A DNA stretch of 64,000 bases, taken from Trichomonas vaginalis G3. Its lineage: Eukaryota; Parabasalia; Trichomonadida; Trichomonadidae. Shown here one piece after another: positions 1-64,000 of the stretch (position 1 is its first letter; the number at the start of each line of letters is the position of its first letter). The translations under genes were made by a program, and so were the position numbers. The stretch is taken from NCBI RefSeq assembly GCF_026262505.1, contig NC_067205.1, positions 11,656,001 through 11,720,000 on the forward strand, read 5' to 3'. The notes beneath the pieces were generated by a model that saw only the letters and a list, made by a program, of their open reading frames with translations, was not told where the DNA came from and ran no database searches.

Positions 1-211
1 CATTATTTTTAATTTTGTCTTTAATTTTAGAAATTATTTTATCATGATATTTCAAAATTTCATTTTTATAATACGGATAATAATAATCCATATCATCACC
101 CGTTATATTTTTATTATGTTTTTGGAGATATGATTTTAATTCATAATAATTAAGAAAATTTTGATTAAGTACTAAATCATCAATTAAATTTTCTAAATCT
201 GCGTTATCCAT
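1..211 (-). CDS. Unrecognised element protein, partial (runs off the left edge)
   Basis: An open frame of 70 codons starts at the ATG at 211 and continues past the left edge without a stop. The visible part is rich in Asn, Asp, Tyr and Lys, begins MDNADLENLIDDL, and looks like a helical N-terminus. I do not recognise a family. The start is supported by an 18-bp element ending in the ATG that is shared with other genes of this block. It is the most downstream member seen of a minus-strand gene run belonging to the Maverick-like element. Confidence 0.55.
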   Translation of the reverse strand, partial: MDNADLENLIDDLVLNQNFLNYYELKSYLQKHNKNITGDDMDYYYPYYKNEILKYHDKIISKIKDKIKNN

Positions 212-226
212 TTATATAAAAATAAA
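209..226 (-). promoter_or_regulatory. Element-specific start motif, copy 1
   Basis: TTTATTTTTATATAAATG on the minus strand, ending in the start codon of the partial ORF. It is the same length and register as four other copies in this block. Confidence 0.5.
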
Positions 227-235
227 ATAAATGTT

Positions 236-691
236 TTAAGGGTGCCCACCTCTTTGAATCATAGTATCAAAACCATTATTTACATATTGAATCGCATCAT
301 TAACGGTTCCTCCTTCTAAAACGGTATCAAATGGTGGAGTCCAGATTTCCTGATGATGATCATAAAATCCAGCAAAATTAACCGTATTATTAGGTAAAAT
401 ATGAATCTCAGCGGTATATCTTCTATCTAAATTTGGATGCCTTATATGTATACCATTACTGCCCGGATAAAATCTCAAACCTTGATTTTGTTGACGCATC
501 AAATTATTGAAATTTCTTTCTTCAGGGGTGAATGTTCTTCTCTGTTGACGTTGTGGTGGTGGTGGTCGTTGTTGCTGCTGTTGATGCTGTGGTGGGATTT
601 GAAAAATTCGTTGCGGTTGATTATTTGGAATCTGAAAGTTAAAACCATTTGGTATAAATCTATTCGGTTCCTTTTGTCTCTTCTGTGGCAT
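236..691 (-). CDS. Gln/Pro-rich N-terminus protein of the Maverick-like element, unknown function
   Basis: A 151-aa ORF with an ATG at 691 and a TAA at 236. Residues 1 to 55 are basic and dominated by Gln, Pro and Asn, including a run of Gln followed by a run of Pro, and are probably disordered. Residues 60 to 151 look folded, with alternating hydrophobic strands (HILPNNTVNFAGFYDHH). I do not recognise the family. A minor virion or DNA-binding role would fit the context but is a guess. It lies 25 bp upstream of the next gene, and its start carries the shared 18-bp motif. Confidence 0.6.
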   Translation of the reverse strand: MPQKRQKEPNRFIPNGFNFQIPNNQPQRIFQIPPQHQQQQQRPPPPQRQQRRTFTPEERNFNNLMRQQNQGLRFYPGSNGIHIRHPNLDRRYTAEIHILPNNTVNFAGFYDHHQEIWTPPFDTVLEGGTVNDAIQYVNNGFDTMIQRGGHP

Positions 692-706
692 TTTATTAAA
701 AATAAA
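689..706 (-). promoter_or_regulatory. Element-specific start motif, copy 2
   Basis: TTTATTTTTAATAAAATG on the minus strand, ending in the ATG of the 151-aa ORF. Confidence 0.5.
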
Positions 707-747
707 ATTTTAAATTCATGACTCAACCCCTACGTTTTTAAATTGTA

Positions 748-3700
748 TTAAATAAATGGCATACAACATCCATTTTCACAACATACAGCCTTAGTGTGTG
801 CTCCTGTTAATGCAGTCTTACCGATTGTTAAGCGAGTCATTGACCCGTTTTTAAGTTGTAAATTAATATTCTGACCATCAAATATCACTTTATCATTTAT
901 TATATCCAAATAATTTTTAGGTGTTAATTGTTTATTTTGTCGTAAACTAACACCTTTCATTTTTTGTGCAATCTTTTTAAAATCACTTCCATCAATTGAA
1001 CCGTTGAATGATGTATAACACTTAGGCATAAAGCAACCATGTTATCACCTTGTTTCTCAATTGCTAAACCCAATAACTTCTTCTCATGTGCTTTTTCTTC
1101 AGCTTTATTCTTTAATTTAGGTTTAAATTTCTCATCAAAACAGAAGAAATCAAATGGTGCGAATTTGAAAATGTTTTTATCATAAAATTGTTTATCGGTA
1201 ACAATTGCTTGAAATGCTTGAGTGTTAGGAAGATTTGGGTCGCCAGCGATTGCCCAATAAGATGAATCAGTATCACCTTCAATGAAATGAAAACGATTAA
1301 CATTCATGCATTTATACATAAAATCATAAATGAAAACCAAATACCAGTATTTAGCATTATCTAAAGTGAAGAATGCCTCTTGTAAACATGTATCACATCT
1401 ATAAAATCTATCTTTAAGCATCACTTGATATGTATCTCACCTATTTCTCTTATGTTTTTAAACTTATTTGACATACATGCAACGCGTGCCTTCTGTGCAT
1501 TCATTATTTTAGTCTTTGCGTAATTTTGTGTATTCATTGCATCGTAACCATATGATCCATTAAGTGAAATCTTGCAAAATAAACTTTTTCCTTTATTTCC
1601 TTCTAATTCAGCCTTTTGTCTTTCGTTCATAAATTCGTTCGCAAATTCATTAAAACAAGTGTTTTTCGTAAATGTTAAAATTGATTGAATATCATCGATG
1701 ATAAAATGAAATCTGTCTATTAGATACCAAAGATAATAAGAAGAAAATGGTTGATATTGGTTGTGTGTTGATGCTAACTGAGTTAATTTCCTCTGTTTCT
1801 GGTCAACTGGTAGATTGTTTGATTTCATGTAATTATACATAAAACTGCCAATTGTTTTTTCATCTGTGATAATATCTAAGTTTCTTATTATCGGTAAAAA
1901 GTTTATGTAATCATTAATGTATTTTTCATCAATGTGACCCTTTACTTCAGCCACGAATAAAGTATTTTTCTTCTTAATTATTCCCAGTGCTTTTGCTTTC
2001 TTTGTTGCTGTATCACAAATGATAACACCATTCAATCTTCCCGGCATATACATTTTATGGTCAGTATATTGAATGAAATCATGAGGATTAGATGAAAATG
2101 ATGAAGGATATAATGAATTAAAATCAACACCAACGAAATGAGTCATAATGTTGTGAAGTGTCCTCATTTGATACAGTTTTAGTTTCTGGACTATATGAAA
2201 GTTTATTAATGTGCGTGATTCCTTTAAGATTACACGATGTTGAACATTTGATAGACCACCAGTAATTCCATTACGGAGAATGTGATAAGCTTCAACTGAA
2301 TCTAAAGTCATTGGTAAATTATTTTTTAATGCATAATTTCTTAAATTGATTCTTAAACGTTGAACATCTTCATCTTTATTTGATTTTACGACATTGCAAT
2401 AACAACACATTAACTGACAATTTTCTTTAGTATGTGGTTTTTCATTATCGATTCTATCCAATGTTGGTTTATTTGCATATGTAAACGCTTTACCACACAT
2501 TTTGCATTTAGATGAAAGGATTAAATCGTGATAGTATTGAAAATCATCCATTGAAACATTATTTTTAGTATCTCTTTCTGCTTTTTCATCTTGTTTCTTA
2601 TATGATTCAATTTTATATTTCCAATACTTTTTCGTTAATTCAAAACTTGATTCTATCTCTTCCTCAGGATATTTTTCATTAGGATTAAAGTCTTTATATG
2701 CTAAAGCGTAACGAATCATTGAAGCATTCGATGATAAAGAAAGATTATGAAGCATGTCAATTTTATAAACAAATGTTTCTTCAATAATTTTATCGATTGG
2801 GTCAATCATAATTTCAACATCTTTATTGCAATAATGAATAAAATATTCTAATCTATTCTTAAAATTTTTAGCATCATTGAGATATATTTGATAATCACTA
2901 TCTGATATAGTTTCTTGAGTTAATGCTGAATAAAATGAATCTTGAGTGAATGGTTCCACTTTATATAATTCTTCTTCGTAATTCTCCACGTGATGAATTG
3001 ATAAGGGAAAAAGGATTTAACACGTGATTTATTGTTTCCGAAATCTTGAGTGAATTGGTCTAATGTCCCACCCGCTATATAATTTCTGATGTCAATAAAT
3101 CTCAATTCATATGGACGTTTGTTTTCTTTACAATGATTTGCTTAAATTGTGAAGATGAACCCAGCATTGATTTTATTTTCCATTTTGCAGTGTTTAAATC
3201 ACGAAGAATTAAATTTAAATCAAACTTTCCCGAATTAAAACCTATGATATTCACTTTATTGAATTCCTCATCTAGAAGTTCTTTAAATGCTTCCTTCTGT
3301 TTTTCATTTAATGTATGGGACAAAGTCCCCGCCGTTTGCGGCTTCAATAATTCATGTATTGACTCATATTTGATTTAGCAACTAATGAACAGGTTGAAAA
3401 TAAAAACTCAATCCAATCAGAAATAAAAGAATCACTCGAAGTTAAGCAAAAATTCCTCGTATATGTTTTATCATTTAATTTAACCGTTGATGATACCATG
3501 AATGGTTTTAAGTAAGCGTTCAAAGTTGCACACTCAGAAAGTTGTAATTCTTCTTTAGTCTCTAATGTTTCAAAGTCAAAAGTAATATAATATCTTGTCG
3601 TTTATAATATTCTGCAAATTGTGAGCTAATAACCACTGATATATCTTCTGTTTCGTAATATGTGGTGCATATGGTTGCTGGTCTTTTGCAATTGAACGTC

Positions 3701-4207
3701 TTGAATTAATCTTCCATTATTTTCTTTACATTTCTCACAATGCTTTAAAAATCTTCTTTGGTTTTTCCTTTCTGGATCATCACGGATAGAATAAACTTCT
3801 TCTTTACAATATGGACAAACTTTATAGCCGGTGAGTGCTTCAACGTCTGTTATTCTGTCAGCGTGAAGTTTTCCACATGGACTCTGTGTTAATAAAATAT
3901 TTACTGTTTCAAATTCTGGATCTATCATTATTGATTCCACTAATGGAAAGTCTACCTTATTTATGTCCACGTCTTCTGGTTGAGGATCACAATAATAGAA
4001 ATCAATATTAACATTTAACATTCTCGCTAATCTCTCACTTTCTGATGAAATGTCAAACCCTTCATATGCATCTATTGCTTCATTTAAATAGCTTCTACGA
4101 GTTTTAGGATTAACACCATCAGGAATGTTATAGAAGCGTTTAAATAACCTTCTACCTTCTGCTCTAATTTGATTATCATTCATTTTAGCTGTTCCGTTTT
4201 TGTTCAT
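748..4207 (-). pseudogene. Maverick/Polinton-type B-family DNA polymerase, frameshifted
   Basis: Consecutive minus-strand frames together make a protein-primed-type DNA polymerase of about 1150 codons, the usual size for Polintons. The N-terminal 193-aa ORF (3626-4207) has a CPYC...H..CEKC zinc-binding region. Exo I (TFDFET) lies at 3566-3583 in a stretch with no long ORF. Exo II (FNSGKFD) lies near 3210-3250, and the piece 2920-3105 has the conserved FIDIRNYIAGG segment. Exo III (YCNKDV) is near 2810-2833. An HNH-like module follows near 2380-2510, then motif A (DFNSLYPS) near 2095-2124, motif B (KISLNGSYG) near 1540-1572, motif C (GDTDS) near 1255-1280 and a C-terminal piece at 748-1029. 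The frame changes near 1030, 1421, 2990, 3102, 3350 and 3590-3630. All catalytic motifs survive, so this is either a recent pseudogene or locally poor sequence. Confidence 0.85.
2380..2510 (-). other. HNH-like zinc module inside the DNA polymerase
   Basis: Between exonuclease motif III and polymerase motif A the frame encodes CKMCGK, then LDRIDN, then H.KENC and CCYCN..K. This is the spacing of a zinc-ribbon HNH endonuclease of the DRID type common in phages. The histidine of the classical DH pair is not present, so nuclease activity is uncertain. It could be a fixed domain of this polymerase lineage or a former homing-endonuclease insertion. Confidence 0.6.
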
Positions 4208-4222
4208 TTATGTAAGAATAAA
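4205..4222 (-). promoter_or_regulatory. Element-specific start motif, copy 3
   Basis: TTTATTCTTACATAAATG on the minus strand, ending in the ATG of the polymerase N-terminal ORF. It is identical over all 18 bases to the copy at 5543-5560. Confidence 0.6.
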
Positions 4223-4256
4223 AAATTAAAAAATAAATAAAAATAAAGTTTATTTT

Positions 4257-4991
4257 TTAAAGCCCATAAAATGAATTAAGAACACATAAATTTTTATCAT
4301 CCGCGACGTGACGAATACATTTTAATTTACTCAAGAATGCGTACCCTGATACATTAAATCTAATTCCTGTCTTATTTAATTTCACAACTTTGAAAAGGAA
4401 TGTATGAATAGCTATAAAATGATGAGAAGATGTTTTATGGGTTGCTTCCATTTTTTCTGAAATAAATGAATAAATATAATGTTTATAAGTTTTCATATCT
4501 TTTATGTTCTTAATAACGAATGGTATAGACCTTTCCACTTCATCTTCCTTCGGTGCTGTTCTTTCATATGAAACATTATTGGTATCTTCAACAATGAAAC
4601 CACAATCACACAAAATTTTATAGGTTCCAATGGTTTCTTTTGATATTTTATCTAATAAATCAAAAACTTTATCAACACCTGTGCATTTATTTAAATAATA
4701 GTTTGTGTAAATATCATGATCTTCTTTCTTAATCGTATTAGTTGCATATGTTACGTTTTTAAGAGCTTTTTTGAATTTCTCAGAATCGAGAGGGGGTGAA
4801 AGTAGGATACAGGGGTATTCTTCATTATCAATAAATTGTAACTTATGTTTACGAATAAATTTAGTACCTTCTTCTGAAAGTGTTTCGTCTATTTCACCAT
4901 CTAATAAATTTTGTGTTGATTCTGAGACATAATTTTTATATCTTTCTTCATGAGATTTCTGTACTTCTGATTCTGAAGCTGGGATATTCAT
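4257..4991 (-). CDS. Unrecognised 244-aa element ORF, probably the C-terminal part of an interrupted protein
   Basis: A 244-codon ORF whose ATG (4991) directly follows, in the same frame, the TGA that ends the 124-aa ORF. It lacks the 18-bp motif that precedes other starts in this block, so it probably once continued from the upstream ORF. The sequence is acidic at the start and then mixed alpha/beta, with Cys pairs (LCDCGF) and a C-terminal KLKCIRHVADDKNLCVLNSF. I do not recognise a family. It ends 49 bp before the polymerase start, in AT-only DNA. Confidence 0.5.
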   Translation of the reverse strand: MNIPASESEVQKSHEERYKNYVSESTQNLLDGEIDETLSEEGTKFIRKHKLQFIDNEEYPCILLSPPLDSEKFKKALKNVTYATNTIKKEDHDIYTNYYLNKCTGVDKVFDLLDKISKETIGTYKILCDCGFIVEDTNNVSYERTAPKEDEVERSIPFVIKNIKDMKTYKHYIYSFISEKMEATHKTSSHHFIAIHTFLFKVVKLNKTGIRFNVSGYAFLSKLKCIRHVADDKNLCVLNSFYGL

Positions 4992-5366
4992 TCAACCCTC
5001 TACTTCATTTTCATTATATTTTTCAACTTCTCTTAATTCCTTAATTTTTTCATCTATTTCATCTCTTATTTTTTTCAGTCTTTCAATTTCATTGTATTCA
5101 TCATCATCTTTAATCCGTTCTTCATAATATTCAGGGAAAACATCAGGTTCTTTAGGTTTTTCTTCTTCAGATGTGGGATATAAGAAATTTATAACATCAT
5201 CTTTATTCATTTTTCCATCATAATCTAAATCATTTAATAACTCGGCAAATTTTTGACAATTTCTTAAATAATATTTATTAACTTCATAACCTACCTCCTC
5301 TAATATATCCTTTATTTCCTCGTTTGTGAATCCTAATTTTTTAACGTTGTTAGTTTTGACGCTCAT
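4992..5366 (-). CDS. EF-hand-like protein of the Maverick-like element
   Basis: A 124-aa ORF. I place the start at the ATG at 5366 (MSVKTNN), which carries the shared 18-bp motif, rather than at an upstream non-ATG codon. Residues near 48-60 read DLDYDGKMNKDD, a textbook 12-residue EF-hand calcium-binding loop with acidic residues at positions 1, 3, 5 and 12 and Gly at 6, preceded by a plausible E helix. The C-terminal third is a highly charged coiled-coil-like stretch (EIERLKKIRDEIDEKIKELRE). The stop is a TGA followed immediately by an in-frame ATG. One isolated EF-hand loop could be coincidental, though the flanking helices support it. Confidence 0.55.
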   Translation of the reverse strand: MSVKTNNVKKLGFTNEEIKDILEEVGYEVNKYYLRNCQKFAELLNDLDYDGKMNKDDVINFLYPTSEEEKPKEPDVFPEYYEERIKDDDEYNEIERLKKIRDEIDEKIKELREVEKYNENEVEG

Positions 5367-5381
5367 TTCATACAAAATAAA
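5364..5381 (-). promoter_or_regulatory. Element-specific start motif, copy 4
   Basis: TTTATTTTGTATGAAATG on the minus strand, the most divergent copy. It keeps the TTTATT block and AAATG at the same distance, and it decides the start of the EF-hand-like ORF. Confidence 0.4.
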
Positions 5382-5428
5382 AAAATAAAATAATAAACAT
5401 AACTAAGTTTTAATTTTTCGTAAGAAGT

Positions 5429-5545
5429 TTATTTTATTTTTATATATAAATCATTCTTAAGGTCAAACAGACTTCTTATTTTTATATGAATTCCATCCTC
5501 TAAAATTCGATAATCTATTTTATCTGGTTTTACTTGTTGGGTCAT
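5429..5545 (-). CDS. 38-aa small ORF of the Maverick-like element
   Basis: An ATG at 5545 opens a 38-codon frame ending in TAA at 5429. The peptide (begins MTQQVKPDKIDYRILEDG) is polar with a basic C-terminus and has no recognised domain. The reason to believe it is that its ATG carries an 18-bp motif identical to that of the polymerase gene. A truncated remnant of a longer gene is the alternative. Confidence 0.4.
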   Translation of the reverse strand: MTQQVKPDKIDYRILEDGIHIKIRSLFDLKNDLYIKIK

Positions 5546-5560
5546 TTATGTAAGAATAAA
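5543..5560 (-). promoter_or_regulatory. Element-specific start motif, copy 5
   Basis: TTTATTCTTACATAAATG, identical to the copy at 4205-4222. An AT-rich stretch of about 40 bp further upstream (5561-5600) also resembles 6298-6345. Confidence 0.55.
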
Positions 5561-5800
5561 AAAATAAATTATTTTAAAAATAACTTTAATTTTTTTAATG
5601 GTTTATTTTTTAAAAAAATTTTTATTTTTTATTTCATTATGTATGGGCTGAGTGTAAATGTCTTACAATTTTGAAAATTTTTTAAATCTTGATTTATTCA
5701 AAAACGTAAGAATAAAAACCGTAAGAATCATACATTTTTTACTTCATATGTTAAAAAAAATGATACAAAATCGCTCGATATTGTATGAATTCTTACGTTT

Positions 5801-5838
5801 ACAAAAAAAGTCACAAAACCCATCATATCCTACTACTC
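5801..5838. repeat. 37-bp direct repeat, copy A
   Basis: Begins ACAAAAAAAGTCAC and continues through CATATCCTACTACT. A near-identical copy lies at 6388-6425, differing at two positions. Copy A overlaps the 3' end of the 144-aa ORF by two bases, and copy B lies upstream of that ORF's start. Confidence 0.7.
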
Positions 5839-6271
5839 ACCTTTCATCACTTCCAATATATTTATATCTCAGTTTTGATTTAGCATTTTCATATTCATTA
5901 GCGTTTAATAATTCACAGTCTTCCTTTTTAAATTGATGTTTAAGATATTCAGGATTTAATACTCTACGTTTATATGCTCCTAACTTAGTTCTAAAGGTTT
6001 TTCTACAAAATTTAGGAATTCCATCCTCTTTAATGTCATCAATGATTTCCATTTCATTATTTTCAATTTCTTCTTCTCGTTTATGAGGTCTTTGATTATG
6101 ACTCCATTGATTCCATGAAATTAAATATTCTTTATCATTATATTTATACCTCATTAGCTTATTTTGGCTTTCATATTCATTTAATAATTCACAATCTTCA
6201 TTTTTAAATTGAAGTTTAACCCATTCAGGATTTAAACAATGTTTAATTAATCGCGGAATATCTGACATCAT
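5837..6271 (-). CDS. Small protein with a duplicated domain, element-associated
   Basis: A 144-aa ORF (ATG at 6271 or 6268, TGA at 5837) built from two copies of a module of about 40 residues. Each has LNPE(W/Y)(V/L)K.QFK.EDCELLN followed by (K/L).(M/L)RYKY, one near residues 12-50 and one near 105-142, joined by a charged linker. The pattern of a short helix, an E(D/G)C.LL turn and K.RYKY strands recalls the small repeats found beside viral and phage endonucleases. That resemblance is from memory and uncertain. It is the outermost gene of the block and is flanked by the 37-bp direct repeats. Confidence 0.55.
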   Translation of the reverse strand: MMSDIPRLIKHCLNPEWVKLQFKNEDCELLNEYESQNKLMRYKYNDKEYLISWNQWSHNQRPHKREEEIENNEMEIIDDIKEDGIPKFCRKTFRTKLGAYKRRVLNPEYLKHQFKKEDCELLNANEYENAKSKLRYKYIGSDER

Positions 6272-6387
6272 CTATATATAGCTTCTTTTATAAAAGATAA
6301 AAAAATAAATTATTTTAAAATTAATGTTAATTTTTTTAATGATTTATAAATAAATATATTTTAATGCATCGTCTATATATAGATGTA

Positions 6388-6425
6388 ACAAAAAAAGTCA
6401 CTAAACCCGTCATATCCTACTACTA
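6388..6425. repeat. 37-bp direct repeat, copy B
   Basis: The partner of 5801-5838. No element gene is seen to its right, so it is a candidate landmark for the outer end of the Maverick-like element. Confidence 0.7.
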
Positions 6426-6548
6426 CCAACCATGAAAAAAAGAGCTTCATTTTTTAACAAATATAAGAAGCTTATAACATATCAAAAGTATTTGTCATTT
6501 TATTTTTGTCCAACATTGAGTTTCAAAATTTGCTAGCTGACCTTCCCC

Positions 6549-6581
6549 GTGGACTCCAACCCCATGTGAAGTGACTTTTTT
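6549..6581. repeat. Dispersed repeat, copy C
   Basis: GTGGACTCC..., then ATGTGAAGTGACTTTTTT. It is repeated in the same orientation at 7886-7917, with weaker similarity continuing about 30 bp to the left. Its end (AGTGACTTTTTT) is the reverse complement of the AAAAAAGTCACT core of the repeat at 6388. Confidence 0.6.
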
Positions 6582-7885
6582 GCAAAATAATAATAAAAAT
6601 GAAATGCTCATATACTGACAATCTCGAAACAAATATTATCTCAAAATCATGGTTTTGGATTTACAATAATCAAAACTAAAAATGAATTTTGATCAAAACA
6701 AATTTACTAAAAATGAACTACTAGGCATAATCTATATTCTATCAACTCAACGACTATATATCTTTCAGATTAAATCCATTGAATAAACTTTAGCATAGAA
6801 CGTACACAACACGTAAGAGAGAAACAATTTATTTCATGAATCAAATACTTTTCAATAGGAAAGTATAATGTTTTGTTTACTCGTTTTGATATATTTTTTC
6901 AAAATACTGTCAGTTTAGCTGTTTATGTGCAAGATATGTTTCTGCAAGTAGTGACAAAGAAATTGAATATACTTTTTATTCGTGATTTTCCTATGTTTAA
7001 TAAATTATAATATAAGCATACCTGGTGCTAATAATATAGTGTGCAAATGGTGTAAATTTTGATAATATGTCATTTACATTTGTTTGCAAAAAGCAATTTG
7101 CATGAATGATGAAATCAGATATACGAATTTGAGTATTTCGATGTTTTTTGAAGTGCAGATAGTAGTTGATAGACAGCTAAAACGATCTAAAGGTGTTGGG
7201 ATTTTCCAAATTTTTCATGTTTTAGAAAAAATCCAATTAAAGTATAAAATTTTTAAACGTATTTTAAAACATCAATATTTTTTGGAAAAAATAGAAGTTA
7301 AAATCTTTTTGCAGACTTACCACGACTTTATTTTTAAATTCTATCACTGCAATATAACAAAATTTTATGTCTTATAATAGGTTTATATTGTAAGTTTGTC
7401 GAAATTTCTATTATTCAATAATAGGTATTTCTTATTCGAAATTTGATTGAAAAAAATATGTTCATAATAGCTTAACTTAGAGGTTAACGCACAAAATATT
7501 ATAGTATCTTTATTTCTTCAAGTTATCAAATTTAATTTTGGTTCATTTCTTAAAACACTCAATCACTTTTATCCAGAATAGTAAACATTCAAAAATTAGT
7601 ATAAATGATGATAAATTTAGATGTTTATTTGTATTACAGCTGGAATTTGATTTAATTTTTGGTGTATATGCGAGAGGTAAGCAAGTCATGTTAGAGTTCC
7701 TCTTTTTTATAACACGTTTTTATCCTTTATATTTGATAGTTTCGTTTTGATCTCCAATAATATTTTATTAAAATAATTTTTCTTCTATTTCCTGTGTATA
7801 GTACCTTTACGATAAATTAAAAGTATTGGCAGTCTCATTTTTCTTTTAAAACAATTTTGAAATTTTTGCTGGATCAACTTGAGTG

Positions 7886-7917
7886 TGGACTCCGAGCCAT
7901 GTGAAGTGACTTTTTTT
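7886..7917. repeat. Dispersed repeat, copy D
   Basis: A direct-orientation partner of 6549-6581. The two flank about 1.3 kb without recognisable genes. Confidence 0.6.
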
Positions 7918-8479
7918 GGATTTCTTTAACGATAATGGAATCTATATATTACAGCGATATTAAAATAAATACTATTTTTTGAAATGATATCCAAAGTTCA
8001 ATATTCAGATTAATGCTTCATATTTTCAATCCATTCATGTAATATTCTATATACACACAATTTAGAATTATATATATTATCACGCTGCAGTATAATTTTC
8101 ACTGTATGAAAAAAATTATAAGATATGAGAACAATTAATTATATTTTGATGGACAGAACTTATTGACTTGGGAATTATTCAGCATACCAAGGCTGTCAAC
8201 ACTAAAAATATGCAAAAATCTCAAAGTTAAGTAAAAAAACAAATATCATTGTCATTAATCTCATATTTCCTATTCCAAATATTTACATTTTCTTAATACT
8301 TAACTGAACCAAACGTTTATAGGTCCAGATTAATAGGATATAATAATTTTGTAAATTTTTTGATTATTCTCGCTAAATTTGTCTTTAAGAGTATATTAAT
8401 CGAGATAAACTAACAGTACATATTATAATATCGTAAGAAGATTACAGGTATATCGCATAAATTTTCGTAATTGAGAATT

Positions 8480-8830
8480 GATTGCGAAGAAAAAATTAGA
8501 ATCTGGCATTGATATTAAGGATTTATTGTGTCCTTTGGCCGGTGATTCGAATGAGCTCAAGTTGTATTTTTTCAAAAAAATTTTGTTCTCGAGATGAAAA
8601 AATCATTCGCTCGCGAGAAAATGTGAAGTCAAACGACGATACAGCTGTTTGGCCGGAGAGAAGCCTTAATCAAGATGATTTCAGACATTTCCAAGAAATT
8701 CCCAAAAAGACATCAGATTCAATGTGGTCGCGACTGGAATTTAGATTTTTTATATGAAAGAGATGCATGTGCCAAAAGAAAATTAGAATATAATTATAAT
8801 TGACTTTTCCAGATAAAAAATTTCATTCTT
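8480..8830 (+). pseudogene. Possible gene relic, unidentified
   Basis: A patch visibly richer in G and C than its surroundings, with protein-like text in alternating frames. One frame gives LIAKKKLESGIDIKDLLCPL and runs on to a TGA near 8600. A second frame stays open from there to about 8757, and a third at its end gives RHQIQCGRDWNLDFLYERD. No frame has an ATG at its beginning. This suggests a decayed coding segment with at least two frame changes. I cannot name the parent gene. Confidence 0.25.
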
Positions 8831-9128
8831 TTTTAACCGGGTAGTATAATTCACATATAGATATATGATGAAAATATGAAATCTTACAAAATAATTGTCT
8901 AATTCAACAATTTTGGAAATTGTCAATTATTTTTTTATGCAGGATATAAAAGATAATATGTACAACAACGAAAGATATAACACAAATATTTATTTTACAT
9001 TTAAATCGGTGGTATTTATACAATATTTATAAACATTTCAAATTTAAACAAAATTATCAAAAAATATAAGACAAAATAATAGTATATCAAACATTTACTA
9101 TAAAGTTATGAAATTGTATAACAGAAAC

Positions 9129-9494
9129 TTAATGAATATTCAACAATTGAAGAAGATCTGATGGATCTACAGTTGGATTAATTGTATTGTTCGATTGAAC
9201 TGGTGCGATCCTGTGGAGGTCTTTCTTTAATGGATTAATTTCACTGATATGTGGATAAATTACTTCCCAATTCTCTGTGTACCAGCATAATAATGCTGTC
9301 CTATTTCTTTTTGCTGATCGATCAAGAATTATCCCATTCTTCTTTGACATCAGGTTAGCAAATATCATCAACGCGTCAATTGGGGCCTTTCCATCGAACT
9401 GATGTTCTATTATTGATGTTACAGAATTAAATTTTGGAGAGTTTTGGATCATTCGGAGCTTGAATTCATCGTTTTCTATAGCTTGGTACTGCAT
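9129..9494 (-). CDS. Unrecognised 121-aa ORF
   Basis: An intact ORF with a genuine ATG (9494) and a TAA. The amino-acid composition is balanced, unlike random AT-rich translation. The segment SAKRNRTALLCWYTENWEVIYPHI (about residues 59-82) is basic and aromatic and looks like a compact helical DNA- or protein-binding motif. I do not recognise it. It could be a short complete protein or the surviving C-terminus of a longer one. There is no clear promoter and no gene close on either side. Confidence 0.4.
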   Translation of the reverse strand: MQYQAIENDEFKLRMIQNSPKFNSVTSIIEHQFDGKAPIDALMIFANLMSKKNGIILDRSAKRNRTALLCWYTENWEVIYPHISEINPLKKDLHRIAPVQSNNTINPTVDPSDLLQLLNIH

Positions 9495-10449
9495 AAGGTA
9501 TTCAAGTATCTAAATTCTTCTGGTATTAAATGGATCATATGGATAATTAAATATTGGGAAAATGAGAAATAAGTTATATTCAAAAAATTTGAATTATATA
9601 ATTGAAAACCGAATTCAATAATTTGATTGATAAATGCAGAATATCACACGTTCATAAACAATAAATAAATAATTGTGAGGAAGTTAGGAAGTTTTGAATA
9701 GTTGTAAGTAGGAAGTACATTCAAAAATTTTAAGGTTGAAAATGGAAAAATGCTAAGGAATTTATACAATAACATATTATAGAACAAGACTATAAAATTG
9801 ATTTTGATAATTTCAATTAATTAATAAGAAACCAAAAGACATTGAATTTCGATCAATAATTTAATAAGTGTACAAAAAATTAATCGGAAAAATAATGATG
9901 GACATAGCATCATATATCATACTGTATAAATTATTTTTTGATACGAATATTTAATTTTGCAAATTACCTCAGACTTTTCAGAGGATTGAGTTGCCACTCA
10001 ATCCTCTGAAATAGTCTGTGGTAATTTTTAGTCTCTACACTATTTCAATATAAGCTCCATTTTTAAACAGTTTTTAAAAATCGAGCATTGAAAAGTGTGA
10101 TGAGACTTAATTCTCAATTATTTTACAGACAGTGGTAAATCATTCGATAGGAAGCTAATATAAGGTGAAATTTTCTCAAATAATTTATAGCAAAAAAAAA
10201 GAAAAAAGTTAATTTGATAAATGAAATATATGAATTATTTTATGTGAATTGAAAATGACTGTAATTGATCACAAAAATTGAAATGAATTACAATAGACCA
10301 TTCAAAAAAATAATTTGAACCTCCTCTCAAAAGAACTATAAAAGTTAGATAAACATATATGAGAAAGAATTTAAAGCTTCACTTATTTCATTCCATTTTG
10401 ACAAATACATTTTAATATCTTTTAATTTATAAAAATTGATAAAATGTAA
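9495..10449. other. Intergenic region between the 121-aa ORF and tRNA-Asn
   Basis: AT-rich, with no ORF of interest. It contains one long hairpin (9961-10027), listed separately. Confidence 0.6.
9961..10027. repeat. Long near-perfect hairpin
   Basis: Two arms of about 31 bases pair around a 4-base loop (TGCC). The inner arm is AGAGGATTGAGT / ACTCAATCCTCT and the outer arm is AAATTACC / GGTAATTT. There is one extra base in the right arm and one or two mismatches. A degraded relative sits at 24927-24979. It may be a foldback element or a structured transcript. Confidence 0.8.
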
Positions 10450-10522
10450 TCCTCCCTAACTCAGTTGGTTAGAGTGTCAGACTGTTAATCTGGAAGTCGT
10501 GTGTTCGATCCACACGGGAGGA
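10450..10522 (+). tRNA. tRNA-Asn (GTT)
   Basis: A complete 73-base cloverleaf. The acceptor stem TCCTCCC/GGGAGGA and D stem ACTC/GAGT are intact. The anticodon arm TCAGA-CTGTTAA-TCTGG gives anticodon GTT. The T arm is GTGTG-TTCGATC-CACAC. A run of six T at 10525-10530 follows and is a likely RNA polymerase III terminator. No CCA is encoded and there is no intron, as expected for a nuclear eukaryotic tRNA. Confidence 0.97.
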
Positions 10523-10524
10523 GA

Positions 10525-10530
10525 TTTTTT
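10525..10530 (+). terminator. RNA polymerase III terminator of tRNA-Asn
   Basis: A run of six T beginning three bases after the tRNA 3' end. Confidence 0.75.
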
Positions 10531-11624
10531 CTTTTTCCATATCAATAAGAATTTTTACAACTTCTCAAAATTTTCAAATTTTTACTGCATTGAAGAGTGG
10601 TGTTCATTATTCCGTAAGATAAGAAATTTCGCCGCTCCTAAAAATATCAGTTTTCTGCTGCTTGTATAAGTGGAATTCTTTATTTTTTTTTGATGAGATT
10701 AGATTTTTTAATACATCTCAGTATTAAATAAATTGCTGCGTAGACAAGATAGCATTTTTAGTGTGGAGCTTGTTGATAGCATACGTGCTCATTAAAAATT
10801 GTATTTCGGAATTTCTTTCTGATAATATTTCAATTCGTGGCTATTGGTTTTCACATTATAATGCTAAGGTTTAATAAGCAAAATTGACACTGAAACACTA
10901 TTATTTCTGGTATTTAGTACTGAATTTCATCAATTTTGTCAAGCATTATTGAAATTTTGAAACCATAGAATATCACTTAATATCTTCTATCATTTAGAAA
11001 ATCTCCATAACTAAGATCCCGCATTAAATAAGTATAAATGATTTCATTGGAGATTGCTTTGTTCATTGAATTTACAGTAAATTTTGTTAAAAGGAGCAAC
11101 ATATAATGATCTTCGTGATAGCTATCTAAAGAGCAAATAAAACTGCCTTTCTAATTTACTTACCAGTTTTCTCTTTTTCAGCTTGCAGTGCTTTTCTCTG
11201 ATAGACTCTGAACCATTGTTTTGCTTGATTCTGCTCCTTGCATCTATCAAAAAAAGGTGAGATGCGCGAACAATTACCACTCTAATAAAATGAATTTCCC
11301 TTTCCATAAATGATATATTCATTGGATGATAAGAGTATCTATTCTTTATTTTTGGATTATTTTGAATGAATCAGTGCTATTGTTAGAGTTTCGCTTTCTT
11401 TATCATATCTGAGACTTTTTGAATTTGCAATTTCATTTACATTTCATATGTGGTTAACTCATACAGATTTAAATCAGCCATTTAGAAAAAAATAATAATA
11501 TTATATTTTTCTTCTGCTAAAATGACATCATTGAATGTAAAGATATACAAGATGAAAAATAAATAATTGGCACAACAAAATTTATTCATATTATTCAAAC
11601 AAATAACAAAAATAATAAATAAAA
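10531..11624. other. Intergenic region
   Basis: AT-rich and without a supportable gene. A 66-codon frame at 11122-11322 has no family features and is probably chance. Confidence 0.5.
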
Positions 11625-14600
11625 TTAAGTTGGAGGAGGTGGAGGGGGCACAAGAATAGAGGAAACAGAATCAGATATTGCAGGATTAGCTGCGTAACCA
11701 ACCTGTTCAACTCTTTCTTTCCAAGTCTGAAGATTTTCGTTGACATTCTTCAAAGCATCATCCAAACCGTCCAAAATCTGTGCAGCCTTGTTTGCAAATG
11801 GCAGACAAACATTTGTGTAGAATCCAATCTGTGATTTTGACTTATCCAAGTGTTCTCTGTCGTTCAATGGCGAAGTATACTCCATTCCAGCCGCTTTCTC
11901 CAAATCTCCCTGTCTAAAGAACTCCTCACATAACACAGCAGTCCATCGATCAGCCAATTCGAACTTCCTGAAGATAGTTGAGATATCTGATAATTTAATT
12001 ATCATTTGGAGGATTGTTTGGCGATCATTCTGCCTCCAATCACGTTTCTCATTAATTATCTTATCGAGTTCCTGCAAAAATTCAAAGTGTTTGGCCATAT
12101 CTGTTATTAATATCAAATTAATAATCAAATTCCACATTTTCTGGGTATCAGAGATATTCAATGACTTGAGAAGGTTACAGTCCTCTCTCGTCATGATCGA
12201 AATACAGACAGAACAGTGGTGTGTCTCTAAAACACTTTGATTTTTGTACAAAATGCCAAGAGGTGTCTGCGCTTTCTCATTATATGAGTTGCTGAAGCCA
12301 TCATGGTTTATATCATGGCAGAGGCAGCTGATAATCAGTCCCAAAATTTCAAATTTCGAAATTTCGGATTCTAATTTCGACTTTTTCAGCAAATAAACAG
12401 CGAATTGCATGACATCAACAGCATGTAGGAAGTTGTGGTAAGGTACTGGGTTGTATCCTTCTCTTACTGCATGTAAAAATCTAAACAAAGTCTCAGAATT
12501 TATATGAAATTCTTGGAAAAGATTGAATTCCATAAAAACTTCAAAAACAACTTTGAATAGACCATAACCGTCGAAACATACGGGCGTGAAGTCAATTGAA
12601 TAAATCATTTTCCTTTCTTCTTCGATTAATTTAAGTTTTTGAGGGATAAGTTGCTGGAATCGCTCGCTTTGGGATAGCCAGCTCTGCAGTTCGACTTCTG
12701 CACCTCCTTTCATCGCAATCTTCTTCAAAATGGAACGCTCAAGAGATATTGACAAAAATACGGAGTAACTTTCAAGTAATCGAAGATCATCGTAGTTAAA
12801 TTGTGGATTTGACTTCTTCCATTGCATTAAAACAGCTCCAAGAACAATTCTGTCGCTACTTATGATTGGACATACCATCATTGACTTTTCTGCTTTGTCG
12901 CTGTCGTTGTCAATGATTGATTGCTTCTCGGTAACACTTTTCTCGACGAGTTCTTTCCTGTGGATGTCGTCTTGTGTCAAATCTGATTGTCCGGGCTGTT
13001 TTCCACGGATAAGACGCATTAATGCTGCTCTCTTTGCATTTAATGAGTTGGCTTCTGCACCCCCGTCTTCTTCTTTCTTTAATTTTTCGAAATATTCCAT
13101 ACGAGATTGCATATCTTCGTCCATAACTGTTGGTTTGTCCGAAATTCCGTTGTCCTCGACAATGTATATTGCTCCTGTGACAGCACCAACAACCTGACGT
13201 GTATTCTTCAAGATATCTTCCAACATTCTCTTTAATGCGCTTGTTTGAGTTAAAGTTTGAGACATATCCATGAATGTTCTCATCTGTAAACTCAAATCTA
13301 ATGATGCTTTGTACAATTGAGCATTGTCAAGAGAAATGCCAGTAAAGACATTGAAAATTTGAATGAGTTTTACATCTTCCTCTGAAAAATAACCGTCGAT
13401 TTTGTTGATCATCTCTGTCACACCTCTTACTATACCTTTGTTATCGAAAATCGGTACGCAGAGAACGGTAACTGTTCTGTAACCTGTTTTCAAGTCAGTC
13501 GCCCTGTTGAATCTTGGATCTTCATAAGCATCTTTGATATTTAAAACTTCTCCTGTTGTTGCAGTATATCCTACGATTCCTGACTTGATAGGGACCTCAA
13601 TAGCGTTCTTAAGGCCACCGCTATAAGTCGTAATTAGTTTATCTCTCGTATCATTTACCAAAAATAAAGAACATCTGCTCGCCATTACTAATTCGCAAGC
13701 TCTTGCCATGATTTTCGGTATAAGGTCATCGATTTTGAGCTCTCCACTGAGTATTTCTGCTACTTCGAGTAAAGATCTCAAACTTGTTTGTTGTTTCATG
13801 CTTTCATCGAGGCTCTGGTAGTTCTTTTCTACATTTAATGCACTGTTGAGTGAAGATATGATGTAAGGAATGATTCTTGATAGTATTTTTTCGTCATTTT
13901 CTGTGAAAAAACTTGGTAATCTTTTTCCTCTGAGGACAACAGCGTAAACAATTGGTCTGTCTTGGTCTCTTATCGGTATCGTAAGTACAGAAAAGTCTCC
14001 ATTTATATCTGCTTTTGCTACATATGAAGAATGTATCTTTGCAAGAAGACAGGAGACAGGAACTTGCCTTCTTAGTGCATATCCTGCTATTCCTGCTTCA
14101 GCTAGTGGTATAATTATGGGCTGATCTGATGTAGAAGTGTATTTATAAATTATATTTGTTTGTGTATTGTAACTCCAGACTTCTGCTTCATGGCAGTTGA
14201 ATAACTTAGTTAGCTTTTCACTTGTCTGCTCGATAAACTGCTTTAATCTGCATGTTTCGACCAATTCCGCTATAAAATTATCGTCAATTACGGGCTGGAA
14301 GAGCCAAGGGGCGTATTTCTTACATTTCTCTTGGAAATACTTTACAAATGATTCTTCTTGCGCGTTAAATATAGGTGAATTCTTTGATCTGACCACTTGA
14401 ATGACGGCTTTTACATTTCCGCTAACACCGAACAACGGAAATGATAAGACATGAGAGTCTAGAGGTATCTGAGCAGATTCGTAGTTCGGAGAATAGCTTT
14501 CATGCATTGATGCACAGGCACAATTTACAATTTCACGGGTAAACTGAGTGAAACCAACTAATCCTGTACCATGGGGTACTCCATTTGTCGTTGTTGGACA

Positions 14601-15152
14601 GTAAAGGATCTTAACAGCTGGAATATCGTGATAAAAATATACTCCATCGGCAAGGAAATAGATTTGGAGTGTAGATTCAACGAGTTTGTGTAATGCTGTT
14701 GTAGCTGAGTTAGAAGCAATCTTATCAAATGTATCTTCCATCTTTAAATGTAAAAGGAATTGTTCGTTATTTTTAGGAGTTTCAATTTTTTCATGTTCGA
14801 ATGGAGTAAACGGGTCTGGTGCAGGTCGTTTTGGCGAACGTGGTGTAACCATCTGGCTACTTGATCGTACTGAGGCTAATGCAAAAGTTGGTGTTTCTTT
14901 TATTGCAGGACCTTTGATTTTATCGATCTTTTCTTGTCTCTTTTTTGATAGCTTACGTGATAAATATGGAGCAAACTGATCAATTGGCTTAGGTGGAGGA
15001 TTTGAATCAGGATATAAACTTTGCATAGTGTGTGATTCAGTAATCATTACTGGAGACACATTCTGCAGGGTTATCAAATCTTTAACATATGATTTCTTTG
15101 TCGTCGGAGATGTCCCTTCTCCTAGTCTCTTGATAACTTTCACCGACGACAT
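11625..15152 (-). CDS. Multi-GAF 3',5'-cyclic nucleotide phosphodiesterase
   Basis: A 1175-aa protein that hydrolyses cyclic AMP and/or GMP under control of N-terminal sensor domains. I start at the ATG at 15152 (MSSVKV), because the frame upstream holds only a TTG. Residues 1-130 are Ser/Pro/Lys-rich. Four GAF-like domains follow, at roughly 140-290, 300-445, 455-615 and 625-825. The third is the most canonical, with NK...F.EED near 582. The class I PDE catalytic domain spans about 870-1130. It has HNFLHAVD near 904, the metal-binding signature HDINHDGFSN near 945, KLSD near 1052 and the nucleotide-gripping SQIGFY near 1107. All key residues appear present. The C-terminus is a short polyproline tail. 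Four GAFs exceed the two in mammalian PDE2/5/6/10/11. Which nucleotide the GAFs bind cannot be read from the sequence. Confidence 0.93.
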   Translation of the reverse strand: MSSVKVIKRLGEGTSPTTKKSYVKDLITLQNVSPVMITESHTMQSLYPDSNPPPKPIDQFAPYLSRKLSKKRQEKIDKIKGPAIKETPTFALASVRSSSQMVTPRSPKRPAPDPFTPFEHEKIETPKNNEQFLLHLKMEDTFDKIASNSATTALHKLVESTLQIYFLADGVYFYHDIPAVKILYCPTTTNGVPHGTGLVGFTQFTREIVNCACASMHESYSPNYESAQIPLDSHVLSFPLFGVSGNVKAVIQVVRSKNSPIFNAQEESFVKYFQEKCKKYAPWLFQPVIDDNFIAELVETCRLKQFIEQTSEKLTKLFNCHEAEVWSYNTQTNIIYKYTSTSDQPIIIPLAEAGIAGYALRRQVPVSCLLAKIHSSYVAKADINGDFSVLTIPIRDQDRPIVYAVVLRGKRLPSFFTENDEKILSRIIPYIISSLNSALNVEKNYQSLDESMKQQTSLRSLLEVAEILSGELKIDDLIPKIMARACELVMASRCSLFLVNDTRDKLITTYSGGLKNAIEVPIKSGIVGYTATTGEVLNIKDAYEDPRFNRATDLKTGYRTVTVLCVPIFDNKGIVRGVTEMINKIDGYFSEEDVKLIQIFNVFTGISLDNAQLYKASLDLSLQMRTFMDMSQTLTQTSALKRMLEDILKNTRQVVGAVTGAIYIVEDNGISDKPTVMDEDMQSRMEYFEKLKKEEDGGAEANSLNAKRAALMRLIRGKQPGQSDLTQDDIHRKELVEKSVTEKQSIIDNDSDKAEKSMMVCPIISSDRIVLGAVLMQWKKSNPQFNYDDLRLLESYSVFLSISLERSILKKIAMKGGAEVELQSWLSQSERFQQLIPQKLKLIEEERKMIYSIDFTPVCFDGYGLFKVVFEVFMEFNLFQEFHINSETLFRFLHAVREGYNPVPYHNFLHAVDVMQFAVYLLKKSKLESEISKFEILGLIISCLCHDINHDGFSNSYNEKAQTPLGILYKNQSVLETHHCSVCISIMTREDCNLLKSLNISDTQKMWNLIINLILITDMAKHFEFLQELDKIINEKRDWRQNDRQTILQMIIKLSDISTIFRKFELADRWTAVLCEEFFRQGDLEKAAGMEYTSPLNDREHLDKSKSQIGFYTNVCLPFANKAAQILDGLDDALKNVNENLQTWKERVEQVGYAANPAISDSVSSILVPPPPPPT

Positions 15153-15623
15153 TGAAAGCAAAAATTTTGAATTGTTTTGTAACCATTAGAAATTTTCAAT
15201 TTTAAATTAATGCATAATTATATATTATAAACATATATTATCTCTTCAGAAATTAATATAAATTATTCAAATATTTCATTGTCATTTATCAAACTTTTTG
15301 TAAAATTATATTCGTCCGTTTGAACCGAAACTTTGAATAACTTGTTATATTAATTATTTCCAACAATAAATACGATTTTGGCAGAAAATTAATCGTGCTA
15401 TTATCAATAATATATATTCCATTTTGGAAAGGTTTGGTATAGAAACACACTTAAGGTGTTTTAATTTTTTTTGAAAGCTTTACAAAATTTATATTAAATT
15501 CTTTCAAGATTTTCAATTTTTGTAACTTTTCATATTCTCTAAATATCAAAATTTGACCATGACATTGAAAAAGTATACTTTTTCTCAATTTCAAAAAGTG
15601 ATGGATATTTTATTCTCTTTCTC
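15153..15623. other. Divergent intergenic region between the PDE and ankyrin genes
   Basis: A 471-bp AT-rich spacer between head-to-head genes, presumably holding both promoters. Both genes have a TCA just upstream of or touching the ATG (TTTCAATG for the PDE, TTCTCATGG for the ankyrin gene), in line with the TCA-type initiator known in trichomonads. Confidence 0.4.
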
Positions 15624-18128
15624 ATGGAGGAAGCCAAATTTAATATTGAAGAAATTTCTGAACGCACTTTTGGATATGCTGAATCAATAGCTGCATTGTT
15701 TAGGTTAGCAACATTTAACGACCAAGAAATCGACGAAATATACAAGAATTTATCAAATTTTTTGATCGGAAACAAATACAAGGAACCCGGTGAAGTTAAA
15801 GGTATGATTTTTAATGCCCTTAGATACAATAACAGGTTCATGGAATCATACCTCAAAATATTTCGAAAATTATATCAGGAATATTTTCCAGATATTGACA
15901 TAGAACCGGAATTAAATAGCATAAGAGATAATTTATTAGTGTTTCATGAAATTGACCCATTCTACAAAGCAATCTTTAATGATGACGTCAAAAGTTTAAT
16001 TGATCTTCTCCATCAAAGCAGTTTTATCACTTGCGATAATAAACGAATCCAAAATAATCCATATTTTCCAAGTACAGATGTATCTTTACCTGAATTATGT
16101 TGCTATTATGGAGCAAAAAAATGTTTTAATAATTTATTTCATGAAACTTTTTACAAAAACAGAATAAATCAATACTGGCTACATATAGCTATTATAGGAA
16201 GAAATCCAGACATCCTACAAGAATGCTTGACAGCAGTAACTCCAGATGAAAGTTGTATGGAAATTGCAATTGCTACATACAACGTTGATTTCATTACAAC
16301 ACTTTTCTATACATGTGGATTTGAAATCGATCCAATTCTCTGCGCTAAATACCAAAATCTTTCGGCATTATTAGTTCTGTTGAATGAAACGAAACTGATT
16401 TCCCAAATTTTTACATATTCACCAAGTTTCAATTTCCTACCTTTCTGTAAATTATTATTAGAACAATATGGTGTTGATATAAATACAACTAATGTTGATG
16501 GTGACACTGCTCTTCATTATGCCGTTGAGTATAATAATTTTGAAATTGCAGAATTCCTTATTTCTTGGGGAATGAAAATCAATGTCCAAAATAATAAAGG
16601 AATTTCTCCTCTTTTCTTGGCAGTTAAGAACAAAAATTTGGAAATGACAAAATTCCTTATTGACCATGGCGCTGATTTAAATGCTCAAACCAAAAAAGGC
16701 AAAGGTTTATCTGCGCTTCATCTATGTGCAAAAGAAAATCTTCCTCAATTTGCTGAACTCCTTATTTCAAAGGGCGCAGACATTAATTTAATTAATGAAA
16801 TTGGAGAACCTAAGTGGAATAATGAGAAAGTGTTCGAATTTAAAGGTTATACAGCTCTTCATTATGCAGTTAACAATATAACTTCTTATGAGACAGCACA
16901 AGTTCTTGTTGCCCATCGTGCAAATTTGAATATAAAAGATAATGAAGGAAACACACCTCTTCATCTTATTCAAGTTGGCGAACCTAAAATAGCTGAACTT
17001 CTTATATTGAACGGAGCTGATGTCAACGCAAAAAACTTGAAAAATCAAACGCCTCTTCAGATTTTTGCCACTTTGGAATGTATAGAAGACAAAGTTGTCG
17101 AACTACTTATTTCCCATGGTGCAGCGTTGGACATAAAGGATAATAATAATTTAACTCCTCTGCAGTTAAATATTATAAAATCTCGCTTTTCAGGAATAGC
17201 TGATATACTTATTTCTCATGGAGCAGATATTAATGTTACGAATGAAGAAGGATTACCAATTTTACATCTTGCTGTAAAATACAATAAATATCACATTGTT
17301 GAATTTCTTTTAAGAAATGGTGTAGATGTCGATTCGAAAGCTCTAGATGGAAGAACAGCACTTCATATTGCTGCAGACAGTAATTATTTAAGAATTGCTA
17401 AATTACTTATCATCAATGGAGCAGATGTCAACGCAAAGCATGGTTTGTTTGAAAAGACACCACTTCATTATGCTGCTGAAAATAATTATTATGAAAGCGT
17501 GGCTGAACTCCTTATGGCTCATGGTGCAAATGACAATGCATTGGAAATAACTGATGATACGTTTTTAAGAGTAGCAGGTAAGAAAAACGTAATTCTTTTC
17601 AGATATCTTGAAAATTATTATGATTGGAATACTTATAACTTATTATGCTCCGAGAATAGTGGTGAAAAAATGATTGATCTTCTAATATCAAATAATGCGG
17701 ATATTTACCCAGAATTTTATAATATAATACCTCCTATGGACATCGAAGCAGATAAGAATCTTTTCGAAACCATCGAATATATAATTTCAAGTATTGATGC
17801 GATCAACATTCCAGTTCATGAAAAACTGTATAATGACATTAGAAACATTAAAAATATCAATCTTGAACCAGTCAAGCAAAAAAGTAGATTTGGGCAAGGA
17901 AGTAATTCTCAGGGTTCCTCTCAAGGAAATGATAGGAAAGATGATGACAATGATAAGTGTTGTCCACAAGATAAAACCGAAAAAACAACAAAATGCGATG
18001 ATGAGTGTTGTACACAAGAAAAAACTGAAGAAACAACAAAATGTGAAGACAAAGAAAACACGCAAGAGAATCACAATGAAAATACAAAACCAAGCAGAGG
18101 ACTTGGAGAAAATTTCTCAAGAATATGA
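15624..18128 (+). CDS. Ankyrin-repeat protein with trichomonad-type N-terminal domain and Cys-rich tail
   Basis: An 834-aa protein. Residues 1 to about 290 form a helical region ending in the SLPELCCYYGAKKCF-type segment seen at the N-terminus of the large trichomonad ankyrin family (DUF3447-like). About ten ankyrin repeats follow from 291 to about 645, most with the TALH(Y/L/I)A...A(E/K)LLI..GADIN pattern. Residues 646-760 are degenerate helical sequence. The tail from about 765 is low-complexity and charged, with two tandem copies of a 16-residue Cys-containing unit (CC.Q.KTE.TTKC.D). Such proteins are scaffolds, and the partner is unknown. No signal peptide or membrane segment is seen, so it is probably cytosolic. 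It is intronless and intact. Confidence 0.9.
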   Translation: MEEAKFNIEEISERTFGYAESIAALFRLATFNDQEIDEIYKNLSNFLIGNKYKEPGEVKGMIFNALRYNNRFMESYLKIFRKLYQEYFPDIDIEPELNSIRDNLLVFHEIDPFYKAIFNDDVKSLIDLLHQSSFITCDNKRIQNNPYFPSTDVSLPELCCYYGAKKCFNNLFHETFYKNRINQYWLHIAIIGRNPDILQECLTAVTPDESCMEIAIATYNVDFITTLFYTCGFEIDPILCAKYQNLSALLVLLNETKLISQIFTYSPSFNFLPFCKLLLEQYGVDINTTNVDGDTALHYAVEYNNFEIAEFLISWGMKINVQNNKGISPLFLAVKNKNLEMTKFLIDHGADLNAQTKKGKGLSALHLCAKENLPQFAELLISKGADINLINEIGEPKWNNEKVFEFKGYTALHYAVNNITSYETAQVLVAHRANLNIKDNEGNTPLHLIQVGEPKIAELLILNGADVNAKNLKNQTPLQIFATLECIEDKVVELLISHGAALDIKDNNNLTPLQLNIIKSRFSGIADILISHGADINVTNEEGLPILHLAVKYNKYHIVEFLLRNGVDVDSKALDGRTALHIAADSNYLRIAKLLIINGADVNAKHGLFEKTPLHYAAENNYYESVAELLMAHGANDNALEITDDTFLRVAGKKNVILFRYLENYYDWNTYNLLCSENSGEKMIDLLISNNADIYPEFYNIIPPMDIEADKNLFETIEYIISSIDAINIPVHEKLYNDIRNIKNINLEPVKQKSRFGQGSNSQGSSQGNDRKDDDNDKCCPQDKTEKTTKCDDECCTQEKTEETTKCEDKENTQENHNENTKPSRGLGENFSRI

Positions 18129-18478
18129 TAATTATTATATTTTAAAAGAAGATATATTTATTTTTAATATAAGAAACCAGCTTATTATCAATTATATTTG
18201 AGAATATATAATTCATTGATAAGTGCTTTCAAAAATCAAATTAACTAAAAAAACTTCAAACCATAAGGTTTATTCATGCAAACTGTTGCAAACACGCCAA
18301 TTTGTATGTGTTTCTCTTATCAGCTGATAAACTTGATAGTTTGATAATTTTTTTTTCTCTGACGAATTGAATTTTTTATTTACATTTGTTCAGAAAAATT
18401 TGTAATTTATAAAAATCATAAAGGCTCATGGTGTACTATTATTTTTAATTTTTAATTTATAAAAAAGTGCTATTCAAA
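18129..18478. other. Intergenic region upstream of the Rab gene
   Basis: A 350-bp AT-rich spacer. Only a short initiator-like TATTCAAAATG at the Rab start stands out. Confidence 0.4.
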
Positions 18479-19072
18479 ATGATTGGAAATTCCAGAACTC
18501 AACCCGAGCCAAAAGTTGTCTTAGTCGGCGATTCTGGTGTTGGAAAGACCGCAATTATACAAAATTTTATCACTGGCATACTTGGCGAGCAAACAGAGCC
18601 AACAGTTATCGCTACATCATTTAAAACAGAAATAGAACTCGAAGATGGGGTTAAAGAGGAAATCTCAATTTGGGACACAGCAGGACAAGAAAGGTTTCAG
18701 AGCTTAATTCCTTTATATCTTAGAAATGCCAGAGGTTTAATACTTGTCGCAGATATCACAGCAAAAAATAACATTCAAACACTTGATACAATATATATGT
18801 CACTAAATGACCTAGATCCAACATGCATTTGCATTTTAGCCGCAAATAAAATAGATCTCGACCTAAAAAAAGACATTTCAGACCTTGAAAAATGGGCGAC
18901 TGATCATCATTTTTCTTTTACAACAGTTTCAGCTAAAACAGGTTCTGGAATTCGTGAACTTTTCATAAAAATTACAAAATTAATGCGCGAAGCAACTCCA
19001 GAACAGCATTACTTTAATTCCAAAACTACTTTGAGAGAAGATCCAAATAAGAAAAATATTCCTTGTTGCTGA
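18479..19072 (+). CDS. Rab-family small GTPase
   Basis: A 197-aa GTPase controlling vesicle identity and transport. I use the ATG at 18479 (MIGNSRTQ), because the frame's earlier start at 18467 is GTG. Every G motif is visible: P-loop GDSGVGKT (17-24), switch I threonine in TEPTVIATSF, switch II WDTAGQERFQSLIPLY, NKID for guanine recognition and SAK near the end. The C-terminus is a double cysteine, the site of geranylgeranylation, so the protein should cycle on membranes. The switch regions are Rab-like rather than Ras- or Rho-like. I cannot assign a subfamily, although a Rab5/Rab21-like relation is possible. It is an expected member of the large trichomonad Rab set, with no obvious functional link to its neighbours. 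Confidence 0.95.
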   Translation: MIGNSRTQPEPKVVLVGDSGVGKTAIIQNFITGILGEQTEPTVIATSFKTEIELEDGVKEEISIWDTAGQERFQSLIPLYLRNARGLILVADITAKNNIQTLDTIYMSLNDLDPTCICILAANKIDLDLKKDISDLEKWATDHHFSFTTVSAKTGSGIRELFIKITKLMREATPEQHYFNSKTTLREDPNKKNIPCC

Positions 19073-19651
19073 TTTTTTGGAATTTTATTCTTTTATTTTT
19101 TGTTTATTATTTATTTTTGTTGTTGATTATTGACAGATGTTAATATATTGTAAATATTAGAGTTTTTTAAAGAGTTACCTTTTTAACCGCGTGGATATAT
19201 ATCAAAATATTTTTTTTACTCGTTCCGATGATAAGGAGTCTTAAATTCTAAGAACTATCCTAATGTTCAGAAGTAATCTCTTATATTTTTCATTTCTGCC
19301 AGAAATAAAAATAAGGAATAGAAGATAATGCTATTAATTTTTGATAAAATTAGCATTGATCATTATATTAAGATATTGTATCTTCTTAATGCTTAATTTA
19401 TCATGCATTGCAGACACTGGCTGGCAATTTTATTGGTGCTTTGCATTCCATTATTTCCAGCTCCCAATAGCAGCTGTTTTAGTTTACCTGAATATCATCT
19501 TCAAGCAAAGAGAACATAAGAAAAAGGTTAATTATTATATTATTATTTTTTTCAAAATGTCCTAATACAATGGAGAATGATTCTAATTTTGCAAAATTAA
19601 TATAGAATAAACAAAAAACGAATAATATTTACATTTAAAAATAAATAAAAG
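19073..19651. other. Convergent intergenic region between the Rab gene and the Glu-rich gene
   Basis: AT-rich 3' flanks of two convergent genes. It contains one short hydrophobic frame (19389-19565), listed as a doubtful relic. Confidence 0.4.
19389..19565 (+). pseudogene. Doubtful membrane-protein relic
   Basis: A frame with an ATG near 19389 contains TGWQFYWCFAFHYFQLPIA followed by more hydrophobic residues and then a basic KQREHKKK. This is the pattern of a membrane helix with a cytosolic positive flank, and it is encoded by DNA less AT-rich than its surroundings. There is no recognisable family and no continuation. It may be a fragment of a transporter gene or chance. Confidence 0.2.
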
Positions 19652-22510
19652 TTATTCATCTGATGCAGAGTATTCGCATTTCTTATAAATAGGCAAAACA
19701 GCGTCTTCATCATCTGAAGAACTGCTTGGAGGCAAAATCGGAACTGCAGGAAGTCTCGAACTTCTCCTTCCAGATGAAGACGAAGGAGGACTTACGTAAC
19801 TTCTCAACGAATTCGGCTGACTTTCTTCTTTCTTTTCTTCTGGTTGTTTCTCCTCAGATTTTGGAGATTCTTCTTTTGGTTTCTCTTCAACTTTATGAAT
19901 TTCTTCTTTCTTTTCTTCTGGTTTTTGAATTAGTTCTTCTTTTGGTTTCTCTTCTTGTTTTGTTTCTTCTTTGTCTTCTTCGACATGTTTTGATGGAGAA
20001 TAGTTTCCTTTCCTCATCTTCTTCAGTTGTTTCATTCTGGCCTTAGACATGTGAGGAATTTTTGTCTTTTTCTTTTTATTTGATTTCTTTTCTTCTTCAT
20101 TTTCTTCTTCTTCGTTGAATTCTTTCTTTTCTTCATCCAAAGAAACTTCTTCTTTTGTTGGTTCTTCAACAACTTCCCCTTGAACTGGAGTTTCAATTTC
20201 TTTTTCTTTTGTTTCAAATTCATTTTCTTTTGTTTCTAATTGAGTTTGTTCTTCTGGAGTTAACTGTTCTTTTTCAAGTTCAACTTCGAAATGAATTTCT
20301 TTTTCTTCATTGATTTCTTCTTCACTGTGAACTTCTTCATTTTGATTTTCTTCTTCTTCGTTTTGTTGAGATTCAATTTGTTTCTCTTCTTCTGGAGAAA
20401 GGTTTTCTTTAACTAATTCAACAACGAAATTAATTCCAGGAGAATTTTCTTCTTCTTCATTTTGCTGATTGATTTCTTCGTCAATTTCTTCTTCTTCTTT
20501 GTTGGATTCTATTTCTTTTTCTTCTTCTGGAGTTAATTGTTCTTTTTCAAGTTCAACTTCGAAATGAATTTCTCTCGATTTTACTTCTTCATTTTCTTTG
20601 TTTTCTTCTTCTTCAACATTTAAATTAATGTTTTCTTTTTCATCATCTTTAATTTCTTCTTTTTGTTGTTCATTTATTTCTTCTTCATCATTTTGTTTTT
20701 CACAAACATCTTCTTCGATGTTTTCTTCATTCTTTTGTTCTTCTGTTTTTTCTTCTTTTTGTTGAAGATTTTCTTCTTTGTTTTCATTTAATTCATCAAC
20801 TTTTTCTTCCTTTTCACAGATATTTTCTTTTTCATTTAATTCTTCTTTGATTTCTTCTTCCTCTTGAACATTTTCTTCTTTTTGTTCAATTAATGTGTCA
20901 TTTTCTTCTTCAATTTGTTCTTTGTTTTCACAAATATTTTCTTCTTTACTTTCTTCGATTTTTTCCTCTTCATTTAATTCTTCTTTGTTTTCCTCTTCTT
21001 CTTGAACATTTTCTTGTTCAATTTCAATTTGCTCTTTATCTTCTTGATTTTCTTCGATCTTTTCTTCTTCTTCTTCAACATTTTGTTCAATATTTTCTTC
21101 TTTGTTTTCATCAATAATATTTTCTTTTTCTTGAACTTTTTCTTCATTATTTTCTTCGTTTTCTTCTTCTTCTAAATGAATTTCTTCGTTTTCTTCTTCT
21201 TCTAAATGAATTTCTTCGTTTTCTTCTTCTTCCAAATGAATTTCTTCGTTTTCTTCTTCTTCTAAATGAATTTCTTCGTTGGAGATGTTTGTTTCGTCTA
21301 GGTGACTTTCTTTTGTTTCTGTTTGTGGAAAAATTTCCTCAGAAGTTGAAGAGCCAATTGCTAAATCATCTTCTTGAACAGCGGAGAGTCCCAAAGTTGC
21401 GAAATTACTCGAATAAGAGTTTGTTTCTTTTGTTTTTTCTTCTTCTTCCTCATTAGTTTCTTTCTTTTCTTCTTTCTGGTTCAATATCTCGTGAACTTGC
21501 TCAAGAATGATCTCCATCTGCTTCTCTGCTTCATGGACTGGTTGTTCTGTGTTGTTTTCTTCTTCTTTTTCTGGATTTTCTTCTTCTTCAAGATTATTTT
21601 CACTTTTTTCAACTGTTTCTTCTGTTTTCTCTTCCTCTTCAACATGCTCTGCTAAGATACTACCTTCTTGGCCGTGTTCTTCCGGTGGATTCTCATCAAT
21701 ATTTTCATCATCTTCTTCTGGTTGATTTTCCACTTCTGGTTCTGTAATTTCGGATTTTTCCTCTGTATGTTGTTCGATTTCGGGTTGTTTTTCAGAAATT
21801 TGAGGGTTAATTTTGACTTGTTTTTCTGGTTTCGGTTTTTCTTCGATTTCAGTTTGCTTTTGATCGATAGGTGTTATTTCCTCTTCCTTCTTTGGTGATT
21901 CTTTGACTTTCGACTTCGAAATGTTTTCTCTTTTTGGAGATAAGGTTCTTCTTGGAGATTTCTGGCTAACAGGAGGTAGAGTATATTGCTGCTGATATGC
22001 AAGACCTGTTTGTTTGCCAACAGAGCTTCTAAATGGCTGGCGTTTTTGACGATTTGCTTTTTCGAGGTTTTCTATGTCTCGTGCTGTAACTCTTGGGGTA
22101 TTTTCGGCTTCTGTTTTCTTTTGCGCTGTTGTTTTGACCGAAATTTCAGCAACTCTGCAAGTTGAAACACGAATAGGCTTTAGTTTGTATTTGTTTACGT
22201 GGACTTCGACTTTCCTGTGAAGAAGTTCTTGTTTTTCTTCTTCGGTTAGCTCCTTTTTCTTTGGAGTTGATCTGGATTTCGAAGGAGAGCTATATCTGTT
22301 TTTATTTGATCTGTCATTGAACTCTTCGCTTGTCCCAATTGGATCAAGGAAGTAGTCTGTTTGTTTGACGATTTCTTTGATCTCTTGCATATATTTCTTT
22401 TGATAACTTCCTTCTAGTTTAATTCTATGGGTTCTGCCTTTAAGAACGGATCCAGTTGATTCGCGACGTGATTGGTTTCCAGTCGAGTCACGCTTGGCCG
22501 GAGATGACAT
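19652..22510 (-). CDS. Glutamate-rich repetitive protein with basic N-terminus
   Basis: A 952-aa protein. Residues 1-230 are basic and Ser/Pro/Lys-rich (RRESTGSVLKGRTHRIKLEG, then SPKRE-type motifs) and look like a microtubule- or nucleic-acid-binding disordered region. Residues 230-820 are overwhelmingly Glu, Asn, Gln and Lys. Within this lie four exact-length decapeptide repeats (NEEIHLEEEE type) and three copies of a unit of about 25 residues (EIHFEVELEKEQLTPEE and variants). The C-terminus is Ser/Pro-rich with an SSSSDDEDA segment suited to CK2 phosphorylation. There are no catalytic domains, signal peptide or membrane helices. A cytoskeletal or chromatin-associated scaffold is possible, and the function is unknown. 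The start ATG at 22510 has a close TTTTCATG context. Confidence 0.8.
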   Translation of the reverse strand: MSSPAKRDSTGNQSRRESTGSVLKGRTHRIKLEGSYQKKYMQEIKEIVKQTDYFLDPIGTSEEFNDRSNKNRYSSPSKSRSTPKKKELTEEEKQELLHRKVEVHVNKYKLKPIRVSTCRVAEISVKTTAQKKTEAENTPRVTARDIENLEKANRQKRQPFRSSVGKQTGLAYQQQYTLPPVSQKSPRRTLSPKRENISKSKVKESPKKEEEITPIDQKQTEIEEKPKPEKQVKINPQISEKQPEIEQHTEEKSEITEPEVENQPEEDDENIDENPPEEHGQEGSILAEHVEEEEKTEETVEKSENNLEEEENPEKEEENNTEQPVHEAEKQMEIILEQVHEILNQKEEKKETNEEEEEKTKETNSYSSNFATLGLSAVQEDDLAIGSSTSEEIFPQTETKESHLDETNISNEEIHLEEEENEEIHLEEEENEEIHLEEEENEEIHLEEEENEENNEEKVQEKENIIDENKEENIEQNVEEEEEKIEENQEDKEQIEIEQENVQEEEENKEELNEEEKIEESKEENICENKEQIEEENDTLIEQKEENVQEEEEIKEELNEKENICEKEEKVDELNENKEENLQQKEEKTEEQKNEENIEEDVCEKQNDEEEINEQQKEEIKDDEKENINLNVEEEENKENEEVKSREIHFEVELEKEQLTPEEEKEIESNKEEEEIDEEINQQNEEEENSPGINFVVELVKENLSPEEEKQIESQQNEEEENQNEEVHSEEEINEEKEIHFEVELEKEQLTPEEQTQLETKENEFETKEKEIETPVQGEVVEEPTKEEVSLDEEKKEFNEEEENEEEKKSNKKKKTKIPHMSKARMKQLKKMRKGNYSPSKHVEEDKEETKQEEKPKEELIQKPEEKKEEIHKVEEKPKEESPKSEEKQPEEKKEESQPNSLRSYVSPPSSSSGRRSSRLPAVPILPPSSSSDDEDAVLPIYKKCEYSASDE
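21151..21280. repeat. 30-bp tandem repeat within the Glu-rich gene
   Basis: Four complete 30-bp units at 21151-21180, 21181-21210, 21211-21240 and 21241-21270, plus a partial fifth. They differ at only one position (a T to C in the third), so the expansion is recent. The frame is preserved because 30 is a multiple of three. Confidence 0.95.
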
Positions 22511-22578
22511 GAAAATAATTTTTTTATGAAATATTTTTTTGACAATAATTTGTAAATTTCTGAATTTTGATAATTTAA

Positions 22579-23070
22579 CTTTTTTCCTTGAGCTATCAAT
22601 GCGACACTGTTCTTGAAGGTTACTGCACTTCCCATTGTTGTAGATGTGCTTGGGAAAATTGTGTGGCTTGTGAAAAGGGATTTGTGCTAACTAATGGAAG
22701 ATGCTATTATGTACCAAAATGTAGTGAACACTGCGATTCATGCACGTCATCAACTGATTGTAGAAAATGTAGTGACGGATATATATTGCATCAAGGGTAT
22801 TGTTTAAGTTCATGTCCAGCAGGTTTCTTTAAAGTTGGTTCTTCTTGTCAAAGTTGTAATTCAAATTGTCGTACTTGCTCATCTTCCAGCATATGCTCAA
22901 GATGTAATGCTCCGTACAAATTATTTTCAGGTAAATGCTTCAAAACATGTCCGATTGGAACGATTCAATCCGGAGATGAATGCATTATTATTTCCAATTA
23001 TCGTTTTCGCAATGCCAAAATGTACATTTATAATATTATAGTAACAGATTTCTCGATTTTTATGGAGTAA
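22579..23070 (+). pseudogene. Furin-like cysteine-rich repeat ORF without a start codon
   Basis: The frame is open from just after a TAA at 22576-22578 to 23070 and encodes a string of furin-like/CxxC repeats (CSEHCDSC..., CRKCSDGYILHQGYCLSSC, CNSNCRTC..., CSRCNAPYKLFSGKC). This is the architecture of protist surface cysteine-rich proteins. No in-frame ATG precedes the repeats, there is no signal peptide, and no membrane helix follows in this frame. It begins within 70 bp of the divergent Glu-rich gene. It is most simply a 5'-truncated (and perhaps 3'-shifted) remnant of a longer surface-protein gene. Non-ATG initiation or an unseen upstream exon are the alternatives. Confidence 0.6.
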
Positions 23071-23415
23071 TCATTTGAAGCCTAGTCTCTAATAACTTAT
23101 TTATTCTCTCAAAATATCTGAATTTGTAGAACGATTTTCCGGATTTTTGCTACTAATAAATATCATATATCTATAAATTAACTATAATCCCTTTTAGACT
23201 ATTATGCCTCAGATACAGAATAGCAAATAAATATGTTTGTATATATGAATCAGATATATTTTAATAAAATTAGAAATTATTTTTTTTTATTTTCAAAAAT
23301 TCGTTTTTCTTCTGATTACAAAAGAATTCCGTGTATTTATGAATATGATTAAAATGAGATGAATCTTTCATAGTATATTAATGGATTTGAATTTAAATTT
23401 AATTTATAAAAATCT
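23071..23415. other. Convergent 3' intergenic region
   Basis: AT-rich, and nothing recognised in it. Confidence 0.5.
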
Positions 23416-24552
23416 TCATTCGGATGGTTTTGATGAATTTTCTGGAGGAGAATAGTTAACTCTTTTAGGAACTGATGGTATGTCTTTTTCTTTATCAATG
23501 ATAGAGATATTTGATTCCGTTCGTGTTTCGGGTTGCTTTGTTTTGCCAAATTGTATATTTTTGATTTTAATGAATACAACTACGACATATATAATTATGA
23601 CAACAAATGTAATTGAAAGAATACAGTATGAAACAATCAGATACCAAGTCATTCCTTCTGATTTCCTTCCCATCATTCTATCAAAAACATAATCCGGCAT
23701 ATGTTCACTACAATTTGTTGTAAAATATTCATATTCATACCTAGTATCATTAGCTGTATCAACTATAACTTCAATTTTTGTATTATATGTCCATGTATAG
23801 TTTGGAATAAAATTAATATATCCTCCAATAAGCTTTGGCCCTCATTTCATTGTACAAATTGTTCCATTCACTTTTACATTGACATTTGAATAACTATTGT
23901 AATCACCATTGAATGCCCAAAATGTCGTTGTTAACGCCCTATCAATTGGCCCAGGTGGTGGAAATGCGAAAAATGGTCTATAGATTCTTAATTTTTTAGT
24001 TGTATTTTCGAATAGATCCCACCGATTTATTGCTCTAAATGCACATCTATCGTGAACACCACAAAATGTAACATCAATATTATTTTCACCTAATATACTA
24101 AATCCATGGCCATAAGAAAATTCACCCGGATCATTATACAAGCCCCTAACGGCACTGGGAGTTGAATCAGCAACTGCAAAATTTGACAAACATCCTCTAC
24201 CTCCAGATTCTGAATAGCATGTATCATTTCTACTTAGTCCATGTTCTAGTTTTCTACTCAGAGATAAGCCCAATGCACAGTTGCATATGTCATCATAATT
24301 CTTTTCAACAAACCTAGATTCAGTAAGAATGCCATTGGCCCATCGATAGAAGTTAAGTGTTGCTATCCCATTCTTTCTATCTGTTTCCCTATCGTAATCT
24401 GAAATTATGCATTTTGTTGGATGCCCGTATCCATATGTTGGACTGGATTTTGCAGCATAATTATCTCTTCTATATCGTCTACAAAACTCAGACCTCCTAC
24501 GGTTATTTAAAGAATTATCTCTCTTCACCACAATACATAGAAGAGATAACAT
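23416..24552 (-). pseudogene. Type I membrane protein with CAP/SCP-like ectodomain, interrupted by one TGA
   Basis: One frame of 378 codons is interrupted only at codon 237 (TGA at 23842-23844). The first part (236 codons from the ATG at 24552) has paired cysteines and segments recalling the CAP/SCP fold: LNFYRWANG, NYDDICNCALGL, LEHGLS, CYSESGGRGCLSNFA and the YGHGFSIL region. This assignment is by eye and tentative. After the TGA the same frame continues through an N-glycosylatable stretch, one strong transmembrane helix (about codons 302-328) and a polar tail of about 50 residues with PPEN. Both halves look intact apart from the stop. The MLSLLCIVV start could be a short signal sequence. 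This could be a recent nonsense mutation, a sequencing error, or readthrough. Confidence 0.6.
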
Positions 24553-24842
24553 TCTTTAAAAATTTTTACTAACTATTCAAATTTTCAGAACTTTTATCGT
24601 TTATTGAATATTCAAGAAAATGTTTACAATCTGCTTGGTAGACTGAATCTATCTTTTTTTAAGAAAAAATTGATAGAGCAAGAAAATATGATTATATATG
24701 ATAAGGGGTATATTTGATAGAGCTATTCTTTTATACAATGTGATCCGAATATTCAATTTTGGGACTTTCGACAAAATTTAATTAGAAAAGTCTTAACCCT
24801 ATTCAATTCACGATTGTATATTGAATATTCTCTCAATCCTTT

Positions 24843-24878
24843 GGAACAGCAAAGTATGAAAAATGTATTTGCTGTTCC
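24843..24878. repeat. Perfect 11-bp hairpin
   Basis: GGAACAGCAAA and its exact reverse complement TTTGCTGTTCC, separated by 14 bases. Confidence 0.75.
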
Positions 24879-24926
24879 ATAGTATTTATATTTTCATGTA
24901 TGTGCTACATTATTCACAAATTTGTC

Positions 24927-24979
24927 CGGACTTTTCAGAGAATTTGAAAGAGCTCAATCCGAGGAAATATGAAAGTCTA
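24927..24979. repeat. Degraded hairpin related to 9961-10027
   Basis: Arms GGACTTTTCAGAG... and ...CTCAATCCGAGGAAATATGAAAGTC share the GACTTTTCAGAG and CTCAATCC blocks of the intact hairpin at 9961-10027, but pairing is partly lost. Confidence 0.5.
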
Positions 24980-25381
24980 CATAACTTTCAATGATTTTCG
25001 TTTTATGTATTCAATACCGAATTTTATCATTCACTCTATATAGTGATATTGAAGCGTTTATATGAAATTTTACCCTAAAGTTTAGGGAATTAAAAAATTT
25101 TTGTCATATCATGATTCTTTGAATCTCTGATTAACTTTATGTTCCTAAATGATTGTTTTGTGTTCTTACCTAGTTCCGATTTAAAAAGACAATAAATATG
25201 ATCCAAATACTTAAAATTCAAGTCCCTAATTATTTTATAAAAAGTCTGAATTAGACTCTAATTTGTTTTCGAGTAAATATATATAATTTCGATTTCCAAA
25301 GTGATGAAATTTATAACATATATACTCATATAGTTATTACATAAGGAAACTATTCATAATGATATTCATATATGTCTACAA

Positions 25382-25640
25382 ATGATAGCTCTCAGTTCAG
25401 ATACGAATGAGGACATTATATCTTCTTCTTTCATCCCTAAAGAAATAATGCTCCATATGTTTGCCCGGTTTCTACCATTTTCTCATGATAACACACATGG
25501 TGCGACAAATTATCGCAGAAATGTCAACTGTTAAATCTACTTCAATGCTATGCCAAACAAATGTATTTCAAAATTAATATTATTTATGGCATTCCAAACG
25601 GGAACCGCGGTTGGTTACCATGGATTTCCGTCACCGGTCA
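25382..25640 (+). pseudogene. Possible gene relic, unidentified
   Basis: An ATG at 25382 opens 50 codons of balanced, protein-like sequence (containing FIPKEIMLHMFARFLPFSHD) to a TAA at 25532. The same frame then reopens with MAFQTGTAVGYHGFPSPVTF. Composition is less AT-biased than the flanks. I do not recognise a parent family. Confidence 0.25.
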
Positions 25641-25896
25641 CATTTTAAAGATTTTTAAAGCCTTATAAAAATATGCTTTGTAAATCATTTTTTGTAAATC
25701 GGCAAAAATTTGGTAATTTTCTTCAACTAATAAATCTGCGAATAGCATTTATAATACAAGAACAATCTTTTAAAATGCGTTTGATTCATTTTTGTATAAT
25801 TTCATATAGGCACATATATTCTTCCGGGACTTTCCGTGATTTTACCGTAAAATCATTAGTTTACACCAATTTTTCCGTATTTTGAATAGTTTACTG

Positions 25897-26124
25897 CACT
25901 TTTTCCGTAAAATTGAGTTACGGGAATCCGCAAAATTTCCAGACCTCATTTTTCATAGAATATAATAATAATATTTGATAAAAAGATATATTATTTATAT
26001 TTTTGATTTTTGAATTACGGAAAAAGTGAATTGTTAACTTGATTTTTTTATATGGTTAATTTTTCAAATGATATTATGAAGATCTAAAATATTAAAAGTA
26101 AAAAATTGAATTACGGAAAAAGTG
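25897..26124. repeat. Three copies of the 14-bp motif TTACGGAAAAAGTG
   Basis: The motif occurs at 26015-26028 and 26111-26124 on the plus strand and inverted at 25897-25910. A partial inverted copy (TTTTTCCGTA) lies near 25870. Confidence 0.7.
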
Positions 26125-26758
26125 AGGTCAAAAGTGAAATAAATTTGCAGAACAATTTTCATTGAAATAAGACATTGAGTATCACACTTTAGTGAATCAA
26201 CATCTATAAGAATGAAGTGTTTTGAAGCTGAAATAATATTGAATAGAAATTAATTTTTTCTGAAATTTTGAATGAAATTATGGGAAATAAAAAAATTACT
26301 AAATATTGTATTCATACAAATATATTATTTTAAAGGAAAAATAGATGCTGATAGAAACGATGAAAAATTTTGAAAACTTTACAATTAATTTATGTTCGTT
26401 AACCACAGAGCTTGCAATCCAAAGCTCACGTTAGACTACAAGAGTCATGAAGTCTCATACTAAGGGATATCCAACATATATTTTAATAATCTAATGTTTG
26501 TGACAAATATTCAACATAAAATTAAGTTTTCGTTTCGTTACAAGGCATTCATACTTTGGAGATATCATATTTAATGTACAGAAAAGTTAATATTAAACAA
26601 TACATGCTAAAGAATTAATAAATAAGATAATAAAATAAATTTATACGTAATTACTTTCATTTAATATGCTTTATGCTGTATAATATTGATTAAGAGGCAT
26701 TAAAAGGTTCCATAGTCTGCTTTTATAGGCAAGATTTTTGATAAAAATTTAAAATTTT

Positions 26759-26858
26759 GAAAAATGATGAGAAAAGGAAAAAAAAGGTAAATGAGAGCAA
26801 GAGGAGGGAAAAAAAAGAAAAAGAAAAGAAAGGGAAGGGAAAAATAAAAGAAAGAAGG
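26759..26858 (+). repeat. Polypurine tract
   Basis: About 100 bases almost entirely A and G on the plus strand, broken by only a few pyrimidines, 200 bp upstream of the BEACH-like gene start. Confidence 0.8.
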
Positions 26859-26889
26859 ACATATAAAAATTTAGATGCGCATTCTTAAT

Positions 26890-26914
26890 GCCGAGGCGGC
26901 TTGCCGCCGAGGCG
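26890..26914. repeat. GC-rich palindrome
   Basis: GGCGGC-TT-GCCGCC at 26895-26908, inside a direct repeat of GCCGAGGCG (26890 and 26906). It is a conspicuous GC island in AT-rich DNA, about 145 bp before the ATG of the BEACH-like gene. Confidence 0.75.
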
Positions 26915-27058
26915 CGATTTTTTTAGGCCTCTACGGTAACCCGGCAATGTTTTTTTAAATCTTGTACAGCCCTAAATATTATTAACCTGTTTATATTTCT
27001 GTCGTCAAATACGTCAAATCAATTTGAAAGATTTTTGACAAATTTTTTGTTGTGATAG

Positions 27059-30000
27059 ATGGATGAGGGTGAATCATCCAATTCTACAATAATCAATCTT
27101 TTTTTGGAATTGAAAACCCTCATATCATCCACACAACCGCAATCAAGTGCATCTTTCGAAGTTCAAAATTTAAAACTTATTAAAGAACGTTTTGAAAGAA
27201 TATTAGGAATTACAAATCTATCAAAATCAGATATCAAACAGATTACTGGATGTTTGGACTCGCTTTTATCAATCCTTGATGTAAATATTTTACATCAGTT
27301 CGATTTCAAAGAAAATTCTCAACTTATTACTGAAATTCTTATTCAAATTATGTGCTCTCCTTACATTGCGCAATTAAGTAGCAAAATTTATCAAATTTGT
27401 ATGACATTTATTTTAAATCCATTCGAAACTCATAAATACTATGAAGAATCCATTCCGTTTTTCATACTGTTTTTCCAATCCCCAGAACTTTTTTACAATC
27501 AGAAAGAACATAAATTTGTCGAAATTTTATTCATAATTTCATCAAGAAACAACACTCTTTCAATGGCAAATCTACTTTTCAAAGCTTTTGTAAGCATGTT
27601 GAGCAAAACAAAACACGACGAATTCCAAATCCAAGTTGCGAAAAAAATTGCTTCGTCATTAAACATCGTTCACCCTTCAAACATATCAGCATTGAATGAT
27701 TTTTTAATACAATATTTTTCTATGCAGCCGAATTCGATTTTGATTGTTTTTTCGGAATTTCAAGGTTTTGATAACTATAATTTCGTTATTTTACAGGATT
27801 TGAACGCAAAATCATTCGATTTATACAAGACATTGTTGCATAGAGTACGAGATATCGTAAAAGACCAACAAAATCTGATGATAAATTCATTAATTGATAT
27901 TATTCCATTAATGTCTAAACAGAAGGAAGAAATCATTGAGAAATTGTTCGAAATCATCATCAAGTATCTCGAATACATCAGCGATACTCATAAATTCGAG
28001 AAAAAACAACTTGATATAATTTCATTTGGTTTTATTTTCCCGAAACTATCTGATTACTTGTTTAACATCATCCTCACATTAATTACGAAGTTCAATTACC
28101 CTTTGAATGAAGTAATTCCGTTGATATCGAAATATTCAACGATAAAATTTGTTTTGGAAAATAATGTCCCGACATTGTTGAAACTAATTTCGTATATTGC
28201 CAAAATCGAACAAAAAGAAAGTTTCGAATTATTAAATGAAATTTTCGGGAAAGCGACGGATGATGAGTTCGTAGCTGTATTTGAGAAGTATCCTACAGCA
28301 TCAACGTGTTTCAGCACGATTTATCGCCAAAAAGCCATAGTTTCAGATTCATCAAAATTATTGACAAAATTTTTGTTGTCAGGATTGGATAACAAGGATT
28401 TCGAAGTGTTCTCAAAAACATTCCAGTCAATATTAGAGGTCCCATCGATGCCGGAGATGGTTATTGGCTTCATTACGAATTTAATTGATAATTACTCATT
28501 GATTATGAGAATTATCAACGTATTAAAAGATTTTGCACTATCAGAAACCAACAGTAACTCTCATGACCTCAGAACTGGCTTGAATTTCATGATTGAATTA
28601 TTAGATTTGAAAACTGACAAAGATAAAGAGTCAGTGTTTGATCTAATCGCTGCTTTAACACGAAGGACATTTGATCAGACCTATGACGAGCAGATTAGAT
28701 ATCTTTTGGAGAAAAGAAATTATTTTGATGCGAAAGAGAAGGAAATTTCAAAGCTTGTGTATGGTATTTGCCAAAATGATGAAATAAACTATGATTCAGA
28801 CCATATTTGCTTTCCTTCTTTGATTTCTAAAGCCGATGAAAAAGATATTAACATAAAATCTCCTTTTGACTGCTGGGTATGCGGCCAATTTGCTATAGAT
28901 ACATGGCTAAAGGACACAAACAGGCCGATAAGTGAATTTCCCTGCATTTCTCAGATTGCCAAAAGATATTTACTTCCAAAACACGCAAAAATGCTTATTG
29001 AGTATCCTAAAACGTGTATAAATGCAATAAGCTCAACCTTTGACCAACTTCCTTTGTTTGAATTTACGAAATCTCCTTATTCAAATTCAATTTCGTTGAA
29101 TCCTGATTTCAAAGGAGATCCGAACAAGTCAATGAGTTTCTGGTTTATGTTCCACGAATTTCCAGAACAAGCTCAAAAAATTGTTCAATTTCGTTGTTCA
29201 GTTTTAATTATTCTCAAAAACGATCTCCTTTGTAGTGGAAAAGTCCTTAAATCATCACTTATACAAGGAAAATGGTACAATGTATTCATTTCTTGTGATG
29301 AATCCGAGAATATTAAAATTTATTTGAATTCTGAATTGATTCACGAATTCCAAGGTCATCCATGCAATTACATTGAGTTTGGATCGACATCTGGTATCCA
29401 AACAACATGGTTTATTGGTGGAGCAATCAGATTTTTCAAAGGAAAATTACAAAACAAAAATTTGGATGTTTTTTCTCAAGGTGTTAAATTTTTGTCAGAT
29501 TTTGAAAATGAAATTTCAAAAATAACTTCTTATAATTATGTCAACATGGAGAGTGGCTACATTAATAGAACAGACATGCAGCAAGGCTCGATGCCTGTAA
29601 TTTCCCTTTCTTTTTCCGTTTTTGTTGAAAATTTTGTCAAACCGTCATATCCGTTATTTGACAAAATTTTTGCCAAACTTGAGCAAGAGAAATATGAAGA
29701 GATTTCCAATTTTATTCAATTCATTGCTTCATTTTGTTCGAAACAAACCAAATTTGACAAAGAAAAGTTTATTTATTTGGTCAGTTCACTTATGTATTTA
29801 TATCCACAGATTTTCACTAGGAATGTCTTGAATTCGATAATTTTGTCAATGAACGATAAAAGTGGCAAATTGGATTCAAAATTATTTTTTATTTTCTTCA
29901 CAGATATTTGTCAAATTTTTCCAGAAATAAGTGAAGAAATTTTCAACATTTCTAAGATTCATTTAACAGAAATTAATGAAAAACACTTGAAGATATTACA

Positions 30001-33000
30001 TAGAAAATTAATACATAGTTATTTAACAGATAATAATCATGAAATAACAGAAAAATTACTTTTAAACCTTTTATCTCTTGTTGAAAATGGAAAAACAAAA
30101 AGTGAAATTGTTACTCCATTTTTGTCACTTTTTACATCAAGGCAAACACTTTATAAGAAGTACTATGAAATTGTTAAGGAAAACATTACAAAGGAATTCA
30201 AGGATTTCTATTTATTTGATACTTTACATAATTGTGACGGTTTAGAATTAATGTTTGAATATATTTGTAAATTTGACGATTATTTTCCTCAGAAACAGAT
30301 GCATCGGATATTATCTCTTTGTTTGGATAACGTTGATAATATTTATAGTTGGAGTACGATAGTAACCGCTTTAATCGGCGAAAAAATTGACTTTACAAAA
30401 CAAATTAATTTTGAATTTGAAAAAGTGAACTCAAATATTTTACCTGCTTTTCTTTTGATGTTTTCTGTTTTGTTGGCAAGTTACAAATATTTTGATGATA
30501 CTTTTACAGCAATTTTTAATTCTTTGTTCGGATTTTTGAAGTTGATTTTTACTGATATAAATGGAACAAAAAGTGACATTTTTGCTTTGATAAATTTGTT
30601 AAGTTTTGGTCACTTCACTGACCAATTAATATTATATCCGATGGCTCCATGGTGTTCCAAACCAGAACAAATTTATCATTATGCATCTGATCGAGCGAAA
30701 AAAGAGAAAAATACTGAAACAATTTATTCAAAACATCAATTTGCAAAAAGTGATAAATTTAAAATTGAGCATTTGCATGAAAAAATTAAAGAAGAAATTC
30801 ATATTTCTTTACCTGAAAAGTTTGAAATTAATGAAGAAATTGAAATAGAACAAGATGAATTTTTGGAAAGTTTGATCAAAGATGTTTTCTCAGACGAAAA
30901 ACATTTGATCACAAACAAATGGAGCAAATTCATGAAAAATCAAATCAACAAATTCGCAATGAAAAAGAAATCAAATGAAGAAATCAAAGAAAATTCTAAA
31001 AATTCCGAAATAATTTCTAATGAAAGCAAAAATCAAGAAAATCAAGAAATTTCTTTTAATTCTGAAGGAAATGGAAATGATTCTAAAATTTCAACAGAAC
31101 AAAATAATGAAATTTCTAAAATTTCAACAAACTCTTCTGAAGAGAAAAATGAAATTTCTCAAAGTTTGTCTGTTGAAAACAAAGAAAAATCTCAAAGTTT
31201 GTCGGAAGAAAATTCTAATACTAATGAAAAATATGTTAATTCTAATGAAAATGAAGAATCTAAACAAAATAAAGGAGAAAAAATTGCATTAAATGAAAGT
31301 GGAGAGTCAGTTAAAACTGTAGAAAGCAAAGTTAATGAAAACTCTAATTTAGAAAAGCAAGAAAATAATGAAAATACTATTTCTTCACAAGAAAATACAA
31401 AATCTGAAGAGAAAACCAATGAGAATCATGTTCAAACAAGTAAAACAAATCAAAATGAAGAAAATTTGGAGAGTTCTGTTTTGTTCCTTGACATTATTCA
31501 GTTTGTTGTTAATTTCATTTTGGAAAGAAGTGAAACAAAAGAATTTCCTCAGATTTTCAAAGATATTTTTTACGGAGTTTGTTTATTCACTTCGAAACAC
31601 GCGAAAACAGTTTGTAACAAACTTGTTTTCACTCTGTTAACTGAATGTGCATCAAGAAACATTTATAATTTAGATGTAATGATTTTCATTGCAAACAAAT
31701 TTTACGAAGGATGGCTTGGATTAACTTTAGCTCCAATTCTAAGTCTTTTCTTTTTGATTTTGAAGCAGAACAATGTAGAAGTTATTCCAACAGAGATAAA
31801 AACACTTTTGTTAAGTGGTTTTGAGTTGATTCCTCATGATCAATATCATATTTTTGTTGAATTGTTTGTGAATTTTAATGATTATATTTTCTCAGAACAA
31901 AACATGGCAAATACTGGTTTTGTAATGCTGGCATTGCATTTTATTATCAGCCAGTTCTCTTTCTATCCACAATCCTTTATTATTGTCATACAAAAGTTTT
32001 ATGAAAAATTACAAATCACAAAAACTTTCAAAGAAAATTTTGTCAAAAATCAGAATTTTGACAATTTTGATTTCAAAATCTTTTATGATGCAATAAAGAT
32101 ATTTGCGACAGAAGGAGAAAAGAAATATCAAGAATGGGAGAAATCAAACAAAAATGCTTTTGTTGCGTTTTCAAATTTAAGATTGATGTTGCATCAAAAT
32201 TTCACTCAATTCAACATCACAAAACTTGAAAACTCTTTTGAAGAAACACTTGGAATTTTGGAAACGAAATGGGATGAATACAATGAACAAGGTTTGTTGA
32301 TTATTAATCAAACTGAGAAAAGATTTATTGTTTCTACTTCTATTTACATGATTTTGAACAGTTATTTACCAGAAATTTTCTCTGCTGATGTCTCTTTGTT
32401 TTTGATGCAAAGAGAAAGAATTTTATGTAATGATAGAAATATTAATAAAATTGAAAAGAGCAAAAGTGACAAAATCACTTCACCTGACCAAAAACAAAAA
32501 GAAAATAAAGATGCTTCTAAAAATGACAAAGTCACTTCACCTGACCAAATTAAAACTATTAATTTTGGTGTATCTAAAAGTGACAAAAATCATGATGAAT
32601 CTCAATCAAAAACAAATTATCATGAAGTTGTAAAAAGTGACAGAAATTCATTTAATGAAAATGCTGAAAATAAAAGTGATAAAAACATTGAAGTTGAGAA
32701 ATCTTCTAATGATAAAAGTATTGACTCAAATGACAACAAAAATAAATCGGATTCAGAAATGAAAAATATTAGATTTGGTTTGGTTTCTAATTCTCAAGGA
32801 AATTTCAATGAAAAAGTTACACCAGTTATGACAAATTTGACACCAAATCTATTGGTAAATGTTGTAACTTATTCAAACAAACCGAGTATATGTGGATACA
32901 GCTATCCACAATTTACAACTGATCCAAAAGACAGAGGAACATCAAATGAAATTGAAAGTCAACTTATAAAAAGTGACGAGTTCATTCAATTTTATTTGAT

Positions 33001-34816
33001 TCCAAAAGTCGTAAATAAATCCAAATACAGAGAATTATTGTTGTCATTTAGTACTCCTGTTGCTTTAAGTCCTTTAGTTCGAAAATATGTTTTAAGAGCT
33101 TTGTTAAACAAAGGAAACAAATTTTCTCATGAAATTGAAGGATGTTTGATTTCTTCAAATGTTTCTTATTTCGGAAAATTCCTTTTCTCTGATTCAAAGT
33201 TTTGGTTTTTACCTTTGAAAGAAAACGAACAAAGTAAATTTGATACAATTCTCGGTAGTTTTGTCGGAGATTATTTCACAATTGAAGGAGTTCCTGTTTT
33301 AGAATATAACATGGAGAATTTGTTGTATTTTAGTCAATCAGCGACAAACTTGAATGTTTATTTCACAAATGGTTTGAATATTTTAATAATGGTTGATCAA
33401 AATAATTTATTAAATATCTCCAAAGTTTTCGAACCAAAACTCAAACAAAATATCAAGAAACTACCAGGAAATATTGTTAAATCTTCACCTTTTTCGTTTA
33501 CAAAATTATTGAATATGTCTATAGAAGAAATAACAACTTCTTGGCAAAATTTAGGAATTGACAATTTCAATTTTTGTAAAATACTGAACATTAAAAACGG
33601 ATTTAATTGGATTGGGCCAAATTACATCAAAAGTCCGAACATTAAATCACAAGTAAAAATAGCTGAAGGAATGTTCAACGAGAAATATGTTTTAGAACTT
33701 AATAACATTGGAAATCTGCATCAATGGATAAATACGACATTTAATTTGAACATTGAAAATAGAGTGTCAAATCCTCCACCTGTCATTCATTTGATGTCTA
33801 AACCAAATCTTTTGTTTTGGCATCATATTATTATAAATAATTTCAAAGGAAAACCAAAGGCAATTCAAATTGGTGAAGACAGAGTTATCGTTTTTACAAA
33901 AATTGGTTATATTTTGCCGCCTTTTAATAAAACGGTTTTGACACTTGATAGAGAAAATTGTCAAATTTCGGCCGTTAGTTTACCTGACTATCAAAAAACG
34001 GTTTTGAAATCTGACAAAAATTTAATAACCGCTTGTAATTTTGTCATTTCATCTGACACTTTTTATTTGTTAGTTGGACACTTTGATTACTATGTTGATC
34101 TTTTCAAGTTGGTTTTCATTGAAAACGAAGTATCTGAAATTGTTTTTGTTTCAAGAATTTTGTTGGATTCGAAACCAGAAATTATGGCAATTTCAAGTTG
34201 TCACTTTTTAATTTTTATTTCGCATGGGAAAATCATTGAAAGAATTAATATTGCGAAATGTCAAAAACTGGAACCATTGGTTCTAGATTTTGTTCCTGTT
34301 TCTATTTTAATTGATGATTTTGCTGCGATTTTAACTGTAATTGGAAAAGAAAAATTTTTGATTATGGATTTCAACGGCCAAATCAAAAATGAAGTGAAAT
34401 TTGAGAGTGATTGTATTTGTGCTGTTTCAAGTCAATTACCTCTTGGAGTTCCAAACAGATTCTTCGTTACAGAACATTCAAACGGTGTTTTGAATTTCTG
34501 GCATTACGAGAATTTGATAAGAACTTTAGAAACAGGTTTGGATGATATTTTATGTGTTTCCATTGATAATGCATCACAAAGAGTTGCATTTTGCACGTCA
34601 TCGAAAGCTTTTGTGATTTCATTCTTTGGAAATTCTTGTTATCCTTTGATTCCTGAACACGCTGATACATGTTGTGTTTGTGGAACAAAGATTTTGAATT
34701 CTGTTTGCACTTGTAAATCATGTCATAGATTTATTTGTGAAAAATGCTTCCAGAAGAAGATCGGAATTATCAAAATACAAACAGGATATTGTACGGATTG
34801 TCAACAATTACTTTAA
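27059..34816 (+). CDS. Giant BEACH-family-like scaffold protein with FYVE-like C-terminus
   Basis: A 2585-aa intact ORF. Residues 1-650 and about 830-1290 are long helical solenoid. A concanavalin-A-like (laminin-G-type) sandwich lies near 669-795 (SMSFWFMFHEF, KWYNVFISCDES, WFIGGAIRF). Two Asn/Ser/Glu/Lys-rich disordered stretches follow near 1300-1470 and 1795-1905. A PH-BEACH-like domain is near 2020-2127, then a short segment near 2144-2233 that keeps the first (ITTSWQNLGIDNFNFCKILN) and last (LHQWINTTFNL) elements of a BEACH domain but little between. A beta-propeller lies near 2260-2530. The last 50 residues form a FYVE/RING-like zinc finger (CCVC, CTCKSCHRFICEKC, CTDC). This order matches WDFY3/Alfy-type proteins, which act in membrane trafficking and autophagy. 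Function here is inference, because the BEACH core is reduced. Confidence 0.8.
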   Translation: MDEGESSNSTIINLFLELKTLISSTQPQSSASFEVQNLKLIKERFERILGITNLSKSDIKQITGCLDSLLSILDVNILHQFDFKENSQLITEILIQIMCSPYIAQLSSKIYQICMTFILNPFETHKYYEESIPFFILFFQSPELFYNQKEHKFVEILFIISSRNNTLSMANLLFKAFVSMLSKTKHDEFQIQVAKKIASSLNIVHPSNISALNDFLIQYFSMQPNSILIVFSEFQGFDNYNFVILQDLNAKSFDLYKTLLHRVRDIVKDQQNLMINSLIDIIPLMSKQKEEIIEKLFEIIIKYLEYISDTHKFEKKQLDIISFGFIFPKLSDYLFNIILTLITKFNYPLNEVIPLISKYSTIKFVLENNVPTLLKLISYIAKIEQKESFELLNEIFGKATDDEFVAVFEKYPTASTCFSTIYRQKAIVSDSSKLLTKFLLSGLDNKDFEVFSKTFQSILEVPSMPEMVIGFITNLIDNYSLIMRIINVLKDFALSETNSNSHDLRTGLNFMIELLDLKTDKDKESVFDLIAALTRRTFDQTYDEQIRYLLEKRNYFDAKEKEISKLVYGICQNDEINYDSDHICFPSLISKADEKDINIKSPFDCWVCGQFAIDTWLKDTNRPISEFPCISQIAKRYLLPKHAKMLIEYPKTCINAISSTFDQLPLFEFTKSPYSNSISLNPDFKGDPNKSMSFWFMFHEFPEQAQKIVQFRCSVLIILKNDLLCSGKVLKSSLIQGKWYNVFISCDESENIKIYLNSELIHEFQGHPCNYIEFGSTSGIQTTWFIGGAIRFFKGKLQNKNLDVFSQGVKFLSDFENEISKITSYNYVNMESGYINRTDMQQGSMPVISLSFSVFVENFVKPSYPLFDKIFAKLEQEKYEEISNFIQFIASFCSKQTKFDKEKFIYLVSSLMYLYPQIFTRNVLNSIILSMNDKSGKLDSKLFFIFFTDICQIFPEISEEIFNISKIHLTEINEKHLKILHRKLIHSYLTDNNHEITEKLLLNLLSLVENGKTKSEIVTPFLSLFTSRQTLYKKYYEIVKENITKEFKDFYLFDTLHNCDGLELMFEYICKFDDYFPQKQMHRILSLCLDNVDNIYSWSTIVTALIGEKIDFTKQINFEFEKVNSNILPAFLLMFSVLLASYKYFDDTFTAIFNSLFGFLKLIFTDINGTKSDIFALINLLSFGHFTDQLILYPMAPWCSKPEQIYHYASDRAKKEKNTETIYSKHQFAKSDKFKIEHLHEKIKEEIHISLPEKFEINEEIEIEQDEFLESLIKDVFSDEKHLITNKWSKFMKNQINKFAMKKKSNEEIKENSKNSEIISNESKNQENQEISFNSEGNGNDSKISTEQNNEISKISTNSSEEKNEISQSLSVENKEKSQSLSEENSNTNEKYVNSNENEESKQNKGEKIALNESGESVKTVESKVNENSNLEKQENNENTISSQENTKSEEKTNENHVQTSKTNQNEENLESSVLFLDIIQFVVNFILERSETKEFPQIFKDIFYGVCLFTSKHAKTVCNKLVFTLLTECASRNIYNLDVMIFIANKFYEGWLGLTLAPILSLFFLILKQNNVEVIPTEIKTLLLSGFELIPHDQYHIFVELFVNFNDYIFSEQNMANTGFVMLALHFIISQFSFYPQSFIIVIQKFYEKLQITKTFKENFVKNQNFDNFDFKIFYDAIKIFATEGEKKYQEWEKSNKNAFVAFSNLRLMLHQNFTQFNITKLENSFEETLGILETKWDEYNEQGLLIINQTEKRFIVSTSIYMILNSYLPEIFSADVSLFLMQRERILCNDRNINKIEKSKSDKITSPDQKQKENKDASKNDKVTSPDQIKTINFGVSKSDKNHDESQSKTNYHEVVKSDRNSFNENAENKSDKNIEVEKSSNDKSIDSNDNKNKSDSEMKNIRFGLVSNSQGNFNEKVTPVMTNLTPNLLVNVVTYSNKPSICGYSYPQFTTDPKDRGTSNEIESQLIKSDEFIQFYLIPKVVNKSKYRELLLSFSTPVALSPLVRKYVLRALLNKGNKFSHEIEGCLISSNVSYFGKFLFSDSKFWFLPLKENEQSKFDTILGSFVGDYFTIEGVPVLEYNMENLLYFSQSATNLNVYFTNGLNILIMVDQNNLLNISKVFEPKLKQNIKKLPGNIVKSSPFSFTKLLNMSIEEITTSWQNLGIDNFNFCKILNIKNGFNWIGPNYIKSPNIKSQVKIAEGMFNEKYVLELNNIGNLHQWINTTFNLNIENRVSNPPPVIHLMSKPNLLFWHHIIINNFKGKPKAIQIGEDRVIVFTKIGYILPPFNKTVLTLDRENCQISAVSLPDYQKTVLKSDKNLITACNFVISSDTFYLLVGHFDYYVDLFKLVFIENEVSEIVFVSRILLDSKPEIMAISSCHFLIFISHGKIIERINIAKCQKLEPLVLDFVPVSILIDDFAAILTVIGKEKFLIMDFNGQIKNEVKFESDCICAVSSQLPLGVPNRFFVTEHSNGVLNFWHYENLIRTLETGLDDILCVSIDNASQRVAFCTSSKAFVISFFGNSCYPLIPEHADTCCVCGTKILNSVCTCKSCHRFICEKCFQKKIGIIKIQTGYCTDCQQLL

Positions 34817-34955
34817 TGTAGTAATATAAAAATTTTTTGTTTTATTTTTTCGAATTGATACACATATATTTTTATGAATCTCAAACTTCAATTCAGACTT
34901 TAACAGGAAAGTGCTTTTATATATCTTAAGAACCTAAATCAGGTTTCTTTCGAAA

Positions 34956-35027
34956 GGGTGCATAACTCAGTGGTAGAGCGCAACATTTGCATTGTTGAGG
35001 CCGAGGATTCGATTTCCCCTGCATGCA
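34956..35027 (+). tRNA. tRNA-Ala (TGC)
   Basis: A 72-base cloverleaf. D stem ACTC/GAGC (last pair mismatched). The anticodon arm CAACA-TTTGCAT-TGTTG gives anticodon TGC. The T arm is GAGGA-TTCGATT-TCCCC with one A:C mismatch. The acceptor stem GGGTGCA/TGCATGC contains the G3:U70 wobble that identifies alanine tRNAs, but has a G:G mismatch at the second pair. A T-rich pol III terminator follows directly. It is probably functional, although the mismatches leave room for a pseudo-tRNA. Confidence 0.85.
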
Positions 35028-35040
35028 TTTTTTTCTTTTT
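35028..35040 (+). terminator. RNA polymerase III terminator of tRNA-Ala
   Basis: A T run interrupted by one C, starting immediately after the tRNA 3' end. Confidence 0.7.
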
Positions 35041-35282
35041 TTCAAAAATTTTTCATTTTTTATCATTTTATGGTGGTTAAATAGATTTCAAGGTATTGAT
35101 ATTGATTAGAGATATAAATTTCCTCCAAAATAAGATCTAATTCTGTTGTTTGAATGAAATTCGATATTAAATTTTGATTTCATCTACTTTTAAGACATAA
35201 TGCTTTATTATATAATTTTATCAGAGGAATTATAAATATCCTTGAAAATCCTGAAATAATAAAAAAAATGATAATAATCTTT

Positions 35283-36431
35283 TTAGTTTAATCCTAAAAT
35301 GATAAAGGTGAATAATATTGAAGAAGAGAAATATGGTGAATAGTTGGATGAGCATTTCAATATTCCCAGAATAGTTAAAATTAGTTGTCCATTGCCTTCC
35401 CATAGACCTGGATAGTTTCGAACATTATTGAAGAAATATACATCTTCGTACTTGAAGCCATATGGTTGACTACCAATATTTTCATAGAAACTATTGTATG
35501 CTATAATGTTTCCTTTTGGAAAATCCATGGCTCTCGTCAATGCCCATGAACTTCCTCCTCCTGAACCTCCGTTTCCTGACAAACCAGCGAATCCTCCGAA
35601 CCAACCTGCTCCTGCACCAGGGCGGTCGCTTGCACCTTCAGGAGATTTAACACCTTGATCATGTAATGATGTGTCTCTTCGTGGAGATTCTCCATATCCA
35701 AAACTGAAACCGAAAGAAGAATTTACCAAACTCTGATCTTTATATACACCATTATCCCAATATCCTTGTGCGGTAATTCCACCGCCTGAACCTCCTGAGC
35801 CATCATCTAGGCCTTGAAAGACAGTGCGATCGGTAGCGCTATTGTCTGAACCCCCTCCTCCACCGCTTACAATCACACGATGCCAGAGATCGTTTTTATC
35901 AAATTTGACACAGGTTTGGCCGCCTCCGCTCCCTGCACCGTTATAATTATCGAAAAGAAACCAATTTGCAGCATATCCTCCGCCGCCATATCCTCCTGGG
36001 ATCATATTTTGTGGTAAATAGCATTCATCGTTGTCAGCCATCTTTTTGCTGTAATTATATATTCCTCGACCTCCGATTGTGAAAAAAGCGGTTGTTCCTT
36101 TAGAAAGTATTATTGTTCCTGAGATATAGCCGCCCGAACCTCCTCGGCTGTTAACTTGTTTGCATTCTGTGTTTCCGCCGAATGCAGTTACAATCTCTTG
36201 ACTCGTGCAATTTCCATTCGAATCAATGAAAGTCGAAACTTTTCCTTCAGTTGCTCCTCCTGAGGCACCATACAACTCAAATTTGTACACACCTGCAGGT
36301 AAACTAACAAAATAATCTGTACATTCACTATTTGATGTACATGGATACTTGAAGATATATCTTTTATTAGTTTCATCAACAATAACATCTTCAGTCCTAA
36401 TAGATTCATTTACAAGATGATATGAAATCAT
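35283..36431 (-). CDS. Glycine-rich (ALK/LTK-GRD-like) surface protein, array copy 1, divergent and chimeric
   Basis: A 382-aa protein of the trichomonad glycine-rich family that resembles the extracellular glycine-rich domain of ALK/LTK receptors. Residues 25-55 hold the family entry YPCTSNSECTDYFVSLPAG and YKFELYGASGG. Glycine-rich turns follow: GGSGGYISGTIILS, FTIGGRG, GGYGGGGYAANW, VIVSGGGGGS, GSGGSGGG, GAGAGWFGGFAG and GGSGGGSSWAL. The last 20 residues are hydrophobic after small residues (SSSILFTFIILGLN), as in a GPI-anchor signal or short anchor. No classical signal peptide is visible, and TAA directly precedes the ATG, so the start is fixed. Residues 1-91 are identical to the other copies. 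From residue 92 on it differs at many positions, with no length change. There is no kinase domain. Confidence 0.85.
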   Translation of the reverse strand: MISYHLVNESIRTEDVIVDETNKRYIFKYPCTSNSECTDYFVSLPAGVYKFELYGASGGATEGKVSTFIDSNGNCTSQEIVTAFGGNTECKQVNSRGGSGGYISGTIILSKGTTAFFTIGGRGIYNYSKKMADNDECYLPQNMIPGGYGGGGYAANWFLFDNYNGAGSGGGQTCVKFDKNDLWHRVIVSGGGGGSDNSATDRTVFQGLDDGSGGSGGGITAQGYWDNGVYKDQSLVNSSFGFSFGYGESPRRDTSLHDQGVKSPEGASDRPGAGAGWFGGFAGLSGNGGSGGGSSWALTRAMDFPKGNIIAYNSFYENIGSQPYGFKYEDVYFFNNVRNYPGLWEGNGQLILTILGILKCSSNYSPYFSSSILFTFIILGLN

Positions 36432-37209
36432 TTAACGACTTATATAAACTTATCGACTATAACGGATGGAATCATAATTTCTTAACTTCTTTGTTCGGTT
36501 TCAATTTTGCCTTAGACCGAATCCTTTCATGATATTCGACCATGTACTTCATGTTACTGGTCTCCTTGTTCAAGGACATACTAATATATTCAATAAGGTT
36601 AAACTGCATTTATTTTTTATGAAAGTTTTTACTTGATTTTATGAATATATCTTTATGAAACCAATAAAATCACATTATCTTTGAATACACGAATCAGCTG
36701 ATCCTGGCCTTTCTATTGACCTCTTTAATTAGATAGACAATTCGATTTTAAATATATTTTGCAACTTTTCTTAAATGAAGGTTTCGACATAATATTCTAT
36801 ATGTTGTTGAAATTACGTATACCGATGATTATCGTAATATTTTCTTGTTGTTTAATCGATGAAATTTAATTGAATTCTCGATAAAAACATATTATTCTCG
36901 GTTTCTAAGTCCAAGTCTTATTTCATGGAAATGAAATAAAAAATATTAACAAATTGATTTATGAAAACTATGTTGCTCTCATCATTATGCAAATTCCATA
37001 AATGCATTTTTAGTTTGACAAGAAAATCAAACTTATGGAAAACATAACAAAATAAAATTCATACAAGATTAAGTAGTTGAACCCATAGTAATTTTTGATT
37101 TTATTATGTTACCAGTATGATATGAAATTTTTATAGCATATTAGAGGAATAGTTTAAATCTAGCTTTATATCAAAAAATATAACGTTCGTCATTTCAAAT
37201 CGGAAAATT
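36432..37209. other. Array spacer (representative), upstream of copy 1
   Basis: 778 bp, AT-rich, no ORF. Since the gene to its left is transcribed leftwards, its promoter should lie at the left end, where TTTATATAAGTCGTTAAATG ends in the start codon. The rest serves as the 3' flank of the next copy. It contains a 10-bp palindrome ATCAGCTGAT (36693-36702) and a 7-bp hairpin AGTTTGA/TCAAACT (37012-37033). The same spacer recurs after every copy. Confidence 0.6.
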
Positions 37210-38358
37210 TTAGTTTAATCCTAAAATGATAAAAGTGAATAATATTGAAGAAGGGATATATGATGAATAGAAAGTGGGACATTTCAAAGTGTCGAGAATT
37301 GTTAAAATGAGTTGTCCGTTGCCTTCCCAAATACCAGCATAGTTTCGAATATCATTGAAGAAATAACCATCACTAGAGTTGAATGCATATGGTTGACTAC
37401 CAATATTTTTATAAAAACTATCGTAGACTGTGATATTTCCACTGGGGTAATCTAATGCTTTAGTTAGTGCCCATGAACTTCCTCCTCCTGAACCTCCATT
37501 TCTATTCAATCCTGCAAAACCGCCAAACCAACCAGCTCCTGCACCTGGACGGTCACTTGTACCATCCGCAGATTTAACACCGTGCTCATGTAATGATGAA
37601 TATTGTCGTGCAGATTCTCCATATCCAAAACTGAAGCCAAAAGAAGAATTTGCCAATCTTTCGCCATTATATTTTCCATCTACCCAATAACCTTGCGAAA
37701 TAATTCCTCCTCCTGAACCTCCTGAGCCATCATCTGGACCTCGAAACTCAGTATTCACGCTAGCACTATTGTCTGAGCCACCACCGCCGCCGCTTACAAT
37801 AACGCGATGCCAGAGATCGTTCTTCTCAAATTTGACACATGTTTGGCCGCCTCCGCTCCCTGAGCCATTATCAACTTCATTTCGATACCAATTAGCTGCG
37901 TATCCGCCACCGCCATATCCTCCAGCAACCATATTTTCTTGGATATAGCATCGCTCTGTTTGTTCCTCTGTAATTTTGTATGTATAGATTCCGCGACCGC
38001 CGATTGTAAAAAAAGTGGTTGTTCGCTTAGAAAGTATTATTGTTCCTGAGATATAACCGCCAGAGCCTCCTCGACTATTCTTTTTCTTGCATTCTGTGTT
38101 TCCGCCGAATGCAGTTACAATCTCTTGACTCGTGCAATTTCCATTCGAATCAATGAAAGTCGAAACTTTTCCTTCAGTTGCTCCTCCTGAGGCACCATAC
38201 AACTCAAATTTGTACACACCTGCAGGTAAACTAACAAAATAATCTGTACATTCACTATTTGATGTACATGGATACTTGAAGATATATCTTTTATTAGTTT
38301 CATCAACAATAACATCTTCAGTCCTAATAGATTCATTTACAAGATGATATGAAATCAT
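37210..38358 (-). CDS. Glycine-rich surface protein, array copy 2 (reference copy)
   Basis: 382 aa, the major form of the array. Compared with copy 1 it has KKKNSRGG after residue 91, an altered Cys-containing loop (EEQTERCYIQENMVAGG), WYRNEVDNGSGSGGG, and a C-terminal CPTFYSSYIPSSILFTFIIL tail. Glycine-rich framework, cysteine positions and total length are unchanged, so variation falls in the loops between glycine turns. The predicted location is the cell surface through the hydrophobic C-terminus. Adhesion or an antigenic coat role is inference only. Confidence 0.85.
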   Translation of the reverse strand: MISYHLVNESIRTEDVIVDETNKRYIFKYPCTSNSECTDYFVSLPAGVYKFELYGASGGATEGKVSTFIDSNGNCTSQEIVTAFGGNTECKKKNSRGGSGGYISGTIILSKRTTTFFTIGGRGIYTYKITEEQTERCYIQENMVAGGYGGGGYAANWYRNEVDNGSGSGGGQTCVKFEKNDLWHRVIVSGGGGGSDNSASVNTEFRGPDDGSGGSGGGIISQGYWVDGKYNGERLANSSFGFSFGYGESARQYSSLHEHGVKSADGTSDRPGAGAGWFGGFAGLNRNGGSGGGSSWALTKALDYPSGNITVYDSFYKNIGSQPYAFNSSDGYFFNDIRNYAGIWEGNGQLILTILDTLKCPTFYSSYIPSSILFTFIILGLN

Positions 38359-39136
38359 TTAACGACTTATATAAACTTATCGACTATAACGGATGGAATC
38401 ATAATTTCTTAACTTCTTTGTTCGGTTTCAATTTTGCCTTAGACCGAATCCTTTCATGATATTCGACCATGTACTTCATGTTACTGGTCTCCTTGTTCAA
38501 GGACATACTAATATATTCAATAAGGTTAAACTGCATTTATTTTTTATGAAAGTTTTTACTTGATTTTATGAATATATCTTTATGAAACCAATAAAATCAC
38601 ATTATCTTTGAATACACGAATCAGCTGATCCTGGCCTTTCTATTGACCTCTTTAATTAGATAGACAATTCGATTTTAAATATATTTTGCAACTTTTCTTA
38701 AATGAAGGTTTCGACATAATATTCTATATGTTGTTGAAATTACGTATACCGATGATTATCGTAATATTTTCTTGTTGTTTAATCGATGAAATTTAATTGA
38801 ATTCTCGATAAAAACATATTATTCTCGGTTTCTAAGTCCAAGTCTTATTTCATGGAAATGAAATAAAAAATATTAACAAATTGATTTATGAAAACTATGT
38901 TGCTCTCATCATTATGCAAATTCCATAAATGCATTTTTAGTTTGACAAGAAAATCAAACTTATGGAAAACATAACAAAATAAAATTCATACAAGATTAAG
39001 TAGTTGAACCCATAGTAATTTTTGATTTTATTATGTTACCAGTATGATATGAAATTTTTATAGCATATTAGAGGAATAGTTTAAATCTAGCTTTATATCA
39101 AAAAATATAACGTTCGTCATTTCAAATCGGAAAATT

Positions 39137-40285
39137 TTAGTTTAATCCTAAAATGATAAAAGTGAATAATATTGAAGAAGGGATATATGATGAATAGAAA
39201 GTGGGACATTTCAAAGTGTCGAGAATTGTTAAAATGAGTTGTCCGTTGCCTTCCCAAATACCAGCATAGTTTCGAATATCATTGAAGAAATAACCATCAC
39301 TAGAGTTGAATGCATATGGTTGACTACCAATATTTTTATAAAAACTATCGTAGACTGTGATATTTCCACTGGGGTAATCTAATGCTTTAGTTAGTGCCCA
39401 TGAACTTCCTCCTCCTGAACCTCCATTTCTATTCAATCCTGCAAAACCGCCAAACCAACCAGCTCCTGCACCTGGACGGTCACTTGTACCATCCGCAGAT
39501 TTAACACCGTGCTCATGTAATGATGAATATTGTCGTGCAGATTCTCCATATCCAAAACTGAAGCCAAAAGAAGAATTTGCCAATCTTTCGCCATTATATT
39601 TTCCATCTACCCAATAACCTTGCGAAATAATTCCTCCTCCTGAACCTCCTGAGCCATCATCTGGACCTCGAAACTCAGTATTCACGCTAGCACTATTGTC
39701 TGAGCCACCACCGCCGCCGCTTACAATAACGCGATGCCAGAGATCGTTCTTCTCAAATTTGACACATGTTTGGCCGCCTCCGCTCCCTGAGCCATTATCA
39801 ACTTCATTTCGATACCAATTAGCTGCGTATCCGCCACCGCCATATCCTCCAGCAACCATATTTTCTTGGATATAGCATCGCTCTGTTTGTTCCTCTGTAA
39901 TTTTGTATGTATAGATTCCGCGACCGCCGATTGTAAAAAAAGTGGTTGTTCGCTTAGAAAGTATTATTGTTCCTGAGATATAACCGCCAGAGCCTCCTCG
40001 ACTATTCTTTTTCTTGCATTCTGTGTTTCCGCCGAATGCAGTTACAATCTCTTGACTCGTGCAATTTCCATTCGAATCAATGAAAGTCGAAACTTTTCCT
40101 TCAGTTGCTCCTCCTGAGGCACCATACAACTCAAATTTGTACACACCTGCAGGTAAACTAACAAAATAATCTGTACATTCACTATTTGATGTACATGGAT
40201 ACTTGAAGATATATCTTTTATTAGTTTCATCAACAATAACATCTTCAGTCCTAATAGATTCATTTACAAGATGATATGAAATCAT
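39137..40285 (-). CDS. Glycine-rich surface protein, array copy 3
   Basis: The protein is identical to copy 2 over all 382 residues. The flanking spacers are the same as those of copy 2. Confidence 0.85.
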   Translation of the reverse strand: MISYHLVNESIRTEDVIVDETNKRYIFKYPCTSNSECTDYFVSLPAGVYKFELYGASGGATEGKVSTFIDSNGNCTSQEIVTAFGGNTECKKKNSRGGSGGYISGTIILSKRTTTFFTIGGRGIYTYKITEEQTERCYIQENMVAGGYGGGGYAANWYRNEVDNGSGSGGGQTCVKFEKNDLWHRVIVSGGGGGSDNSASVNTEFRGPDDGSGGSGGGIISQGYWVDGKYNGERLANSSFGFSFGYGESARQYSSLHEHGVKSADGTSDRPGAGAGWFGGFAGLNRNGGSGGGSSWALTKALDYPSGNITVYDSFYKNIGSQPYAFNSSDGYFFNDIRNYAGIWEGNGQLILTILDTLKCPTFYSSYIPSSILFTFIILGLN

Positions 40286-41063
40286 TTAACGACTTATATA
40301 AACTTATCGACTATAACGGATGGAATCATAATTTCTTAACTTCTTTGTTCGGTTTCAATTTTGCCTTAGACCGAATCCTTTCATGATATTCGACCATGTA
40401 CTTCATGTTACTGGTCTCCTTGTTCAAGGACATACTAATATATTCAATAAGGTTAAACTGCATTTATTTTTTATGAAAGTTTTTACTTGATTTTATGAAT
40501 ATATCTTTATGAAACCAATAAAATCACATTATCTTTGAATACACGAATCAGCTGATCCTGGCCTTTCTATTGACCTCTTTAATTAGATAGACAATTCGAT
40601 TTTAAATATATTTTGCAACTTTTCTTAAATGAAGGTTTCGACATAATATTCTATATGTTGTTGAAATTACGTATACCGATGATTATCGTAATATTTTCTT
40701 GTTGTTTAATCGATGAAATTTAATTGAATTCTCGATAAAAACATATTATTCTCGGTTTCTAAGTCCAAGTCTTATTTCATGGAAATGAAATAAAAAATAT
40801 TAACAAATTGATTTATGAAAACTATGTTGCTCTCATCATTATGCAAATTCCATAAATGCATTTTTAGTTTGACAAGAAAATCAAACTTATGGAAAACATA
40901 ACAAAATAAAATTCATACAAGATTAAGTAGTTGAACCCATAGTAATTTTTGATTTTATTATGTTACCAGTATGATATGAAATTTTTATAGCATATTAGAG
41001 GAATAGTTTAAATCTAGCTTTATATCAAAAAATATAACGTTCGTCATTTCAAATCGGAAAATT

Positions 41064-42212
41064 TTAGTTTAATCCTAAAATGATAAAAGTGAATAATATT
41101 GAAGAAGGGATATATGATGAATAGAAAGTGGGACATTTCAAAGTGTCGAGAATTGTTAAAATGAGTTGTCCGTTGCCTTCCCAAATACCAGCATAGTTTC
41201 GAATATCATTGAAGAAATAACCATCACTAGAGTTGAATGCATATGGTTGACTACCAATATTTTTATAAAAACTATCGTAGACTGTGATATTTCCACTGGG
41301 GTAATCTAATGCTTTAGTTAGTGCCCATGAACTTCCTCCTCCTGAACCTCCATTTCTATTCAATCCTGCAAAACCGCCAAACCAACCAGCTCCTGCACCT
41401 GGACGGTCACTTGTACCATCCGCAGATTTAACACCGTGCTCATGTAATGATGAATATTGTCGTGCAGATTCTCCATATCCAAAACTGAAGCCAAAAGAAG
41501 AATTTGCCAATCTTTCGCCATTATATTTTCCATCTACCCAATAACCTTGCGAAATAATTCCTCCTCCTGAACCTCCTGAGCCATCATCTGGACCTCGAAA
41601 CTCAGTATTCACGCTAGCACTATTGTCTGAGCCACCACCGCCGCCGCTTACAATAACGCGATGCCAGAGATCGTTCTTCTCAAATTTGACACATGTTTGG
41701 CCGCCTCCGCTCCCTGAGCCATTATCAACTTCATTTCGATACCAATTAGCTGCGTATCCGCCACCGCCATATCCTCCAGCAACCATATTTTCTTGGATAT
41801 AGCATCGCTCTGTTTGTTCCTCTGTAATTTTGTATGTATAGATTCCGCGACCGCCGATTGTAAAAAAAGTGGTTGTTCGCTTAGAAAGTATTATTGTTCC
41901 TGAGATATAACCGCCAGAGCCTCCTCGACTATTCTTTTTCTTGCATTCTGTGTTTCCGCCGAATGCAGTTACAATCTCTTGACTCGTGCAATTTCCATTC
42001 GAATCAATGAAAGTCGAAACTTTTCCTTCAGTTGCTCCTCCTGAGGCACCATACAACTCAAATTTGTACACACCTGCAGGTAAACTAACAAAATAATCTG
42101 TACATTCACTATTTGATGTACATGGATACTTGAAGATATATCTTTTATTAGTTTCATCAACAATAACATCTTCAGTCCTAATAGATTCATTTACAAGATG
42201 ATATGAAATCAT
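41064..42212 (-). CDS. Glycine-rich surface protein, array copy 4
   Basis: Intact and identical in protein to copy 2. It starts exactly one 1927-bp period after copy 3. Confidence 0.85.
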   Translation of the reverse strand: MISYHLVNESIRTEDVIVDETNKRYIFKYPCTSNSECTDYFVSLPAGVYKFELYGASGGATEGKVSTFIDSNGNCTSQEIVTAFGGNTECKKKNSRGGSGGYISGTIILSKRTTTFFTIGGRGIYTYKITEEQTERCYIQENMVAGGYGGGGYAANWYRNEVDNGSGSGGGQTCVKFEKNDLWHRVIVSGGGGGSDNSASVNTEFRGPDDGSGGSGGGIISQGYWVDGKYNGERLANSSFGFSFGYGESARQYSSLHEHGVKSADGTSDRPGAGAGWFGGFAGLNRNGGSGGGSSWALTKALDYPSGNITVYDSFYKNIGSQPYAFNSSDGYFFNDIRNYAGIWEGNGQLILTILDTLKCPTFYSSYIPSSILFTFIILGLN

Positions 42213-42990
42213 TTAACGACTTATATAAACTTATCGACTATAACGGATGGAATCATAATTTCTTAACTTCTTTGTTCGGTTTCAATTTTGCCTTAGACCG
42301 AATCCTTTCATGATATTCGACCATGTACTTCATGTTACTGGTCTCCTTGTTCAAGGACATACTAATATATTCAATAAGGTTAAACTGCATTTATTTTTTA
42401 TGAAAGTTTTTACTTGATTTTATGAATATATCTTTATGAAACCAATAAAATCACATTATCTTTGAATACACGAATCAGCTGATCCTGGCCTTTCTATTGA
42501 CCTCTTTAATTAGATAGACAATTCGATTTTAAATATATTTTGCAACTTTTCTTAAATGAAGGTTTCGACATAATATTCTATATGTTGTTGAAATTACGTA
42601 TACCGATGATTATCGTAATATTTTCTTGTTGTTTAATCGATGAAATTTAATTGAATTCTCGATAAAAACATATTATTCTCGGTTTCTAAGTCCAAGTCTT
42701 ATTTCATGGAAATGAAATAAAAAATATTAACAAATTGATTTATGAAAACTATGTTGCTCTCATCATTATGCAAATTCCATAAATGCATTTTTAGTTTGAC
42801 AAGAAAATCAAACTTATGGAAAACATAACAAAATAAAATTCATACAAGATTAAGTAGTTGAACCCATAGTAATTTTTGATTTTATTATGTTACCAGTATG
42901 ATATGAAATTTTTATAGCATATTAGAGGAATAGTTTAAATCTAGCTTTATATCAAAAAATATAACGTTCGTCATTTCAAATCGGAAAATT

Positions 42991-44139
42991 TTAGTTTAAT
43001 CCTAAAATGATAAAAGTGAATAATATTGAAGAAGGGATATATGATGAATAGAAAGTGGGACATTTCAAAGTGTCGAGAATTGTTAAAATGAGTTGTCCGT
43101 TGCCTTCCCAAATACCAGCATAGTTTCGAATATCATTGAAGAAATAACCATCACTAGAGTTGAATGCATATGGTTGACTACCAATATTTTTATAAAAACT
43201 ATCGTAGACTGTGATATTTCCACTGGGGTAATCTAATGCTTTAGTTAGTGCCCATGAACTTCCTCCTCCTGAACCTCCATTTCTATTCAATCCTGCAAAA
43301 CCGCCAAACCAACCAGCTCCTGCACCTGGACGGTCACTTGTACCATCCGCAGATTTAACACCGTGCTCATGTAATGATGAATATTGTCGTGCAGATTCTC
43401 CATATCCAAAACTGAAGCCAAAAGAAGAATTTGCCAATCTTTCGCCATTATATTTTCCATCTACCCAATAACCTTGCGAAATAATTCCTCCTCCTGAACC
43501 TCCTGAGCCATCATCTGGACCTCGAAACTCAGTATTCACGCTAGCACTATTGTCTGAGCCACCACCGCCGCCGCTTACAATAACGCGATGCCAGAGATCG
43601 TTCTTCTCAAATTTGACACATGTTTGGCCGCCTCCGCTCCCTGAGCCATTATCAACTTCATTTCGATACCAATTAGCTGCGTATCCGCCACCGCCATATC
43701 CTCCAGCAACCATATTTTCTTGGATATAGCATCGCTCTGTTTGTTCCTCTGTAATTTTGTATGTATAGATTCCGCGACCGCCGATTGTAAAAAAAGTGGT
43801 TGTTCGCTTAGAAAGTATTATTGTTCCTGAGATATAACCGCCAGAGCCTCCTCGACTATTCTTTTTCTTGCATTCTGTGTTTCCGCCGAATGCAGTTACA
43901 ATCTCTTGACTCGTGCAATTTCCATTCGAATCAATGAAAGTCGAAACTTTTCCTTCAGTTGCTCCTCCTGAGGCACCATACAACTCAAATTTGTACACAC
44001 CTGCAGGTAAACTAACAAAATAATCTGTACATTCACTATTTGATGTACATGGATACTTGAAGATATATCTTTTATTAGTTTCATCAACAATAACATCTTC
44101 AGTCCTAATAGATTCATTTACAAGATGATATGAAATCAT
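42991..44139 (-). CDS. Glycine-rich surface protein, array copy 5
   Basis: Intact and identical in protein to copy 2. Confidence 0.85.
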   Translation of the reverse strand: MISYHLVNESIRTEDVIVDETNKRYIFKYPCTSNSECTDYFVSLPAGVYKFELYGASGGATEGKVSTFIDSNGNCTSQEIVTAFGGNTECKKKNSRGGSGGYISGTIILSKRTTTFFTIGGRGIYTYKITEEQTERCYIQENMVAGGYGGGGYAANWYRNEVDNGSGSGGGQTCVKFEKNDLWHRVIVSGGGGGSDNSASVNTEFRGPDDGSGGSGGGIISQGYWVDGKYNGERLANSSFGFSFGYGESARQYSSLHEHGVKSADGTSDRPGAGAGWFGGFAGLNRNGGSGGGSSWALTKALDYPSGNITVYDSFYKNIGSQPYAFNSSDGYFFNDIRNYAGIWEGNGQLILTILDTLKCPTFYSSYIPSSILFTFIILGLN

Positions 44140-44917
44140 TTAACGACTTATATAAACTTATCGACTATAACGGATGGAATCATAATTTCTTAACTTCTTT
44201 GTTCGGTTTCAATTTTGCCTTAGACCGAATCCTTTCATGATATTCGACCATGTACTTCATGTTACTGGTCTCCTTGTTCAAGGACATACTAATATATTCA
44301 ATAAGGTTAAACTGCATTTATTTTTTATGAAAGTTTTTACTTGATTTTATGAATATATCTTTATGAAACCAATAAAATCACATTATCTTTGAATACACGA
44401 ATCAGCTGATCCTGGCCTTTCTATTGACCTCTTTAATTAGATAGACAATTCGATTTTAAATATATTTTGCAACTTTTCTTAAATGAAGGTTTCGACATAA
44501 TATTCTATATGTTGTTGAAATTACGTATACCGATGATTATCGTAATATTTTCTTGTTGTTTAATCGATGAAATTTAATTGAATTCTCGATAAAAACATAT
44601 TATTCTCGGTTTCTAAGTCCAAGTCTTATTTCATGGAAATGAAATAAAAAATATTAACAAATTGATTTATGAAAACTATGTTGCTCTCATCATTATGCAA
44701 ATTCCATAAATGCATTTTTAGTTTGACAAGAAAATCAAACTTATGGAAAACATAACAAAATAAAATTCATACAAGATTAAGTAGTTGAACCCATAGTAAT
44801 TTTTGATTTTATTATGTTACCAGTATGATATGAAATTTTTATAGCATATTAGAGGAATAGTTTAAATCTAGCTTTATATCAAAAAATATAACGTTCGTCA
44901 TTTCAAATCGGAAAATT

Positions 44918-46066
44918 TTAGTTTAATCCTAAAATGATAAAAGTGAATAATATTGAAGAAGGGATATATGATGAATAGAAAGTGGGACATTTCAAAGTGT
45001 CGAGAATTGTTAAAATGAGTTGTCCGTTGCCTTCCCAAATACCAGCATAGTTTCGAATATCATTGAAGAAATAACCATCACTAGAGTTGAATGCATATGG
45101 TTGACTACCAATATTTTTATAAAAACTATCGTAGACTGTGATATTTCCACTGGGGTAATCTAATGCTTTAGTTAGTGCCCATGAACTTCCTCCTCCTGAA
45201 CCTCCATTTCTATTCAATCCTGCAAAACCGCCAAACCAACCAGCTCCTGCACCTGGACGGTCACTTGTACCATCCGCAGATTTAACACCGTGCTCATGTA
45301 ATGATGAATATTGTCGTGCAGATTCTCCATATCCAAAACTGAAGCCAAAAGAAGAATTTGCCAATCTTTCGCCATTATATTTTCCATCTACCCAATAACC
45401 TTGCGAAATAATTCCTCCTCCTGAACCTCCTGAGCCATCATCTGGACCTCGAAACTCAGTATTCACGCTAGCACTATTGTCTGAGCCACCACCGCCGCCG
45501 CTTACAATAACGCGATGCCAGAGATCGTTCTTCTCAAATTTGACACATGTTTGGCCGCCTCCGCTCCCTGAGCCATTATCAACTTCATTTCGATACCAAT
45601 TAGCTGCGTATCCGCCACCGCCATATCCTCCAGCAACCATATTTTCTTGGATATAGCATCGCTCTGTTTGTTCCTCTGTAATTTTGTATGTATAGATTCC
45701 GCGACCGCCGATTGTAAAAAAAGTGGTTGTTCGCTTAGAAAGTATTATTGTTCCTGAGATATAACCGCCAGAGCCTCCTCGACTATTCTTTTTCTTGCAT
45801 TCTGTGTTTCCGCCGAATGCAGTTACAATCTCTTGACTCGTGCAATTTCCATTCGAATCAATGAAAGTCGAAACTTTTCCTTCAGTTGCTCCTCCTGAGG
45901 CACCATACAACTCAAATTTGTACACACCTGCAGGTAAACTAACAAAATAATCTGTACATTCACTATTTGATGTACATGGATACTTGAAGATATATCTTTT
46001 ATTAGTTTCATCAACAATAACATCTTCAGTCCTAATAGATTCATTTACAAGATGATATGAAATCAT
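44918..46066 (-). CDS. Glycine-rich surface protein, array copy 6
   Basis: Intact and identical in protein to copy 2. The spacer upstream of this copy (46067-46843) lacks one base near 46386, the only difference I noticed among copies 2-10. Confidence 0.85.
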   Translation of the reverse strand: MISYHLVNESIRTEDVIVDETNKRYIFKYPCTSNSECTDYFVSLPAGVYKFELYGASGGATEGKVSTFIDSNGNCTSQEIVTAFGGNTECKKKNSRGGSGGYISGTIILSKRTTTFFTIGGRGIYTYKITEEQTERCYIQENMVAGGYGGGGYAANWYRNEVDNGSGSGGGQTCVKFEKNDLWHRVIVSGGGGGSDNSASVNTEFRGPDDGSGGSGGGIISQGYWVDGKYNGERLANSSFGFSFGYGESARQYSSLHEHGVKSADGTSDRPGAGAGWFGGFAGLNRNGGSGGGSSWALTKALDYPSGNITVYDSFYKNIGSQPYAFNSSDGYFFNDIRNYAGIWEGNGQLILTILDTLKCPTFYSSYIPSSILFTFIILGLN

Positions 46067-46843
46067 TTAACGACTTATATAAACTTATCGACTATAACGG
46101 ATGGAATCATAATTTCTTAACTTCTTTGTTCGGTTTCAATTTTGCCTTAGACCGAATCCTTTCATGATATTCGACCATGTACTTCATGTTACTGGTCTCC
46201 TTGTTCAAGGACATACTAATATATTCAATAAGGTTAAACTGCATTTATTTTTTATGAAAGTTTTTACTTGATTTTATGAATATATCTTTATGAAACCAAT
46301 AAAATCACATTATCTTTGAATACACGAATCAGCTGATCCTGGCCTTTCTATTGACCTCTTTAATTAGATAGACAATTCGATTTTAAAATATTTTGCAACT
46401 TTTCTTAAATGAAGGTTTCGACATAATATTCTATATGTTGTTGAAATTACGTATACCGATGATTATCGTAATATTTTCTTGTTGTTTAATCGATGAAATT
46501 TAATTGAATTCTCGATAAAAACATATTATTCTCGGTTTCTAAGTCCAAGTCTTATTTCATGGAAATGAAATAAAAAATATTAACAAATTGATTTATGAAA
46601 ACTATGTTGCTCTCATCATTATGCAAATTCCATAAATGCATTTTTAGTTTGACAAGAAAATCAAACTTATGGAAAACATAACAAAATAAAATTCATACAA
46701 GATTAAGTAGTTGAACCCATAGTAATTTTTGATTTTATTATGTTACCAGTATGATATGAAATTTTTATAGCATATTAGAGGAATAGTTTAAATCTAGCTT
46801 TATATCAAAAAATATAACGTTCGTCATTTCAAATCGGAAAATT

Positions 46844-47992
46844 TTAGTTTAATCCTAAAATGATAAAAGTGAATAATATTGAAGAAGGGATATATGATGA
46901 ATAGAAAGTGGGACATTTCAAAGTGTCGAGAATTGTTAAAATGAGTTGTCCGTTGCCTTCCCAAATACCAGCATAGTTTCGAATATCATTGAAGAAATAA
47001 CCATCACTAGAGTTGAATGCATATGGTTGACTACCAATATTTTTATAAAAACTATCGTAGACTGTGATATTTCCACTGGGGTAATCTAATGCTTTAGTTA
47101 GTGCCCATGAACTTCCTCCTCCTGAACCTCCATTTCTATTCAATCCTGCAAAACCGCCAAACCAACCAGCTCCTGCACCTGGACGGTCACTTGTACCATC
47201 CGCAGATTTAACACCGTGCTCATGTAATGATGAATATTGTCGTGCAGATTCTCCATATCCAAAACTGAAGCCAAAAGAAGAATTTGCCAATCTTTCGCCA
47301 TTATATTTTCCATCTACCCAATAACCTTGCGAAATAATTCCTCCTCCTGAACCTCCTGAGCCATCATCTGGACCTCGAAACTCAGTATTCACGCTAGCAC
47401 TATTGTCTGAGCCACCACCGCCGCCGCTTACAATAACGCGATGCCAGAGATCGTTCTTCTCAAATTTGACACATGTTTGGCCGCCTCCGCTCCCTGAGCC
47501 ATTATCAACTTCATTTCGATACCAATTAGCTGCGTATCCGCCACCGCCATATCCTCCAGCAACCATATTTTCTTGGATATAGCATCGCTCTGTTTGTTCC
47601 TCTGTAATTTTGTATGTATAGATTCCGCGACCGCCGATTGTAAAAAAAGTGGTTGTTCGCTTAGAAAGTATTATTGTTCCTGAGATATAACCGCCAGAGC
47701 CTCCTCGACTATTCTTTTTCTTGCATTCTGTGTTTCCGCCGAATGCAGTTACAATCTCTTGACTCGTGCAATTTCCATTCGAATCAATGAAAGTCGAAAC
47801 TTTTCCTTCAGTTGCTCCTCCTGAGGCACCATACAACTCAAATTTGTACACACCTGCAGGTAAACTAACAAAATAATCTGTACATTCACTATTTGATGTA
47901 CATGGATACTTGAAGATATATCTTTTATTAGTTTCATCAACAATAACATCTTCAGTCCTAATAGATTCATTTACAAGATGATATGAAATCAT
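46844..47992 (-). CDS. Glycine-rich surface protein, array copy 7
   Basis: Intact and identical in protein to copy 2. It lies 1926 bp from copy 6 because of the one-base spacer deletion. Confidence 0.85.
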   Translation of the reverse strand: MISYHLVNESIRTEDVIVDETNKRYIFKYPCTSNSECTDYFVSLPAGVYKFELYGASGGATEGKVSTFIDSNGNCTSQEIVTAFGGNTECKKKNSRGGSGGYISGTIILSKRTTTFFTIGGRGIYTYKITEEQTERCYIQENMVAGGYGGGGYAANWYRNEVDNGSGSGGGQTCVKFEKNDLWHRVIVSGGGGGSDNSASVNTEFRGPDDGSGGSGGGIISQGYWVDGKYNGERLANSSFGFSFGYGESARQYSSLHEHGVKSADGTSDRPGAGAGWFGGFAGLNRNGGSGGGSSWALTKALDYPSGNITVYDSFYKNIGSQPYAFNSSDGYFFNDIRNYAGIWEGNGQLILTILDTLKCPTFYSSYIPSSILFTFIILGLN

Positions 47993-48770
47993 TTAACGAC
48001 TTATATAAACTTATCGACTATAACGGATGGAATCATAATTTCTTAACTTCTTTGTTCGGTTTCAATTTTGCCTTAGACCGAATCCTTTCATGATATTCGA
48101 CCATGTACTTCATGTTACTGGTCTCCTTGTTCAAGGACATACTAATATATTCAATAAGGTTAAACTGCATTTATTTTTTATGAAAGTTTTTACTTGATTT
48201 TATGAATATATCTTTATGAAACCAATAAAATCACATTATCTTTGAATACACGAATCAGCTGATCCTGGCCTTTCTATTGACCTCTTTAATTAGATAGACA
48301 ATTCGATTTTAAATATATTTTGCAACTTTTCTTAAATGAAGGTTTCGACATAATATTCTATATGTTGTTGAAATTACGTATACCGATGATTATCGTAATA
48401 TTTTCTTGTTGTTTAATCGATGAAATTTAATTGAATTCTCGATAAAAACATATTATTCTCGGTTTCTAAGTCCAAGTCTTATTTCATGGAAATGAAATAA
48501 AAAATATTAACAAATTGATTTATGAAAACTATGTTGCTCTCATCATTATGCAAATTCCATAAATGCATTTTTAGTTTGACAAGAAAATCAAACTTATGGA
48601 AAACATAACAAAATAAAATTCATACAAGATTAAGTAGTTGAACCCATAGTAATTTTTGATTTTATTATGTTACCAGTATGATATGAAATTTTTATAGCAT
48701 ATTAGAGGAATAGTTTAAATCTAGCTTTATATCAAAAAATATAACGTTCGTCATTTCAAATCGGAAAATT

Positions 48771-49919
48771 TTAGTTTAATCCTAAAATGATAAAAGTGAA
48801 TAATATTGAAGAAGGGATATATGATGAATAGAAAGTGGGACATTTCAAAGTGTCGAGAATTGTTAAAATGAGTTGTCCGTTGCCTTCCCAAATACCAGCA
48901 TAGTTTCGAATATCATTGAAGAAATAACCATCACTAGAGTTGAATGCATATGGTTGACTACCAATATTTTTATAAAAACTATCGTAGACTGTGATATTTC
49001 CACTGGGGTAATCTAATGCTTTAGTTAGTGCCCATGAACTTCCTCCTCCTGAACCTCCATTTCTATTCAATCCTGCAAAACCGCCAAACCAACCAGCTCC
49101 TGCACCTGGACGGTCACTTGTACCATCCGCAGATTTAACACCGTGCTCATGTAATGATGAATATTGTCGTGCAGATTCTCCATATCCAAAACTGAAGCCA
49201 AAAGAAGAATTTGCCAATCTTTCGCCATTATATTTTCCATCTACCCAATAACCTTGCGAAATAATTCCTCCTCCTGAACCTCCTGAGCCATCATCTGGAC
49301 CTCGAAACTCAGTATTCACGCTAGCACTATTGTCTGAGCCACCACCGCCGCCGCTTACAATAACGCGATGCCAGAGATCGTTCTTCTCAAATTTGACACA
49401 TGTTTGGCCGCCTCCGCTCCCTGAGCCATTATCAACTTCATTTCGATACCAATTAGCTGCGTATCCGCCACCGCCATATCCTCCAGCAACCATATTTTCT
49501 TGGATATAGCATCGCTCTGTTTGTTCCTCTGTAATTTTGTATGTATAGATTCCGCGACCGCCGATTGTAAAAAAAGTGGTTGTTCGCTTAGAAAGTATTA
49601 TTGTTCCTGAGATATAACCGCCAGAGCCTCCTCGACTATTCTTTTTCTTGCATTCTGTGTTTCCGCCGAATGCAGTTACAATCTCTTGACTCGTGCAATT
49701 TCCATTCGAATCAATGAAAGTCGAAACTTTTCCTTCAGTTGCTCCTCCTGAGGCACCATACAACTCAAATTTGTACACACCTGCAGGTAAACTAACAAAA
49801 TAATCTGTACATTCACTATTTGATGTACATGGATACTTGAAGATATATCTTTTATTAGTTTCATCAACAATAACATCTTCAGTCCTAATAGATTCATTTA
49901 CAAGATGATATGAAATCAT
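48771..49919 (-). CDS. Glycine-rich surface protein, array copy 8
   Basis: Intact and identical in protein to copy 2. Confidence 0.85.
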   Translation of the reverse strand: MISYHLVNESIRTEDVIVDETNKRYIFKYPCTSNSECTDYFVSLPAGVYKFELYGASGGATEGKVSTFIDSNGNCTSQEIVTAFGGNTECKKKNSRGGSGGYISGTIILSKRTTTFFTIGGRGIYTYKITEEQTERCYIQENMVAGGYGGGGYAANWYRNEVDNGSGSGGGQTCVKFEKNDLWHRVIVSGGGGGSDNSASVNTEFRGPDDGSGGSGGGIISQGYWVDGKYNGERLANSSFGFSFGYGESARQYSSLHEHGVKSADGTSDRPGAGAGWFGGFAGLNRNGGSGGGSSWALTKALDYPSGNITVYDSFYKNIGSQPYAFNSSDGYFFNDIRNYAGIWEGNGQLILTILDTLKCPTFYSSYIPSSILFTFIILGLN

Positions 49920-50697
49920 TTAACGACTTATATAAACTTATCGACTATAACGGATGGAATCATAATTTCTTAACTTCTTTGTTCGGTTTCAATTTTGCCT
50001 TAGACCGAATCCTTTCATGATATTCGACCATGTACTTCATGTTACTGGTCTCCTTGTTCAAGGACATACTAATATATTCAATAAGGTTAAACTGCATTTA
50101 TTTTTTATGAAAGTTTTTACTTGATTTTATGAATATATCTTTATGAAACCAATAAAATCACATTATCTTTGAATACACGAATCAGCTGATCCTGGCCTTT
50201 CTATTGACCTCTTTAATTAGATAGACAATTCGATTTTAAATATATTTTGCAACTTTTCTTAAATGAAGGTTTCGACATAATATTCTATATGTTGTTGAAA
50301 TTACGTATACCGATGATTATCGTAATATTTTCTTGTTGTTTAATCGATGAAATTTAATTGAATTCTCGATAAAAACATATTATTCTCGGTTTCTAAGTCC
50401 AAGTCTTATTTCATGGAAATGAAATAAAAAATATTAACAAATTGATTTATGAAAACTATGTTGCTCTCATCATTATGCAAATTCCATAAATGCATTTTTA
50501 GTTTGACAAGAAAATCAAACTTATGGAAAACATAACAAAATAAAATTCATACAAGATTAAGTAGTTGAACCCATAGTAATTTTTGATTTTATTATGTTAC
50601 CAGTATGATATGAAATTTTTATAGCATATTAGAGGAATAGTTTAAATCTAGCTTTATATCAAAAAATATAACGTTCGTCATTTCAAATCGGAAAATT

Positions 50698-51846
50698 TTA
50701 GTTTAATCCTAAAATGATAAAAGTGAATAATATTGAAGAAGGGATATATGATGAATAGAAAGTGGGACATTTCAAAGTGTCGAGAATTGTTAAAATGAGT
50801 TGTCCGTTGCCTTCCCAAATACCAGCATAGTTTCGAATATCATTGAAGAAATAACCATCACTAGAGTTGAATGCATATGGTTGACTACCAATATTTTTAT
50901 AAAAACTATCGTAGACTGTGATATTTCCACTGGGGTAATCTAATGCTTTAGTTAGTGCCCATGAACTTCCTCCTCCTGAACCTCCATTTCTATTCAATCC
51001 TGCAAAACCGCCAAACCAACCAGCTCCTGCACCTGGACGGTCACTTGTACCATCCGCAGATTTAACACCGTGCTCATGTAATGATGAATATTGTCGTGCA
51101 GATTCTCCATATCCAAAACTGAAGCCAAAAGAAGAATTTGCCAATCTTTCGCCATTATATTTTCCATCTACCCAATAACCTTGCGAAATAATTCCTCCTC
51201 CTGAACCTCCTGAGCCATCATCTGGACCTCGAAACTCAGTATTCACGCTAGCACTATTGTCTGAGCCACCACCGCCGCCGCTTACAATAACGCGATGCCA
51301 GAGATCGTTCTTCTCAAATTTGACACATGTTTGGCCGCCTCCGCTCCCTGAGCCATTATCAACTTCATTTCGATACCAATTAGCTGCGTATCCGCCACCG
51401 CCATATCCTCCAGCAACCATATTTTCTTGGATATAGCATCGCTCTGTTTGTTCCTCTGTAATTTTGTATGTATAGATTCCGCGACCGCCGATTGTAAAAA
51501 AAGTGGTTGTTCGCTTAGAAAGTATTATTGTTCCTGAGATATAACCGCCAGAGCCTCCTCGACTATTCTTTTTCTTGCATTCTGTGTTTCCGCCGAATGC
51601 AGTTACAATCTCTTGACTCGTGCAATTTCCATTCGAATCAATGAAAGTCGAAACTTTTCCTTCAGTTGCTCCTCCTGAGGCACCATACAACTCAAATTTG
51701 TACACACCTGCAGGTAAACTAACAAAATAATCTGTACATTCACTATTTGATGTACATGGATACTTGAAGATATATCTTTTATTAGTTTCATCAACAATAA
51801 CATCTTCAGTCCTAATAGATTCATTTACAAGATGATATGAAATCAT
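50698..51846 (-). CDS. Glycine-rich surface protein, array copy 9
   Basis: Intact and identical in protein to copy 2. Confidence 0.85.
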   Translation of the reverse strand: MISYHLVNESIRTEDVIVDETNKRYIFKYPCTSNSECTDYFVSLPAGVYKFELYGASGGATEGKVSTFIDSNGNCTSQEIVTAFGGNTECKKKNSRGGSGGYISGTIILSKRTTTFFTIGGRGIYTYKITEEQTERCYIQENMVAGGYGGGGYAANWYRNEVDNGSGSGGGQTCVKFEKNDLWHRVIVSGGGGGSDNSASVNTEFRGPDDGSGGSGGGIISQGYWVDGKYNGERLANSSFGFSFGYGESARQYSSLHEHGVKSADGTSDRPGAGAGWFGGFAGLNRNGGSGGGSSWALTKALDYPSGNITVYDSFYKNIGSQPYAFNSSDGYFFNDIRNYAGIWEGNGQLILTILDTLKCPTFYSSYIPSSILFTFIILGLN

Positions 51847-52624
51847 TTAACGACTTATATAAACTTATCGACTATAACGGATGGAATCATAATTTCTTAA
51901 CTTCTTTGTTCGGTTTCAATTTTGCCTTAGACCGAATCCTTTCATGATATTCGACCATGTACTTCATGTTACTGGTCTCCTTGTTCAAGGACATACTAAT
52001 ATATTCAATAAGGTTAAACTGCATTTATTTTTTATGAAAGTTTTTACTTGATTTTATGAATATATCTTTATGAAACCAATAAAATCACATTATCTTTGAA
52101 TACACGAATCAGCTGATCCTGGCCTTTCTATTGACCTCTTTAATTAGATAGACAATTCGATTTTAAATATATTTTGCAACTTTTCTTAAATGAAGGTTTC
52201 GACATAATATTCTATATGTTGTTGAAATTACGTATACCGATGATTATCGTAATATTTTCTTGTTGTTTAATCGATGAAATTTAATTGAATTCTCGATAAA
52301 AACATATTATTCTCGGTTTCTAAGTCCAAGTCTTATTTCATGGAAATGAAATAAAAAATATTAACAAATTGATTTATGAAAACTATGTTGCTCTCATCAT
52401 TATGCAAATTCCATAAATGCATTTTTAGTTTGACAAGAAAATCAAACTTATGGAAAACATAACAAAATAAAATTCATACAAGATTAAGTAGTTGAACCCA
52501 TAGTAATTTTTGATTTTATTATGTTACCAGTATGATATGAAATTTTTATAGCATATTAGAGGAATAGTTTAAATCTAGCTTTATATCAAAAAATATAACG
52601 TTCGTCATTTCAAATCGGAAAATT

Positions 52625-53773
52625 TTAGTTTAATCCTAAAATGATAAAAGTGAATAATATTGAAGAAGGGATATATGATGAATAGAAAGTGGGACATTTC
52701 AAAGTGTCGAGAATTGTTAAAATGAGTTGTCCGTTGCCTTCCCAAATACCAGCATAGTTTCGAATATCATTGAAGAAATAACCATCACTAGAGTTGAATG
52801 CATATGGTTGACTACCAATATTTTTATAAAAACTATCGTAGACTGTGATATTTCCACTGGGGTAATCTAATGCTTTAGTTAGTGCCCATGAACTTCCTCC
52901 TCCTGAACCTCCATTTCTATTCAATCCTGCAAAACCGCCAAACCAACCAGCTCCTGCACCTGGACGGTCACTTGTACCATCCGCAGATTTAACACCGTGC
53001 TCATGTAATGATGAATATTGTCGTGCAGATTCTCCATATCCAAAACTGAAGCCAAAAGAAGAATTTGCCAATCTTTCGCCATTATATTTTCCATCTACCC
53101 AATAACCTTGCGAAATAATTCCTCCTCCTGAACCTCCTGAGCCATCATCTGGACCTCGAAACTCAGTATTCACGCTAGCACTATTGTCTGAGCCACCACC
53201 GCCGCCGCTTACAATAACGCGATGCCAGAGATCGTTCTTCTCAAATTTGACACATGTTTGGCCGCCTCCGCTCCCTGAGCCATTATCAACTTCATTTCGA
53301 TACCAATTAGCTGCGTATCCGCCACCGCCATATCCTCCAGCAACCATATTTTCTTGGATATAGCATCGCTCTGTTTGTTCCTCTGTAATTTTGTATGTAT
53401 AGATTCCGCGACCGCCGATTGTAAAAAAAGTGGTTGTTCGCTTAGAAAGTATTATTGTTCCTGAGATATAACCGCCAGAGCCTCCTCGACTATTCTTTTT
53501 CTTGCATTCTGTGTTTCCGCCGAATGCAGTTACAATCTCTTGACTCGTGCAATTTCCATTCGAATCAATGAAAGTCGAAACTTTTCCTTCAGTTGCTCCT
53601 CCTGAGGCACCATACAACTCAAATTTGTACACACCTGCAGGTAAACTAACAAAATAATCTGTACATTCACTATTTGATGTACATGGATACTTGAAGATAT
53701 ATCTTTTATTAGTTTCATCAACAATAACATCTTCAGTCCTAATAGATTCATTTACAAGATGATATGAAATCAT
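52625..53773 (-). CDS. Glycine-rich surface protein, array copy 10 (last intact copy)
   Basis: Intact and identical in protein to copy 2. Sequence quality changes abruptly about 0.9 kb to its right: indels begin near 54670, inside copy 11. Confidence 0.85.
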   Translation of the reverse strand: MISYHLVNESIRTEDVIVDETNKRYIFKYPCTSNSECTDYFVSLPAGVYKFELYGASGGATEGKVSTFIDSNGNCTSQEIVTAFGGNTECKKKNSRGGSGGYISGTIILSKRTTTFFTIGGRGIYTYKITEEQTERCYIQENMVAGGYGGGGYAANWYRNEVDNGSGSGGGQTCVKFEKNDLWHRVIVSGGGGGSDNSASVNTEFRGPDDGSGGSGGGIISQGYWVDGKYNGERLANSSFGFSFGYGESARQYSSLHEHGVKSADGTSDRPGAGAGWFGGFAGLNRNGGSGGGSSWALTKALDYPSGNITVYDSFYKNIGSQPYAFNSSDGYFFNDIRNYAGIWEGNGQLILTILDTLKCPTFYSSYIPSSILFTFIILGLN

Positions 53774-54551
53774 TTAACGACTTATATAAACTTATCGACT
53801 ATAACGGATGGAATCATAATTTCTTAACTTCTTTGTTCGGTTTCAATTTTGCCTTAGACCGAATCCTTTCATGATATTCGACCATGTACTTCATGTTACT
53901 GGTCTCCTTGTTCAAGGACATACTAATATATTCAATAAGGTTAAACTGCATTTATTTTTTATGAAAGTTTTTACTTGATTTTATGAATATATCTTTATGA
54001 AACCAATAAAATCACATTATCTTTGAATACACGAATCAGCTGATCCTGGCCTTTCTATTGACCTCTTTAATTAGATAGACAATTCGATTTTAAATATATT
54101 TTGCAACTTTTCTTAAATGAAGGTTTCGACATAATATTCTATATGTTGTTGAAATTACGTATACCGATGATTATCGTAATATTTTCTTGTTGTTTAATCG
54201 ATGAAATTTAATTGAATTCTCGATAAAAACATATTATTCTCGGTTTCTAAGTCCAAGTCTTATTTCATGGAAATGAAATAAAAAATATTAACAAATTGAT
54301 TTATGAAAACTATGTTGCTCTCATCATTATGCAAATTCCATAAATGCATTTTTAGTTTGACAAGAAAATCAAACTTATGGAAAACATAACAAAATAAAAT
54401 TCATACAAGATTAAGTAGTTGAACCCATAGTAATTTTTGATTTTATTATGTTACCAGTATGATATGAAATTTTTATAGCATATTAGAGGAATAGTTTAAA
54501 TCTAGCTTTATATCAAAAAATATAACGTTCGTCATTTCAAATCGGAAAATT

Positions 54552-55700
54552 TTAGTTTAATCCTAAAATGATAAAAGTGAATAATATTGAAGAAGGGATA
54601 TATGATGAATAGAAAGTGGGACATTTCAAAGTGTCGAGAATTGTTAAAATGAGTTGTCCGTTGCCTTCCCCAAATACCAGCATAGTTTCGAATATCATTG
54701 AAGAAATAACCATCACTAGAGTTGAATGCATATGGTTGACTACCAATATTTTTTAAAAAAACGTAGACTGTGATATTTCCACTGGGGTAATCTAATGCTT
54801 TTAGTGCCCATGAACTTCCTCCTCCTGAACCTCCATTTCTATTCAATCCTGCAAAAACCGCCAAACCAACCAGCTCCTGCACCTGGACGGTCACTTGTAC
54901 CATCCGCAGATTTAACACCGTGCTCATGTAATGATGAATATTGTCGTGCAGATTCTCCATATCCAAAACTGAAGCCAAAAGAAGAATTTGCCAATCTTTC
55001 GCCATTATATTTTTCCATCTACCCAATAACCTTGCGAAATAATTCCTCCTCCTGAACTCCTGAGCCATCATCTGGACCTCGAAACTCAGTATTCACGCTA
55101 GCACTATTGTCTGAGCCACCACCGCCGCCGCTTACAATAACGCGATGCCAGAGATCGTTCTTCTCAAATTTGACACATGTTTTGGGCCGCCTCCGCTCCC
55201 TGAGCCATTATCAACTTCATTTCGATACCAATTAGCTGCGTATCCGCCACCGCCATATCCTCCAGCAACCATATTTTCTTGGATATAGCATCGCTCTGTT
55301 TGTTCCTCTGTAATTTTGTATGTATAGATTTCCGCGACCGCCGATTGTAAAAAAGTGGTTGTTCGCTTAGAAAGTATTATTGTTCCTGAGATATAACGCC
55401 CAGAGCCTCCTCGACTATTCTTTTTCTTGCATTCTGTGTTTCCGCCGATGCAGTTACAATCTCTTGACTCGTGCAATTTCCATTCGAATCAATGAAAGTC
55501 GAAACTTTTTCCTTCAGTTGCTCCTCCTGAGGCACCATACAACTCAAATTTGTACACACCTGCAGGTAAACTAACAAAATAATCTGTACATTCACTATTT
55601 GATGTACATGGATACTTGAAGATATATCTTTTATTAGTTTCATCAACAATAACATCTTTCAGTCCTAATAGATTTCATTTACAAGATGATATGAAATCAT
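54552..55700 (-). pseudogene. Glycine-rich surface protein, array copy 11, frameshifted
   Basis: The same gene with many one- to four-base gains and losses. Examples are an extra C near 54670, changes near 54750-54765, a four-base loss near 54802, an extra A near 54856, a loss near 55056, two extra bases near 55182 and a loss near 55448. Gains and losses nearly cancel, so total length is again 1149. No substitution pattern suggests natural decay. It is probably an intact gene in poorly polished sequence. Confidence 0.75.
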
Positions 55701-56481
55701 TTAACGACTTATATAAACTTATCGACTATAACGGATGGAATCATAATTTCTTAACTTCTTTGTTCGGTTTCAATTTTGCCTTAGACCGAATCCTTTCATG
55801 ATATTCGACCATGTACTTCATGTTACTGGTCTCCTTGTTCAAGGACATACTAATATATTCAATAAGGTTAACCTGCATTTATTTTTTATGAAAGTTTTTA
55901 CTTGATTTATGAATATATCTTTATGAAACCAATAAAATCACATTATCTTTGAATACACGAATCAGCTGATCCTGGCCTTTCTATTGACCTCTTTAATTAG
56001 ATAGACAATTCGATTTTTAAATATATTTTGCAACTTTTCTTAAATGAAGGTTTCGACATAATATTCTATATGTTGTTGAAATTACGTATACCGATGATTA
56101 TCGTAATATTTTCTTGTTGTTTAATCGATGAAATTTAATTGAATTCTCGATAAAAACATATTATTCTCGGTTCTAAGTCCAAGTCTTATTTCATGGAAAT
56201 GAAATAAAAAATATTAACAAATTGATTTATGAAAACTATGTGCTCTCATCATTATGCAAATTCCATAAATTGCATTTTTAGTTTGACAAGAAAATTCAAA
56301 CTTAATGGAAACATAACAAAATAAAATTCATACACAGATTAAGTAGTTGAACCCATAGTAATTTTTGATTTTTATTATGTTACCAGTATGATATGAAATT
56401 TTTATAGCATATTAGAGGAATAGTTTAAATCTAGCTTTATATCAAAAATATAACGTTTCGTCATTTTCAAATCGGAAAATT

Positions 56482-57627
56482 TTAGTTTAATCCTAAAATG
56501 ATAAAAAGTGAATAATATTGAAGAAGGGATTATGATGAATAGAAAGTGGGACATTTCAAAGTGTCGAGAATTGTTAAAATGAGTTGTCCGTTGCCTTCCC
56601 AAATACCAGCATAGTTTCGAATATCATTGAAGAAATAACCATCACTAGAGTTGAATGCATATGGTTGACTACCAATATTTTTTTATAAAAACTATCGTAG
56701 ACTGTGTGATTATTCCACTGGGGTAATCTAATGCTTTAGTTAGTGCCCATGAACTTCCTCCTCCTGAACCTCATTTCTATTCAATCCTGCAAAACCGCCA
56801 AACCAACCAGCTTCCTGCACCTGACGGTCACTTGTACCATCCGCAGATTTAACACCGTGCTCATGTAATGATGAATTTGTCGTGCAGATTCTCCATATCC
56901 AAAACTGAAGCCAAAAGAAGAATTTGCCAATCTTTCGCCATTATATTTTCCATCTACCCAATAACCTTGCGAAATAATTCCTCCTCCTGAACCTCCTGAG
57001 CCATCATCTGGACCTCGAAACTCAGTATTCACGCTAGCACTATTGTCTGAGCCACCACCGCCCCGCTTACAATAACGCGATGCCAGAGATCGTTCTTCTC
57101 AAATTTGACACATGTTTGGCCGCCTCCGCTCCCTGAGCCATTATCAACTTCATTTCGATACCAATTAGCTGCGTATCCGCCACCGCCATATCCTCCAGCA
57201 ACCATATTTTCTTGGATATAGCATCGCTCTGTTTGTTCCTGTAATTTTGTATGTATAGATTCCGCGACCGCCGATTGTAAAAAAAGTGGTTGTTCGCTTA
57301 GAAAGTATTATGTTCCTGAGATATAACCGCCAGAAGCCTCCTCGACTATTCTTTTCTTGCATTCTGTGTTTCCGCCGAATGCAGTTACAATCTCTTGACT
57401 CGTGCAATTCCATTCGAATCAATGAAAGTCGAAACTTTTCCTTCAGTTGCTTCCTCCTGAGGCACCATACAACTCAAATTTGTACACACCTGCAGGTAAA
57501 CTAACAAATAATCTGTACATTCACTATTTGATGTACATGGATACTTGAAGATATATCTTTATTTTAGTTTTCATCAACAATAACATCTTCAGTCCTAATA
57601 GATTCATTCAAGATGATATGAAATCAT
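56482..57627 (-). pseudogene. Glycine-rich surface protein, array copy 12, frameshifted
   Basis: Scattered indels (for example near 56530, 56690, 56708, 56772, 56812, 57062, 57239, 57312 and 57560) split the frame into short pieces. Adjacent spacer DNA is equally affected. Confidence 0.75.
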
Positions 57628-58401
57628 TTAACGACTTATATAAACTTATCGACTATAACGGATGGAATCATAATTTCTTAACTTCTTTGTTCGGTTTCAA
57701 TTTTGCCTTAGACCGAATCCTTCATGATATTCGACCATGTACTTCATGTTACTGGTCTCTCCTTGTTCAAGGACATACTAATATATTCATAAGGTTAAAC
57801 TGCATTTATTTTTTATGAAAGTTTTTACTTGATTTTATGAATATATCTTTATGAAACCAATAAAATCACATTATCTTTGAATACACGAATCAGCTGATCC
57901 TGGCCTTTCTATTGACCTCTTTAATTAGATAGACAATTCGAAAAATATATTTTGCAACTTTTCTTAATGAAGTTTCGACATAATATTCTATATGTTGTTG
58001 AAAATTACGTATACCGATGATTATCGTAATATTTTCTTGTTGTTTAATCGATGAAATTTAATTGAATTCTCGATAAAAACATATTATTCTCGGTTTCTAA
58101 GTCCAAGTCTTATTTCATGGAAATGAAATAAAAAATATTAACAAATTGATTTATGAAAACTATGTTGCTCTCATCATTATGCAAATTCCATAAATGCATT
58201 TTTAAGTTTGACAAGAAAATCAAACTTATGGAAAACATAACAAATAAAATTCATACAAGATTAAGTAGTTGAACCCATAGTAATTTTTGATTTTATTATG
58301 TTACCAAGTATGATTGAAATTTTTATAGCATATTAGAGGAATAGTTTAAATCTAGCTTTATATCAAAAAATATAACGTTCGTCATTTCAAATCGGAAAAT
58401 T

Positions 58402-59546
58402 TTAGTTTAATCCTAAAATGATAAAAGTGAATAATATTGAAGAAGGGATATATGATGAATAGAAAGTGGGACATTCAAAGTGTCGAGAATTGTTAAAATG
58501 AGTTGTCCGTTGCCTTCCCAAATACCAGCATAGTTTTCGAATATCATTGAAGAAATAACCATCACTAGAGTTGAATGCATATGGTTGACTACCAATATTT
58601 TTATAAAAACTATCGTAGACTGTGATATTTCCACTGGGGTAATCTAATGCTTTAGTTAGTGCCCATGAACTTCCTCCTCCTAAACCTCCATTTCTATTCA
58701 ATCCTGCAAAACCGCCAAACCAACCAGCTCCTGCACCTGGACGGTCACTTGTACCATCCGCAGATTTAACACCGTGCTCATGTAATGATGAATATTGTCG
58801 TGCAGATTCTCCATATCCAAAACTGAAGCCAAAAGAAGAATTTGCCAATCTTTCGCCATTATATTTTCCATCTACCCAATAACCTTGCGAAATAATTCTC
58901 CTCCTGAACCTCCTGAGCCATCATCTGGACCTCGAAACTCAGTATTCACGCTAGCACTATTGTCGAGCCACCACCGCCGCCGCTTACAATAACGCGATGC
59001 CAGAGATCGTTCTTCTCAAATTTGACACATGTTTGGCCGCCTCCGCTCCCTGAGCCATTATCAACTTCATTTCGATACCAATTAGCTGCGTATCCGCCAC
59101 CGCCATATCTCTCAGCAACCATATTTTCTTGGATATAGCATCGCTCTGTTTGTTCCTCTGTAATTTTGTATGTATAGATTCCGCGACCGCCGATTGTAAA
59201 AAAAGTGGTTGTTCGCTTAGAAAGTATTATTGTTCCTGAGATATAACCGCCAGAGCCTCCTCGACTATTCTTTTTCTTGCATTCTGTGTTTCCGCCGAAT
59301 GCAGTTACAATCTCTTGATCGTGCAATTTCCATTCGAATCAATGAAAGTCGAAACTTTTCCTCAGTTGCTCCTCCTGAGGCACCATACAACTCAAATTTG
59401 TACACACCTGCAGGTAAACTAACAAAATAATCTGTACATTCACTATTTGATGTACATGGATACTTGAAGATATATCTTTTATTAGTTTCATCAACAATAA
59501 CATCTTCAGTCCTAATAGATTCATTTACAAGATGATATGAAATCAT
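58402..59546 (-). pseudogene. Glycine-rich surface protein, array copy 13, frameshifted
   Basis: Single-base losses and gains near 58473, 58536, 58898, 58964, 59320 and 59361, a small rearrangement near 59108 and one substitution near 58681. Long stretches between them match copy 2 exactly. Confidence 0.75.
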
Positions 59547-60322
59547 TTAACGACTTATATAAACTTATCGACTTAAACGGATGGAATCATAATTTCTTAA
59601 CTTCTTTGTTCGGTTTCAATTTTGCCTTACCGAATCCTTTCATGATATTCGACATGTACTTCATGTTACTGGTCTCCTTGTTCAAGGACATACTAATATA
59701 TTCAATAAGGTTAAACTGCATTTATTTTTTATGAAAGTTTTTACTTGATTTTATGAATATATCTTTATGAAACCAATAAAATCACATTATCTTTGAATAC
59801 ACGAATCAGCTGATCCTGGCCTTTCTATTGACCTCTTTAATTAGATAGACAATTCGATTTTAAATATATTTTGCAACTTTTCTTAAATGAAGGTTTCGAC
59901 ATAATATTCTATATGTTGTTGAAATTACGTATACCGATGATTATCGTAATATTTTCTTGTTGTTTAATCGATGAAATTTAATTGAATTCTCGATAAAAAC
60001 ATATTATTCTCGGTTTCTAAGTCCAAGTCTTATTTCATGGAAATGAAATAAAAAATATTAACAAATTGATTTATGAAAACTATGTTGCTCTCATCATTAT
60101 GCAAATTCCATAAATGCATTTTTAGTTTGACAAGAAAATCAAACTTATGGAAAACATAACAAAAATAAAATTCATACAAGATTAAGTAGTTGAACCCATA
60201 GTAATTTTTGATTTTATTATGTTACCAGTATGATATGAAATTTTTATAGAATATTAGAGGAATAGTTTAAATCTAGCTTTATATCAAAAAATATAACGTT
60301 CGTCATTTCAAATCGGAAAATT

Positions 60323-61467
60323 TTAGTTTAATCCTAAAATGATAAAAGTGAATAAATTGAAGAAGGGATATATATGAATAGAAAGTGGGACATTTCAAAG
60401 TGTCGAGAATTGTTAAAATGAGTTGTCCGTTGCCTTCCCAAATACCAGCATAGTTTCGAATATCATTGAAGAATAAACCATCACTAGAGTTGAATGCATA
60501 TGGTTGACTACCAATATTTTTATAAAAACTATCGTAGACTGTGATATTTCCACTGGGGTAATCTAATGCTTTAGTTAGTGCCCATGAACTTCCTCCTCCT
60601 GAACCTCCATTTCTATTCAATCCTGCAAAACCGCAAACCAACCAGCTCCTGCACCTGGACGGTCACTTGTACCATCCGCAGATTTAACACCGTGCTCATG
60701 TAATGATGAATATTGTCGTGCAGATTCTCCATATCCAAAACTGAAGCCAAAAGAAGAATTGCCAATCTTTCGCCATTATATTTTCCATCTACCCAATAAC
60801 CTTGCGAAATAATTCCTCCTCCTGAACCTCCTGAGCCATCATCTGGACCTCGAAACTCAGTATTCACGCTAGCACTATTGTCTGAGCCACCACCCGCCGC
60901 CGCTACAATAACGCGATGCCAGAGATCGTTCTCTCAAATTTGACACATGTTTTGGCCGCCTCCGCTCCCTGAGCCATTATCAACTTCATTTCGATACCAA
61001 TTAGCTGCGTATCCGCCACCGCCATATCCTCCAGCAACCATATTTTCTTGGATATAGCATCGCTCTGTTTGTTCCTCTGTAATTTTGTATGTATAGATTC
61101 CGCGACCGCCGATTGTAAAAAAAGTGGTTGTTCGCTTAGAAAGTATTATTGTTCCTGAGATATAACCGCCAGAGCCTCCTCGACTATTCTTTTTCTTGCA
61201 TTCTGTGTTTCCGCCGAATGCAGTTACAATCTCTTGACTCGTGCAATTTCCATTCGAATCAATGAAAGTCGAAACTTTTCCTTCAGTTGCTCCTCCTGAG
61301 GCACCATACAACTCAAATTTGTACACACCTGCAGGTAAACTAACAAAATAATCTGTACATTCACTATTTGATGTACATGGATACTTGAAGATATATCTTT
61401 TATTAGTTTCATCAACAATAACATCTTCAGTCCTAATAGATTCATTTACAAGATGATATGAAATCAT
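60323..61467 (-). pseudogene. Glycine-rich surface protein, array copy 14, frameshifted
   Basis: The N-terminal 170 or so codons read normally. Indels cluster near 60895-60950, 60760, 60633 and 60355-60375. Confidence 0.75.
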
Positions 61468-62242
61468 TTAACGACTTATATAAACTTATCGACTATAACG
61501 GATGGAATCATAATTTTTAACTTCTTTGTTCGGTTTCAATTTTGCCTTAGACCGAATCCTTTCATGATATTCGACCATGTACTTCATGTTACTGGTCTCC
61601 TTGTTCAAGGACATACTAAATTATTCAATAAGGTTAAACTGCATTTATTTTTTATGAAAGTTTACTTGATTTTATGAATATATCTTTATGAAACCAAATA
61701 AAATCACATTATCTTTGAATACACGAATCAGCTGATCCTGGCCTTTCTATTGACCCTCTTTAATTAGATAGACAATTCGATTTTAAATATATTTTGCAAC
61801 TTTTCTTAAATGAAGGTTTCGACATAATATTCTATATGTTGTTGAAATTACGTATACCGATGATTATCGTAATATTTTCTTGTTGTTTAATCGATGAAAT
61901 TTAATTGAATTCTCGATAAAAACATATTATTCTCGTTTCTAAGTCCAAGTCTTATTTCATGGAAATGAAATAAAAAATATTAACAAATTGATTTATGAAA
62001 ACTATGTTGCTCTCATCATTATGCAAATTCCATAAATGCATTTTTAGTTTGACAAGAAAATCAAACTTATGGAAAACATAACAAAATAAAATTCATACAA
62101 GATTAAGTAGTTGAACCCATAGTAATTTTTGATTTTATTATGTTACCAGTATGATATGAAATTTTTATAGCATATTAGAGGAATAGTTTAAATCTAGCTT
62201 TATATCAAAAATATAACGTTCGTCATTTCAAATCGGAAAATT

Positions 62243-63390
62243 TTAGTTTAATCCTAAAATGATAAAAGTGAATAATATTGAAGAAGGGATATATGATGAA
62301 TAGAAAGTGGGACATTTCAAAGTGTCGAGAATTGTTAAAATGAGTTGTCCGTTGCCTTCCCAAATACCAGCATAGTTTCGAATATCATTGAAGAAATAAC
62401 CATCACTAGAGTTGAATGCATATGGTTGACTACCAATATTTTTATAAAAACTATCGTAGACTGTGATATTTCCACTGGGGTAATCTAATGCTTTAGTTAG
62501 TGCCCATGAACTTCCTCCTCCTGAACCTCCATTTCTATTCAATCCTGCAAAACCGCCAAACCAACCAGCTCCTGCACCTGGACGGTCACTTGTACCATCC
62601 GCAGATTTAACACCGTGCTCATGTAATGATGAATATTGTCGTGCAGATTCTCCATATCCAAAACTGAAGCCAAAAGAAGAATTTGCCAATCTTTCGCCAT
62701 TATATTTTCATCTACCCAATAACCTTGCGAAATAATTCCTCCTCCTGAACCTCCTGAGCCATCATCTGGACCTCGAAACTCAGTATTCACGCTAGCACTA
62801 TTGTCTGAGCCACCACCGCCGCCGCTTACAATAACGCGATGCCAGAGATCGTTCTTCTCAAATTTGACACATATGTTTGGCCGCCTCCGCTCCCTGAGCC
62901 ATTATCAACTTCATTTCGATACCAATTAGCTGCGTATCCGCCACCGCCATATCCTCCAGCAACCATATTTTCTTGGATATAGCATCGCTCTGTTTGTTCC
63001 TCTGTAATTTTGTATGTATAGATTCCGCGACGCCGATTGTAAAAAAATGGTTGTTCGCTTAGAAAGTATTATTGTTCCTGAGATATAACCGCCAGAGCCT
63101 CCTCGACTATTCTTTTTCTTGCATTCTGTGTTTCCGCCGAATGCATTTACAATCTCTTGACTCGTGCAATTTCCATTCGAATCAATGAAAGTCGAAACTT
63201 TTCCTTCAGTTGCTCCTCCTGAGGCACCATACAACTCAAATTTGTACACACCTGCAGGTAAACTAACAAAATAATCTGTACATTCACTATTTGATGTACA
63301 TGGATACTTGAAGATATATCTTTTATTAGTTTCATCAACAATAACATCTTCAGTCCTAATAGATTCATTTACAAGATGATATGAAATCAT
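62243..63390 (-). pseudogene. Glycine-rich surface protein, array copy 15, frameshifted
   Basis: Frame breaks near 62709, 62872, 63031 and 63048. The remainder matches copy 2. To the right, only the spacer of the next unit (63391-64000) is inside the window, so the array continues beyond it. Confidence 0.75.
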
Positions 63391-64000
63391 TTTAACGACT
63401 TATATAAACTTATCGACTATAACGGAGGAATCATAATTTCTTAACTTCTTTGTTCGGTTTCAATTTTGCCTTAGACCGAATCCTTTCATGATATTCGACA
63501 TGTACTTCATGTTACTGGTCTCCTTGTTCAAGGACATACTAATATATTCAATAAGGTTAAACTGCATTTATTTTTTATGAAAGTTTTTACTTGATTTTAT
63601 GAATATATCTTTATGAAACCAATAAAATCACATTATCTTTGAATACACGAATCAGCTGATCCTGGCCTTTCTATTGACCTCTTTAATTAGATAGACAATT
63701 CGATTTTAAATATATTTTGCAACTTTTCTTAAATGAAGGTTTCGAACTAAATATTCTATATGTTGTTGAAATTACGTATACCGATGATTATCGTAATATT
63801 TTCTTGTTGTTTAATCGATGAAATTTAATTGAATTCTCGATAAAAACATATTATTCTCGGTTTCTAAGTCCAAGTCTTATTTCATGGAAATGAAATAAAA
63901 AATATTAACAAATTGATTTATGAAAACTATGTCTCTCTCATTATGCAAATTCCATAAATGCATTTTTAGTTTGACAAGAAAATCAAACTTATGGAAAACA

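Follow-up and report, generated by a model that had tools for sequence, protein, structure and literature searches.

A tandem array of some 17 glycine-rich-domain genes in Trichomonas vaginalis, probably a recent local amplification

How did a gene of Trichomonas vaginalis G3 come to stand in a long row of copies that are alike down to their spacers, and is the row real? The question arises in the second half of the window, the whole stretch of 64,000 nucleotides analysed here (contig NC_067205.1, hereafter C3, 11656001-11720000; coordinates are window positions unless a contig is named), where 1927 bp is the dominant lag over 36000-64000. The array is present in the sequence. The window alone holds 14 full units and part of a 15th, and a BLAST search with unit 1 (36432-38358) as query, covering the window plus 16 kb of sequence beyond it, detected 17 full head-to-tail units of ~1927 bp at 36432-69132, so that the array overruns the window end by ~5 kb. 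An earlier note on this DNA had claimed at least 15 tandem copies with a 1927-bp period from 36160; this was borne out, and the start given there is exactly where identity with the left-hand paralogue, gene A, begins. Each unit consists of a 778-bp spacer and a 382-codon gene, all array genes lying on the minus strand, and the block of identity extends over 33.2 kb (36160-69326), that is, 17 units plus 466 bp. The features are as follows.

35283 to 36431, minus strand: gene A, the left-flank paralogue, 382 aa, with 79% protein identity to the array gene and its 5' 272 bp identical
36160 to 36431, minus strand: the 272 bp at the 5' end of gene A, which match the array gene without a difference and form the left end of the identity block (first mismatch at 36159)
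36432 to 53773, minus strand: units 1-9, identical save that the spacer of unit 6 is one base short
37210 to 38358, minus strand: the array gene of unit 1 (P0001), with PF12810 ALK_LTK_GRD at residues 40-355, a structure model and a fold match
53774 to 63391, minus strand: units 10-14, 98-99% identical with mostly indel differences, frames broken in the assembly
63392 to 64000, minus strand: start of unit 15; units 15-17 run on to 69132 (locus L009), the right end of the identity block being at 69326
54668 to 64000, no strand assigned: the part within the window of the block rich in indels (54668-67891), which we interpret as long-read sequence that was poorly corrected

Comparison of the units confirmed that the nine consecutive copies first noticed encode identical proteins and that their spacers are as conserved as the genes, the one base absent from unit 6 being the only difference among units 1-9. 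Of all the spacers, nine are 778 bp long at 100% identity, one has a single base missing and seven are at 98-99%. The repeats are thus direct, near-identical and made of gene and spacer together, and in the genome searched (180.85 Mb, 86 contigs; very common words skipped) the spacer had no match away from the locus, the only other occurrences being two stretches that have diverged to 78% and 81%, both adjoining the array. The intact, identical protein is encoded by 10 gene copies, those of units 1-9 and of unit 17 (contig C3 11723987-11725132). Identical stretches thousands of bases long exclude chance, and because the spacers are identical too, protein-level selection is ruled out as the cause of the identity, as the earlier note had argued.

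The array is preceded on its left by a 2585-codon open frame without a Pfam match (27059-34816), and a tRNA-Ala gene (34956-35027) lies between this frame and the array. Elsewhere in the window, a cyclic nucleotide phosphodiesterase with GAF domains is encoded at 11625-15161, with an ankyrin-repeat gene (15624-18128) and a Ras-family GTPase (18467-19072) next to it, and a 952-codon frame over low-complexity tandem repeats, with no Pfam match, occupies 19652-22510. Maverick-type elements are common in T. vaginalis, and the stretch 1421-2989, which resembles organellar/viral type B DNA polymerase weakly and below the cut-off, is possibly part of one.

Analysis of the 382-aa array protein revealed PF12810 (ALK_LTK_GRD; E 3e-54, 185 bits against a cut-off of 24.5, profile positions 1-243 of 243) as its only Pfam domain, and its structure is predicted with confidence to have the ALK/LTK glycine-rich-domain fold. 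Similarity to the glycine-rich (TG) domain of the ALK/LTK receptors (PDB 7NX0, 7LS0, 7LRZ) amounts to ~20% identity with low Foldseek TM-scores of ~0.33, and, unlike those receptors, the array protein has no kinase domain or other receptor part that we found; the name 'receptor protein-tyrosine kinase' that its homologues bear in databases is misleading here. The family profile had no match among PDB sequences at E 0.001, so Pfam and the fold are what ties the family to ALK/LTK. Judging from the modelled fold, the role of the protein is probably binding or structural. In a viral structure library 38 entries matched at E below 0.001, and these include glycine-rich proteins of phages and giant viruses. 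We also considered genetic code 4; the array genes read identically under both codes, and there is no reason to leave the standard one.

The description of the gene as 'surface-type' found no support, no signal peptide being visible: a simple hydropathy scan gives the N-terminus a best 15-residue mean of 0.06, which is not hydrophobic, and an in-frame stop directly precedes the ATG. Of the 63 family proteins, one from a metagenome has the highest N-terminal value, 1.41. The C-terminus carries a weak hydrophobic tail (15-residue mean 1.96 in the same kind of scan), and 24 of the 63 family proteins reach 1.6 or more there. The protein alignment had 63 rows, namely the array protein and 62 of 120 listed homologues (155 found), chosen by length and coverage.

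The glycine-rich-domain family is large: all 150 matches scored, of 885 candidates in the profile search, exceed the Pfam cut-off, which makes the count a lower bound. What PMC2843621 says of such proteins is that 12 TvBspA proteins have a glycine-rich domain, that 51 more with a related GRD but without leucine-rich repeats were left uninvestigated, and that some local duplication was noted for the T. vaginalis GRD proteins discussed with the BspA-like family; an array of identical copies does not figure in these statements. The glycine-rich domain is common to those proteins and to the array family, the array proteins being without leucine-rich repeats (a search for the TpLRR type found no repeat family in the array protein), and the two are likely to be one family. 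A literature search for PF12810 together with Trichomonas found no paper, nor did the literature searched, which did not extend to the G3 assembly paper, yield an earlier description of the array.

A second array of the family was found on contig C2 (20644353-20690490; L011-L015, L017), with 25 near-identical copies that show 6 mismatches and 45 gap openings. Like the 17-unit array, it is made of near-identical copies whose differences are mostly gaps; its genes are spaced ~1.43 or 2.72 kb apart, with one step of 4.49 kb, and are 55% identical to the gene of the first array. At 6465-6545 kb of contig C3 (L019, L020, L071, L072), glycine-rich-domain genes occur on both strands in pairs ~28-30 kb apart with equal or near-equal search scores, and these may represent a larger segmental duplication of a cluster. 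For the comparisons below, family loci were hand-picked from 111 matches, itself a minimum since 108 of 408 candidates were scored. Loci L025-L072 gave distinct frames at 36 of 48, the other 12 giving none or a repeat, and the second-array gene was missed by the frame pattern. Eight of the 63 distinct frames, being under 330 codons, were dropped to leave 55, and removal of one start-less frame with an internal stop left 54 (23 start-less) for dN/dS, tree and tract analysis.

All differences in units 10-17 are confined to 54668-67891, a block of ~13.2 kb, and they comprise 100 deletions and 56 insertions (156 indels) versus 9 substitutions. The genes of units 10-16 carry 6-22 events each and their frames are broken in the assembly, as would be seen if these units were genuine pseudogenes. 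We consider this reading scarcely credible and rejected it on the ratio of indels to substitutions and on the sharp edges of the block: the events fall on genes (91) and spacers (74) alike, clean sequence lies on either side, and four paralogues beside the array show the opposite pattern, with 176-271 mismatches and 2-8 gap openings. Moreover, 156 of the 165 events occur in a single unit each, and private differences dominated by indels would be the signature of incompletely corrected long reads. The assembly thus appears to join the clean left units to the clean right stub via ~13.2 kb of poorly corrected read sequence. Given that the differences follow the error pattern of long reads, the seven frame-broken copies are no evidence of pseudogenes and are probably technical, the genes probably being intact in the cell. 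Four variants recur in two or three units each; they amount to 6 colliding pairs, the simulation giving 3.4 ± 1.8 (P 0.13), and a true sharing of variants among the degraded units was rejected as not significant. Errors that are nearly independent from unit to unit indicate that the degraded units were seemingly read separately, which suggests several real units in tandem; the true copy number may differ from 17.

A related concern is that only a few units exist and were multiplied by the assembler or in gap filling. The unpolished-looking 13.2 kb inside the array speaks for this, as such joins in repeats can misplace or miscount units, and so does the finding that, with proteins clustered at 90% identity, the cluster of the array gene maps to a single contig, against two for that of the flanking gene D (TVAG_425220). 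A single-contig cluster is also compatible with amplification after the older draft or with a wrong new assembly, and perhaps the older Sanger draft was unable to place the repeat. The privacy of the events means, however, that the degraded units are not copies of one consensus; unique sequence is present at both ends, and the second array of the family has the same style of differences. An assembly artefact is therefore improbable, although the identity of the clean units could in part come from consensus copying during polishing. We conclude that the array is genuine and probably a recent tandem amplification of an already known kind.

To which process do the ends of the block point? On the left, identity extends 272 bp into gene A and then stops; on the right, it extends 194 bp beyond the last start codon. 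The two ends consequently share 466 bp, composed of 272 bp of 5' coding sequence and 194 bp upstream. Under uniform divergence, the probability of zero difference between gene A and the array gene over the 272 bp is 9e-23. Gene A and gene C, which lie on opposite sides of the array, have an identical run of 520 bp, followed by a part ~76-82% alike and, near the 3' end, by one at 91-98%, and the 5' tract is common to A, C and the array gene save one base in C. The paralogues are under purifying selection (dN 0.12 and dS 0.46 between the array gene and gene A). Among the 54 family frames, identical runs of at least 60 bp that lie far above shuffled placement (z over 8) were detected in 8 of the 465 pairs of ATG-bearing frames and in 11 of the 253 pairs of ATG-less ones, and the 18 tract pairs listed (8 ATG-bearing and 10 of the 11 ATG-less) all join genes of a single cluster or of separate clusters on the same contig.

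An overlap of 466 bp beyond 17 units is the footprint that homologous exchange leaves and that joining without homology does not. Together, the block ends and the shared tracts make local conversion and unequal exchange the best-supported engine, in line with the suggestion in the earlier note that exchange or conversion made the units alike, and amplification by unequal exchange is likely on this evidence, though the overlap could alternatively have grown by later conversion. Replication-based copying, by rolling circle or break-induced, would likewise yield identical direct repeats, and many units at once, but homology-free copying leaves few or no shared bases, whereas the 466 bp of homology is what crossover predicts; we regard such copying as unlikely, while noting that a homology-driven break-induced form may be compatible with the 466 bp. 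Under unequal exchange, gene A and the forerunner of the array gene would have begun as neighbours sharing an identical 466-bp stretch ~1.9 kb apart; exchange between these stretches would have given a second copy of the 1927-bp unit, and repeated slippage by whole units may have brought the count to around 17. Gene conversion, the tracts of which are seen, would keep spreading identical sequence among neighbours.

The same tracts, present in several family clusters, fit an old array that was held uniform by steady gene conversion and never recently amplified. We judge this possible yet on the unlikely side: the nine units, spacers included, have zero substitutions, and the one other cluster compared in full has diverged genes (best pair 89%, next 81%), indicating that conversion by itself is not always enough to hold units alike. 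For these two reasons we favour a recent amplification over an old homogenised array, one genome being compared. To the whole account, namely recent head-to-tail amplification via unequal exchange, conversion among neighbours, a poorly corrected middle and more of one protein as the result, we assign a probability of roughly 0.6.

The likeliest outcome of such an amplification would be more of one kinase-less glycine-rich-domain protein, and dosage would be the likeliest consequence of the array. T. vaginalis genes are transcribed singly, and each copy had been credited with its own promoter. The part of this that stood is the spacer, which accompanies every copy; an Inr-like motif is missing at the distance where the family has a weak excess of it. 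Across the family, TCAYW, which we take to be the Inr consensus of T. vaginalis, shows this slight excess at 30-50 nt upstream: the two 10-nt bins there hold 11 and 10 occurrences, the other 18 bins 0-9. Between -60 and -30 it occurs in 20 of 55 genes, versus 8-14 in six control windows. For the array gene and gene A, the nearest TCAYW is at -191, and gene C has none within 200 nt upstream. With the Inr-like motif of the family missing near the array genes, their expression is not to be assumed, and the array copies may, as far as motifs tell, be little expressed. The tandem arrays of Trypanosoma brucei, as far as PMC1855330 describes them, are likewise head-to-tail protist gene arrays, derived from tandem duplication and thought to raise dosage; they differ in gene family and in being transcribed polycistronically, without individual promoters.

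Inspection of the family brought up a further feature, which may be more surprising than the array itself. No ATG is present at the conserved start in 24 of the 55 distinct full-length frames (23 of 54 without the internal-stop frame). At the aligned start position 19 of the 23 have ATA or ATT and the rest CTG, TTG, GTG and TTT (the last perhaps misaligned), and an in-frame stop lies few codons upstream in the start-less frames inspected. These frames occur in clusters at C2:2249001-2265000 (L021-L022) and C5:15775001-15790000 (L023-L024) and at dispersed loci among L027-L070, and 20 of the 23 fall into two clades of the tree (4 label changes versus 17.7 for shuffled labels). Their median dN/dS is 0.25 before and 0.21 after the first usual internal Met, the ATG-bearing medians for the same two parts being 0.27 and 0.32 (pairs of moderate synonymous distance only: 47 and 54 of 253 ATG-less, 37 and 76 of 465 ATG-bearing), and the start-less frames look protein-constrained. 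A spliced leader exon was rejected, as none of the 55 upstream stretches of 300 nt held an intron 3' motif (motifs as excerpted from PMC12316389). Silent-donor cassettes, in which start-less donors would feed expressed genes, are unlikely, since 0 of 713 cross pairs between ATG-bearing and ATG-less frames (54 frames) had a conversion tract. The remaining options are that translation begins at a near-cognate codon, that an exon went unrecognised, or that the start was lost and the frames have not yet eroded. Protein constraint at an N-terminus that has neither an ATG nor a recognised intron upstream argues for the first of these, and one could picture the family as a locally recombining, copy-number-unstable system, with two loci that have reached 17 and 25 near-identical copies, and with translation from near-cognate starts (mostly AUA/AUU for AUG) in a large clade; as a whole, this picture is rather improbable.

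For work on this locus, gene counts, pseudogene counts and RNA-seq mapping in the middle of the array may mislead when taken from the reference. For the family, the start-less clade raises a testable question on translation start in trichomonads. And with both of its ends preserved, the array makes the likely expansion route of a parasite gene family readable from the sequence.
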